64,000 bases of DNA from Polytrichum commune. Its lineage: Eukaryota > Streptophyta > Polytrichopsida > Polytrichales > Polytrichaceae. The stretch is from positions 48,050,001 to 48,114,000 of the forward strand of contig OX485804.1 in the NCBI GenBank assembly GCA_950295325.1, read 5' to 3'. The notes below the pieces were generated by a model, which saw only the letters and a list, made by a program, of their open reading frames with translations, did no database searches and had not been told where the DNA came from. The position numbers were made by a program, and so were the translations under genes. The first letter of the stretch is position 1. Every line of letters begins with the position of its first letter. Shown here in pieces: positions 1 to 64,000 of this stretch.

Positions 1-2106
1 CATGAATCCACCCCACTGCCTGTATCGGAAATGCCAAAACGCAAGCCAGTGGTTCAAATGGTGGAGGCCAGCGTCAGAGGTGGCACCCGAAGATGTCCAC
101 CAGGCTTTGATTGCCAAGTAACGTGTTTCAGCCTCTGCCACAGACCGTGCATCTTTGTACTGCATACACAATTTCTTGTGTTGATCTTGCAATTCGTGCA
201 CGATGTATTGTTTGGTGTGTTTTTCTAGGGATTGCGCCCAGTGGAAATAACACGTTCGCTCGCAGCCTTCCATGGGTATCTTTGGGTCTCCGGATCCGTA
301 GATGATGCGCACAACGTTCCAATTGGCTTGCGCACTATCAGCCATGAAACCTTTGAACTGCGGCTTGTGTATTCCATGCCTACCCATGACATGGTTAAGG
401 TTCTTCCAGAAAACGAGTTGAGCATCTTTGTCCTCAGACTGGAAATCACAGCAAACAATGGTGAGTACACGTTGGTAAGAGGAGTCGTACACGTGGCAGG
501 CCATGGTGGTCCAATTGGCAACTCGTTTGACGTGGTCGAACATCATCCAGGAGTGCTCTAAATCGCCGCTAGGTTGCATTCGGCGGACAAGGTCAACACC
601 GCTGCCAGGTCCCACCTCAGACATCTTGAATATGAAGACCTTGTCGGAGTCGTCACCTTGGCCTGGAAACATGTTTCGTTGCACGTAGGCCCAATTTCTA
701 AGCCCTCTGAGCTTAGTGATGCCATCAAGAACACCATATCTGCGCAAATACTTGAAACTGTAGACACGGTTTTTTAAGTTAGGGGAATTGAGCTCCTTGC
801 AACATTGGAAGATAGGCTCTAGCTGTTCGAGAGAAAGTAAGGTGGGAGGGTCGTCTTCTTCGCGGAACAAGACGTTACCTAAAACATCCTTGGACGTTTC
901 CAAAACTATTTTGGAAATGGTAGCCTGTGGGTTGCGCTCAACATGTTGTTCGATAAAATCGTCGATTATCTTCCCCGTGCCCCTATAGTCTCCTACCTTG
1001 ACATGATGTTTATGGTTGCCTACATGGATGCAAGCACGCTCTTGCGTATCATCTCCAAAAACGTAAAAGATTTTTGCATCACAAGAAGCTACACAAACAG
1101 GAGGTTCTTTACAGATCTTACAGACTAATGTTGAAGTTGGAGGTGGAGCGTCTGCAACAGGGAAAACATCTTTGGAAGAACCTTCGAACTCGACCTCGTT
1201 CACTCCATATGCGCGTTCAGGCCGCTGCAGAAACCCACATGTGGGATTGTGGCATTGAAGATGACCTACACAGTTAGACGACCGGAATGACAGCCCCAGC
1301 GTGTTACTGATGTTAGTAGTCATAGTCTTTGTCCATATATGGCCATCGTAACGTTTGTCCATACCTTCCATAGATTTAGCATTCTTATGGAGGGCAGATG
1401 GAAGTGTGGGAGGAAGAATGAAGATTACATCCCCATTGAACGACGGTGGCAGGAAATCCACAATCTCAGTACGGATGGAATCATAATTCAGCTTTTTAAG
1501 TACTGACTTGCTTCCAGGCATACTACCCAGGGAACGAAGGGAGGGAAGAATGTTTATGAGTTTAGTAGTTTGCGAAGGTATAAGGGAAGGAGTAGTCCTA
1601 CGTGAATCTTGAGAAGATGAGGGAGATGGACGCTTAGCACTAGACCGGATTGATGGATGGGAAGGCCTCCCCTCTTCATCAGAAGAATCAGACAAATCGA
1701 TGCTAACGCGGAGACCTGGTTCGATCTTGACACGAGACAGTAAGGGGGCTTCAGTGCACAGTGTGGAGGAACTGCGAGGAGTGAGTAGGACTGTAGTCGC
1801 GTTCATGGACTCCGACAAGCCAAAGACGCGATACCTTCCGGGCTTGAGTTTCCAAACGCGAGCATTATTGTCTAACGTTACGGGCTGGACATATAAGGAA
1901 TAAAGGACATTTCGAGTATCCGGATCGACAACATCTGTCTCTAACCACAAGCTATTAGCATCGAAACCATAACGAATGGATAGCCACTGGGGAGTGAGAT
2001 CAGCGGTTCCATCAGGGCCAGGAGGTATGCATGTAGGGATAAGAGATCCAGGAGAAACAAGTTCGATGACATCGACGAGTGGAGCTTGGACAGCAGCGGA
2101 AGACAT
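1..2106 (-). CDS. MULE-like transposase, locus A (5' part, runs off window)
   Basis: Read on the minus strand from ATG at 2106, the frame stays open for 702 codons to base 1, so the 3' part lies outside the window. The product aligns along its length with the decayed copy at 14.8-17.0 kb. Recognisable stretches in order are a Ser-rich linker after KPGRYRVFG, paired Cys motifs (CVGHLQCHNPTC, then CKIC), ITKLRGLRNW, a first candidate catalytic Asp in WMMFDHVKR, a second in FMADSAQANWNVVR, a CYFHW motif, and FWHFRYRQWGGFM at the edge. The DD spacing followed by C-x-x-H resembles Mutator-like (MULE) DDE transposases, which cut and rejoin DNA in the nucleus. The C-terminal SWIM finger seen in the other copy would lie beyond the window. 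A p1 gene lies upstream on the same strand and a divergent gene starts at 3351. The long open frame suggests recent or possible activity. Confidence 0.72.
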   Translation of the reverse strand, partial: MSSAAVQAPLVDVIELVSPGSLIPTCIPPGPDGTADLTPQWLSIRYGFDANSLWLETDVVDPDTRNVLYSLYVQPVTLDNNARVWKLKPGRYRVFGLSESMNATTVLLTPRSSSTLCTEAPLLSRVKIEPGLRVSIDLSDSSDEEGRPSHPSIRSSAKRPSPSSSQDSRRTTPSLIPSQTTKLINILPSLRSLGSMPGSKSVLKKLNYDSIRTEIVDFLPPSFNGDVIFILPPTLPSALHKNAKSMEGMDKRYDGHIWTKTMTTNISNTLGLSFRSSNCVGHLQCHNPTCGFLQRPERAYGVNEVEFEGSSKDVFPVADAPPPTSTLVCKICKEPPVCVASCDAKIFYVFGDDTQERACIHVGNHKHHVKVGDYRGTGKIIDDFIEQHVERNPQATISKIVLETSKDVLGNVLFREEDDPPTLLSLEQLEPIFQCCKELNSPNLKNRVYSFKYLRRYGVLDGITKLRGLRNWAYVQRNMFPGQGDDSDKVFIFKMSEVGPGSGVDLVRRMQPSGDLEHSWMMFDHVKRVANWTTMACHVYDSSYQRVLTIVCCDFQSEDKDAQLVFWKNLNHVMGRHGIHKPQFKGFMADSAQANWNVVRIIYGSGDPKIPMEGCERTCYFHWAQSLEKHTKQYIVHELQDQHKKLCMQYKDARSVAEAETRYLAIKAWWTSSGATSDAGLHHLNHWLAFWHFRYRQWGGFM

Positions 2107-2299
2107 TGAGAAACAATTTGACAATGTAATGGGAGAGGGAATTTGCAAAAGAGGGATCGAAAAGAAACAATGGGATATATACATGAGAGGTTGATGAAGA
2201 CGTTGGACATCCCAGACATGTACAAAATGTAGTCAGAAAATGTTTGGTTAAATATGAGAAATAATAATAACCTGTATGAACAGGATTGTGAACAATAAA

Positions 2300-2731
2300 T
2301 CATGGAGTGCCAGACGAAAATGGGGCCTTTGCCATATGGGGCCCTTTGCCATATTTGTCACCGTCATGTTTATGACAATGGTCAATCCCTAAACTACGAA
2401 TTGCAGTGCATCCTACGCAATCGAGTTTCTGACCTTTGGCATTCCTGAATATGGATCTAGAGTAAGTGCCAGGTTTAATAACACCTGCTCTAGAATATGC
2501 ATGAATCTTGAAAGTAGACTTGTTCTGTATCAGTGTTGCATCAACTGCCTGCAAAGATGGAGTCTGTGGTTTAGGAACGACGACCGCCGGAGTAACTGAG
2601 CAGTCAGGTGGGTTGAGAATCTTCAGGTTGTTGACGCCTGGAGAACCATCGAATGAAAACGTGGTGTGAATTTGCGATGAACTAGGAGCACCTAATGGAG
2701 CAAGGCTTGGGAGACGTGAGTCAGTACCCAT
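2300..2731 (-). CDS. p1, small Cys/His protein of the MULE-like element, locus A
   Basis: A 143-residue ORF starting MGTDSRLPSLAPLGAPSSSQ. The homologous ORF at 14,094-14,522 has the same start, length and reading frame although the nucleotide sequences differ, which suggests protein-level constraint. The middle is Pro/Ser-rich. A conserved KPGTYSRS block precedes a C-terminal Cys/His cluster, C-x2-C then GIDHCHKH, then GDK-x-GKGPH. The DHCHK core recalls the treble-clef/HNH region of endonuclease VII-type proteins, but the second Cys pair of that fold is missing, so a nuclease role is only a suggestion; a small zinc-binding DNA or protein adaptor is equally possible. It lies about 190 bases upstream of the transposase ATG and could be a separate small gene or a 5' exon of a longer transcript. 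A conserved TATA element precedes it. Confidence 0.6.
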   Translation of the reverse strand: MGTDSRLPSLAPLGAPSSSQIHTTFSFDGSPGVNNLKILNPPDCSVTPAVVVPKPQTPSLQAVDATLIQNKSTFKIHAYSRAGVIKPGTYSRSIFRNAKGQKLDCVGCTAIRSLGIDHCHKHDGDKYGKGPHMAKAPFSSGTP

Positions 2732-2782
2732 TGGAGAAGAATATGATGAGATGACATGAAAAAAATGGTACCAATAATCGGG

Positions 2783-2793
2783 TATTATATATA
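2783..2793 (-). promoter_or_regulatory. TATA element of p1/transposase promoter, locus A
   Basis: TATATAATA on the minus strand about 55 bases before the p1 ATG. The same element sits at the same distance in locus B (14,034-14,040). The surrounding sequence is also conserved between loci, including CTATTAATTGATCT further upstream and the ATTCTTCTCCA leader next to the ATG. Confidence 0.55.
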
Positions 2794-3245
2794 CCTTGGG
2801 TAGACACCAATATCCAAATACATGACAACCTATTAGATCAATTAATAGTCAATATTTATTCATGTCAATTCTAGACAACATGTTTCATGTAGGATTAGAA
2901 TGTACTCCAGTAATAGTCATTACCTTATGACCCCTAAATATGATACATGTCAGTATAGACTAATTTTCCTACGAACTAAAAAATAACTCATTCTTGATAA
3001 CCTAATATATGCTACGCCGAAATGATGAAGGTAAACCCTAAAGGTGTATGAACCTTTTATGGAAACATATGATAATTTGAAAATTTATGGAGGCCGTTAT
3101 TGTCAAGGGAGATGCGTAAATATATCGACAAATTCAAAATAGATTAGTAACCGATGTCAGTGTTGTCAGTGACCTAATCTCGGATACCGCGTTTTATTAA
3201 ACGCGGGATTATAATTTGATGACGTAGTTTCCTAGAAATTAAATA

Positions 3246-3252
3246 TAAAGGA
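3246..3252 (+). promoter_or_regulatory. TATA-like box for the divergent gene, locus A
   Basis: TATAAAG about 100 bases before the ATG at 3351, on the opposite strand to the p1 promoter. With the element at 2783-2793 it makes the 620-base interval 2732-3350 a bidirectional promoter region. Confidence 0.35.
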
Positions 3253-3350
3253 AAGGGATTCGGTGGACTAGGTCATTCAAATACAAGTTGTGTTGTAGTT
3301 CGTTTTAGGGTGTTATCATTGTTCTACAAATTTGTGTAGTTTGATCAGCT

Positions 3351-4037
3351 ATGGAGCCAACTATGGAGGGTACGAGTAGTAAAACAGACAAAGTGAATGA
3401 GGGAGGGCGGGGGAGGAAGAAGAAGAGAGGTGGTATAAAATTCAGTGGAGCCAAGGCTTTGCGACGGAAAGCGTTGCGGAAGAGGGATGCCCCGGGTTCT
3501 TGCGAAGACGATCGAATAGTAGATGAAGTAGATAAAAACGATGAGGACGAGCCAGGAATGTTTAGAAAGACTATCGAGATGCGGCCGTTGAACTTGGATG
3601 CTGTTGTTGAAAATGTTGATGGTGAAGAAGAAGACGATGGAGGGGAAAATGACAATGAAATTGAAGAGCAAGAATGTAGAAGGCCCTCATCATCGAGGAG
3701 TGATTCTTTGGGATTCGAACATGACAGTGATGAAGAAGGGATCGATAAAGTTGTAAGTTCCAAGACCCTAAAGCCTTGAAAGATGAGTATTAAACCTAAG
3801 TCATATTCTACCTTGCGTTGATGTGTATAGTACGAAGAAAGTGAGACACTGGTTGGTGAAATTTTTGGGCAGCAAGACGAGCACGGAAGTGCTGCAATTG
3901 AGGGCGCACCCAACGAAGATCAAGTCGAAGAACGCGATGTGATGGACTGCAAGAAACTAGGAGAGGAAGAAGAATTAGATGAAGGATTCCTGGTACTTAT
4001 CCCAAACCCTGGAAATTCGATGTTTATGATAATTTGA
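3351..4037 (+). CDS. Divergent gene of locus A, N-terminal exons
   Basis: Exon 1 is 3351-3752 (134 codons, phase 0) and ends in front of a GTAAGT donor. A TATAG acceptor leads to exon 2 from 3831, which can read to TGA at 4035-4037 or use a GTACTT donor after 3992 (54 codons, phase 0). The N-terminus is very basic (RGRKKKRGG, RRKALRKR); the rest is strongly acidic (GEEEDDGG, EEEELDE). No fold is recognised. The position, the basic-then-acidic layout and the short phase-0 exons match the start of the methyltransferase gene of locus B (13,724-12,970), although the residues barely align. I infer it is the 5' end of the same kind of gene, cut off near 4.35 kb by the foldback element. A further possible exon starts at 4198. 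Confidence 0.5.
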
Positions 4038-4197
4038 CGATGGATTAGGAACACATGTTGGGTAGATGTCATAAGGATATATTACGATTGTTTATATCGA
4101 TTGTTGGTCACCTGATTATAGATGTCTTTCTTAGGCAGTTGACGATGAAACGATGTTACTCCATTATTTGCAAATTTGACTCTATAAATGTTAACAG

Positions 4198-4339
4198 ATG
4201 GAATACAACCATAATATGGATGATAAAAAGTACACATCCAGTAAAATCACATATGGTGATTGTGAGGGAGAGGATTGTAAGGTGGAACCCATTCCATCTT
4301 ATAGTGACTTGCAATCTAGTTCTGGTAGCATTAGAATGG
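4198..4339 (+). other. Possible further exon of the divergent gene, locus A
   Basis: After an AACAG acceptor the frame MEYNHNMDDKKYTSSK is open and ends at a GGTAGGC donor-like site directly before the foldback element. It is acidic like the upstream exons. How it would join to 3831-3992 is unclear, because 4140-4190 also offers acceptor-like sites. Confidence 0.25.
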
Positions 4340-4357
4340 GTAGGCATCTAGTTCTCT

Positions 4358-4811
4358 TGCCGCCTGCCCGGAGGGGCGGGGCAGGGTTCGGGAGACTTTG
4401 GAACTCAACCAGCTAAAATCCGGCCCTTCACAACTTATACCGGTTTTTTCAGAATTTGTCCGGTTGCAAACTTGCTGCCATTAATTAGGACTGGCCAATA
4501 TCCTATAATTTTTTTTCGAGTGCCGGTTAATTTATTCTTCATTGTAATGACAACCGGCCAAAAACTTGGGCATGTGTTAAGTAGGAACAACACATGCCCA
4601 AGTTCTTGGCCGGTTGTCATTACAATGAAGAATAAATTAAGCGGCACTTGAAAAAACATATTATAGAATATTGGCCGGTCCAAATTAATGGCAACAAGTT
4701 TGCAACCGGTCAAATTATGAAGAAACTGGTAGATGTTGGGAAGGGCCGGATTTTAGCTGGTTGAGTTCCAAAGTCTCCCGAACCCTGCCCCGCCCCTCCG
4801 GCAGGCGGCAG
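4358..4811. repeat. Foldback (long inverted-repeat) element
   Basis: Two arms of roughly 220 bases are near-perfect reverse complements around a centre near 4582. The outer ends carry the GC-rich sequence TGCCGCCTGCCGGAGGGG and the inner ends CTTGGGCATGTGTT. The arms include ACCGG-rich blocks and AATTTATTCTTCATTG. Transcribed, it would form a hairpin of about 450 nt, a plausible small-RNA source. It lies exactly where the two divergent genes of loci A and B meet. Confidence 0.8.
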
Positions 4812-5010
4812 TGTCCCAACTCTGTTTGGGAGTTCGGGACGAGGGAGGCTGAGGGAAGTGGAGGTAAGGCGAGGGGAAGTCGGAGGAGGGAGGCGAGGGG
4901 ACGTCGGAGGAGGGAGGCCGAGGTTAGATTTTTCAAAAATGGAGAGACTAGAGGTGACATTTTTCAAAATGTTTTTTTTTTGGATGTCGGATGTCGGATG
5001 TCGGATGTAC
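4812..5010. repeat. GA-rich low-complexity stretch with short tandem GATGTCG units
   Basis: Imperfect repeats of GGAGGAGGGAGGC at 4850-4920 and four tandem units of GATGTCG at 4982-5008. The latter abut the splice donor of the last methyltransferase exon of locus B. Confidence 0.5.
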
Positions 5011-5343
5011 TGCCGATGTCAAATGCAGACGGTTCATCCCCCACCACTCCTTGTGAATTTCAAATCCGTAGGACTTGCAGTATCCGAGTATGTTTGATTT
5101 TGTGCTCAATTGAAAAGGATGAATGATGATGAGTGCACCACCATCCTGGAGGTGTTGGTCGGCAAAATCAAAAATGGGCTCCAGCCATTCCTTAGAATCC
5201 TGGTTCCATAAGGGCACAGATGAAATAAGGTTCGAAATACCTGGAACTGGGAGACCTTCTGGTTGGTCCACAAGGATCAAATCCACACAAGGGTGGTTTC
5301 CAGAAGATCCTTTGTACGCACACCTTTTATCAGATGAATGCTG
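5011..5343 (-). pseudogene. Methyltransferase gene exon 10, motif IV region
   Basis: 111 codons, phase 0 at both ends. DLILVDQPEG sits where beta-class amino-methyltransferases carry the catalytic [DNS]PP[YFW] loop (motif IV), followed by EWLEPIFDFADQHLQDGG and a GALIIIHPF strand, the usual pattern of a strand after motif IV. The intron that follows starts at 5010; the motif I exons expected next are missing here but present at 33,148. Confidence 0.5.
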
Positions 5344-5896
5344 CTAAATGAGCAATTCAATGCATGTAAGAAACGTAACAATTTCAAAAGCAAACAGAAA
5401 TGGAGAACTAAACACTACCAGTTGCAAAACATAACCACATCAGATGGGCAAATGAGAATAAAGATACCTTAGAAATAAAAGCTTTGAGGTCATCATAGAG
5501 GGGCGATAAACTGCCCGATTCACCGCCAAGGACCTCAAACAATGATGAATTAAGAATGACCTCATCATTCATGCAATTGGCCTCCTCTGTGAGATCAACA
5601 ACCGGCAACTGGAAACACTACTAGAAAATCATGACCAAATCAACAGAAAATCAACAGATTTGTGTTGATTTGGGCACTGCAATGACCTATTTCACTGAAT
5701 TTGTAACTTCTTGCCAAAACCAACAGTTTGGTGCCTATTTTTTGTTGATTCGAGTAGTACAATGGCCAAATCAACAAAACTCACGCAAAATTAGAATCTT
5801 TACAATATTCCATTATCCTTTTGGAAAATTTTTCGAGTATTTTGAAATCTTTTTAAACCATTCGAATCTTTTGGAATCTTTTGGAATCTTGAATAC

Positions 5897-6447
5897 TACT
5901 AAATACTGTAAATAATATATTGCAAATTATACTATAAATAATATAGTGCAGGGTATACTATAAATAGTGTATGCATATTATATTATAAATAGTATATTAC
6001 ATAATAAAGTATAAATAGTATATTACATAACATAGTATAAATAGTATAATCTGTAATATACTAAAAATAGTATAATCTGTAATATACTTAAGATAGTATA
6101 GTTTAAAATATACTATAAATAGTACAATCTGCAATATATTAAAAATATGATATGATATATTATACTATAAATAGTGTATTCTGAAAGACATTATTTATAG
6201 TATAACTTGCAATATATTATTTTTAGTATATTTTTGAAGATATGTTAATATTATATTTTAGAATATAAGTAAATACTACATTTCAGAATATATGTATATA
6301 GAACATGTCAAAATATACGTAAATAGTATGTGTCAAAAAACACATAAATAGTATATTTCATAATATACATAAATAATCTATTTTAGGATATACGTATATA
6401 CTAAGAATTTATTTAAATAGTATATATCAAAATATATTGTAAATAGG
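5897..6447. repeat. AT-rich array of short palindromic units
   Basis: About 20 to 25 degenerate units of 20-25 bases built on TACTATAAATAGTATA and variants, many self-complementary. It lies within the CACTA element. No coding capacity. Confidence 0.65.
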
Positions 6448-6467
6448 TTTGAAGTGTTCCTCACATA

Positions 6468-6924
6468 CAGTCTACCCTCTATAAATGTTAACCTCCGGGA
6501 GTGGATCAAAGTTAACATTTATAAAGGTGTTAACATCTAACAATCATAAAATTATTTTTTTGAGCAATATACAAATCTTAACATTTATAAATATAAGCAA
6601 TTGTGAAGAGTGCTTGTGAGAGAATACCATTCATAAAATTGCAAACCCAATTAAAACTTTATTTCAATATCAAGTTTACAAATCATGGGTGAAGTATGAA
6701 TCAATGGTTCTTTGGTAATTGAATGTGTAGTCTTTATCATCCACCTCATGGTTGTATTTCATTTGTTAACATTTATAAAGTTAAATTTACAAAGAAGGGA
6801 GTACCATTTTGTTAACAATTAACACGTTTAACATTTATAGTGTGCAATATGTGGGGAGTAGAAGAAAGTTAACATTTAGAGAGGGTTAACACTTATAGGT
6901 GTAACATTTATGGAGGGTGCACTA
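6468..6924. mobile_element. Tigger/pogo-type MITE
   Basis: The left end is CAGTCTACCCTCTATAAATG and the right end is an imperfect reverse complement (ACATTTATGGAGGGTGCACT), flanked by TA dinucleotides. Internal copies of GTTAACATTTATA recur. The end sequence and TA target resemble the larger Tigger element at 31.4 kb. It is nested in the CACTA element. Confidence 0.6.
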
Positions 6925-6959
6925 TAAAAGGGTTTAAAGCACTCCCTTTATATCAAGAA

Positions 6960-7110
6960 AGTGTGTTGACTTGGTGGTTAGAACCACCAAGTGGGAATCC
7001 CAAGGTTGGGGGTTCCAATCCCTTGGCCCGCAACTATGACCTCTAGCCTAGCCTAGCAAGCCTAGGCGAGTATGTTGGAGTTGATGGGGACGTAGTTTGT
7101 GCTGTGGTAG
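6960..7110 (+). repeat. Possible tRNA-derived SINE
   Basis: A TGGTGGTTAGAACCACC stretch resembling a Pol III A box is followed about 40 bases later by GGGGGTTCCAATCCC, resembling a B box. There is no clear tail or target duplication. Confidence 0.25.
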
Positions 7111-7865
7111 TAGTCTGAAATTAATTTTTTTTGCCCGAACATCCAGGCCGTAAAAAATAAAATTTTCCGGAAAATCCGGAAAGTAAAAAATTGATTTTTA
7201 TTTTTATTTTTGTTGGTAAACTTTTGATGACCAGATCAACAGAACAGATCAACAAAACCGTGTTACAGAGTGTCCAGGTCAACGCGTCCTAAGTAACAAC
7301 CGCGACCAACATTTTTTTGTTGATCCGGACGCAAAATTTTCTACTAGTGAAAAAAAGCTCATATGAGGTGTCCCTCTTAGTACCCCTAGCTGAAACTGAG
7401 CGAATCTGGGAACCAGAGTCCACGGTTGGACTAGGTTGCACATGACTTATCATTTCTACCTCTACAGGAGTTGACACCTTCTTCTTGCCTTTCTTCGTCG
7501 ATTTTGCAGCTGCTTTCTGCTGCCTCTCCAACTCCTTCAGGTGAGCTTTTTCTTCTGCCTCCTTCACCTTGAGGGCTTTCTTGCGGTCCTCTTCAATCCG
7601 CCTCTTCAGTGCCTTAGCCCTGTCGTTGTCATCCTCGATGCCCTTCAAGTCCTGCATCTCCTCTCCAGACTCTCCAATAGCCTCGCGTGATTTCCTCAAT
7701 TCCATCTCAAAAGGTGGGGGTGTAATGTGTAGCACAATCGAGATACCACGCGCCAGAAGCAAGGTGTGAAGTCGTCCATGTCCTCTGCTGGGCAGCTGTG
7801 AACATGCATGCAGCGTTGGACCGGTTCAACCAAGTACTCAAGAAGAGCGGCAAGAAAGCAAACAC

Positions 7866-8101
7866 CTGAAGAGGACTTTTCTCACAACAAGGTCCGTTCC
7901 CTTGTATCCCTGGAAATCATCAATTTTCTTAAAGCAGTCGTGACCGCGAAACACCGAGACAAATGCATGGTCCCAAAGCGCGATCCTGCATTCCTCAATA
8001 TATGCAGCCAAAGCTAGAGGCTCGGAAGGCACAGACATGTCGATGGGGATGCGATCCTGTTGAACTATGTCCTCAAACATAGTTGTCGCATTATCGGAAA
8101 T
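7866..8101 (-). pseudogene. Methyltransferase gene exon 8, locus B
   Basis: 236 bases starting in phase 0 at a CAG acceptor and ending in phase 2 at a GTGTTT donor. It encodes MFEDIVQQDRIPIDMS, CRIALWDHAFVSVFRG and a KGTDLVVRKVLF strand. No family is recognised. It may form part of the methyltransferase core or a target-recognition region. Confidence 0.4.
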
Positions 8102-8118
8102 CTGAAAGTAAACAAATT

Positions 8119-8993
8119 ACACAATGCTCCTTAGAGTGCCTTCATAGTTGAACTAAACCCACATGAAATCAGAATATAAACCAAAATCATTTAAACCCCC
8201 CTACCCTCCCCTTAATTCCTATCAACCTCGAATTCCAAAATAGTGGTATCGGACCAGAATGCTCCCTAGAGTGCCTGGATAGTTGAACTAAACCCACATG
8301 AAATCAAAATATATACCAAAATCATTTAACCCCCCCTCCCTAACCTGCCCTTAATTCCTATCAACCTCGAATTCCAAAATAGTGGTCTCGGACCAGAATG
8401 CTTCTTAGAGTGCCTTCATAGTTGAACTAAACCCACATGAAATCATAATATAAACCAAAATCATTAACCCCCCCCCTAACATCCCTTTATTTCCTATCAA
8501 CCTGAAATTCCAAAATAGTGGTCTCGGACCAGAATGCTCACTAGAGTGCCTTCATAGTTGAACTAAACCCACATGAAATCAGAATATAAACCAAAATCAT
8601 TTAACCCCCCCCCCTAACCTGCCCTTAATTCCTATCAACCTCGAATTCCAAAATAGTGGTCTCGGACCAGAATGCTCCTTAGAGTGCCTTCATAGTTGAA
8701 CTAAACCCACATGAAATCAGAATATAAACCAAAATCATTTAACCCCCCCCCCCTAACCTGCCCTTAATTCCTATCAACCTCGAATTCCAAAATAGTGGTC
8801 TCGGACCAGAATGCTCCTTAGAGTGCCTTCATAGTTGAACTAAACCCACATGAAATCAGAATATAAACCAAAATCATTTAACCCCCCCCCCTAACCTGCC
8901 CTTAATTCCTATCAACCTCGAATTCCAAAATAGTGGTCTCGGACCAGAATGCTCCTTAGAGTGCCTGCATAGTTGAACTAAATCCACATGAAA
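8119..8993. repeat. Intronic minisatellite, about 7 units of 135-139 bp
   Basis: Each unit contains TTGAACTAAACCCACATG, ACCAAAATCATTTAA, a C-run of 6-10 bases, CCTATCAACCTCGAATTCC and GTCTCGGACCAGAATGCT. TTGAACTAAA recurs at intervals of 135, 139, 136, 138, 139 and 137 bases. It fills part of the intron between exons 7 and 8 of the locus B methyltransferase gene. Confidence 0.9.
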
Positions 8994-9611
8994 TACCACA
9001 CAACTTGCTCAATGCATGACCTCAATGCCCAATGATATGCACCACAAAATTTACACCAACATATTCAAATGGACTTAAGATCAAGGTCTACACATGTAAG
9101 GTTGAATATAACCTATCCTCATATATAGCTCCCCCCATGTCTTATTTCAAGAGTGGAAGTTAACTTAAGTTCTAGATAGCTCTATCTAATTTCAGTTAAT
9201 TAATATCTAGTTATCTAAGGTATACTTTGATACATCCACATTAGTTATCTAGTTTCCATATTGCTAGTTTCCATATGTGTTGAGGTTGCACTTAGTGTAT
9301 AGGTTCAATAGGGCACAAACTAGGCCTTTCATAATCCAAAGCAAGCATTGGAGGTCAATTGGTCAAGCTTGCGGCAAAGGTAGTGATGTTCGGAAGAGGC
9401 TTTGAATACCATTTCACCCATCTATGAAATGGTGTGTCCATAAAAGCAATGCTATATAAATTGGAAAACACTTAACCCTTATAGCTCCAAGGAGCCCATA
9501 GTACAACCCAAAGTGTGTGGGTATTATTTCCTTAATTTTCCAAGTTCTCTAACTTCAATTTCAACATTGCAAACTGTGTCGGAAAATACTGAAGTTTCAA
9601 GATATTCATAC
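8994..9611. other. Remainder of the exon 7-8 intron
   Basis: AT-rich sequence in which I see no gene, repeat or element end. Confidence 0.4.
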
Positions 9612-10478
9612 CCCAGCCCACCAGCATGCCTTTGCTAGGAAAATTGAAAGTTTTTCTTCGGTAATGGGCTTCGCAGGAACTCTTCTTGTCTCTCGAGTTG
9701 CGGCAGAGGCGTTTATGTATTGAAGCCACTTGATTTTGAAAATCGGGGATGCTCTTGACGTAGCAATTAGCTGAAGCTTTTCCAAGTTGAGCTCTGGAAA
9801 TATTGAATTATTGGCATAATGCCGTTCAATCTACCCAATTATAAACGTCCTCATTAAAAATGGACAAAGCAGGTATCTTGAAATCAAATTCAGATTGATC
9901 AACCTGATAAAACACTGGATTCAAGGAATGGAACTCACCTCATCAAACCAACCATCAGTGAGGTCTGGATTTGCAACCGCGACCAGTTTTCCCATCTTCT
10001 GACGCAATGAAATACATTGTTTGTCCACTGTGGACTTCATCGCGGCCGCTTTTTGAGCAGAAGATACAACCACATCAGACTGCTCAACAAGCTGGCGGAC
10101 ACCTTCGTCAGAAGCCATGCTTATTTCATGCTGCCAATTATCCACAAGTTAGTTCGTGCTGCGAATAATCCACACTCCTGTTACGAAGAATCCTTAAACA
10201 AAGAACTTCAGTACTCTCAACGAACTACACATTTAATCAAAATGAGTGAAGCACAGTACTTTAAATAAAAAGGAACAAGTGCACTCACCTGAAAGATGAA
10301 GGAGGTGAAAACATTCAAAGGTAAGGTGTACCATGTTTTTTTTTGGCCATGCTCACAACGTATGAAGTCAGCTGGTGACAACACGTCCTTCAGTTTCTCA
10401 ATATCCATTTGTCCATATTTCCTAACTCTGAATATTGTGTGGACAATGTTCGTTCTGACATGGGAGTCTTCGGTGTGC
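9612..10478 (-). pseudogene. Methyltransferase gene exons 5-7, locus B
   Basis: Exon 5 (10,478-10,289) joins exon 4 in phase and encodes an Arg/Lys-rich segment including FRVRKYGQMDIEKL and FIRCEHGQKKTWYTL. Exon 6 (10,130-9,939, 64 codons) encodes a helical region (VRQLVEQSDVVVSSAQKAAA). Exon 7 (9,791-9,612, 60 codons) includes FKIKWLQYINASAATRETRR. All junctions have AG acceptors and GT donors in consistent phase. I do not recognise the domains. Confidence 0.42.
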
Positions 10479-10563
10479 CTGAAACACAATAATACATACA
10501 TGAAAATGTTTCGAATTCAGGAACAACCTCAAAGATAATTAAAACGCTGAAAATCACACTTAC

Positions 10564-11249
10564 TTGTTGATCGTGTGCATCACTTGCATAACCAAGCCAA
10601 TTTTGTCTTTCGTGTTGAGGAGAATGGAGTCCACTCTAAAATGCTAGGAATGATCATTCTTATGAAGGCGGTCAATATGGTTGAGCCATGCTTGGCGTCT
10701 GTGATTACCATCACAGACAAAAAACATAAGATTCTTCATATGTGAAAGTTCAGTTACCGATAGGAGATACCTGTTGAATTCTTCATTCTGCGCATTCCAA
10801 ATGGATCCCCAATTCTCCTTCACCACAGATGAAACCTCCTGAGTACTTCCATGTTCATCAGTCAATGTAACGTAGAACACTACAGCCCCGTCACAATAGT
10901 CATGAACAAAGTCTTCTTCAAGCTTATCGAGATCACTCTGGAGGGTCGGCCTCACCAAAGGCATGGCAACCAACCTGCAAAGTGGAATCGAAAAGCGTGA
11001 AACTGAAATTGGCTGGAATCTCAGGGTGGAAATGGTGGCAACGGAGTTTAATTTCTGTTTGGTTCTAATCTCGTCCTCGTCATCTCCAAACGACTCATCG
11101 TCGTTGTGGGACTCATCCTGGTCCTCTTCTTCATCGTCCTCTATATCTGTGTCCGCAATAGCGACAACCGAAGGTTGAATTGGTGAATCACGTGGACAAG
11201 CTGTTGCTGCCTCCTGTTCAAGCAGAGTGGCTAAAGACTCAATAACTAT
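10564..11249 (-). pseudogene. Methyltransferase gene exon 4 with ParB-like DGNHR segment
   Basis: The reading frame begins at an AAG acceptor near 11,249 (upstream start uncertain) and ends in phase 2 at a GTAAGT donor. It encodes an acidic stretch (DIEDDEEEDQDESHNDDE), then a globular region ending in FFVCDGNHRRQAWLNHID. The hydrophobic strand followed by D-G-N-H-R matches the signature of the ParB/sulfiredoxin fold (GxHR), used by ParB CTPase/nuclease-like proteins. TAG at 10,646-10,644 interrupts the frame, which otherwise continues in the same register (HFRVDSILLN). A Trp codon TGG changed to TAG is the simplest explanation. Confidence 0.5.
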
Positions 11250-11591
11250 CTTCAAGTCGCCCAAATATTGCATCAAGTGTCACTACAACCGATTCAAGTT
11301 CCACCAGAAGCAATGTTTAAAAATTAAAGGTATTAGAAAATTAGTGAAAGCTTCCAACTTAATGCAAAAAGTTACAACTTTACCCAAACAACACCAAATT
11401 TATAATACACAGCAGACCCAGTATTTGAAAATGAATGGTATTATAAAGTTCAAATGGATACTTCAAAACTTTAAAATGAAAACTTCAAATGAGGAGATCC
11501 ATACATCCCTAGAAAGCTAACATCAGCAACTAAAAGGTCACAAAGTCTCAAAGCAAGGGAATGAAATGACTAAGAGATATGGCCTATCAAA

Positions 11592-12175
11592 GTGATGCCA
11601 AAAGCACTGACCCTAACCCTCCCCCCCCTAAATCATAAACCTATCAATCCTACAACCTGAAACAATACTGATATCAAACTGAAAGGCAAAAAAATGATGT
11701 TAGGCCCCTAATGTACATAATGAAGGCTTCAAGCTTGATGAAAGAACTTAGAAATTAAACCAAAAGCACTCACCCTAACCCCCCCCCTAAATCAGAAGCC
11801 TATCAATCCTACAACCTGAAACAATACTGATATCAAACTGAAAGGCAAAAAAATGATGCTCGGGCCCGAATGTACATAATGAAGGCTTCAAGCTTGATGG
11901 AAGAACTTAGAAATAAAACCAAAAGCACTCACCCTAACCCCCCCTAATCAGAAGCCTATGACTCCTACAACCTGAAACAAAACTGATATCAAACTGAAAG
12001 GCAAAAATATGATGTTCGGGCCCTAATGTACATAATGAAGGCTTCAAGCTTGATGAAAGAACTTAGAAATAAAACCAAAAGCACCCACTTTAAACCCCCC
12101 CCCCTAATCAGAAACCTATCAATCCTACAACCTGAAACAAGACTGATATCAAACTGAAAGTCAAACAATTGATGG
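11592..12175. repeat. Intronic minisatellite, about 4 units of 156-162 bp
   Basis: CCAAAAGCAC recurs at 11,598, 11,760, 11,919 and 12,075. Units contain a C-run, CCTATCAATCCTACAACCTG, CTGATATCAAACTGAAAG and a CGGGCCCGAATGT block. It is a distant relative of the 8.1-9.0 kb units: same order of C-run, CCTATCAA and CGG-CC-GAATG blocks. It lies in the intron between exons 3 and 4. Confidence 0.85.
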
Positions 12176-12396
12176 TCCCCCCCCAAACTCACATGTTCCA
12201 ACATAGTTTAGACTGTAGAGAATCCCCACAACCGACTCTGCCGGCCCAACCTCCTTTGCGTCTCCAATCCGCGTTTCAGACAAGACTCAAAATGGGCAGG
12301 TTGAAGCCAAGACTCTATTCTATTTCTTTACAGAGAGAAATACTCTATCAACCTAACTTGAAAGAGATAGACATCGAGCCTGCCACACAGACAGCA

Positions 12397-12715
12397 AGCG
12401 GCGACCAAGCGTTCATAGCAACGTTTGATCCTTCAATGTCGGCTCTTCCTATCATTGTCGAGCAGAATTCACCAAGTGTTGGATTGTTCCCCACCAATAG
12501 GGAACGTGAGTTGGGTTTAGACCGTCGTGTGACAGGTTAGTTTTACCCTACTGATGCGCGGTGCCGCAATAGTAATTCAACTAAGGTACGAGAGTAACCG
12601 TTGATTCACGTAATTGGTCATTGCGCTTGGTTGAAAAGCCAGTGTCGCGAAGCTACCATGTGTAGGATTATGATTGAATGCCTCTAAGTCAGAATCCATG
12701 CTAGAAGCGGCGCTT
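12397..12715 (+). pseudogene. 25S rRNA 3'-end fragment (nuclear)
   Basis: The stretch reads as the 3' part of eukaryotic 25S/28S rRNA: CCAAGCGTTCATAGC, ATGTCGGCTCTTCCTATCAT, AGAATTCACCAAGTGTTGGA, CAGGTTAGTTTTACCCTACT and TGCCTCTAAGTCAGAATCC in the correct order. It carries small deletions and substitutions, including one in the normally invariant region after CTACTGATG. It is not part of an rDNA unit. It lies within an intron of the locus B methyltransferase gene, on the opposite strand. Confidence 0.88.
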
Positions 12716-12784
12716 TCTACCTCCCCGGTTGTAAGTGTCGAGCTCTGTCAATAAAATGGGTATCCACATCCCCGACTAACCCTA

Positions 12785-12893
12785 TCAAACTGTAATGTTT
12801 GCAGACTGGGTTCGGACCCGAATGCCCCTAAACAAGCTGCAATGTTGAACTCAGCACATACCAAATCAAACCCATAAGCCAAAATTCATCTTT
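12785..12893. repeat. Single diverged unit of the intronic minisatellite family
   Basis: TCGGACCCGAATGCCCCTAA, TTGAACTCAGCACAT and CCAAAATTCAT occur in the same order and spacing as in the 8.1-9.0 kb units. Confidence 0.55.
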
Positions 12894-12969
12894 GCCCTTA
12901 TACGAGTCTACACCATTCAACCACATTCGAGAAAGACGGAAGATTTTGGTTTATGGTTTGACATCGTAC

Positions 12970-13256
12970 CTCTTCCCCGAATTGATGCTCGTTGTTGTCC
13001 ATGCTGGCTTCGCATAAATCAACTACATCAGCGTCCTCATCGAATTCGGCAAGGCTCTGTTCAATAAATATGCCCTGTGCTTAGTAGGTATGTTGTACTC
13101 CACATAAAGTGTTATCATTGAAAGCGAAACCTTAACCTATACCAAAAACCCTCAAATTCAGCAATTGAAACAATCTTTGCAGACCTGCTGCTCAGTATGA
13201 TCCGATGTTGAGGTAGTCGAGGCTGCACCAGGTTGTTCCTTTGTCTGGGTCATGCC
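12970..13256 (-). pseudogene. Methyltransferase gene exons 2 and 3, locus B
   Basis: Exon 2 (13,256-13,185, 24 codons) and exon 3 (13,074-12,970, 35 codons) are both phase 0, begin with GG after a CAG acceptor, and end at GTCTGC and GTACGA donors. They encode a Thr/Gln-rich linker and an acidic stretch (AEFDEDADVVDL). Confidence 0.45.
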
Positions 13257-13439
13257 CTGTTCCAAATGTCAAAGCCAAGTCAAAGTCATATTCCAGATTC
13301 AACAACAAATGTGAGCCGATAATATTGCCCACACGGCAATGGAATATTTTGGGTCTCAAATGTTGTAACTTACTGTCCACAAAGTTAATTATATCATTGC
13401 ACTTAAAGAAATATAATTATGATAGCACATAAATATCAC

Positions 13440-13724
13440 CTCACTTCCCCCTTTGTCAACTTGGTTTTCTTCCTCCGATACAGGAAATAAAACTACTGGA
13501 TCTACCGCTGAAACATCAAATGGTTTTTCCCCTTCAGATCCTCTAGCTGTGGCCCTGGAAGATTTAACTCCTCGCCTACCCATTGTTGTCCGCAAGTTAT
13601 ACGGCGTTCCAATCCTCTCCCTTGATTCTAACCTTTGCCTTCTCTCAATACGCCTCTGCTTTTCAATGTTCCTCCTAACTTCTTGATCTGCTCTCGCTCT
13701 CGACCTAGTATTCATCTCTATCAT
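13440..13724 (-). pseudogene. Methyltransferase gene exon 1, locus B
   Basis: 95 codons, phase 0, ending at a GTGATA donor. The start is ATG at 13,724 or a second ATG three codons later. The Arg-rich N-terminus (TRSRARADQEVRRN, RRIERRQR) is followed by an acidic tail (SEEENQVDKGGSE). It could be a nuclear localisation or nucleic-acid-binding tail. It is divergent from p1, which starts at 14,094. Confidence 0.5.
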
Positions 13725-13742
13725 TATTGATGCAAAGAGATC

Positions 13743-13750
13743 TTATATAT
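13743..13750 (-). promoter_or_regulatory. TATA box of the methyltransferase gene, locus B
   Basis: TATATAAG about 20-30 bases upstream of the ATG at 13,724 on the minus strand. With 14,034-14,040 it marks the bidirectional promoter of locus B. Confidence 0.4.
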
Positions 13751-14033
13751 CATTGTCAACTCTGTCATAATTAACATATATTCGCCATTTTGTTCACATT
13801 GGATATAGATAATTAATCTCCTAATTCTTGAATTATCACTCAGCGCTATAACCTATTATACCTAATCGAATCCTGCCATGTCAGATATTTGGTGTTCATA
13901 AATGATTCACAATTATTCAAGTCCATTCTATTCTTACATGTTACAGGTTGTCCAGCATTTACCTAAATAAATATTGACTATTAATTGATCTACAAGATAT
14001 CATATATACAGGCATTGGTGCCTACATTGGGTG

Positions 14034-14040
14034 TATATAA
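14034..14040 (+). promoter_or_regulatory. TATA box of p1/transposase, locus B
   Basis: TATATAA 54 bases before the p1 ATG at 14,094, conserved in position and context with locus A. Confidence 0.55.
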
Positions 14041-14093
14041 TATGAGATTGCTTGTACCCATTCCTTCATCTCGTTTCATCATATTCTTCTCCA

Positions 14094-14522
14094 ATGGGTA
14101 CTGACTCAAGACTTCCGAGCCTTGCTCCTTTAGGTGCTCCTAGTTCATCACAAATCCACACGACATCGTCGTTCCCCGGTTTTGCAGACGGCAACAACAT
14201 GAAGATACTAAACCACCCTGACTGCTCAGTTACTCCAGCGATCGCAGTTCAGAGTCCACATCCCTGGACTCCATCTTTGCAGACGGATGTTGCAACGCTG
14301 ATAGAGGACAAGTCTCCTTTACAGACTCATGCCTATTCTAGAGTAGGGGTTATTAAACCGGGCACTTACTCTAGATCTCTATTAAGGAGTGCCCCACGTC
14401 CTCAAGGTCAGGGACCCGGTTGCGCAGGATGCACTGCAGTTCATAGTTTAGGGATTGACCATTGCCATAAACATGCCGGTGACAAAAATGGCAAAGGGCC
14501 CCATAAGCGTCTTCGTCATTAA
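14094..14522 (+). CDS. p1, small Cys/His protein of the MULE-like element, locus B
   Basis: A 142-residue ORF homologous to the minus-strand ORF at 2300-2731. It shares MGTDSRLPSLAPLGAPSSSQ at the start, a KPGTYSRS block, and the cluster C-x2-C-TA, SLGIDHCHKH, GDK-x-GKGPH. The frame is intact although the transposase downstream is not. The ATG follows a leader (ATTCTTCTCCA) identical to locus A. The C-terminus differs from locus A (HKRLRH versus a longer tail). Function unknown; it could be a zinc-binding accessory factor of the element. Confidence 0.58.
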   Translation: MGTDSRLPSLAPLGAPSSSQIHTTSSFPGFADGNNMKILNHPDCSVTPAIAVQSPHPWTPSLQTDVATLIEDKSPLQTHAYSRVGVIKPGTYSRSLLRSAPRPQGQGPGCAGCTAVHSLGIDHCHKHAGDKNGKGPHKRLRH

Positions 14523-14831
14523 TCTCAATTTAGCATTCTAATATTATTACCGAGCTTATATCATGCTCTACACATTATTCTTGGCGGCCGTCATTCTTAT
14601 GACCTTATTTGCCAATATATATTTTATTCATCAATGTTTAGAATGTATGCATGTTATTGGATTATACTATTTGGTTTCTTACCTGTCTCGGACTTACGTC
14701 CAAAATTGGTTTTTCAACCTTCTTTCAGCTTAATCTGCATGACTAGTTCATATATTGCCAGTTGGCTCTGTAATTGCTCTCCTGGTATATATTGTCGCCA
14801 TTTCAATGGTCATTGTACTTGTTTTGGTTAG

Positions 14832-17800
14832 AGTTCTGTGGAATACTATGGCCCTGCTTCGTGCTGATCCTCCTTCTGTTCCTGTCCTCTTTCCATTATG
14901 TGAAAACGGTCATGCTATAGTCACTTCTACAACATTAAGTTTGAGGTTTCAGTATCGTGAGGTCACTGTCTTTGTCGAAGAAGAGGTTTTTGACGATCAT
15001 ACCGGTCTGGTTTCACATGCAATTCGTCATACTAGAGTTGAGAATGACGTCGGTGCGTTCTGGTTGGTGAAGCCTGGAAAATATCGTGTATATGGAGTCT
15101 CAGATTCTATGTTATAGTGTTCGACTGAACTCCTAACACCTAGGGAGTCGTCCACTGTTAGTGTTGAGATACATGTGCTGTCTAAGGTCAAAATTGAGCC
15201 CGGTCTACAGACAATTTATGAGTTGAGTGATGATTCCGACGGCGATGTTGAAGTCCTAAAATCAGAGAGTCCAGTCCAACCTTCGCTGACTCCAGAAGCA
15301 GTTCGCAAGGAAACAACTCGTCCTGTTAGTCCCTCTCGTCATTCTGGTCAGGCCAAGGTTGTCGCAAGTCCTCCTCTCAGTATCGTTCTTTCATTGATGC
15401 GCCTTGGAGCTCGTAAGCGGTCCAAAAGCGTGTTGTCTCGAATTAACTTTGATGCGATCAGACTCCAGCAGGTTGATTACCTTCCCCCTCGTTACGATGG
15501 TGACGTTATCTTCGAATTTCCACCTTTAGGTGACCATGGGCTGAATACAAAGGCCAAGCAGCTTCGTGGAATGGATAGAAGGTACGATGGCCATGCTTGG
15601 TCTCGCACGATTACATCCAATATTTAGAATGATCTCAAGCTTTTGTTTCGTACATCTTCTTGTTTGGGCCACCTCCGTTGCGACAATCCTGCCTGTGAGT
15701 ATCTTCAGCGAGACCACAGGACTTTTAGCGTGAATGAAACAGAGTGGGAAGGATTATCTGAGAAATTGTTTGAAGTAGGGTCCAAGCCTCCCGCTGGGTC
15801 GACAGTTGTTTGCAAATCCTGTAATGTCCCTCCCACCTGTGTTGCTCTCTGCACTGCCAAGATCTACTATGTTACTGGAACACCTCACATGACGAGGGTT
15901 TGTGTGCACTTGGGATCTCACGACCATCCTGTCAAGTCTGGTGATCATCGGGACTTCATCGATTTGGCAGACAGCTTGATTGGGGATCAAGTCGAACGCA
16001 CCCCTTCCGCCACTCGCTCTGCTATTGTGCTTGAAACTGCAAAGGAAGTTCTGGGCCCACTCCTCCTTGCTAAAGAAGGTGACCCACAGAAGATCTTGGA
16101 GCTGGACGAGCTGCAAGGTATTTTCGATTGGTGTAAGCACCTCACCTCGCCCAACATTCATAACGCAGTCACCACGTTCAGGACTATGCGTCGCTTTGGA
16201 GTCATGGACAATATTACCAAGTTACGGGGTGCTAGCAATTGGAGGTTCGTGCAGCAGAATAGGTTTCCAGGGCAAGGAGCGGACATGGACAAGGTCTTTG
16301 TGTTCAAGATGTCTGAAGTTGGACCGGGCAGCGGAGTCGACCTGGTCAAACGAATGCAACCCGGTAGTGACTTGGAGAACTCCTGGATAATGTTTGACCA
16401 TGTCAAACGGGTCGTGGACGACAATGGCTTGTCATGTGTACGATTCCACATACTGCCGTGTCATGACCATCGCAGTATGCGACATGCAATCTGAAGATGT
16501 TGCAGCCCAGTTAGTGGTATGGAAGAACCTGAACGCTCTCATGGCTCAACATGGAGTGGACAAAGTTAATTTTAAAGGTTTCATGGCCGACAGTGCCCAA
16601 GCGAACTGGAATGTTGTTCGAATCATATACGGAAGTGGAGATGCGTCTGAGAAGATGGTGGACAGAGAGAGGACTTGTCTTTTCCATTGGACGCAGTCCT
16701 TAGAGAAACACCAAGGCCGATATCCGTCAAGACCTGCAATACCAGCATCGAATACTATGCCATCAATACAAGAATGCGAAATTGATGGCAGAGGCAGAGA
16801 CAAAGTTTCTGGCAATTCGGGCATGGTGGATGTCATCCGGTGCAGCAACTGAACAAGCTCTACCCCGACTGGAGCTCTGGCTGGCCTTCTGGCATTTCCG
16901 TTACCGCCAATGGGGTGGATTTATGGAGTTGGTAAGTCTATACTTCCCATCCCCTTACCTGTATATTTCACTCTTTATAGTTCAACTACAATGATTTCGC
17001 CATTAGTCTAATTCAGAGTCTATGGGCATTGCAGAATCTAAGTGAAGCTGAACTAGCGGAAATGCCATCCTGTAACTTGGCTGAATCTATCCATAACAAG
17101 TGGAAGCAGCAATCCGGCGATCGAGGCAGCGATCTTTATGTGGCAACAGTCGATGATTTCGTGCGTGCTTTCATGCAATGCTCAGCATATTCCTAGTTCT
17201 TGAAGGGAGACAACCCTGGAACTGGACCGTCGAAGGAGGAATTGAAGCTGAGGCGTGCTCCAAGGTCTGCCGCAAAAACAGGAATATCGAAACCGCTGCA
17301 TGAGGCCATTCTGAAGATGCATGGTGGTGAGGATTGGTGCACAAGGACTCCCCACCTCGAAGGGGAAGAGGTATTTGTTTCTCTGAAGCGTAAACCAGAC
17401 ACTGCTTTCGGTGATGAACGTGAATCTCATAGGCCAGACAAAATCAGTGTATCCCGACCACGCGTCCAAACCAGATCTGCCCGACTTAACGATTCTCCTA
17501 CTCCTGTGACAATTCCAGATTCTCCCACAACTCCCACAACTGTAGATGAAGAGCAGCCGCAACTTCCAACACACGACGCTCTGCAACAGGTGGATCGACA
17601 CCACGTCACCGCGATTGAGGAGACATTATGCAACCCTGCCCAGTGGCACATCGCACGGCTGCCTAAGACATCTGCGAAGGCTTGCTTTGCTTTACAAGCA
17701 ATTACTAAGAAGAAGTGCGTCGCTCGGATTGTACAAGACGGGAAGAGCACCGCTGCACCTACCTACTCAGGCCTCATGGATAACTTTCGGAAGCAGAGAT

Positions 17801-18492
17801 TGGACCCTCAAGACTTCTTTTTCTGCAATAACGACATTGAGAGATGCGTGAAGGGTACAAAAATGAGATGGGTGGTCTCAGTCCCGAACGTTCCGGATGT
17901 ATGGCTTGTTAAGTTGGGGACCAACTTAACCTGCAAAGAAATCCTCACTTTAGAAAACGCAGGCTTTAGACTGCCCCAGTGGAAGGAGATGACACCTTCC
18001 AGAAATTTTCAGGACCACCCGTTACCTTTGGACTTAGCAAGCTACACGACACCTGCATATCCAGATGAGTTTCCCACCCGGCGTTCAGGGAAGTTGATTA
18101 GGCGCAACAAGAAGGCCCCGTCAACAAAACACGCCAATAATTGTGCCTCAGCCCTATCACTGAAAGCCAAAGTGCACAAATTGTGCATGCTTCTAGCCCC
18201 TGCCTTAGGATGCATCGTCTCGTTGGATTCCGGCACGCCCCCAAAGGTTCAGCAATACTACTTGACGATTTCGCAGCTGCCAGCATGCACTTGTCCTAAC
18301 TTCAAGGAGATGGCGACTAAAGCAATTGGAAAAAGGGGTCAATGGGCCAACTGCAAGCATTTATACTATTTGTTTACAGTAGTGTGTGGTTTGGACTCAG
18401 ATTCAAACACGTTCATTCATGCAGCTAGTTTTAGCTTCAACGAAGTGAAGCGAGTTTTGCAGGCTGGTTTATTGAAGTACCTTGACTCTTAG
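14832..18492 (+). pseudogene. MULE-like SWIM transposase, locus B (decayed)
   Basis: Homologous to the locus A ORF. A TTGGTTAG acceptor suggests an exon start near 14,832. The frame is broken by TAG at 15,115, 15,625 and 17,194 and by deletions, relative to locus A, of 5 bases near 16,410 and 2 bases near 16,700. An intron at 16,932-17,016 (GTAAGT to CAG, phase 0) is inferred. The motif order matches locus A (MFDHVKR, FMADSAQANWNVVR, CLFHW, FRYRQWGGFM), then NLAESIHNKW, a Pro/Thr-rich linker, and a SWIM zinc finger, ACTCPNF followed by NCKH, in the last open stretch of 430 codons (17,200-18,492). SWIM fingers are typical of MULE and related transposases. It is transcribed with p1 and divergent from the methyltransferase gene. 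Confidence 0.75.
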
Positions 18493-18559
18493 AGTTTTCT
18501 GTTTCTTTAAAGAAACATATGTATACAAGATTTTATATAATCATGATGTAGTGAGACTA

Positions 18560-19560
18560 AAAGGGCCACTACAAAATTCCATAAGTGTTAACATTTTTTC
18601 TATTCCCTACTTGGGGAGACTACAATAACGTTAAGTGTTAACTGTTAACTGATTGGCTACTCCCCTCTTTGTAATTTTGCCCTCTATATCTGTTAACTTA
18701 TTATTATATTATATAATACTATACAATACAATATACTATAACATAGCACATGTAATATACTGTCACATACTATAACATACCCCCCATTTAGAAATTATTA
18801 GGGTTTAAGTTATTGACTGCAAGTCCCTCCCTCGTCAACTCAGTGCACCCTAGCAGGTTGAGCCAATCTACCAGCGTTCGAATTTTTGAGTGTTACAATG
18901 ATGTGCAGTCTTCTCTTCAAACTTTACGTCATTATCTTGAGCAGAGGTCTACTGATATTATGCATTTGGTCAAGAAATTAGAAAAGTTTGAGAAAGAGAT
19001 TGATCACCTACATGTGAATCAGCTCCAGCAGACCTCTATAGATGCCTTCTTCCATCCTAGAGGAGTGGAAATGGAGGAGTGAAACTCCTCAATTGTATTT
19101 TGGAACTTCATTTGGTATTATAATAATATTTTACTTGTGTTACATTTATACGTGTTATGTTTTGATTTGTTCAACTTTGTATTTCTATAAGTGTTACAAA
19201 TGCTCAATTTAATACCCTACACCATATTTTTCACAGATACAGTAACATTTTTTCCTGTAATTGTCCACGGCCATAGGACCCATAGTTTACTAAGTTTAGA
19301 AAAAAACTTTACTAAAAATACATTTAGTCTAAAAATATTGTAACCTTACTGCTCTAAATAACATTTTCATCAAAATATCTCGGAAGTTACCGCTCACCAC
19401 TCACCGCTCGCAAAATAGCTTCGTCCAGGACATGTCTTCCGTTTTTATGTCAATTGTATATAAATTGTTGAAGTGCATTTTGTTTATTTTAAAGCTTAGA
19501 AATATATACATATATATTGTATTCTTCCATAAATGCTACCGTAGTTGAACCCTAGTTTCA
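18560..19560 (+). mobile_element. Degenerate Tigger-type element
   Basis: Stretches such as CCCTCTATATCTGTTAAC and ATAAGTGTTAACA resemble the ends of the Tigger elements at 6.5 and 31.4 kb. The interval contains the tail of a Tigger-like protein at 18,813-19,082. Exact ends are not identifiable. It separates the locus B transposase from the long repeat at 19.6 kb. Confidence 0.4.
18813..19082 (+). pseudogene. Tigger-like transposase C-terminal remnant with PIP box
   Basis: An ORF whose C-terminal half is a charged helix (MHLVKKLEKFEKEIDHLH) followed by QTSIDAFF near the end. This fits the PCNA-interacting PIP box (Q-x-x-I-x-x-F-F). The layout matches the tail of the 31.6-32.6 kb Tigger protein, which ends QCDIRSFF. 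The upstream HTH and DDE parts are missing. Confidence 0.45.
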
Positions 19561-19623
19561 ACTCATTTCTTCAATTGGATAATCTCACTAGAAGGACAAT
19601 GCATTTCCTTCAATGGTTATTTT

Positions 19624-20941
19624 GCATTTTTTAAAATATGAATAGCAGTTTAACACAAAAAAAATAAGTTTTATTGCCTCCAAACACCCGTGGGGCGTTT
19701 GGTTATGTTTATGGGCTCATGCTGCCAATTTTAATTGCAGCATTGTACTAACTGAAAAAGCTGAATGATTGCCAACCCATAAAAGTTGCCTAAGTTCAGA
19801 GGGGGCCTTGGCGAGAATAATAATGAAAATTCTTGTTTATACTCCATCTTTAGTTGTTTCTTAAAGAAGCAACCTGTCATAGAATATTTTAATCTCCTTA
19901 ACGAGGTAAATTCTCCATTTAAGTACTAAGTTGAAGTCCATATTTATGGTGTAAATATGGTCAAGTGCATCATATAATTTAGCATATAGTTCTAGCATCA
20001 ATGTCAAAATTTGTGATGTATGGGAGGGAATTATGAAAATAAGGAGTGAGAATTAACACTCAAAACATCCATTCTTTAGGGTTTTGAGATATAAGAAGCA
20101 ATGTCAATAAGGAGGTTAATACAAGAGACTTTATAGTATATTGCATGGGAGAGTCAACAATTTAAATAAGTTACATTGGAGTGTGTTATTTGAATACATT
20201 TTTTCGAGGTGGCACCTATTCATAATTAGTTTGTATAGTCTAGATAATGTATGGATGAAAGTTATGCTCGTACGTGATAATCACCCTTTTCTAGCCACTT
20301 CAAAAGAGCCATGTGTCAAGAGGTTTTGGACTTAAAGTAGACGTGCTTAATTCAGTTGCTTATCTTAATGAACACCTATCTTTGAGTGGTATGTGGTTAG
20401 ATGTAGCTACAAAAATGGAAACCCAAACAAATAAAAAAGATCGGACTATATACTCTATAGTATGATCCCCATCCTAGACGCAATACCTAATGAACATATT
20501 TGAGGGGACCTACCTACATGACCGATTAACAAGCACAAGAATATTCACTTGTTGGATTGTATAAACTTCGCCATTTAAATTATTGTTTCGAGGATGCCAG
20601 CCCTAATTACGCCCTTAGCCTTAAACACTAAAACAAATTTGTGAATTAATTAAAACACAATTTCATTTCAACCTTGAACGGTCCTCATTTAAATCACCCT
20701 TTCATATAAATGATGACATCAGCCCTAATTTCACTATATATATAATAACAATAATTTGTAGTAGGACCCCTTCCACGTATTTGGGGTACTCTTTTCCCTT
20801 AAAATATACATTTACAATTTTGTCCGGACCAAATTCAGTGGTAATAGGATCCTTATGTTTCAATAAAAAATTTAAAAGCGAGCGGAGAAATTCACGAAAA
20901 CATGACGCTCACCGCTCTACGCTCATGCTGTAACTTTCCCC
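19624..20941 (+). repeat. Long terminal repeat region X1, beyond the locus B transposase
   Basis: Homologous in the same orientation to 34,013-34,804. The first ~100 bases (around CCTCCAAACACCCGTGGGG) and the last ~410 bases (from GAATATTCACTTGTTGGATT to the end) are about 95% identical by eye. The middle is longer here, because it contains the right end of a MITE (about 20,010-20,140) and other sequence. The outer end is CTCATGCTGTAACTTTCCCC. One copy follows the transposase, the other follows the methyltransferase 3' exons, as expected for the two long TIRs of a divergent-gene MULE. Confidence 0.6.
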
Positions 20942-23866
20942 TAATGAAAACGGCTACTGTGTTTGTGTTCACAAACGGGGTGTATGGTGAAAACAACGGG
21001 TTAGCTTGTAAATTAATTCTCATGGCAACTTGAGGAGATGGGGAAGCACTAGATGTAGAAGTGGACGAGGACTGTGATCGTGAGGTAGAATTAGGAGATT
21101 TCTTAAACAATTGTCCTAAAGTTGTGTCAAATATCCTTGATGTGGACTTAATTAGACTTCCTTTGACTCCTTCTAAAAAATGGTTGTACCCACCTTCTTA
21201 TTCTTTCTTGTAATTGCCTTCTACATTATCTAGCTTTTACAATTAGTTGCTTTCCTTAGTGGATGCAATTTGAGAATGAGACTTCTCATGAATAGGTTTG
21301 ACTATTCCATTTCTAGCATGATCTCCTTACAAACTTAACAATTTAAAATCTAATGTGGTTGAATACAAAGGATTTCGATCTATGAAGTCATGCAATAATG
21401 GTTTGAGCATTGATATTTGGCTTCCCATATATAAAACCTATACTCAATCCTAGAAATGTTCCCTCCAAGTACCAAATCCTTGTGGGACTATTGGTGTGGT
21501 TGTGTGTTTTAACCTACCATATAAGGAAAACAATAACTTAAGGGACAAGGGCATGAAATGATAGTTGTTCCTTACAATTATTCCATTACACTCTTTGTCA
21601 CTATTCCAAGCTTTAATTGCTATGTTTTCTTGAATATCAAGGGGTAGGGTAAAAAAGAAATTCTTTGGATTCTCTAGGGATCCTCTTAAGAGGTCTTGGT
21701 AGCTTGCCAACACGATGTCATGTCATGGAGTGGCTTAACTACTTTGAAACTTATCCCACTATGAACTTCTTCATCACTCTCAAATTTCTATTTCAAATCC
21801 ATCTAGAACAATATGGACATTGCTTAACATCTATGGACATTGCTTAACAATATGATGTTATGCAATGTCTCCCCTTGCCTCCTTATGGTGTGGGAGACAA
21901 TGATGGTGTAATTAACTACTTGCTTTGTAGTTAATGTTTTTGTTATCACTCAAATCAACCCAAGGAAAACAACCTAGGAAATTAGGTCTCAAGGAAGAAT
22001 GAGCTCGTGTTTATAAGGATTAATGTGACATTCTAATAACAATCTATGATTTTTCACTCCTTTGTTCATTTTTTATTAAGCTTAATCTCAATAATTATGA
22101 TCCATTATGCTTTCTTAGTTGTATGTGATTCAATCCTATGTGTTGGGGATTCTTATCACTATAATTCCATACTCCAAATCAATCGTGAAGCTCAAGAGCT
22201 TGGCAAATTGTCAATGACCAATAGTCATGACAAAATTTGGGGTAATGTCTTTTGAGTAACCGCATAGTCTTGAATTGTCATGCATCATGCATGTGATAGT
22301 CTCAAATTATGTTCACTTGATCACCTTACAATCATCATGTAACTCTTCACAACTGTAATCTCCACCTTTATTATCGGAGGACTTGACAACTTATCTCAAG
22401 ATCCAAACACATGGGTTACCTTAACATCAACACATCATCAAGATAGGCTACATCCTTTGTTTATCCTTTGTTTACATGCTCTTAGTCTATCTTATGCACA
22501 CAAATAGTCCTTATTATTTATCCACTTACTTTGGTAAGGTAAAGTCTTTCTCCTTTCGAGGTAATGTCCTTGGTAGCTTATTGCATGTACAAAGTATCAC
22601 TAGGCCTCATCATCATTACATGCAAGCAATAACCTTTGTCTATTTCCATCATGGTGCAGTAAATCTACTTAGGCCATTTTCTCTCAATCTTTACCACAAG
22701 GTAATGTCTTTCACTTACTAGGCCACCCCATGACCTAAGCCTTGGCTATGGCCTTTTAAACTTATGCAATCACGATTGTGCCCATCTTATGCCTCTCAAT
22801 CTTTATCTCTCTTGGTTAACTCTCAACCAAGTCTCGGCTATAGCCTTCCTCTTTCATTGCTCATGACTCTGCCCATGGCAAACCCTCTTAGACAATTCAC
22901 TTTCTCTTAGGCTATTTTCTTTCTTTGAACTTTGTCAACTCCTAATCTTTAGTTACACAACCCATTTGCTCACATTCAAACATGCTATCGCCTTTCCTAA
23001 CGTTCTCAATCTTTCTTTACTTTGCTTCACTTTTCTATCCACCTTTCACCCCCATTATCACTCGTTTCGTGATCTCCTACTAGTCATGCCTTTATTCAAA
23101 TTTCATAAGGTTATTGCCTTTATTTTGGCAAATAGTATTCACCTCCTCTCACAGGTTGGGTGAATTAATCTACATGCTTATGGCCTAGTGACTCTTTCAT
23201 GTCATGCAATCAAATTCTCTTTCTTTCTCTACTTCTACGACTTATGGCTCTCTCTCGGTCAACACTCTCTCATTCCTCTTAAGACTATTGCTCATCGCTC
23301 TAGCAAGTTGCCTTTTCTTCTCCTCACAAGTTGAGTAATTAACTTTATTCTTATTGCCTCTTACATTTTTACATGCATTTTCTCTCAACAACTCTCCCAG
23401 TTACTATATTCTTCCACATTAGGCCTCAACAAACATTGCTTCTTCTACCTCATCTTTAGTCTTTCTCTCATTAAGCCTATTGCCACTTGTTAACTTAGGC
23501 TCAACTCCGATTATCATAATTTTTCTTCAACTCCCTAGTACCTTTATCTCCACCATCACTCACAATTTAATTGTTCTCGGGCCAGAGTCTTCCCCTACCT
23601 TTGTCTCAGTCACAATCTCATCAAATTTATCCTCTCTTTCGGCGATCCTCTTCTCACAAGGCTATCGCCAAAGTTTATTCACTCCTATTCACTCCAACTC
23701 TCATTGCTTACAAATGTTCCACTTGCTCACCCTAGCACTTTACTACTTTCATACATCTAAGCACAATTTTCATCAAAATATCACTAAATTATTTAGAGAT
23801 AACTATTAGTCTAAAATTTTGGCCCGCATTCAAATATTTTTTCTCTCTACATCCAATTTTTGTAGC
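20942..23866. other. Intergenic, no gene recognised
   Basis: From about 22,440 to 23,800 the sequence is pyrimidine-rich with loosely recurring phrases (AGGTAATGTC, CTCTCAATCTTT, TTGCC) but no clean repeat period. Frames at 21.1-21.9 kb on the minus strand look like decayed coding sequence but match nothing I can name. Confidence 0.4.
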
Positions 23867-23925
23867 ATGACAATGATAATGACAATGATGATGACAATGA
23901 TGATGACAATGATGATGATAACACA
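23867..23925. repeat. GACAATGATGAT microsatellite
   Basis: Tandem GACAATGAT/GATGAT units. Confidence 0.8.
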
Positions 23926-23978
23926 CAATTATTGCGAGATGATTAGCAAATCCAAATCATGCCCATAGCCATTTGCCC

Positions 23979-24388
23979 CGGGGAGTGCACTTAAAGTTAA
24001 GATTAGGAATACACGTGAGTGCGTTTTAATGGCATACCCCCTACAATACTTGGCCTTAAAATAGTTTTTAAATTAAGATTTTTTAAGTGCCAAATCATTA
24101 CGTATATATCTATCACTTGGTATAAATTTCAGGACGAAAAGTTTTAAAATTTTATTAAACAAATGATAGAAGTTTGAACTAAAATGCGTTGTTTTTTGCT
24201 TCAAAAAGAAATTTAAAAATATTTACAATTTATTATTTTTTGAAATTTATACAACAAGAACTTTAGATTGTGTTTAACAACTTCATATTTTTTTTACAAT
24301 TTTTAGATGATTTTTTAATACATACATAGGGGGGGTCAAAAGTACGCACTCACGTGATTCCTAGTCTTAACTTTAAGTGCACTCCCCG
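23979..24388. mobile_element. MULE-type MITE with long TIRs and an 11-bp direct repeat
   Basis: TIRs of about 45-55 bases start CGGGGAGTGCACTTAAAGTT on both sides. The AT-rich interior has no ORF. AGCCATTTGCC flanks it at 23,967-23,977 and 24,389-24,399, within a base or two of the ends, fitting the 9-11 bp duplications of MULEs. Confidence 0.7.
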
Positions 24389-24399
24389 AGCCATTTGCC

Positions 24400-25122
24400 T
24401 CATGGGGTTATGGACTAGTCCCCCAAATCATGTTGACTATTGAACCTAGAATGATTAACGTATTTTGAACATGTAGGCTAATCTCTTTTGCACATTCTTT
24501 TAATGATTATTTTGAAATCCACACATAACCACATACCACTCACATATAGGTGTCTAAATTATTGCTATGTTCAATTTAGCCACGTTTAGGTTAAGGTGTG
24601 AGCTTCACTCAATGTGTTGCGAATTTCATCGCAAGATTCACATCAACAGCACATAACACATGATGCCATACGTTAGAACCGCAAAGGTCTTCATCACGCC
24701 TCCTTTGTACGGTGACGCGACTTAGCTGTACTTATCTCTACCACAAAAGTGCAAAACTATTGGAAACGGGCGCTTTTGAGGAGGGATCTTTGAGTAATAG
24801 AAGGGGAAAAGTGGAAACATAATTCATGTGTAAAAACAGGCTTTGTGGAGAGTTATCTTTTCCAAAAGACCAGGCTTTGATCAATACGATACTGTGATAT
24901 AAATACCCACAAGGTGCTATACCTCTGTCTGGGTAAAGTTCCGTAGACGTTCTCGGATGATTTCCGTTGATGACGGTTACATGCTACCGGTCACTGTTAA
25001 TGGTTACTAGTCACTAAATGATGAAGTAGTTTCACATCTAACGTCACTGCCTTTTAGGACATGGCCAAGGATGATTTATAAACAAACACGCTATTCACTC
25101 CGGTCTCCTTTGGAGACCAGAG
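24400..25122. other. Intergenic, nothing recognised
   Basis: No ORF, repeat or element end seen. Confidence 0.4.
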
Positions 25123-25164
25123 TTCTTCTTCTTCTTCTTCTTCTTCTTCTTCTTCTTCTTCTTC
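25123..25164. repeat. (TTC)n microsatellite
   Basis: About 14 tandem TTC units. Confidence 0.95.
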
Positions 25165-26980
25165 CATGACCCCTCAAAGTTTCATAATCCAAAAAATGAT
25201 TACATGAAGTTCACCAAGTCGTTTGAAAACACCCCCCATAAGAGTGTGATCTGTAAATCACTACCAACAAGTCTGTTGCACAAATATCCACCGGATGCAC
25301 ACATACCTATGCCTTTAAGAAAAGGAAAGCTCCTTGCATGCACAAAAACACACAAGACCAAAAAATAGTCATAACAAACAAATAAACACATAACATTCGT
25401 TTTTCCTTCTCACAAGTACTTATTTATGCCATTTATCACCATGCAAAATTTGAGTAAAACTGATGTCATTGACATAGTTTCAATCAAATTCGTAGGACAT
25501 GCAAGAGCGCACATAAGTTAAGGGGGGTGAAGTAGTTATTATGATGTTTTTGGTGCCATGCTATCCATGCTTGTGGGTCCTTGTTAGACAAGTCCACGTA
25601 GATTGTCCTAGGGAGGAACGCTATGCAACACACCTTGCTCTCTCACCGATCATTATCACCATCATCATTGTTATTATTATTATTGTAAGGCCCATGCCCC
25701 TTTCCATCCTTCGGAATCTGGCTCCATCACTCTTGAAGGGCACCATGGCATTAAATAACATCCCGGTTCGATGCACTCTTTGGTGTTTCACCCTCATATG
25801 GTTGGTAGATGGCCCTTGAATGGTCACTTTTCCCTTCCGACTAGCCCAATTGTCCAAGGATATGAAACACGCGATTAGTACGAGATGGTTAGCAAATCCG
25901 AATCAATGCCATGGCCACTTTCCTCATAGGTTTTGGAGCTCATGTGAACGTCTTAGTTGTTGTCAAAGTGAAGATTCTCATGCTCAGTAAATGGTCACAT
26001 AGGTTCCCTCCACTTATGTTTTTGATTGAGATTAGAATGGTTATCATATTTTGAGTATGCATATCCGCTCTCCCTTGAACACATGTCTTTTTGGGTATCC
26101 ACTCTTGGAGCCATGCCAGATCACATGCCACTCGAATATACGTGTTTTTAATGAGAAAAATCTTTGAATAAGGGTTGTCTACCTCATGTGGGTGTTGTGT
26201 GGTCGTGGCTCTTCCTGATTGGACACCTATATTTGGGTGGTATAAGATAAGGTTTTGTAGTTTAGTGCAAAGAAGACACGTGTTACGATGAGATTTGTCC
26301 ATGTGTTCAAAATATAAATATTGATTTAGGTTCAATAGTTAGAGAGAGAGAGTCCATTTAGTTGTTCAAATACAAAAGAATCTTCGCTTTGACCCCTTCT
26401 AAATGTTGCACCTCAATTCCCATCATGAAACTTGAAAAGACGTCTTTGTGATTCGCAGTTCCTTACCAAATGAGACGATTTCCAATCTTATCCAACATAT
26501 AATTTTGTTTGGTATGGAGTTGGATAAACCACCATGAAATAATTACATGTTAGGTATTCACAAAAATCTTGTGTTAAGAGGTGTAGGCCCTACGTGGTCA
26601 CTATTCATAAGTGGACGCTTATGTTAGAGTCGTATATGGCAAGGCTAGTCAACAATGGACACAAAAGCGACACATATGATAATGAGATCATATTGTATCC
26701 TCAAAATATAAACACCCTTCCATTATTCAACAACCAACAACACCTAAGAGACTTCTATGTAAATCCGTTCCATATAAATACGTTCTTCACCCTTACTTCC
26801 TAGAATGTTTACATCTCAACTTTGAAGTTAACCATGAGGTGACAATATTTGGGATCCACAAACGCTAACTACATTAATCACGAGCCGGCCTAACAGCCAT
26901 AAATACGTGTGGAGTTAGAATCGACCACAACGGGACCACATATAGCATAAAGTCTTAGAACCAGTCGGAGATGACCCCAA
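25165..26980. other. Intergenic, nothing recognised
   Basis: Contains a short ATC/ATT trinucleotide tract at 25,645-25,685 and GA repeats at 26,341. Short ORFs lack any recognisable domain. Confidence 0.4.
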
Positions 26981-26982
26981 AC

Positions 26983-27235
26983 TACCGGGTGATAGTGGAG
27001 AGGTACTCATTTTTTAATGGAGGGGTTGGTGGTTTGATTCCCGCTGTGAAATCTTCTCTCTACTTGATGGAAAAAACTAGCTAGATAGGTAGAAAGCCAA
27101 AAGCCCACCCACTGCAAGGTAGGCAATAAACCCCGTCATGCACCAAGAGGATTCTTGAGCAGGGTAAGGCCAACAAGCTCGAATTCACGTCGGATTGCCC
27201 GACGTTGGTTATTTATTCATTTAGGTCTTACAACC
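26983..27235 (+). repeat. Possible tRNA-derived SINE
   Basis: GTGATAGTGGAGAGGTACTC (A-box-like) is followed by GGTGGTTTGATTCCCG (B-box-like) about 45 bases later, then a non-coding body. No poly-A tail or clear target duplication. Confidence 0.35.
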
Positions 27236-27577
27236 AACACCCAACAATCTTGCATGATTATTTCGTTTTGATCATGACAATGACCACCACCTTAAACATA
27301 TAACTTCCATGTTCATTTTGGATCATCTACCATAAAAACTTTGAACCTTTATACATTTTATATACATAATTCAAATGCAATCCAAGTATGTTGAAATCCC
27401 CTCTCAATTGCTAATGACGACCATTTATGACTTTCTCCATCTAATAGTAATACATGATTAGCGTTGAACTGATGATGGTTTTAGCACCATCTACCTTATT
27501 ATGTTAACCCCTTATGGGATGAACCCAGTGCTAGCTAACATGAGTAGACACAACGGTCAAGTGTTCCAAGAAAGGCT

Positions 27578-27886
27578 TGAATTAGGGCCACTTCCACACA
27601 AGACTGAAGGCCCGTGATCATTGCATTCTAAGATCATTGGCCGAAAAGGCCGAGACCATCCAAGTTCACTTCACACTAGAAGGTGAAGTCCTAAGGGCCC
27701 CAAAAATTCATAATGGATTCCTACATGACAAAGTATAAACAATGTTCCATGGCATCCCATAATTTGCATTAGGCCCACCTCCAAGAAGTGGGCCTAACAC
27801 AAACTCCAACAACTCATGTTAGTGGTACGGCCTTTGGATGAGAATCAAGAGCCCTCACAATTACATGGTCACAACCCTTGGCTCTT
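27578..27886. mobile_element. Truncated Harbinger-like MITE
   Basis: The left end GGGCCACTTCCACACAAGAC follows TTA and matches the left end of the element at 29,574. The body near 27,830-27,885 (TTGGCTCTTGG, CATGGTCA) matches that element's right part, but the right TIR is replaced by a poly-G tract. Confidence 0.5.
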
Positions 27887-27903
27887 GGGGGGGGGGGGGG
27901 GGG
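27887..27903 (+). repeat. Poly-G tract (17)
   Basis: Uninterrupted G run, replacing the right end of a MITE. Confidence 0.9.
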
Positions 27904-28357
27904 AGGGTGGAATGGTTAACCAATTCTCAAATGTTCTTAAATAAAAATGTAATAGAAATGTTGACACTTATAGAGGGCAATCTCTATTGGTCCCAGGAAA
28001 TTACAAGGAAGGTGGGATTGGTGTACAAGAGAAGTTATTGAATACACTAAATACAACATTTCATGTCGCTTACGATTTGGACGTACACAATGTTATATCA
28101 TTTTACTATTGATGTAATGTTTTCACCATGTAAAGTTGTTCATGTTCTATATAGTGCCCAAACAACCAATTTAACACTTGTTGGTAAAATACGAGACACC
28201 CGGTAAATAAATATAGCATTGCGTAATTCCAAATAGTAAGTGACACGAAATGCCGTATTTAGTGTGGGTAGTACTAGCGGGCAGCCTTTATGACTCGGGT
28301 TTACGACTGCAGGGGGCCCTCCAAACACATGGCCCTCTGCAGCTGTATCTTATAGGA

Positions 28358-28382
28358 CCGGGCGGGCGGGCGGGCGGGCGGA
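28358..28382 (+). repeat. (GGGC)n G-quadruplex-prone repeat
   Basis: Five tandem GGGC/GGCG units give consecutive G-triplets with single-base loops. Confidence 0.8.
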
Positions 28383-28600
28383 TGAAATTATTGGCAACAC
28401 CACTAAGCCTATAAGTCCGTCCATACATTGGCCGGCCACGCTTGGTGGTGTTGGGAAGGGCCCATGTGGTTGGTAGGTAATTTGTGGGCCACTTTTCAAT
28501 GGGCATTGTGTCAGGCGCCCTTCCAACCCCACTCCACTAAACATAGTGTGTATTGTGTTTAGTCGTCGCCTTACTAGAATTGGCGACGACTAAATACTAA

Positions 28601-29063
28601 GGGCCGCTTTACAAATAGAGGCCAGGCCAATTCCCCTTGAGGCTGATTGTATGAAATTTCAGCTCCTTTTGGGTTAGAGGCCGGCCTCAACTACACATTG
28701 CAATAAGATTTTAATGGTGGCCAATTTTCCCATATGTAAAGGCCTTAGGGTCAAGAAGCTGGGCTGATTCAATAAATCTAGCATAATCCAATGGATATCG
28801 TTCGCTAAAAAAATCATATTTTTATTAAGATTTTTTTTGTTTTTGAAATTTGACATTGGCCCTTCATTTTGGGTGCACCCAATTCAATGAGCTCGGGCCG
28901 TGTCAGACCATACATTTTTTGATTAAAAATATCATATCACCCAATTGGCCTGGCCTCTAAGTGTAAAGGGGTTGGGACCGATTCTAGCCTTTGGCCAATC
29001 ACAAATGAGGATTTCGAGCCTCTTACACAATGAATTGGCCTGGCCTCTAGGTGTAAAGCAGCC
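28601..29063. mobile_element. Harbinger-like MITE 1 of 3
   Basis: The left end GGGCCGCTTTACA with TAGAGGCCAGGCCAATTC is mirrored on the right (GAATTGGCCTGGCCTCTA, TGTAAAGCAGCC). TAA/TTA-type 3-bp sites flank it, as for PIF/Harbinger. No ORF. Confidence 0.7.
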
Positions 29064-29067
29064 TTAA

Positions 29068-29570
29068 GGGCCACTTCACACTATGGCCAAAGGTCGAGAG
29101 GCCGTTGATTTCCACCAATCAGATTGCATGAAACCAAGAATTTAGTCTCTTGACCCTTCACACCAGAGGCCAAATTCCAAAGGCCGTCGTTTTTCAAAAT
29201 GCCTACATGGCAATATTTTGCGACCAAGGCAACGGATTCTCAAAGGAAGTTTGGGTCAGACAGGAATGGAAACCCAAACTATGGTCGAGAGGCTGTCGAT
29301 TTATTTTTTCAATAAATTTTTTTAAAATTTGACAAGATCTTGGCCGTTGGATTGGAGGGGTTGTTTTGGGGAAAGAATAAAAGTGGGATGCTCCTTCTTC
29401 CTTTGGACTTTGGGCTTGGCCTTTGGAGGCTTCACACTATGCCCGACCAAAGGCTCTGATTCTTGTACTTTATGGGCTATTTTTTAACCCATGTCTTTGG
29501 ATTCTCAACAAAGTTTGGCCATTCAATCCCACGGCCTCTCGACCTAGATAGCCATAGTGTGAAGTGGCCC
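29068..29570. mobile_element. Harbinger-like MITE 2 of 3
   Basis: TIR GGGCCACTTCACACTATGGC mirrored at 29,550-29,570, flanked by TTA-type sites. It contains GGTCGAGAGGCCGT near the left and its complement near the right. Confidence 0.75.
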
Positions 29571-29573
29571 TTA

Positions 29574-30077
29574 GGGCCACTTCACACACGAGACTAAGGG
29601 CTTGTGACCAATACACTTCAACCACTCTCATTGGTGGAAGGAACAGAGCCGGTCCAAGTCACTTCACACTATGCTCGAGTGACCAATGGAGTGAGTATGT
29701 GAATGCAAGATGGATGTGAAGTCTACATGGATTCCTACATGGCATCCAATGGATCATGTTTCATGGTCACTTGGACTAGTTCCAAAAACCACCTCTTGGA
29801 GGTAGGCCTAACACAAAACCACCGGGAGACCATGGCATTCCAAATGCTCGCAACCGTTGATTTATTCTATTTTATCATATGTGAGGACCTGCATGAATAG
29901 ATATTCATTGAAATAGCATTTGATTGAGGGCCCGGTTACATATGACTTCACACTACATTGAGGATCCATGACCACAGTACATGGGTTTGGAGGTGTGTTG
30001 GAACGGCCTTTGGACACTTACTTTTGGGCTCTCGCAATTTCATGGTCATGGCTCTTGGCTCGTGTGTGAAGTGGCCC
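29574..30077. mobile_element. Harbinger-like MITE 3 of 3
   Basis: The left end GGGCCACTTCACACACGAG starts right after the TTA at 29,571-29,573. The right end (CGTGTGTGAAGTGGCCC) is followed by TAA. Same family as the truncated copy at 27,578. Confidence 0.7.
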
Positions 30078-31389
30078 TAATTGTCAACTGCCTGTGTAGT
30101 GTCACTAACACTAAATATGAACCTAACGTTGTTTGTCATTCCTACAATGGCGTCCTCAACGAACTTAGTGAACTCCATGCAAGCAATGTTCTAGTTATTT
30201 CCAATTAAGTAAATTCCTCACGAACCAAAATTGCTTAGTTTTGGACTTGAAACTCTCGGTGCTATGAGTACATGTCGGTAAGTTTGCGACCTATCAAAAC
30301 ATAAGAATTTATAGTAATTTTTTATGGATGGTGTGAAAAGAATTGTTAGTTTGAATGAAGAATGGTTATATTTGTCGACATTCATGAGGGAAAACGTATC
30401 ATGGATTACCTAATGAACATGGAAAGTTTCGTATGCAAAACAACCAACCTTGTACTAGAACTCCAGTTGAACTTAAGAAGAACTTTATTATGTTGTATTC
30501 CAAAAATAAATAGATGCAAGCCATGTTAGAGATTGTTTTGAGTTGAAGGAGAAAAATGTTTCAAATTACATTGGATGTTTGTAGAAGGGTGTTGCATGTT
30601 GTAAGTACCCATCATCTTCAGTGGTTGGAAACACCTTTGTCTATACATGACATGCAAAAATGACATTCAAATTAATATGTAGGCACCCATCATCCAATGT
30701 GAAGTTTATTAGTTTGGGCATGTGACGTCCCAACTCATTGCACCCGTGCATAGAATGATGTCCAGGACTGTCCCATCACCGTCCATTCAACATGTCCTCG
30801 TCGATGGGATGCCGTTTTATAGCTTTAATATGGTAGTTGCTTCGGCATCCACCCGTCCTCGATTATAAATTAGATAGTATAGAGTTTTGCTCCGAGGGAT
30901 GAACCCCAAAGGAGACGAGCACATCTTGATGCTTTAAATAGAAGTTTAGACTATGACTTTATATCCAGTCAATGAAATTTGACCACCCCTAGAATAACAT
31001 ATGACCTTCCAATTTGGAAAATTAGTTTCTCAACTTGTGTGTACACTAAACCTATACATTGAATTATATTTCTATCTAGGTCCTTGTCTACTATATCATC
31101 CAATTCAAGATCTCTAGGTATGTGTTTTCAATAGTTGCCCAAACTTGAAAAGTTCAAGGTTTGCAACACTTGGATCTCCTCAAATTTTGTTGGAACGGAA
31201 AAAGAGCATTCTTCAAAATTGTTTGCTATGAAGTCGGCTTCCACATACAAGCAACCGACCATAATAAAATAAAGTGTTCTTGACAATGGACTCAAATGCC
31301 CTCAACATCAAGGACATACCATTTGTTGAGGGGGGCTAAAATGTTCGCTTCCCAAAAATATGCAACCCCCTTGACCAACTCTAGTCAGA
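30078..31389. other. Intergenic, nothing recognised
   Basis: No convincing ORF, repeat or element end. Confidence 0.4.
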
Positions 31390-31391
31390 TA

Positions 31392-32749
31392 CAGTCTAAC
31401 CTTGATAATGTCACACCGTCTGTTTCACCAAAAAGAGTGATATAAACAAGGTGTGACATATTTGATAATGTCACATTTTGAAGATTTGTTCATAATGTGA
31501 TATTATCAAAAAATAGGTAGAAAATAAAAATAAAATTACAATGTAAAAAAGAAAATAACAATTACGAGACTTCAATGTTTTTGAATGTAAAATCTAATTC
31601 AAAATTGTAAATAACAACAAGAGCACATCATAATGTGTCATTGAGATCAGGTAAAGACCTCTCACTAGAGACAAAGAAGCTTCTAATGTCACATTGTTTT
31701 GTTGATGTTAAATGTGCAACACCAATTCTAATGAGTTTGTCATGGATTTTTTCCATTCCTAATAACTCCAGAGTGTTGAAAATCTGAGAACCTTGGCTAG
31801 CCATAAAATTTAAAACATCTTTAGCATATTTTTGTGCATGGCTTAGCTTCACTACTTTAGACTCATCATCACTGCTATCAACAATCAATGGGTCTACTTC
31901 CATGGAATCAAGAACTTGTTCGCCATCTTGCACTAATTGCACAAGCTCCTCAGTAGAATATTCCACCTCAAAATCATCTTCACCTTCCATGTTTATGTAC
32001 TCCAAAGGACAAAGCTTTTCTACAGGCTTACCTTCGACATCCAAACCCAAATTCAATGCGGCGATGAGATTGCCCAATTCCAAAGCTACTTCCTCCATTT
32101 TGGACTTCATACGTTCATCAAAATTGTTGATATCTGCATTCCACTTTGTAGGCAATATGGCGGACTTTCTCCAACAATTTCTAATGGTTTGATCATCTAA
32201 TTCATGGCATGCCGCCACACACCATAGCATAGCTTGAAATAGATCAACATTCAGTTTAGGGGATCTCCCTCTACTTCCCAAATGTGAGTACCTTCCAGAA
32301 ACCCCAATTCTAGCTCTGTGAAGCAAAATCCCTTGGTTTCTTCTTCTTCTTCTTGTGCTCACATGCGTGAACACCGTGAAAAGACACACAGTTGAACACA
32401 TGTGATGGAAGGTGGGGTGCATAGAGGCCGAGAAGTCTTGACAACGCCGTGAAAAGACAACACCTTTGAGTGCCGGGTATAGACAACACCGTTCAGGGTT
32501 GGTGCACGATAAAGTTCCAAGAATAGCATTGCATTTATCACAGGGGCGGCGCATGACCCTTTCGGCTACTACAATCTGTCCATCCAACCATCACATACAA
32601 TCCATCCATACTTGGTATTATCACATTTACACTATGGATTTTGGAAAAAAATAGTGACATTACCAAGGGTGATAGGGATAATAACGAGGGAGTTTTACAC
32701 CATGAAAATCGGTTTCAAACTTTTAGGTGACATTATCAAGGTTAGATTG
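31392..32749. mobile_element. Tigger/pogo element, internally deleted
   Basis: TIRs of about 23 bases start CAGTCTAACCTTGATAATG on the left and differ by one base on the right (CAATCTAACC), flanked by a TA target duplication (31,390-31,391 and 32,750-32,751). It holds one minus-strand ORF encoding only the C-terminal part of the transposase. Confidence 0.88.
31628..32587 (-). pseudogene. Tigger-like transposase, C-terminal part
   Basis: An open frame of 319 codons with no early ATG (first at 32,554). The first third is low-complexity and unlike a transposase. From about residue 110 it matches the tail of pogo/Tigger (CENP-B-like) proteins: LFQAMLWCVAACHELDD, TIRNCWRKSAILPTKW, then an acidic region with VDPLIVDSSDDES and a C-terminal QCDIRSFF. 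That last motif is a PIP-box consensus for PCNA binding. The DNA-binding and DDE domains are absent, so the element is non-autonomous. The same PIP-box layout occurs in the remnant at 18.8-19.1 kb. Confidence 0.65.
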
Positions 32750-32751
32750 TA

Positions 32752-33147
32752 TTGTCATATGACTTGCAAGCTCAAGTGCGCCTAACCCTACCGACGCCAT
32801 ACCTGCAAGCTACCGACTACTACTCCTTAATTAACCATTGTACATGCTATCCATGTACTATCGGACAACGACCACTATAAAAACTAGCTTAATTTTATAT
32901 AAATATTCAAACATTTTATTAGTATGTGGGCATCTTTGCCCTTGGGTGCCAATCCCAACGAGTAGGGGCCCAGGGGCTAAAAGAAAGGCCACACACGTTC
33001 GAAAACACCAGTTTCGAAGTGGAATTTGGTAAGCCAAGGTTAGGCATATGCAATGAACGGGGAGAAAAAACAAGTTGAAGTTCATGACTTCAAGAATTTT
33101 ACCCATCATTTTTCTTTTTGTCACTAACTATGCAATTTTCTTTGTAG
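32752..33147. other. Upstream flank of the methyltransferase fragment
   Basis: 33,054-33,110 resembles a shortened copy of the MITE at 36,305 (GTTGAAGTTCA, ACCCATCATTTTT). The end at TTTGTAG is the splice acceptor of the first remaining exon. No upstream methyltransferase exons are present. Confidence 0.4.
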
Positions 33148-34012
33148 ACAAAACGCTTCTTCATCAAGGTTCTTGTGCCCCTCGGCTCCACTCTCTCCGT
33201 TTACGAGGCGGAGGACTATTCGAAGTTGGGCTTCTCATTGGAGAAGGATTCCCTTCTCCACAATTTCACGGATGAGGAGAGCCAGCTCATGAAGGATGGC
33301 AAGGTGCCATGGAGAGGGGCTCGAGAGAAGAGCATGGAATTCTTAAGCATTGTTATCCAGACGCTCACGAGGAAGCACGACATTGTCATGGATTGGCAAT
33401 GTGGCACAGGTTTCTCTTTGCCCTCCTATACTTTGTCTTTGAGTTTCATTTCTTGCTTTTGCATTTTTAATTTTTTTCTCTACCTCACTCAATTTCTTTT
33501 CATTTAGGTGCATCCATCACTGCGTGTCGTATGGCCGAGCGCCACATTGTGGCGCTCGAGCGAGACTCGGAGATCTTCGAGGCCGTCCTGCTGCCTATGC
33601 GGGACTCTGTACCTCCGGCTGAACCCGTTGTCGCACATCCGGACCCCTCTTCTACTGAACCTCGGCAAAAGCTCCTGAGGCGTCACAGAAAGTGTGCGTA
33701 AGTCTGATTTCTAACTTAGCACCTCTTTCATTGGTTTTTTTTCATTTCTTTTCTTGCTTTAGCTTATGCATTCTAGTATGTTGCTTTGTGTGCAGAATTC
33801 CACGGGAGAGCCCTATCCGTGTCCTCAACCCGGACATGTTTCGAAGCCCTCCACGGGCGTTCGAACTACCTTCGTATGCTGGTGGGCTTGCCCATCGGTT
33901 CGCGGTCGCACCATCTCCACCTATTACTCGCGCTCGTCCTGTTGATAGGCGTGTGTTGGAATATTTAGATGTAGAGGCCAGGCAGGGAATGGAAAGTGAT
34001 AGAGATGACTAG
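33148..34012 (+). pseudogene. Beta-class amino-methyltransferase, last three exons (motif I)
   Basis: Exons 33,148-33,409, 33,508-33,697 and 33,796-34,012 join in phase and give 222 residues to TAG with no break. The first starts in phase 0 at TTTGTAG, matching the phase in which exon 10 of locus B ends. The product contains PWRGAREKSMEFLSIVIQTL, then HDIVMDWQCGTGASITACRM and ERHIVALERDSEIF. This is the motif X/I pattern of DNA methyltransferases of the beta class, where motif I follows motif IV: an SAM-binding G-x-G-x loop, then an acidic residue ending strand 2. A basic C-terminal tail follows. Promoter and upstream exons are missing, so it is a 5'-truncated copy. The DNA right after the stop is the terminal region X2. 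Confidence 0.6.
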
Positions 34013-34804
34013 GCGTTTTTTAAACTATGAATAGCATTATAACACAAAAAAAATATGTTTTCTTGCCTCCAAACACCCGTGGGGCGTTTGGTTATGTTAA
34101 AGGGCACATGCGTCTCTAAAGTGATGCTTGGAATGGTTGGAGCTCGATGTTCTTCCTTTGTCATATAATTTCTTATATGAAGTAGTAAAAGCCCTTGACA
34201 TAGTAATTGTTTCCATTCCCCACACATCATATAAGCTTTATATCTAGGTGGGGGAGGGAATTATTGCATACGAACGTATCTATCAGTCGTCCACCGTGAA
34301 AACCCTAGAATAGTATGTAACTTTGAGTACTATTGTTTCTTATTAATTTGACATCAAAATTTGAGGCCAATCAACCTAAAGAATATTCACTTGTTGGATT
34401 GTATAAACTTCGCCATTTAAATTATTGTTTCGAGGATGCCCGCATCTAAATGATGAAGCCAACCCTAATTACGCCCTTAGCCTTAAACACTAAAACAAAT
34501 TTGTGAATTAATTAAAACACAATTTCATTCCAACCTTGAACGGTCCTCATTTAAATCACCCTTTCATTTAAATGATGACGTCAGCCCTAATTTCACTATA
34601 TATATAATAACAAAAATTTGCAGTAGGACCCCCTTCCACGGATTTGGGGTACTCTTTTCCCTAAAAATATACATTTACAATTTTGTCTGGACCAAATTCA
34701 GTGGTAATAGGATCCTTATGTTTCAATAAAATTTTGAAAAGCGAGCAAAGAAATTCACGAAAACATGACGCTCACAGCTCTACGCTCATGCTGTAACTTT
34801 CCCC
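34013..34804 (+). repeat. Terminal repeat region X2, beyond the methyltransferase 3' exons
   Basis: Begins immediately after the TAG and is colinear with 19,624-20,941. Conserved blocks are the AACACAAAAAAAATA to TTTGGTTATGTT part and the outer ~410 bases ending CTCATGCTGTAACTTTCCCC at 34,804. The middle lacks the insertions present in the 19.6 kb copy. Confidence 0.6.
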
Positions 34805-36304
34805 GCCACTAGTATAGCTTGACCAATTGCGCTCAAAAACCTCCCCAGTAGAACACTTTGCAGATGCCAAGGCCAAAACTCTTTTACCTTGGCTTACCAA
34901 ACTCCATTTTGGAACCAATGTTTTCAAACATATCTGGCCTCCACATGAAGAATGCTATGCACATTATATATTGAAGGTCCCAAGTTCATTGGAATGCACC
35001 CATGGCGAAACCTCATGGTCAACGTTTCCCCTATAAAATCACACATTGTGCAAAATATATCGAAGACCACGGAATGCCCCAAAATTAGGTCGCATGTCGT
35101 TCGAGACCAAAGACTTTAGTAGTAGTGGGACATGCACTAGGATTCAAAAAGGCCCGAGTACAAGACCTAAGGAGGTAGCTAGGCCTGCCATAAGGTTCAC
35201 TTCACTTCACTTACATTGCCACTTTTTCGGCCAGTTAGTTACACACGCAGTACGAGCTCTGCTTCCCGCATTTAAGGATCGAGATTGTTTGTACTCTCAC
35301 GTTGCCTTCGCGACCATGCCAAGGTGGCCCACCTTCAAAGCCCCACATGTTTGTACCCATTACGGATGAAAGCATATTGGATGATATTCGACGACGGGCC
35401 CGAAGTCGAGTTTTAAATGCCCCTTGAAATCTTCCCCTTGTTTTTGAATATTTGGATTGGATTGTGTGTAGCTTGGAATGATAGCTTTGAAACGGTGCCC
35501 CCCCCCCCCTCCCCCCGAATGAGGCGACCCGTTTTCCTTGTGACCATGCCGATGTGGCGGAAGTTCGAACCCATATGTTTGTATCGACTATGGATGAAAG
35601 AAGGTGGATGATATTTCAAAGGTCACAACCCAAGATGACGACCAAGTTGGTCATTGTTGCTTTAAACAATAATTACATGTATGTTAAGGTGAGCATGCGT
35701 ATTTCGGTTTTTAATCTTTATTTGGGCACATGTGTTTGAGTGGTACGGATTTAAGACTGCCCGTCGAAAGACATATGTTCAAAAGAGATTCGATATGTGC
35801 TCAGAAGATGTTGTTCGATCTGATTTGATAGTCAATACATGATAGTTGGGGGACCTAAATGACGATTTGATAGGAAAATACAACCTTCGATTCGATAATG
35901 AATAAGGTATTCATACGAGCTTCAAACATTATGAGGAGAATGACTGCATGCGCGATATGGATTTGCTGATCACCTTGCATTGATTGCATGTTTCATATTC
36001 TTGAGGAAGTGGGTGCAAAGTTAACATCGTCCTTTTGAGGTCTGCTTACTTCATGCAATGTGTTACAAATTGATGTGAAATGAATTAAGGCATTACATCT
36101 CATTTATCAAAATGTTTTAGAAACTTTTTAAAACAAATCCTATGTTGCTCTCACCTTACAAATCATAGTAGTTCACATCAAGTCCATAACACCGTTGAGC
36201 TTCTTAATCATGGGGGGGGGGGGGGGGTCGCCCCTAGACAAAGAATCGAAAGTCATTGCAACAAAAATAACAAATTATTTCTATATGCACTGAAGCTGAA
36301 CCTA
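34805..36304. other. Intergenic, nothing recognised
   Basis: Contains a broken C-rich tract at 35,498-35,516 and a 16-base poly-G tract at 36,212-36,227. Short ORFs show no domain. Confidence 0.4.
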
Positions 36305-36523
36305 TGATCGGGGAGAACCGGCACTTAGTTACAAATGAACCAGTTGAATTTGAGAAATAAGCGGTTGAAGTTCAAGATTGCAAGAAAATTACCGATCATT
36401 TTAGAGGAATCTATAGAATATACCCAATTTCATAAAGGAAAACCGAAAGATGTCAACATGTAACCGGTTGGACTTGCAAACACTGGGATCTCAACCGATT
36501 ATGCCCAAAATTCTCCCCGATCA
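36305..36523. mobile_element. MITE, TGATCGGGGAGAA family, copy 1
   Basis: The ends TGATCGGGGAGAA and TTCTCCCCGATCA are inverted repeats. A colinear copy lies at 44,585-44,804. AACCGG motifs recur inside. No ORF. Confidence 0.75.
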
Positions 36524-37104
36524 CTGAGTTGAACCCAATTCACCTGGAGTTTTTGCTCACCCTAACTATGTTAGCTTGCATGCGCTGCATGATTATGCCA
36601 ACATATCAACACACTTGAGTCTTAACAATGTGATGTTCAACACAAGTATTTCAAATTTATATTGACATCCACACACTATAATATATCATGATCCCAATAT
36701 ATCGGATAGGACATCAAAGACCTCGATAATGAAATAAATTTGTGCACGTTCTTTGTCACCGTGAATACTCTAGTATAGTTGCATGTAAAAGCACCCCTAT
36801 TGACCTAGCTTAGTTTAGTGGAGGCCACACCAATCATGTGTTGACGACACCAACTAACTTACATATGGTCGAGTTCACCTTTATATGTACATTCTACCAT
36901 CCACCAAAATGATGCAAGCTCTTGGCCGGTTGCTCCGTCCAATGATTTCCCATTGTTGGGTAAATGAAGGCCAACTACGACTTGTCAAAGAAGTACCAAC
37001 TCTACCTTTTTGGATTTACAAGAGGAGAATCCTTCACAAAAGGTGCCAACGGGACATTGTGGTAGGGCTAGCCATTATTAATGACTTGTTGCCTTTCTAT
37101 AAAC

Positions 37105-37465
37105 TACACTCTAAACTCCGTAATATCACGCTCGTGGCAACCAAAGTGCACATGATGTCAAGGAGTTGTGTAGTGTTAATATGCAAATGTGATTAGAAAA
37201 CAAATAGTGTAGAATGCGACTTTATGGAATGATGCAAAGTTAATAGCGCAATGGTGACAATAATTACAACGATGACAACGTGATGCATGCGAGCACGTGG
37301 TTTGAGTTCTTTGATGGTTTATTTCAATGTCCAAATCCGTGAGATATGGGAGGGAAATGTGACAAAGAAGTGAGATTAAATCTCATAACATCCGGTCCCC
37401 AGGGTTTCATGATATTAGAGAAGGAGTGACATTAAGGAGGTTGATACTACAAAGCTTAGAGTGTA
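37105..37465. mobile_element. MITE of the CTCCGTAATATCAC family
   Basis: The left end TACACTCTAAACTCCGTAAT and the right end AGCTTAGAGTGTA are inverted repeats. The interior contains GGCAACCAAAGTGCAC and GGGAGGGAAATGTGACA, shared with copies at 46,165 and 53,385. Confidence 0.65.
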
Positions 37466-37510
37466 TTTGGTTTCCTTCCCTCTAGAAACGGCTGGAAAGT
37501 CAATTTTTTA

Positions 37511-37927
37511 GAGCGTCCCCACCAGACCGGGCATAGGGCATGCCAACGCCAAAAATGGGGCATCCCGGGTTCTTAGGTGGCGGTACCGGCATAAATTGAG
37601 CCCCACCAATGTCCAGTCCGGCATAATTTAGAACCGGCCCGGGTATAGTAAGGGCCTTCCCCCGCCATAAATGGTTCATATGGCGGCCCTCCTCCGGCCC
37701 GCCAAGAGATTACTTTAATATCAGATACTCCGATATCCTACTTTATCCCATGTCAGATAATAGGTGTCGTTGTCTTATTGATTGCTTCCTAATTATACCG
37801 GGGGTATGCCTAGGCTTTGGTGGGCTCTGACTCAAGATGAGCTGACCCGCCCAAGATGGAGGGCTCCCCAAAGGTATAAAATATTATATACTCTATTTGG
37901 CGTGTACCCGGTCTGGTGGGGACGCTC
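37511..37927. mobile_element. Harbinger-like MITE
   Basis: TIR GAGCGTCCCCACCAGACCGG on both sides with TTA duplications at 37,508-37,510 and 37,928-37,930. GC-rich interior, no ORF. Confidence 0.8.
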
Positions 37928-38635
37928 TTACTACCCTCCATAGCTCAAAGATAAGACCCAAATCGTAAAAGCCCCGTTTGCACCACCCAATCAAGAGAAT
38001 GAACTAACTTACGAGTTAATGAAGATTAACTAAACAAACTGCTAGCTAACTAAACATCATGATGTCATAGTGTATATACTCTAGTTGGGAGAACTCGCTA
38101 ATAGTAGAAATCACTCGTTATTGGCTAACCAACATGTTAGCTAACCTACCCACACCATCCGGTCAACTCTTACATGTGGTTATTGATATTGCAACACTTT
38201 GTGGTAATATTTTATTATGTCAAAATATGTTAACTTCAAGACATACATGTTGTTACTTGTATTTGGGTGTTTTTGGTGAGGGTGTGATTGCATTGTAGAT
38301 GTACTTGGAATGAGTTATGAGATGCTGAAATAAAGCACTCAACATTCAAAGCTATGGAATATGCGTTTGGTGCAATTATATCGTACTGCGACATCCGCCA
38401 GTTTGATTCGAATGTGCCAAATGATTTTTTTTATTTTTTTATTTTTTATTTTTGGTTTAAAATCTCTAAATTGGAAAATTTAAACACATTTGCTATAATA
38501 TCCGGTTATTTTGGGCACTTTTGAAAGTACTGTAATTAGTGATGAACTGGATTATTCTGCATGATAATTTTCTTTCAATATTGTCGAGACCCACTTCAAA
38601 ATACAAGTTATACATGGGTAGAATAATGAAGTGGC
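37928..38635. other. Intergenic, nothing recognised
   Basis: AT-rich; a T-rich tract at 38,427-38,456. Confidence 0.4.
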
Positions 38636-39215
38636 ATCTATATACATGTACTACACCGTTTATGGTATTTAGTGTCACATACACTATTTGCAAAGGGCCT
38701 AAACTAGATGTCTACATGTTTCAAAGTGTAAAATCCATTAATTGTTAATATGAATGTGTTTGTCAACATGAGCCACTTATTAAAGTGAAACTTTATTTAC
38801 ACTATGGCATTTAGTATACCACCGTTTGATGTACTTGAGATGTTAGTTCTATGTCTTAGGGTGGAAGTGGAAGATATTATGGAACATACTAATGACAAGT
38901 GATATGTGTTTACATTTTAGTGTGCAAGAGGAAGATATTCTTGAGCACACTAATGCCAAGTGTGGTATGTGTGCATTTTAGTCAATTTGTAGACCATTGT
39001 TGTAATATAGGCATACACCTCATAACATTATTGAACATACTCATGCCAAGATATAAGTAAGTGCATTTAAACGTCAAGTGATGAGGTGACTCTAATAGTA
39101 AAGTTCTTGGTCTTTAGCATAACCTAGCATATGCCTCAAGATAGGGTAAGTGACATTATTACATGTGTGACACTAAATACCATAAATGGTGCAGTGCATG
39201 TATGTGCACACCAAC
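38636..39215. repeat. Inverted-repeat element with TTTATGGTATTTAGTGTCAC arms
   Basis: About 45 bases around 38,650-38,690 (ACCGTTTATGGTATTTAGTG) are mirrored at 39,160-39,210 (CACTAAATACCATAAATGGT). Interior is AT-rich without ORF. Confidence 0.5.
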
Positions 39216-39559
39216 CTCACTTACATATGAAATTTAAAAAGCTCAATATGTAGTGTTGAGACACATTACTATCAAAGAAAAGGAAATTGAAAAAAAAACT
39301 AATGCTGGTGATATGTCCTCAATGTCAATTTGAGCTTGTTGGCCTCATAATGTACACCCTAAACTCCGTAATATCGACCCCCATAATGCTACTCACTCTC
39401 TAATATCCCGAAACACTAGAGAATGGATGTTCGTAGTTCAAATCTCACTCCTTATTGTCACCTTTCTCTCCCTTATATCACAAATTTGTCATTGATGCAA
39501 ATCACCAAAGAAATCAACCCACACCCTTACATTGTGCCATGTATCAATATTTGGAGTGT

Positions 39560-39588
39560 CTTCTTCTTCTTCTTCTTCTTCTTCTTCT
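39560..39588. repeat. (TTC)n microsatellite
   Basis: About 9-10 tandem TTC units. Confidence 0.95.
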
Positions 39589-39739
39589 GCCACTTGTCGA
39601 ATGTTGGTGCATGCATGTGCCACATTGCCTGGGAAGGCCAAGCAGAGTGGACCACACCACATCATTTAATATGTTGCACTTTGTGTTATTCCATAGTGTC
39701 ACATGTTACACTAATTCACTAGAATCATGCATCCATGTT

Positions 39740-39812
39740 TACACTACAAAACACCGTAATATCACGTGCACTTTGGTTGCCACATGTGTGATACTACGGA
39801 ATTTAGAGTGTA
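39740..39812. mobile_element. Minimal MITE of the CTCCGTAATATCAC family
   Basis: Only about 73 bases: the left end TACACTACAAAACACCGTAA and a mirrored right end (ACGGAATTTAGAGTGTA) separated by the shared TGCACTTTGGTTGCCA core. Confidence 0.6.
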
Positions 39813-40649
39813 TATGTGTAAACCTTGCATGAATTAATGGGTTCCAAGCAATTTTGATAAAGGGAGAAAGGCCGAGGTGGTCTCTCCCTCTCTCATGTAG
39901 GATCATGCCGCACGTGGCAATCATTCCAAAGTCCCAGATGTTACACTAAAATATGATTTAGTGTGACATTAAAATTGGTGTGTCATGTGAATTAGAGTGG
40001 TCTTCACAACTTGTCATATAGCACCAAATGTCATGATGTCGACCTCTCTAGTTGCCATCCAATTAATGCAACACAATTAATATAGAATTTTCTATGAGTA
40101 CACCTTCTACACCTATTACTATGGCCCATTATAATTATGTCATACCATAATAATTTTGGTCAAGGTAAATGTTCTCAACATGTGCCATTTTTGAACCTAC
40201 ATCATTATGTGTTTAAAAATAACATTTTGAGATCAATTGTTTCTATACAAACATGAATTGACGTGGGTTGAAAGTACAATATCAATATAATACCAAAATT
40301 TTAATTTTTTTCATCATTTCATCGTTTCATCATGTTAACATTAATATTTTATTAATTTAGAAGCTACCCTAATCATCAATCCACAAATAAAATACAGTTG
40401 GCCATGGTAATTTCTACCCATGCTTACTATGAACCTACAATAATAGGTGTAGTTATGTAGCATTGTTCAATAACCTTTACACTTATTCAGTAACAACAAA
40501 ATCCTAGAAGCTTCATTCTTGAATCCTACAAACTTCCAATATGCATTTGAGTTAAGCTGGAGGGATGCCTTCAACTAATCTAGGAAGTAATTGGTGGTCA
40601 AGAAGTGATGAGTGTGTCCTAATCATGTGTTTAATTTCCTAGAAGAAAG
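39813..40649. other. Intergenic, nothing recognised
   Basis: AT-rich, no ORF or element end seen. Confidence 0.4.
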
Positions 40650-40945
40650 TGGGTGCTAAGCTTAAAATGTCCATTTTAAGCCCACTAATGTTATTGAGAG
40701 AATATTTCCCAACGATTCTTGGAGATGCTCCAAAACCTACTATTTATTATTATAGAGGCCTTAAGAAAATAATCATTCCCTCTCAAATGCTACCACGTGT
40801 CATTCCCTCATTGGTTGAGAACCACTTGAATCTCACGTGGAAATAACAATGAAGACAAAACAAAGTGTCATCTACGCCAAAGTGCAACATGTTGTCCTCA
40901 TGCATTGGAATTGGGTAAACCCTAATTGGCACATCCATGTGGTAG
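40650..40945 (+). pseudogene. Degenerate duplicate of the hydrolase gene 5' region
   Basis: ACGTGTCATTCCCTCATTGG through AAACCCTAATTGGCACATCC is colinear with 41,457-41,607, the leader and start of the hydrolase gene, but diverged. It covers no coding exon beyond the start region. Confidence 0.6.
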
Positions 40946-41604
40946 GCAGGGGATCAGATGCAAGCTTGACAAATATGCTGGTAACATTAGAAATTCTCTT
41001 ACAAGTGTCGGTTTAATTAACAAATAATGAACAAATTTCAAGATAAGTATTGTTTATTTTGTAAGGGAAGACAATAATAAGTAAAAGGGGCATAATGCCC
41101 AGAAAATTCCCAACCTCATGGTGCATCAACTTGTAGTGGAGTAATGTTATGGACAATGATGTTTACTTTGGCTACCTATCGCTGGTTTATGATGCTATAA
41201 ACAACATGATATGTGATTATTTTAACATTTTTGTGGATGTAATAGCCAACTCATGAAGTTGGATGAAGCTGTTAACTCTTAAATGAGTGTGTACAAATTT
41301 GGATGAAAATATGTGTTATCATGCACATGTGACTTTATCACTCCAATGGTTGTAGCCAATGCTCCTCTTTTGAAAATTTGAAATGAATTGTTGGAGACGC
41401 TCTTGAAGCCTACGAGGTACTTACAGCAACAGAAACGACCAGTTTCGTTCTAGAAGCATGCCAAGTGTCATGTCCACGTTGGTTGAAAGCCCCTTGAATC
41501 CTACGTGGAAAGGACAGCGGCGACGAAACAGAGCGCCCCTCCACGGTATAGTTGCACCATCTTCTCTTCCATGGATTGGAATCCCCAAACCCTAATTGGC
41601 ATCC

Positions 41605-43018
41605 ATGACGACCTCCACCGGCACCAAGAAGGTCACCATACTCAATTCGCAGGGATTGAAACTCGCGGGGCAGCTGCAGGAAGTATCATCATCATCGTCG
41701 TCGTCGTCCGGCAGATCAAGCAAAATTCTGTGCATTCTCTGTCACGGATTTCAATCGTCCAAGGAGCTTCCCACGCTCCTGTCGATCGCGGGAGCTTTGG
41801 CTGCCGCGGGGGTTAGCAGCTACAGGTTCGATTTCACAGGCAACGGCGAGAGTGAGGGGGAATTCGCTTACGGGAACTACTGGCGAGAGGCGGAGGATTT
41901 GCGGTCCGTGGTCAAGTACTGGCAATTCCGTGGCTGGCAGGTGGTTTCTGTGATCGGCCATAGTAAAGGAGGCAATGCGGTTTTGTTGTACGCTTCCAAG
42001 TATAAGGATGTGCCGAATATTGTCAACATCAGTGGACGGTTTGATCTCCGAAGAGGTATTCTTATTTCCACATTCGAAGGAGTTTAACATGGCAATGAGG
42101 CATTTTGTTTCTTGAAGATGCCACTAAGGTATGATGCTTGGATGACCACATGCCAAATGCCTCGTCAATATGTCACATCGCTCTAGTGCAAAGGAGAAGT
42201 AGTCCTTTTGAAGAAGGTTGCTCTCTTTTATCAACCCCCTTCCCATTCTCAAGCATTTAAGTGGTGTAATGTCTAACCTACTTGGCAGCTGCCTTCAATT
42301 CTCAAGCATCTAAGTGTTAAGGTGACTAACCTACTTGGGAGTCAGTTTCCTTACTTGCTACGAGTAACTATCCATATCCACATGTCGGTTCAAGTTCAGC
42401 AATTGGCACTTCCTCCCGTGGTTCACATGTTTAAATGAACCGACGAGATGACTAATAGGAGGTTGTTTTTTCTTTCCGCTTCTAGTGCCCCCGTTTAAGA
42501 AACTCGCATCTCACATTGGGACACTCCTGATTTAATACCTTTAGGCCATCTTCATCTTGCGTCCCTTTCAAATACGCAATGACATTGAAGATGTGTGGGA
42601 GTATGCATTACGGTTCCCATGTGGTTTTTGCTTGTTGGCAGGCATCGGAGGGAGGTTAGGCGGAAAGGCAGGGTTGAAGAAACTGGAGCAAGAGGGGGTG
42701 TTGGATGTGTTCAATAAAGCCGGGAATTTTGAGTTTCGTGTACTCAAGAAGGACCTAGATGAGAGGTTATCAACTGACATGCACACAGCATGTCTAGAAA
42801 TTCCGGAGACATGCAGGGTATTAACTGTGCATGGCTCGGCGGACGAGATTGTGCCCGCGGAAGATGCCCGGGAATTTGCAAAGAGTATACGCAACCATGT
42901 CGTTCATATCATCGATGGAGCTGACCATAATTACAAGCAGCAACAGCTGGAGGTTGCAACTCTTGTCGTGAATTTCTTGCAACCGCATCTTCAGCAGCTG
43001 TCGCGTTCGTTGCTTTGA
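41605..43018 (+). CDS. Alpha/beta hydrolase (serine hydrolase), two exons
   Basis: Exons 41,605-42,055 and 42,642-43,018 join in phase 1 (GT-AG intron of 586 bases) to give 275 residues with a TGA stop. The fold signatures are an HGF oxyanion-hole region (residues 47-49), RFDFTGNGES (74-83), the nucleophile elbow GHSKGG with Ser120, an acid in HGSADEIVP (Asp218) and His246 in GADHNY. This is the plant branch of S33-like esterase/lipase or acyltransferase-type hydrolases; the substrate is unknown. No signal peptide is evident, so it is probably cytosolic. A poly-Ser stretch (28-35) is encoded by a TCN microsatellite. The ATG follows AACCCTAATTGGCATCC. Degenerate copies of its 5' region (40.65-40.95 kb) and 3' end (43.05-43.29 kb) flank it. 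Confidence 0.88.
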
Positions 43019-43049
43019 TTGCACCAACAACCTAAAATCTCAACCACGT

Positions 43050-43295
43050 GTCCTAGGTGTATATAAAGACCAGATGTGTTCGATACTTTCGAGTTTGGCA
43101 TCCGGTGACATGCAGGGTATCGACTGTCTACACCTCGGCTGATGAGATCATGCCCTGGTGGAAGATGTTAAGGAATTTGCATGGAGCTTACCATACTTAT
43201 AAGCCGCAGCGGCTGGAGATTGCAACTCTTGTTGTGAATTTCTTACAATCGCGCCAATAGCAGCCAGTACAGTTGTTGCTTTGATTGCATTGAGA
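43050..43295 (+). pseudogene. Tandem duplicate of the hydrolase 3' end
   Basis: The translation TCRVSTVYTSADEI and RLEIATLVVNFLQ repeats the end of exon 2 with internal deletions, and the following TTGTTGCTTTGATTGCA repeats the sequence after the real stop. It lacks the catalytic His context. Confidence 0.75.
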
Positions 43296-43362
43296 ACCTA
43301 GAATTTCAACCAAAAGATTGAATTGCTAAAGATGATGGACATGCTCACCACCAGAGCCCTAC

Positions 43363-43700
43363 ATCGGGCGCCCATACCCATGCCCATGCCCATACCCACC
43401 CATGCCCATGAGTTTTGGGTGGGCATGGCTGCGCTATTATTGTTCATGGGCGGGCATGGGCGGGCATGGGTGGGCATGGGTGGGGCATAATTACACAATT
43501 ACACAATTACACAATTACACATTACACATTACACAATTTTTGAATACATGGGCGCAATTTGAATAGCATGGGTGGGCATGGGTGGGCACATGTCATGCTA
43601 TGTGTGGGCATGGGTGGGCATGGGTGCGCACATGTCATGCTATGGGTGGGCATGGGTGGGCATAGGTCGTTGCTGATGGGCATGGTCTGGGTATGGGTGC
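43363..43700 (+). repeat. GGGCATGGGT minisatellite with inverted block
   Basis: Units of GGGCATGGGT/GGGCATGGGC over 43,420-43,690, preceded by the complementary form (CCCATGCCCATACC) at 43,363-43,405, so the two blocks can pair. A (ACACAATT)n stretch at 43,490-43,540 interrupts it. Confidence 0.8.
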
Positions 43701-44584
43701 AATTAGAAAGGAAAATGTTGGGCTCTGCTCACCACCATCATGAGGGTTGGAGATTTCCTGTACCAGTCGGACGTCGATGGAGTTTACCTTTAGCGAAGTG
43801 GATATCGACCAACATCCATGTCAAATTATAAGGTAAAATTATGAAGTTATTTGATGGAGGGTCCAGGTTTCTTGATTTTGGCACATCAAAAGAACACACG
43901 TGGTCACTTGGTACGACTTCCAATCCACCCTCAACCCATATTCACCTTCAGAAGAGCAAGCAAACTGAAGTTGTGAAGTAGTTTTGAGTTTTGTGGTGTA
44001 CATTCGGAAGAAAAGACACAGCTCAAATTGGTATATTTCCAGACACATTACCATTGTGTGCGATGGTGGTGCCTTTAGAAGAATCATTGTAAAATGGTGG
44101 GCATTATTATGCTAAGAGCTCCTGAATTTATTGATGAAAATGTAGATTACCCTTCGACACCAGACCTTCATACATACAAGAATGGACGATCTCTTCTCAG
44201 AGGGAAAGCTGTACCAAAAATTCTTATGTTTATACACTTGCACCCAGTGACCTTGTCAGATTCTTTTATGTTATCCACAGGACTTGAGAGTGGTGCATGT
44301 ATTATCAATTGCACCATTTGGGTGGTGTGAAGTTTATCAATGAACTCTAGCTACACCTACCACACCTTTTCTTTATTTCAATTACTGTTGACAACACTAC
44401 ACTAAATTGTCCTATTAAGGTAGAGGGTGTTGAAATTGACACACCACTCCAAACCAACACCTGTAAATGCCTCCCAATCACCACCACTCTACTACCTCGA
44501 ACCGTTCCCCATGGTGTAGGAGTGCTCAGGTCCATGGAGTGACGGTTTTAGGTGTCATTAATGGCGACATCTCAAACCGGCCAA
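43701..44584. other. Intergenic, nothing recognised
   Basis: Short ORFs without domains; no element ends found. Confidence 0.4.
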
Positions 44585-44804
44585 TGATCGGGGAGAACTG
44601 GCAGTTAGTTACAAATGAACCGGTTGAGTTTGAGAAATAACCGGTTGAAGTTCAAGACTGCAGGAAAATTACCGATCATTTTAGAGGAATATATGGAATA
44701 TATCCCAATTTAATAAAGGAAAACTGGAGGATGTCAACATGTAACCGGTTGGACTTGCAAACACTAGGATCTCGACCGATTATGCCCAAAAATCTCCCTG
44801 ATCA
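44585..44804. mobile_element. MITE, TGATCGGGGAGAA family, copy 2
   Basis: Colinear with 36,305-36,523, roughly 93-95% identical by eye; the right end is slightly changed (CTCCCTGATCA). Confidence 0.7.
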
Positions 44805-44927
44805 CTGAAACCGGCCTCCACTACCTTTATATAGGGTAGGTAATGGGTTCCACTCTATCTCGGGTTGGATCAAAGTGGGCTAGGGTGGCTTGTCAGTGCC
44901 TATTCTAGCCATTTTATACACACACGT

Positions 44928-44947
44928 GGGGGGGGGGGGGGGGGGGG
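44928..44947 (+). repeat. Poly-G tract (20)
   Basis: Uninterrupted G run after a CACACACG stretch. Confidence 0.9.
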
Positions 44948-46164
44948 AGAAAGAGCAATTCTAGCCATTTTATTAAAAAGCCGAGGCAATACAAAGGGTT
45001 AGTACCCAAGATGCAAGGTGATGGTTTTGCAATGGAACCAGGTGGGATCATGGAGGTGGCCGTGTGGCTTTGCACACCGTTACTAGTCGGAGCTTTGAAC
45101 TAACTTGGGCCTAGTACCCAACTATGTTGTGTTGGTTCTAGGCAACGAAGGTGGGGTCCACATCATATGCCAAGTCGTCATACATGGGGCCTAGGGATTA
45201 GTTAAAGGAAGCTAGTGGTTTTAATATTGATTATTCATCAAATATCCAATTAAGACTAATTCTTTTTTATACCTATGTTTAGCCCAAAGTTTAATATGAT
45301 TTGTTTTTAATATCAACCACATAGCCATACGTATGTGCAACAACTTAAAGTGTTGGTCTAAGCTCCCTCTACCTTAGTGTGAGTTATCTTTCGGAGTTCC
45401 GTGTTGCTAAAGCTTTTTACCGACATTTTGTTCCTTACCGACTAGGTTATATCATCCACATTCTTGAAAATGGTGTTGTCCACTCTAATATTGAAGTTAA
45501 CGTTGATTCTGTTTAGGAAGATAATCAGTATCTATAGATGTCCGCCGCATGAATTTCTTATGTCCAAAAATAACATGATGTCACAAATTTCTTGACTTCT
45601 TAAGAGCAGGCTTCAATTTTTTCAATTTTTTAACATTTGCATTTGGTGGCCAAACGAGAGTGTCGACTCATGCATGAGTGATTTCGAGTGTTGAGTTGTC
45701 GATGGTGGCCATCTTTATTGACTTGGGGATGGGTGATTATTCATGATAATTCTTACTAGCAATGTGTGGTTGAACTATTTGGTCCACCTTGAGTTCAAGC
45801 AACTCTCAATTGATGTGATCCACCTCAATTATTGTGCATGTTAATTACATCTTGGCATTATAGCATAAGTGACACTATTGGGCTAGTGAATCTAATTACT
45901 GTATGAATTTTATGAATTTCACATCTAATTACACAGACAAATTTATCGATTTTGGATAGATTTATATATTGGATGGGGTTAACCAATGAAAGGAAATGAA
46001 ATAGAGCCATTTTAACGTTTGGAAAGCCAAAAGGATTATGGGACTAAACGTACATCAAGATGGTGTCAAACATGCTAATTCTTAATAGGTTTTCATTTAG
46101 GGTCATGACAATGATTAATGAAGGAGGTTAACTGTATCAATGGGACCTATAATAAGATTGTATA
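44948..46164. other. Intergenic, nothing recognised
   Basis: No ORF or element end seen. Confidence 0.4.
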
Positions 46165-46480
46165 TACACTCTAAACTCTGTAATATCATGCTTGTTGCAA
46201 CCAAAGTGCATGTGATATTAAAGAGTTATGTATTGTTAACATGGATGTGTGATAAATGAGAATTTTGTAGCATGTGACATTATGGAATAACACAAAGTCA
46301 ACATTGCAGTAATGACAATAATTAAAATGATAAAAACATGATTTGTGCAAGTGAGTGGTTTGTCTTTTATGATTTATTTGAATGTGAAAACCCATGATAT
46401 ATGGGAGGGAAATGTGACAACAAGTAGCAAGATTTAGACTGAGAACATCCGTTCCTAGGGGGTCAGGATATAGTAGGTTT
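46165..46480. mobile_element. MITE of the CTCCGTAATATCAC family, right end lost
   Basis: Left end TACACTCTAAACTCTGTAAT and the GGGAGGGAAATGTGACAAC block are present. The terminal right repeat is missing. Confidence 0.55.
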
Positions 46481-49369
46481 GTAAACCTTAATTCTTATTT
46501 ACTTAAAAAAGAAGCATCATTATTGATGTTATTATGCACACAATATAAATTTGCATTCATGTTCAGAAAGGTATGATCAAATATTATCTTGCATGTTTTT
46601 GTTGAAATTGTCAATCTACACATAGGTTCCTCATCCATGATTCAATGGTTTGCATGGAAACAATTTTATTATGAGAGAACTGCAAACTTGATAGGAAAAT
46701 GTTAGGACCTAAGACTTCATAGTTGATTGTACGAAGCATGAGATTTGAAGCTTGAACATGATGGACTTGAGATTCATATTCGAGCATGTTGTCACCTTAA
46801 CATTGCCACCTCCAACCTAGGGAGATTACTTACGTTAACCCACATTGCCACAACTTCGCATCACCTACTTGGGTCTATTGCAATGGTATTTGCACTCACA
46901 CTTGCCATGGAATAACTAACATTTTTTTTCAATATAATTGTTCATGAATCGTTCAAACATTCATGCATACACGTTGAATGTGAATCAAACTAATGGTAAT
47001 ATTCAATATAATAACATTCATCATCTCCAATATGCCTACATGCATGTATAAAATATGAACCATACTTACCATGCTTATTTACTGAAGTGATAACCAATGA
47101 TGCCAAGTTCGATGATGTGTGAACTTCGAAGGAGCTTAAAGGTGACGTGCACTTTGATTCCTTTCTCTTTTTTACTTTTTTGGAGACCAAAGGCCAATGC
47201 CATGAGGTAGAGGGTGGTAATTTCAACCCATTCTTAGAAGCATTCTAATCCCATAACTGGAGCATACCTTAAATTGTCCGAATGTTTACGGCACAAAGGT
47301 AGGGGCATATTTGGGTGGAAATCGGGGCCATACCACAAGAACGCGGGGTTGGTTTTAAGTGAAAGTGACATTGAATATAAACAAGCGTTGGGACGTACCT
47401 AGGGGTGGGTTACTTATAGTAGAGAATCCTATTCCCGATCGGGACCCATCGGCAATCTATAGAATACCAAAATTCCGATCAGCCTAGAATTGAATTTCGA
47501 TCAGGTTGGAACCAAATTTTAATCAAACCGGAACCAATAGTGCCATGACACGTCCCAGTTTTGGGTGCTAAATTGAGAAGTGAGCAGTTAAAATAAGCGA
47601 TTATGGCCTGCTCTAGACATTGGTAATATGTTTGGGCCAACTTTTCTCTCCAAAAATTCACACTGATCTCAGGAATAAAATTACCATATTTTTTGCAATC
47701 CTCCTGATTTCAATCTTCCTACACGCAAAGCATTTACAGCACTTTATACTTCTCCAAATTTGGCACAAAACCTCTAAGGTGATCAATTATTGATGTGTAT
47801 ACTATATATGTTTCATAATGATTCCATATGCAAATTTTATAAGGGCTCGGATTTTCTAGTGGGTAGAGTGTCACAATCTTCTTACCTTATCAAAGCGCAT
47901 GTTACACTTTGCAACCAGTAGAATATATACAGTTCCCTGGGAGATAGCTTTGCCATTTCTCTGCCAAGCAGAGTTCGGGAAGTTTTTGAAGCCTTCGTGG
48001 CCAATTGCCGGTAGTTGCTACGAAGGGTCGGATTTTTTCCAATTTACATCGGCAAGAGCCGGTCTTTGGTGAAATCAATCGGCCAATTGCCTATATTTTC
48101 ATATTTTCATTGGCCAATATCATATTAAATGGAATTCATATCGGCACTAATTGTTTAAAAAATGTATAAAAAGTTATTAGAAATCATTTCTTAGTACAAA
48201 ATCTTGAATAAGTGAAAAGAAAGGCATGTTCAAAACTTTAAATTTGAAGAGTTAATATCCTTGGCAGGAATTGAACCTAGCAATGCCTTCACCGCTTGAA
48301 GGCAAAGGGTCCCCCAATTCTTCATAGAAGCAATTGGATTTGGTCATGGAAAGGTTGCATAATTCAAAAAGTTTAAGGTTTAGGGTACTTCCTCAAGTGC
48401 ATCATCAGATGGCCCAGACAAATAGCGCTCTGGATTGTTATACAAATAGCGAAACTTAGCAGATACCCATGCTCATGACCCGGAGGGTATCGGTTACCAT
48501 TTCCGGGTGTCGTCCAGTATTTGAATACTTCTTCTGGCTGAAATCCAGTAACTCACAAGAAGAATTGGCTACATTTCCGGGACATTTTTTGGTCCATCGG
48601 CTAATTGCCGGAGGATTGAAATTACAATCGGATTGCCATCCGATGGTTGGAAATTTGGACCGGCCAAGAGGGGAAATCCATCGGCTGATAATGAACTAGC
48701 CATCGGTTTTCCCCGACCATTGCTGCCAAGCATGGCACCCACGGACCCTATTGATCATATAGAGTCTGCCGAACCTAGTGGTGTAGTCCAAAATTTGAAT
48801 TTAGATCCCAAGAGAGGAAGTACACTTTTATTCCAAGTGTTTCTTTCAACTGAACGAGGGCACTGCTAAGGGCTGTAACACATGGTTATTAATCACCCAA
48901 TTTCCTTACGATAATGACCAACTCCAAGGGGACACAAATAAATAGGTGCTCCGTCACCAATGAAAACTTTTGCCTTGCATATGCATGATTGATCCTACTT
49001 CCAAGTTGATATCCCAGTCTGGATTACACCTCAACCCATGCACAATCCTAAACTCCTCCCCACCTCACTCTTCCAAGCAACCATAATTTAAAACATGCTT
49101 CATGCTAAAAGAGTAAAAAATTCATGCAAAGACAGTGGAGAAGACTGTCCAATCTACAATACCCTCTATGCTCTGTTACAAAAGAATTATTCCTTTGTAC
49201 ATGTCTGTCTCAGCCGCAACTGATTGTAATCCTAGACTACTTTCTTTCCTGTGGGTTGCTTATTTGCTCAACAGCCATGCCAGTCAACATTACCTCAACT
49301 GCTGTTATGCAATACAGAAACACTCCACTGCTAACGTACATTCTCTAAACAATTATCCTCCCTAACCCC
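46481..49369. other. Intergenic 3' of the UXS gene, nothing recognised
   Basis: Around 48,000-48,700 CGGCAA/TTGCCG and CCATCGG words recur irregularly. A tRNA-like word pair at 48,265-48,310 (reverse strand) does not fold into a tRNA. No coding potential recognised. Confidence 0.4.
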
Positions 49370-52300
49370 CTACTCCGAACCTGAATTATTTTCCTTGTGG
49401 TCTCCAAAGATACGCTTCTGGAAATCTTCCACCATACGAGGAAGACCGTCCCTCAATGCAATCTTTGGCTCCCATCCAAGCAACTCCTTCGCCTTTGAGA
49501 TGTCAGGCTTTCGCTTGTGAGGGTCGTCGGATGTGTTTTCCTTGAACTCTATTCTTGCAGCAGGATCAATCACTTCCTTAACCACCTGACCAATGTACAA
49601 CAATTATGAGTCAACAACCAGGTGCTCCATGGTGCTAAAAGCATATGAAACGGTTGCTTAGGATCATAAATCTCATTGGATGTTTCCGTGTTATTCAAGA
49701 AGTTTGGGTCATAGGCAAATTTCAGGTTATCAACACACCATATTCCTCTTCTGTGACAGGCTCGAGCCTCATAGTTATGTTATATGCACACTTCAAAGTC
49801 CAAATTCCAGTCCATAAGCCCTTGAGGTAAAATAGACAAACACCACAAACAACAGGTGCAAACCTCTGCAAGCTCCAGCATCGTGAATTCGCCTGGATTA
49901 CCCAAGTTGAACGGTCCAACATGCTCACCCTCCATCAATCGCACCAGTCCATCAACCTACAAATCCAAGACATACTGCACCTTAACCAAATGCAATGATA
50001 CAAGATGTGTTGTACCAGGTCCAGGGGAAGGCCTGCAGAACCTAACAATGCTCTAGTGTCACATTACAGGAAGGTCACACAGCCATTCACACCATCTGCT
50101 TCAAGGATACAGCCACACGATTATATGTTTCAAATGGAAGCATTCATTCCTCTGAAATCCTTTTTGAGTAGAGTTTACATCCACAGTCATCTCCATAAAA
50201 ATTAGCACATCACACAAGAAAGATATACACATTCAAAAGTGGCTCGTATCATACAAGCCTCCTTCAAAGTGTGTGTCCAAGACACCAACATAAACAGGTA
50301 AATAAGTTCAGTAGGCACTGTACCAAATCAGCGACGTATTGGAAACTCCTTGTTTGCTTTCCATCACCATAGACAGTCATAGGCTCCTTTCGCAAAGCCT
50401 AAAAGTTCACAAATGCAATTATACTGTTACACTGCTAGCACAATACTTCCATTGTCATGCCAGCTGTTTACCATTGCCAACAAATAGTAGAGTAATAAGC
50501 CCACTCTCACTTTGTAGACACAGTGCTACAACAAGGTGTCATGCACATGAAACTTAACCAGCCTGCCCACATCAGCTTACCTGAGCAACAAAGTTGCTTA
50601 CAACTCTGCCATCATCAATGCACATCCTTGGTCCGTACGTGTTGAAAATACGAGCAATTCGGACCTGCAGAGCCAAACATAAGAGTAACTGTGCTGAAGC
50701 CTCTAGCCATAGACATCTAATCAAAATGTCTGCATGTCAACCATCTATAAAGAGGAAATTCTTCAAGGTGATGCTAGTGCACATGCTCCAATTCCATCAT
50801 CCTGTGCAATTTTCAGGTTCTCAAATATTCACAATTAAATTACAATACAATACAACGAATAATACCTGCACATCTGCTCCTCTGTGGTAATCCATGGCCA
50901 AGGTTTCAGCAGTACGCTTTCCTTCATCGTAACAGCTCCTAACACCTGCTTGGTAATCACACCAACAATGTGCTTCATTCAAGTCATCGCACTTCCAAAC
51001 TAATTACAGCTTCTAAAATTGGCATTCAAACTCCACCAAACCATATGCACGATTCTCTATCACAAACAATACCAATGCATCAAAATTCGATAATAGTTAT
51101 GCCTGATTCAAAACACTTCACATCCAGTCACTCCTTCACTATATTAACATCATTTGCAATACTTCCAAAACATGAGTGCTGCTTCTGCATACAGGTTTCT
51201 GAAATTACCGATAGGGTTCACATTTCCCCAGTACGACTCTGCTCATCCACATGATCACAATTGTTCGCCAACCGCCAACAACACACCACACAAAATGTCA
51301 GAGAACCGAGATGAGAGAAAGGACAGACCGAATATCAGAGAACCAGAGTCAGCATCTACAACATGGAGTCACAATTACATGCACATGCATGCATACCTTT
51401 TTGGGGATGTTCCAATGGATCGCCGTAAACCTCGCTGGTACTGGTCAGCAAGAACCGTGCGCCAACTCGCTTTGCAAGCCCAAGCATGTTCAATGTCCCG
51501 ACCACATTGGTCTTGTAACCCAAGGTCAAGGAGCTACCACGATGAGATAATTACATGCAACCAGGAAAACCATCCCCACTTCCTTTTTCCAGTAATCTGA
51601 TGTTTACATTATGATAATGGCCTCCGATACCAGGGATCCATCTCTTCGACGAACACAATCTCTTCCAGACTAAAATATGCGGGTGGATCTCATACACACG
51701 CATAAACTACGTATCTGGTACACGAACCCTTCCTTTCATCCAACTACTAACCTTTCGCTTACGTTCAACCTGCAGGGCACATTCACAGCAAATACTGTTC
51801 CTGCCAATGTAAGAGCTAACCACTTCAACTACACTCTGCAAATGAGACCACAAACTTGCCCGCGGAAGTCATCAACTTCACATAAATGATCGTAGTAGTC
51901 ACGTGCAATGCAGACAGGATGTTCTATAAAGCGATGGCGCATTGTTCAAAAGAATCCTGGGTGATGTTTTCAGAGTTCCAAAACATCACAAGCCTCACTG
52001 GATTTCCACGACTACCCCAAACAATCATTCCCGGCTCAGAACCACTACTACACGGTAACAACAAGTTGCCCATGGAAGTCGTAAAATTGACGTAAATGAT
52101 CGTAGTGATCACATGCACGGCAGACAGGATGTCCTATAAAGCGCGGAGCTACTCTTAACAAAAGCCTGCAGAATGTGTTCAGCATTGCAGAATCTGATGG
52201 GGGCTCACTGCATCTCGACACCTACTACAGAGAAATCCTGCCAGCTCAGGATCGCAATTAAGCCGCTACCACAACGAAATAACAAATTGCCTCATCAACA

Positions 52301-52945
52301 AAGAGAGGATATGATGGTCTTGATGGGGTTGAACTTGTAGTGCACGGGTGAAGCCGGACACGCCAAATGGTAAATATGATCCACTTCCAAAAGAAGAGGC
52401 TCCACGACATCATGTCGAATCAGCTCGAACCGGGGGTTACCGAAGTGATGCATAACATTCTCCTTCCTTCCGGTGAAGAAATTGTCCACCACGATCACAC
52501 TGTCGCCCCTCGCAATCAACTTATCCACCAGATGGCTCCCAACGAAACCTGCCCCGCCGGTCACCACCACACGCAACCCCTTCCTCGGCAGCCCCAGCGG
52601 GATCTTCCCTCCCGGACTCACGATCGCCGAATGCTGATTCCTGTAAGGCGCGCTCTCGAATGCCCTCACGGATCCTAGGGTTTCCTCGTCGGACTCGTAC
52701 GCGACCACTCCCGGAAACGTCGTTGATGCCTCCGAATGTGCTCTTGTGAACTGAAATTCGGGCCGAAGGAACAAGAAAAACACCGAAGCTATGCCCATCC
52801 CTACCAACACGAACATGAACCGTTGCTCTCGAAGGACGTACTCCACTGATCGTGACACCGACCATTGTTTCTGCGGCTTCGATGTGTACACCGCGGAGTC
52901 GGGCTCTCCCCCGCCCCGCCGATGATTCAAGCTGGAGCTCATCAT
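49370..52945 (-). CDS. UXS: UDP-glucuronate decarboxylase / UDP-xylose synthase, membrane type
   Basis: Eight exons on the minus strand: 52,945-52,313, 51,514-51,397, 51,238-51,209 (30 bases), 50,945-50,866, 50,664-50,581, 50,398-50,324, 49,956-49,864 and 49,585-49,370. They sum to 443 codons including stop (442 residues) and stay in phase throughout. The enzyme converts UDP-glucuronate to UDP-xylose with bound NAD, supplying xylan and xyloglucan synthesis. Evidence: an N-terminal signal-anchor helix (residues 43-60), typical of Golgi type II UXS; the NAD-binding GGAGFVG (130-136); [25 protein letters not shown]; the catalytic Y266-x3-K270; [19 protein letters not shown]; and the [21 protein letters not shown] tail. 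Position 262 is Val where the family usually has Glu. Intron 1 is an AT-AC U12-type intron; the others are GT-AG. It looks intact and functional. Confidence 0.96.
51515..52312 (-). other. U12-type AT-AC intron of the UXS gene
   Basis: The donor is ATATCCTC at 52,312-52,305, the acceptor ends in AC at 51,516-51,515, and a TCCTTGAC branch-site match lies at 51,532-51,525, with its A 11 bases from the acceptor. No GT-AG choice gives the conserved KTIKTN join; this one does exactly. U12 introns need the minor spliceosome. Confidence 0.85.
51850..52290. repeat. Diverged tandem duplication inside UXS intron 1
   Basis: AAATGATCGTAGT recurs at 51,884 and 52,094 (period 210) with GCAGACAGGATGT and CTATAAAGCG following each. 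A third start (AACAAATTGCC) appears near 52,280. Confidence 0.65.
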
Positions 52946-53188
52946 CGTGTTCCAATCCAATCGCCCACAGCAACCTGGGAACCACGACCCCGATGTGCAA
53001 AACCTACCTGCTTGCCACTATCTGTATCATCGACGTCAATGTGCGTGTGGGGGCTCTTAAGAAAGCTGGTTTGAAGGCGTTGATGCTACATCATGTTGCA
53101 CACCACCTGCACATGACGACGCGATGCAATGTAAGTGAATGTGAAGCACGCACCACGTCTGCCTGTGGCGATGGCCAGCGAGTGACGC

Positions 53189-53325
53189 CTTCCCTTCCCT
53201 TTCCCTTTTCCTTCCCCTTCCCTTTGCGGCCGGGGACTCACTTGGCTACGCTGGCTTTCGCAAAACTTTCCCTTGCTCGCCTTCCTCCGTCTCGCCTCTT
53301 GCCAAATCTCTCTCTCTCTCTCTAG
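53189..53325. promoter_or_regulatory. CT/GA-rich upstream region of UXS
   Basis: TTCCC/CTTTC tracts at 53,189-53,228 and (TC)n at 53,307-53,323. On the coding strand these are GA-rich, as often found near plant transcription starts and bound by GAGA-binding BPC factors. No clear TATA box seen. Confidence 0.35.
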
Positions 53326-53384
53326 CCTAATACTTTCCCTTTCATTTTGCTTCCTACCATAACCATAACTACGACTTACCTATC

Positions 53385-53883
53385 TACACTCCGACCTCCG
53401 TAATATCACACCATTGGCAACCAAAGCGCACGTGATGTCAGTTCTAACACATTGTAGATTTTCTTACTTTTCATAAATGCAAACCCTAAAGCTCCCCTAA
53501 ACCCTACTGAACATAGTTTTAGCCTCGGGTAAACAAAGCATGAATTTTTTTTTTTAAATCCTTGTATTGTACAAAAGTTTGATCCTTACGGCAATAATGG
53601 ATACTGACATATCAACGCAGTTGGTCTCACTAGAAGCTTATAAGAAAAAACTTGTATTAAGGAATTACCATCTTCAACTACCATCATTGGCTCACACAAG
53701 GGTTTGGTCCCAAAGGTATAGTTCTACAACTTCTTGTGACATAAAAAAAACCATGATATATGGAAGAGAAATGTGATAGCAAGGAGAGAGGCTTAAATTA
53801 AGAACATATTATCCCTAGGGTTTTAGGATATAAGAGAAGGAGTGACATTGAGGAGGTTGGTATAACGGATTTTAGAGTGTGTA
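53385..53883. mobile_element. MITE of the CTCCGTAATATCAC family, full length
   Basis: The left end TACACTCCGACCTCCGTAAT and the right end AACGGATTTTAGAGTGTGTA are inverted repeats. It includes the shared GGCAACCAAAGCGCACGTGA and GGAGTGACATTGAGGAGGTT blocks. No ORF. Confidence 0.7.
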
Positions 53884-54121
53884 TATACAATGGACAATAT
53901 GGTGGTGAGGTCATCGCCCCATCCTTCCGCATTGTTCTAGAAAGGTGGGGAGAGTGATGTGTCATATGTATAGGTGCAAAAAGGTTGGGTGGCATGGGTC
54001 CATACTAGTTAAGGTACATGGTCCTCAATGGTTATTTTTTTGTACTATCACACTTTATAGTTGAGATTAGGACATCATCTCTTTGAGCCCCGATTTCTCC
54101 TATGACATGAACACACAATTA

Positions 54122-55065
54122 GGGCCGGTTTGCACCATGGACAAGGAAGTCGTCCCATGGCATTGTAAGAGCGTTCATTGGTTGCTAAACTCATCCTAGG
54201 ACCACTTCGGTTTACACCAAGGAAAAAATGGCATATAGTGATCATGGAGGTTGAGGTCCCCAAAAAACATATTTGAAGGCCTAATCAATACACTGACATG
54301 GTCCAACGGGTTTTGTGATGAGAGAGGCAAGAGAGGTGGTCTGGTTGGAAAAGGCAAGGGCCCATGGCAAAGAAATGCCGTTATAATCTTTTTTTTAATG
54401 AATTTTTTTGGGGGGGCTTTATATACAACTTTCCCCATCATGTAAGGCTCACAAGGCACATTTTTCAACATCTATGTGATATAATGGATATTGAGAAGCA
54501 AATCCGCCCTCTATGTGCCTTGATCATATCATAGCCCATGAGACATACCAATTCTTCCATGCCCTACCCCTTAAACCGGCTCCCACATGATTCACCAAAC
54601 ATTGTGGGATGTCTATAACTCAAGAATTTGAGTACACATGGTGAAGCAGGTTGCAAATAATGCTCAATGCACAACACAAGGTACATGTCACATGTAAATT
54701 ACATTGAACATGTACAAATGAAATCACTCCTTTTTTTTTGTAAAAATTGTTGTGAGAAAATTTGCAGCCACATCTTTGACACATTTAACAAGAAGTGAAG
54801 ATAAGTGAACACAAGTGAAGCCGAAGAGAAGAAAAATGAGAATTGTCAAACTTGAAGAAAAAAATTAAAATGCCTTTTTTGGGCATATATTAAAAAAAAT
54901 CATCACAATCACTTTTGGGTGCATGGTCATTATTCTTGGTCCACATTCGGTTTACACCTAGTGAGGGGCCCAAAGGCTTTGTAAACCGAATTTTTAAGAA
55001 ATCAAACCATGGACAAAGGCCATCTTCCATGGTCCGACTCCATGGTCCATGGTGTAAACCGGCCC
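54122..55065. mobile_element. Harbinger-like element without coding frame
   Basis: TIR GGGCCGGTTTGCACCATGGA on the left, mirrored at 55,043-55,065 on the right, with TTA duplications at 54,119-54,121 and 55,066-55,068. The end sequence resembles Tourist/PIF-Harbinger ends. About 940 bases, no transposase. Confidence 0.8.
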
Positions 55066-55277
55066 TTAGAGCATCCTTAGTCGGTCTAGGTAAAGCTCAC
55101 TACAAACCAAAACCTATCTTTTGACTGACCTAAAATTAGAAACTGAAATTACCATCATTAGAAGCACACCTAAATAAACGTGAGATATTTCTCAAGAAAA
55201 AAGAATTGTAAAAATTTGACGTAGGTGAAATCCCTCATTGAAAACACCACATTTTCAAAATTTAGAGGGAGTACACC

Positions 55278-56080
55278 TGTAATGTAACTAGAATTATTAA
55301 GGAATATTCTAACTACATGTGCCAGTGTGTAAGCAGAAAAAGATGAGAGCTAGACAACTCTCGGTTGAGGATGAATGGAAAGGAGTAAGACAACTCCAGA
55401 TTGACAACATGTGCACTGGAGTTAGACAGCTCCGCATTTAGTACATTGGAACTAGACCATTCCAAGTGAGAACAAGTGCACATGAGTTAGACAACTCTCG
55501 ATGAGGTGCACAGGAGTTAGACCACTCCATGGATAAAGCTAGTTGGAATTAGACAGTTCCAACTAGAAGATTGACTAGTTGGAATTAGACAATTCCAACT
55601 AAGAGAAAGGTTGGATGAACCAAGTTGGAATTAGACAGTTCCAACTGGAATGAAGGATGAATGTATTTAGTTGGAATTAGACAGTTCCAACTAGAAAGAA
55701 GAATGGATGAATCCAATTGGAATTAGACAGTTCCAATTGGAAGAATGGAATTGAGATAAGAGATGAAAGAAGGTTCTAGAAGAACCATAGATAGAAGATT
55801 CATAGTAGAACTATGAGATAGAGCTATGAATAGAATACTTTTACTATATGTAAATATAGAAAGTAAAAGTAGTGCTTCGGCATAAAAGGAAGCTCGGGGG
55901 AGGAGAGAGGATCTTTTTTGTCTCTCTCCTATGGTCGGGTGGTAGAGCTTCGTTGACCAAACTTTATTTGGTTGCGGTTTGTACTTAGAGGAAGAAATAA
56001 AATTGGTGTTGGTTTCAATTCTTTACTTTGAGATTTTGTGGTCAAGACACAAATTGCCAACCGGTGAGAGGTTCGTAATA
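55278..56080 (+). repeat. 5' LTR
   Basis: Contains the promoter (CGGCATAAAAGG near 55,880, TATA-like) and, at 55,325-55,740, eleven short hairpins with a TAGACA-type loop. Further hairpins follow at 55,772-55,786 and 55,840-55,880. Confidence 0.95.
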
Positions 56081-56083
56081 AAT

Positions 56084-56095
56084 TGGTATCAGAGC
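56084..56095 (+). promoter_or_regulatory. Primer-binding site (initiator tRNA-Met)
   Basis: TGGTATCAGAGC, three bases after the 5' LTR, complementary to the 3' end of plant initiator tRNA-Met. Confidence 0.9.
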
Positions 56096-56107
56096 AGGTT
56101 GGATGCC

Positions 56108-59100
56108 ATGGAGAGTTTGGAAGAAAGAGTTACGAGAGCGGTGTTGATAGCATTGAGAGAAAATCAAGGTGTTCCATTACAAGAGGTCCCACCTCTTCCT
56201 AGGGATCCTCCTCCCAATACTCCACCTCCTCCAAGAGAGGATCATGTAGCTACACCACTTGTCTCGAGGGAGGAGGAGTCTAGTTCAACATCATCTCCAA
56301 GGAGGCTATCTCATGGAGATGTGGATATTTTGAAAGATGTAAAAAAATATCCAATTAAGCCGAGTTTTGGAGGCCGAAACTGCAAACCGGAAGAAGTCAT
56401 GTCGTTCATTTCAATAGTGGAGGATTTCTTTCCTTCAAAATACACAGATGCAGATAAAATCAAAGTCACAGTAATTTTCCTCAAGGACAAGGCACGGGTT
56501 TGGTTTGACACACTGAAGAGGGACCGAGAGAATAGGGGACTGGGACCTATTGCAGAGTGGAACACGTTCAAAGAACTTTTTCTTCATCAATTTCTCCCTG
56601 GCAATTACGGGGAAGACATGCGCCAAAAGCTATACGACTTGAAACAGGGAAATTTTTCTGTAACCCAGTTCAAGTTAGAATTCGATGAACACATTGTTTA
56701 CTTTCCCAATTGGGGTGAGAGTGATAGAATTGAATTCTTTATCCGCAACTTAAAGGATTCAATAAGGTACAAAGTTAGTACTCATAACCCACGGACTTTA
56801 GATGAAGCTTATGGGTTGGCTATGAACTTTGAGAGAGAAGTCAATAGCAGGATGGAGAGGACAAAAGGTCAATTGGGAAAAAGAACTTCAGAATTTAAAT
56901 ACCCTGCCAATCAAAGCTCCAAGTTTGCGAAATTTTCCAAGAGTTCTAAACCATCTCAATTTTCAAAGTTCAACCAAGGAAACAAGACGTTGATACTGAG
57001 CAAGGAAGAGCAAGAGGAGCACGTCAAGAAGGGTTTATGCTTCAGATGTCACAAGCCTGGGCACCGGAGTTTTGAATGCCCAACAGTCAAGAGGAAGATA
57101 GCAGCAATCGAAGTAGAACACGAAGACGGTGATGAGTCAGATGGTGAGCCAACCAAGGAAGGAGTTCCGAGCATCTCAACAGCAGTCATGAACATGGAGG
57201 TGGAACAAGAGCCAACAGTGCTACAAATCAAGGGATTTCTAAATTCTACCTTTTCTTCGATGATCTTGATTGACTCTGGCAGCACTCATAACATGATGTC
57301 AGTTTCATTTGCTCATAAGTTAGGACTTCCCTTAATTCCTATCAAACCATGTTCAGTATGGTTGCCGAACAATCAACCAAGTTTTATTACTCACCGCGTG
57401 TTGAGAGTGCCTGTAAACATCCAAGGAGTGGACACTGAAGCGGATTTTGAGGTTTGGAATGGAGCGCGATATGAGGTGATACTAGGGATGGCGTGGCTTA
57501 AAGAAGTCGATGCATGGATCGCATGCAAAGAAGGAGAAGTGCACGGGAAGCTTCTGAACGGTAAATATTTTTCTATCAAAGATAAGAGATCTTTGCCGAA
57601 CACTCCTACTCTTTCACATCTACAAATGAAAAGATGTGGTAGAAAAGGTCATCAAGTATTTTTGATACATATAAGCGAAGTTGAGAATGAATCTAAAGAT
57701 GACGCTTTGAGTAATAACGGAGTGAAGATATTCTTGGATGATTTTAAAGATTTATTTCCTGAAGAGTTAAATGAGCTACCACCTACTAGAGAGGTTGATC
57801 ATGCTATTGACCTCGTTGCCAATGCTGCTCCTGTGGCTAAGGCACCATATCGTCATTCTTTAGCTCAAAATGTTGAGCTTGAAAATCAATTAAAGGATTT
57901 GTTAAACAAAGGATATATTAGGCCAAGTAAATCACCTTGGGGAGCTCCTGTTCTTTTTACTAAGAAGAAGGATGGATCTTTAAGATTGTGTGTAGATTAT
58001 CGGGGTCTCAACAAACTAACTATAAAGAACAAGTTTCCTTTGTCCCGCGTTGATGATATTTTTGATCATCTATATGGATCAAAAATATTTTCCAAAATAG
58101 ATTTGAGAAGTGGATATCACCAAATTCGAATAAAAGAATCTGATATTGCGAAAACTGGATTTAGGTCATGTTTGGGTCATTACGAGTATGTGGTAATGCC
58201 TTTTGGTCTTACAAATGCTTCTGCTACATTTATGACTTTAATGAATTCAATATTTCGTGATTATTTGGGTAAGTTTGTACTTGTGTTTATTGATGATATC
58301 CTTATATATTCTAAAAGTGAGGAAGAACACAAACAACACCTTAAACAAGTTTTTGAAATTTTGAGAGAACATAAGTTATACGCTAAACTAAGTAAATGTG
58401 TTTTCTTTACTTCGCGTGTTGAGTTTCTGGGTCACGTTATCTCTGATGAGGGAGTCTCCGTTGACCCTAGAAAGGTTACGGCCGTTGCTGAGTGGCCAAT
58501 ACCAAAAGATAAGACTGAGGTTAGAAGTTTTTTAGGTCTTGCAAGCTATTATAGAAGATTTGTAAAAGGATTTTCTAAAATAGCTGCGCCTATGACCAAC
58601 TTGCTAAAAGGCAAAAGTAATGCGATAGATTGGACCCCGGAATGTGATTCAAGTTTTCAGACTTTAAAATCATTGTTAACCCAAACTCCTGTTTTAACTA
58701 TTATGGATCCTTTGAAAGGAAACATAATACTATGTACCGACGCTAGCGATTTAGCTATTGGTGCAGTTTTGATGCAAGATAAGAAAATAATTGCTTACGA
58801 ATCTCGTAAATTGAATTCTGCTGAGTTGAATTATCCGGTACATGAAAAGGAATTACTAGCAGTAATCCATTCGCTAAAGGTTTGGAGACATTACTTACTA
58901 GGGGTAAGGTTTAAGATTCAAACAGACCATGAGTCTTTAAAATATTTGTCAACTCAACCTCATTTGAGTAGAAGACAATGTAGATGGATGGAATTTTTAC
59001 AAGAATTTGATTTTGACATAGAGTATATTAAAGGAAAAGAAAATGTGGTTGCTGACGCTTTGTCTAGAAGACCGTTAGCAAATGCCATCTCATGCATTAG

Positions 59101-60565
59101 AAATCCTTTAATGGATGAAATTAAAGGACATTATGCTACTGATGATTTCTTTAATCTTTCATTTGAAAGTTTGTCTAAGGAAGCTAGGACCGCAGATGAA
59201 ATTGAAAAATTTAAATGTTTTGAAGTGAAAGATGAAATTTTATATTATAATGGTAAAGTTTGTGTTCCCAAGTTTGGAGAACACAGACTCAACATTATAA
59301 ATAACCTTCATGACATTCTAATAGCAGGTCATCCAGGGTTTCAAAAGACTTACATGGCGGTTAAGCGTCATTACTATTGGCCAGGAATGAAAAAAGATAT
59401 TAAAGAATATGTTGAGAGATGTTTAAAATGTCAAGTCACTAAAACAGAACAAGTGAAGGACCCTGGATTGCTCCAACCACTTGGTGTGCCTAACTTAAAG
59501 TTTGAATCAGTCAGTATGGATTTCATTGTAGGATTGCCAAAGACTCAAAGAAATTTTGATAGTATCATGGTAGTTGTGGATAGGTTGACAAAGATTGCTC
59601 ATTTTATTCCTACAGTTACTACTGTTACTGCTTATGGAGTTGCTGAACTATTCATGAGAGAAATTTTTAAGCATCATGGAATTCCACGAGAAATTATAAG
59701 TGATAGAGATCGTAAGTTTGTGAGTGAGTTTTGGACTACTCTATTTAAATTGTGTGGAACTAAGATTAAGTTAAGCAGTGCATATCATCCTGAGACGGAT
59801 GGACAAACTGAACGGACAAACAGAACTCTTGAGGATATGTTAAGGATGTATGTTGGCCAGAGACAACAATCATGGGATAAGTGGTTGCATATGATTGAAT
59901 TTGCTTATAATGATCATATTCATAGTAGTATTGGGGTAAGTCCATTTTATGTTCTATATGGTCAGGAATGTAGAACCCCAATTACACTTTCTACTCCTAA
60001 TACGAGATTTGAAAGCATTAATGCTATGATTAGGGAGATGAATGAAATTAGAGAAACGGCAAAGTTGGCTATGAAAAGTGCTCAGGATAGAGCTAAGCAT
60101 TATGCTGATAACAAAAGAATTTTTCGTGAATTTGAAGTTGGTGATAAGGTGTTTTTAAAGGTAGCACCTAATCGATCTGGACTTAAGCTTGGCAAGTCAA
60201 GAAAGTTATCACCTAGATTTTGTGGTCCATTTGAAATTTTGAAACGGATAGGCAAAGTAGCTTATGAGTTAAAATTACCAGAGGATTGGAAGATCCATAA
60301 TGTTTTTCATGTGGGTTTATTAAGAAAATATGTGTCTGATCCTAACCATATTTTGCCTGACCTTCCCAAAGTTGCTCCAGAGGGAGAACTTCTTGCAGAA
60401 CCTGAGAAGATTTTGAAAATAGAAAATCAATATCTAAGGAATAAGACTTTCCGTAGATTTTATGTGAAGTGGAAAGATTATCCTGAAGAAGAAGCTTCTT
60501 GGGAAAGAGAAGTTGATTTCAGAAAGGACTATCCTAATTTTGTCATTGAGGACAATGACTTTTAA
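56108..60565 (+). CDS. Gag-Pol polyprotein of the chromovirus
   Basis: 1485 residues from the ATG at 56,108; the open frame extends upstream into the LTR, but this ATG follows the primer site. Domain order: retrotransposon gag (about 85-270); CCHC zinc knuckle [14 protein letters not shown] (from about 311); aspartic protease with IDSGST (Asp about 389); reverse transcriptase with MPFGLTNAS and FIDDIL (about 697 and 728); RNase H with CTDASD (about 877); integrase with an HHCC zinc finger (about 1067-1110) and DDE residues in SMDFIVG, SDRDRKF and TDGQTERTN; then a C-terminal chromodomain ([14 protein letters not shown], about 1452-1467). RT before integrase plus a chromodomain defines a Ty3/gypsy chromovirus, probably Tekay/Del-like. 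All catalytic motifs are present and there is no stop or frameshift, so it may be autonomous. Confidence 0.95.
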
Positions 60566-60579
60566 TGGAAGGGGGAGAT

Positions 60580-61382
60580 TGTAATGTAACTAGAATTATT
60601 AAGGAATATTCTAACTACATGTGCCAGTGTGTAAGCAGAAAAAGATGAGAGCTAGACAACTCTCGGTTGAGGATGAATGGAAAGGAGTAAGACAACTCCA
60701 GATTGACAACATGTGCACTGGAGTTAGACAGCTCCGCATTTAGTACATTGGAACTAGACCATTCCAAGTGAGAACAAGTGCACATGAGTTAGACAACTCT
60801 CGATGAGGTGCACAGGAGTTAGACCACTCCATGGATAAAGCTAGTTGGAATTAGACAGTTCCAACTAGAAGATTGACTAGTTGGAATTAGACAATTCCAA
60901 CTAAGAGAAAGGTTGGATGAACCAAGTTGGAATTAGACAGTTCCAACTGGAATGAAGGATGAATGTATTTAGTTGGAATTAGACAGTTCCAACTAGAAAG
61001 AAGAATGGATGAATCCAATTGGAATTAGACAGTTCCAATTGGAAGAATGGAATTGAGATAAGAGATGAAAGAAGGTTCTAGAAGAACCATAGATAGAAGA
61101 TTCATAGTAGAACTATGAGATAGAGCTATGAATAGAATACTTTTACTATATGTAAATATAGAAAGTAAAAGTAGTGCTTCGGCATAAAAGGAAGCTCGGG
61201 GGAGGAGAGAGGATCTTTTTTGTCTCTCTCCTATGGTCGGGTGGTAGAGCTTCGTTGACCAAACTTTATTTGGTTGCGGTTTGTACTTAGAGGAAGAAAT
61301 AAAATTGGTGTTGGTTTCAATTCTTTACTTTGAGATTTTGTGGTCAAGACACAAATTGCCAACCGGTGAGAGGTTCGTAATA
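60580..61382 (+). repeat. 3' LTR
   Basis: Same length and, by eye, same sequence as the 5' LTR at an offset of 5,302. A GGAAGGGGGAGA polypurine tract directly precedes it. Confidence 0.95.
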
Positions 61383-61748
61383 ACACCAAATCTTGCTTTA
61401 AAATGGAAAGATCCTCCCACACTCCCTCCAAATTTTTGACATTTAGAGGGAGTGTGGGAGGATCTGTCCATTTTTAAGCAATATTTGGTGCACTCCCTCT
61501 AAATTTTGAGCAATTTTAAGCAAGATAGGTCTTGGTTTGCAGTGAGCTTTACCTAGACCGACTGAGGATGCTCTTAGTATGAGATGGTTGGTAAATCCAA
61601 ATTGAGGCCGTAGCCACTTTCCTCGTACTTTTTGGAGCTCATATGAATAAATTATTCATTACTAAAGTGAAGATTCATGTGCTCATTAATTGGTCATAGA
61701 GACCCCTTCAATTAAGTTGACTATTGAGTCTATAATGGTTAACATATT

Positions 61749-61754
<6 letters not shown>

Positions 61755-61789
<35 letters not shown>
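61755..61789. repeat. (TC)n microsatellite
   Basis: About 17 tandem TC units. Confidence 0.95.
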
Positions 61790-61790
<1 letters not shown>

Positions 61791-62700
61791 CATAGCCTGT
61801 CATAAGGTACATGGATCTTAAATGACTACTTTTCCAACTAAAAATCTACGTATGTGGCCCTATTTTAGGGCCACATACCTTAAGGTTGGTTTTTTCTTCT
61901 TCCTTTTGTTTCCTACTTACCATATGTAGAGGTTAGTTTCAACCAATATTAGAGGATTGGTACATAAGATACGTGGCTCGATCGTGGACACTTCCAACTC
62001 CACAAACAATTTAGAGATAGAAAAATATGTCTCATATGGTTAGCAATTGCGACGAATCACAAGGACTATCATTTGAAGTTTCAAAATTGGACTTGAGATG
62101 CAAAACTTAGAACATGTCAAATTGCCCTCTTGGCGATTCTTTATCTTTCTTTCTCTCTAGACTTCTTTCATTTTCCTTTGCTTCATACCATATATGGAAG
62201 CAGTTTCAATCAAAGTCGGGTATATGTATAAAACACACGACCCTCAACGTGGACACTTGCAAATCCATGACAATTTTGATTGTTGGATCAAAATGTGAAT
62301 TTTCTAATGTTTTTAGCAATCACAAAAATGTCATTTCAAGTTTCATAATCGGATTTGAGATGCAATCTCATTGCAACATGTGTCTTTTGGGTGCCCGGTT
62401 TAACAACAAGCCCGTTCTCTTACACTTGATTAGCCAAGTTAGATTCTCTTACTACTTTAGCAAGCCCAAAAGTATTATAGGCACACGAGACCTCCTCACC
62501 TACCACTTTTGAATCATGTACATTGCGTAAGTATGTTGAATAGGTATGGAGCCCATGGCTTTATTCCCAAGACACTTATCTACCACCGTCAACGATGCTT
62601 GCCACTAATATATTAAAGATTATAGAGGAGACTTTCTAACAAATGCAACAAGGCGAACTTAGAGCATCTCAAATAGAAGCCGCAAACCAAGGGCCTCTAA
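61790..62700. other. Intergenic, nothing recognised
   Basis: A 132-codon open frame at 62,114-62,512 has no recognisable domain and ordinary AT-rich composition; probably chance. Confidence 0.4.
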
Positions 62701-62701
62701 A

Positions 62702-63058
62702 GCCCGGTTCACACGGGATACTAAGTCCAAGTTCACTTCAAGCCAATCCATGCAATTTCATCGGTTGAGAGCATGGAAGTTGGGACTTATCATTTCACAA
62801 GGGGTCCCGAGTTCTAAATCCCCATTATGATATGAATGTCTACATGGCAAAAAAACTTGGAGGTGAGATTCATGACTTGTGTTGCAAGTTGGGTCTAGCT
62901 TTTTGCTCGACCCAACTTGCAACACAAGTCTTGAAACTTTTTTGCATAGAATATCTAAGATACAACTTTGATGAATACAAGCCATGCTTTAATAATTTCT
63001 CGAGGTTCAAAAGTTGGGACTTTGCCTTCACATTGGGACTTGGGACCCCATGTGAGCC
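62702..63058. repeat. Imperfect foldback element with a perfect 22-bp core hairpin
   Basis: GCCCGGTTCACACGGGATAC on the left loosely mirrors GGACCCCATGTGAGCCCG on the right. In the centre, arms 62,874-62,895 and 62,909-62,930 are perfect reverse complements (GACTTGTGTTGCAAG...) around a 13-base loop. Confidence 0.6.
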
Positions 63059-64000
63059 CGTCCTCATTTACCACTGATTTGTTTTCCCTTTATTTAGAGC
63101 AAGACTCCATGTTATGCCCCACCTTGAAAATCCATGCATAATCAAAACTCTTATTTGCCCACTAGATATGTCATAAAGGCGTTCACTCAAGGACCCTTTG
63201 ATGCATCATACTTGGTGAAGCAAGTGAGGGTGTCTATGATATAACCAGTGGACAATGACAATTTTAGATGTATGATTTGAGGCTTATGGATCGGACATAT
63301 CATGCTAGTTTGCCTTAATAGGTCTTAATAGTCAACGATAGTGGCCCAATTATGGTTATATGCATGGAGGCGCCCTTCCAGTAGAGTTTGAGGCTTTGTG
63401 ACCATTGAAAACTAAAACCTTTCATTGTGGACAAGGTGAAGAGTGTCTTTGTTCATTGTACACTGGAGCTCAAGGACCTAATGAACCAACAAAGTTTGGA
63501 TTGGGGGAAAAAAATATGTATTCCTTCATGTCATACAATGGATGACGTATCTCAGTCTATCAGAAGTTAATGTAAGTCCATCTCAAAGAGGGTGGGTCTA
63601 ACACAAAACCAAGAAATCATGATACTTCAAAACCTCACAACACTTGTATTATTAAAACATATTGTGTGGAAGAACCCTTGTGAGTAGGGGGGGTGATGTT
63701 TTAAATATCATTTGGTTGAGAATATGGTCTTCACACTACCATTGAAGGCTCATACCCTCGCCACACTGGGGCAAGCAAGCCCAACCAACCAACGCCCCCC
63801 CCCCCGCCTGGGAAGCAGCGGTTGGGTTGCCCCGGTGTGGCAGCTTACTAGCCTACCATGCAGTTGGGCCTCTAGGCGCTCCAAAGACCATGACCAAGGA
63901 ACTCCACATCACAATTTGAAAGCCTTGGTTACATGACACACTGTAACACGAACTTAGACCATGCTTTAGTGTTTCTAGCAAAAATAAAAAGAATAAAGAA
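63059..64000. other. Intergenic, nothing recognised
   Basis: Contains a 12-base C tract near 63,796. No coding potential recognised. Confidence 0.4.

Follow-up and report, generated by a model that had tools for sequence, protein, structure and literature searches.

The window, a stretch of 64,000 nucleotides of Polytrichum commune DNA, carries a member of a large plant DNA transposon family in its 408-Mb host genome, and a transposase gene and a ParB-methyltransferase-like gene are both parts of this one family. Joint mobility of the two genes is well supported, and the element structure described below is almost certainly correct. As an overall explanation, we consider it probable that the family is a two-gene transposon whose second protein would bind DNA.

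Composite element and its copies in the genome

The window element is a composite. In an A-type element, a second locus (locus B) in inverted orientation takes the place of approximately 5.3 kb, among them the 3' portion of the methyltransferase-like gene. The boundaries were as follows.

From a left end 2,107 bases outside the window (C2:48047893) to 20,941 (CTCATGCTGTAACTTTCCCC), no strand: composite element, 23,049 bp, with paired ends and a perfect 10-bp target duplication (TAATGAAAAC)
4981..19426, no strand: locus B, inverted within the A-type element and replacing its 3' part; A-type homology extends up to 4,980 and starts again from 19,427
19427..20941 (+): A-type right-end region, 98 to 99% identical in L019-L023 and L025, with a common end base
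20942..20951 (+): right copy of the target duplication, equal to the 10 bases preceding the left end in L039

The terminal inverted repeats, aligned by eye, were short and imperfect (approximately 26 to 28 bp; GGGCGTTGCTAGGGCATGAGCGTAGA / GGGGAAAGTTACAGCATGAGCGTAGA); a scripted local alignment of the element ends recovered just an 18-base match of GAGCGTA repeats. These (GAGCGTA)n repeats were confined to both tips of the full copy. A 405-bp right end shared by 31 places was rejected as a long inverted repeat of both ends, having no inverted partner at element distance. ParB sites scattered throughout the element were likewise rejected, since among the enriched 7- and 8-mers only the tip 7-mer could be tied to the element. 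The remaining enriched 7- and 8-mers were mostly simple or A+T rich.

A preliminary description of this DNA had placed in locus B a SWIM-type transposase and a small protein, p1, divergent from a multiexon gene with a DGNHR segment and motif IV, and we confirmed this arrangement (gene from 11,069 to 5,008, minus strand). Locus A repeats p1, the transposase, and the divergent gene, as that description also held; it does so in mirror image, with just the 5' part of the divergent gene. Two of its exon assignments fared less well. The segment from 33,148 to 34,012, read there as a continuation of the locus B gene, belongs to another, C-type copy, and exons put between 11,069 and 13,724 had no relative in tblastn and are unconfirmed. 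The parts of the ParB-methyltransferase-like genes in the window are listed below.

3345..4980 (+): A-type gene, 5' acidic part, ending where locus B begins; colinear with sequence lying 5' of the complete gene in L025, among others
10566..11069 (-): B gene, ParB-fold exon with DGNHR and one in-frame stop (alignment A2; fold of relatives)
10289..10474 (-): B gene, exon after the ParB exon (tblastn, C- and A-type proteins)
9615..10136 (-): B gene, two middle exons (tblastn with C-type protein, E 2e-8)
7716..8110 (-): B gene, two middle exons (tblastn with C-type protein, E 8e-8)
5008..5343 (-): B gene, motif IV exon (DLILVDQPEG), with 38 to 39% identity to its C- and A-type counterparts
33107..34804 (+): C-type second copy, 3' part, with the same right end; 97 to 99% identical to L029, L031, L032, L035, and L036
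33148..33411 (+): C-type gene, motif X/I exon (DIVMDWQCGTG), protein sequence as in L031; N6_N4_Mtase match below the cutoff
33510..33695 (+): C-type gene, motif II exon (ALERDSEIFEA)
33791..34009 (+): C-type gene, last exon, 96% to the L031-based protein

The acidic exon at the left probably belongs to the same ParB-methyltransferase-like gene. No left end was found for the C-type copy in the window. The window copies are broken; at other places in the genome, these exons do have open frames.

Genome-wide, we located 28 left and 31 right element ends, and 26 of the left ends were paired in the correct orientation. Perfect 10-bp target duplications flanked 11 of the 13 end pairs tested. The preliminary description had called for copies with both genes inside common ends, and such copies were found: in a 13.9-kb copy (C7), one end pair encloses the transposase, p1, and a divergent full-length ParB-methyltransferase-like gene (one stop). 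The 3' end of this gene adjoins the right end of the element. Divergent pairing recurs around transposases just 66 to 69% identical to type A, and a first-look count gave more than a thousand candidate loci. A transposon that merely lies beside an ordinary plant gene, the two being unrelated neighbors, has nothing in its favor beyond the view from a single window; it is refuted by the paired-end copies, the target duplications, and the head-to-head pairing throughout the genome, and we give it practically no weight.

A second reading is that the ParB-methyltransferase-like gene is a captured, Pack-MULE-style passenger without a function for the element. The C-type copies have mosaic left parts and a pN/pS of 0.60, and one 34.6-kb copy also contains a NIF-like phosphatase, all of which would suit a passenger. 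However, the divergent pairing has persisted with the diverged transposases, pN/pS is 0.25 for the A type, and A and C types have maintained 37% identity over 1034 amino acids. Pack-MULEs are defined by captured host sequence and no transposase, and a transposase was present in 21 of the 26 paired elements. We regard a passenger as very unlikely. The C-type copies were also considered as 5.8-kb methyltransferase-only elements; this was rejected because their common left boundary is no terminus, and the left ends of the nine paired C-type copies lie 15 to 43 kb off.

Transposase, p1, and superfamily placement

The transposase and p1 features of the two loci were as follows.

1..1590, continuing left of the window (-): transposase A, main exon, with 97% identity to its counterpart in E (open frame, 738 aa); SWIM-like part at -1,343 to -1,645
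2318..2485 (-): locus A p1, its conserved core, in the open frame 2,300-2,848; identity with the p1 of E, 93%
14346..14504 (+): locus B p1; identity with the p1 of E, 75%
15376..18480 (+): transposase B, frame broken, 51 to 56% identical to transposase A; SWIM-like motif in 18,187-18,480

In the window, transposase B is interrupted by stops and by a break in frame; in copy L028, its frame is open over 697 aa. Both transposases exhibit a D..D..CxxH..E layout and a SWIM-like CxC...CxH, spotted by eye only, and in type A an R replaces the last H of the SWIM-like motif.

MULE target duplications are 9 to 11 bp long, a range that includes the 10 bp observed here, and the imperfect terminal inverted repeats of approximately 26 to 28 bp are a further MULE feature. 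Regarding profile evidence, the transposase matched no Pfam family, and no MULE or SWIM profile, up to an E value of 1 (whole) or 10 (in parts). None of the 142 Pfam MULE matches in the genome fell inside the window, hhalign of the transposase profile with three MULE proteins that this genome encodes gave no match (probability, 0.2), and a search against the PDB gave none. These blanks favor a carrier from another or a new transposase superfamily that makes 10-bp duplications; against it stand the duplication length itself, the SWIM-like motif, and the by-eye layout, all of which suit MULEs. We consider a non-MULE carrier a minority possibility, although an appreciable one. Placement in the MULE superfamily is thus not proven, with duplication length and motifs seen by eye as its basis, and because the profile searches gave no MULE match, we use the label "MULE-like" and withhold membership. 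The "MULE-class" assignment of the preliminary description stands to the extent of these features and goes beyond the Pfam and profile-profile searches, which found no MULE domain.

The ParB half and the methyltransferase-like half

Joining exons by hand gave ParB-methyltransferase-like proteins of 1,089 and 1,117 aa. When the full-length C-type protein was searched against the protein database, 8000 candidates were scored and none reached an E value of ≤0.001; we therefore used exon alignments.

For the ParB half, the AlphaFold2 (AF2) model of a relative (P0121; pLDDT, 85) has a ParB/sulfiredoxin fold. Among the first 44 Foldseek rows, 43 were named members of the ParB-CTPase fold (lowest E value, 1e-2; probabilities reaching 0.99), and 30 of the 32 VIA entries listed were named members of this fold, the other 2 being unnamed proteins. 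The G-x-H/R-R type motif was present as [x]GNHR in 112 of 120 relatives. The Pfam ParB families had no match up to an E value of 1 in 62 members, 3 of which matched DUF6551 weakly (best, 0.048), a ParB-fold fusion partner according to PMC12704722. Profiles of the ParB exon found no informative match among PDB sequences. On the strength of the model, we assign this half to the ParB-CTPase fold.

For the other half, profile A1 matched DpnA (1.1e-5) and CcrM (5.6e-4), and Pfam PF01555 was matched by 4 of the 6 members, with an E value of 1.8e-4 at best. A typed join of the window exons scored 24.7 bits against N6_N4_Mtase (cutoff, 26.7), and with the deeper alignment A4 against the PDB, DpnA reached only 0.06, with unrelated chains starting at 0.14. 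Together, these matches and motifs point to homology with the beta-class amino-methyltransferases (N6_N4_Mtase). The DpnA and CcrM profile matches, the A-C identity, and the 26 paired-end copies place the arrangement far beyond chance. Since the two genes share common ends, and since profile and fold tests found relatives of both ParB and amino-methyltransferases, neither of the outcomes that the preliminary description had named as contradicting it was observed, i.e., genes never between common ends or no methyltransferase fold.

That description had further proposed that a self-encoded methyltransferase could mark or protect the element. An active amino-methyltransferase that modifies the element's own DNA by 6mA or 4mC, as was also suggested for algal relatives, would agree with the recovered beta-class motif order (IV-X-I-II), with the motif II E and motif I G-x-G retained in the C type, and with the same prediction published for an Ectocarpus relative (PMC12477816). 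However, (D/N/S)PP(Y/F/W) was found at motif IV in none of 74 readable rows, where D/Q-x-P-E/D predominates; position 4 was aromatic in just one of these rows; and motif I of the A type reads DWSPSTG. The proteins thus appear to lack the catalytic motif IV of N6_N4_Mtase. Because of this replacement, the proposal is supported only in part: its amino-methyltransferase relatives were found, and active self-methylation is unlikely. Protection or marking without ordinary methylation chemistry is possible given the altered motif, and we put such a noncatalytic mechanism at slightly below an even chance.

Comparison with known systems and possible function

Algal DNA transposons with ParB-methyltransferase accessory genes are already in print for Ectocarpus and for green and red algae (PMC12477816), so we regard the present family as a variant of known ParB-methyltransferase transposons. 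Sola1-1_Ec32 of the brown alga Ectocarpus encodes a ParB plus N4/N6 methyltransferase protein of 1,104 aa on the strand opposite the transposase (PMC12477816). By that published description, it resembles our elements as a large DNA transposon with an approximately 1,100-aa protein of this type, and the same arrangement was observed in E, the window, and the divergent pairs. In contrast to this Sola1 element, the present family occurs in a plant, has a SWIM-type transposase, 10-bp duplications, and p1, and comprises several diverged types; its motif IV is altered, a comparison made on the plant side only. New here are the MULE-like carrier, the plant host, and the abundance of first-look candidate loci. 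In a literature search, largely of papers open without subscription, we found none besides PMC12477816 naming ParB-methyltransferase genes in eukaryotic transposons, and the available text of PMC12695648 holds nothing on them. The earlier statement that no plant MULE with such a gene was known survives within the literature searched, but algal DNA transposons with one have been published.

Phages and prophages carry ParB-N6_N4_Mtase fusions (PMC12704722), and retrotransposons of Symbiodinium and charophytes have captured DNMTs with reported activity (PMC5890265). The former, like our proteins, join a ParB-CTPase fold to the same methyltransferase family, but they are prokaryotic, whereas the gene described here is eukaryotic, has many exons, and has an altered motif IV. 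The latter likewise place a DNA methyltransferase gene in a transposable element, once in the streptophyte line; unlike these cytosine-5 enzymes, ours are amino-methyltransferase relatives in a DNA transposon.

In the mechanism that we propose, the transposase would move the element, and the second protein would bind element DNA via its presumably nucleotide-dependent ParB-fold clamp domain, with the (GAGCGTA)n tips as a candidate loading site. VANDAL MULEs encode a second factor of their own, VANC, with anti-silencing activity. VANC is not known to contain a ParB domain or a methyltransferase domain; the likeness of a MULE-like element with a second, possibly anti-silencing factor is a functional parallel. 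The methyltransferase-like domain appears to keep parts of the SAM-binding site. Because its usual catalytic motif is altered, we favor for the second protein the role of a DNA-binding, perhaps SAM-sensing factor that counters silencing or serves transposition over that of an ordinary N6-adenine/N4-cytosine methylase. More speculatively, and with less confidence, this abundant lineage may have given its transposase a permanent partner, a ParB-fold clamp with the altered methyltransferase domain that senses SAM, is specific to the element, is loaded at the (GAGCGTA)n tips, and either wards off host silencing or builds the transposition complex.

Transposon-borne proteins of the DNA modification type are relevant to escape from silencing and to the origin of eukaryotic 6mA/4mC enzymes, and the altered motif IV cautions against naming methyltransferases by domain name alone. 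Because numerous copies with precisely defined ends and flanking target duplications show the pairing, it is directly testable.

Element ends and gene arrangement

As the preliminary description had it, p1 (a small protein encoded beside the transposase) and the transposase of locus B are transcribed divergently from a methyltransferase-like gene, and locus A repeats the arrangement.

Gene arrangements in the window
Left edge to 4,980: locus A; transposase A (-), p1 (-), and the 5' acidic part of the second gene, divergent
About 5,008 to 19,082: locus B, mirror image of locus A; methyltransferase-like gene (-), p1 (+), and transposase B (+)

In or beside introns of the B gene are three tandem-repeat tracts, with repeats of about 139 bases (8057-9028), 159 bases (11600-12186), and 26 bases (5877-6231).

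The 405 bases ending at 20,941 were present at 31 places in the genome, two of them within the window. We examined 20 of the 29 outside loci over 9.9 kb each. All 20 shared a common terminal base (...AACTTTCCCC) with seemingly unrelated flanks; 19 contained ParB and/or methyltransferase exons, and 17 contained the motif-IV exon. Within the 9.9 kb examined, L026 and L037 had the ParB exon but no methyltransferase exon, and L028, where the stretch begins within the gene region, had neither a ParB nor a methyltransferase exon. Leftward extension of L025 yielded copy E (C7:40361280-40375209; 13,930 bp), which encodes the transposase (-), p1 (-), and the ParB-methyltransferase-like gene (+) and is flanked at both ends by ACGAAACAAT. 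This copy is full-length yet not intact (stop in the motif-II exon).

The first 400 bases of E, used as the left-end query, matched 28 places, 26 of which formed correctly oriented pairs with right ends (spacing, 10.8 to 90.7 kb); the ends without a partner were two on the left and five on the right. Both genes within one pair of ends bordered by target duplications, as had been proposed, were found in copy E, and identical 10-bp flanks were found in 11 of the 13 pairs read (ten by script; L026, with a base variant at its end, by eye). The flanks of L030 had a one-base mismatch, and those of L024 did not match. The composite element in the window (23,049 bp) is flanked at both ends by TAATGAAAAC.

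Transposase A had 2,190 candidate matches, of which 80 were scored: 24 close ones (93 to 100%) and 56 at 66 to 69%; 21 of the 26 paired elements hold one of the 24. For at least 46 of the 80, a scored methyltransferase exon lay no more than 30 kb away and pointed divergently, versus a mean of 0.43 and a maximum of 3 in 500 random placements; among the exon matches listed, two transposases had only the other orientation and 32 had no exon. The value of 46 is a lower bound because none of the listed exon matches lies inside any A-type paired element. The motif-IV exon of the diverged C type gave 1,019 first-look candidates; 150 of these were scored, every one at E ≤ 1e-24. All 11 copies with 96 to 100% identity were <2 kb from a right end (nine inside paired ends). 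The transposase and ParB-methyltransferase-like genes are parts of one element, not chance neighbours; the element is real, and the case for it is stronger than a sequence-only reading could show.

GAGCGTA 7-mers occur at the tips of E (two left, at L040:5598-5618, and three at the right tip, in L025, in opposite orientation) and nowhere else in it; their number differs among elements. A 34.6-kb paired-end copy on C7 contains a NIF-like phosphatase (L029:815-1504; PF03031, 5.8e-12), either a captured gene or a nested insert. In a 41-kb paired-end copy, a second, diverged ParB-methyltransferase-like gene (L019:2205-5354; motif IV, QFPDG) sits upstream of an A-type 3' half.

The methyltransferase-like protein

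The motif IV consensus of amino-methyltransferases is (D/N/S)PP(Y/F/W). Among the 74 readable motif IV rows (of 133 domain rows from 120 listed relatives), none had this consensus; position 4 was acidic in 64 and aromatic in one. In the profile alignment, DPPY of the comparison methyltransferase DpnA stands opposite D-x-P-E, in a locally weak stretch. Motif I reads DWQCGTG in the C type and DWSPSTG in the A type, and the motif II E was retained in all rows reaching that motif. The altered active site argues against ordinary amino-methylation and for a role in binding or sensing. Self-marking by methylation, suggested earlier, is therefore disfavored, and the altered motif IV leads us to expect a different mechanism.

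Simple uncorrected pN/pS proportions were 0.25 for the A-type gene (12 copies per exon; ParB, 0.24; motif IV, 0.21; motif I, 0.30) and 0.21 for transposase A (3 copies). Judging from the A-type values, function seems to have been retained in the A line. The C-type gene gave 0.60 on few changes (motif-IV exon, 3.2 on very few), and the A-to-C comparison is close to saturation (pS, 0.79; pN, 0.39).

Transposase class and known systems

The transposase had no Pfam, PDB, or profile-profile match, and none of the genome's 142 Pfam MULE matches lies within the window. The MULE assignment is accordingly reduced to "MULE-like", as suggested by the 10-bp duplications, a SWIM-like motif (CTCPNFK...NCKHLYYLF in transposase B; R for H in transposase A), and a D/D/E-like layout, the latter two identified by eye.

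Retrotransposons with DNMTs are described in PMC5890265, and ParB-fold fusions with N6_N4 methyltransferases are presented as commoner in phages in PMC12704722. PMC12477816 describes a 21.5-kb Ectocarpus Sola1 element, with an opposite-strand gene for a 1,104-aa ParB plus N4/N6 methyltransferase, cites green and red algal cases, and suggests that such accessory proteins may form a new class. The literature search, with most subscription papers outside its scope, returned no recognisable MULE-like or land-plant ParB-methyltransferase transposon. The earlier statement that no plant MULE with such a fusion is described stands for the literature searched, but algal transposons already carry such genes.

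Nested history and other features

A-type homology in the window ends at 4,980 and starts again at 19,427, so locus B sits within an A-type element, replacing about 5.3 kb including the A methyltransferase half. The terminus-like sequence GGAAGTTACCGCTC... directly left of 19,427 would fit insertion of B followed by deletion. L028, the right end of the 90.7-kb pair, is colinear with 11,623-20,924 (97.6%); judging from this right part, the composite element was apparently duplicated.

To the right of the window's second, C-type copy, at 36301-46472, several repeat pairs (about 75 to 92% alike, direct and inverted) are possibly short non-autonomous elements. In a Ty3 chromovirus-type LTR retrotransposon (55278-61383), the LTRs are identical across 804 bases and the 1539-aa frame includes a chromodomain; 56-base inverted arms (55065-55120 and 61522-61577) flank the element. 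The genome in which the window lies (at C2:48050001-48114000; 408 Mb, mostly in seven large contigs) has 58 chlorophyll a/b-binding protein matches, which mark it as that of a plant or alga; fourteen such genes with equal scores lie within 95 kb (C5:1751760-1846160).
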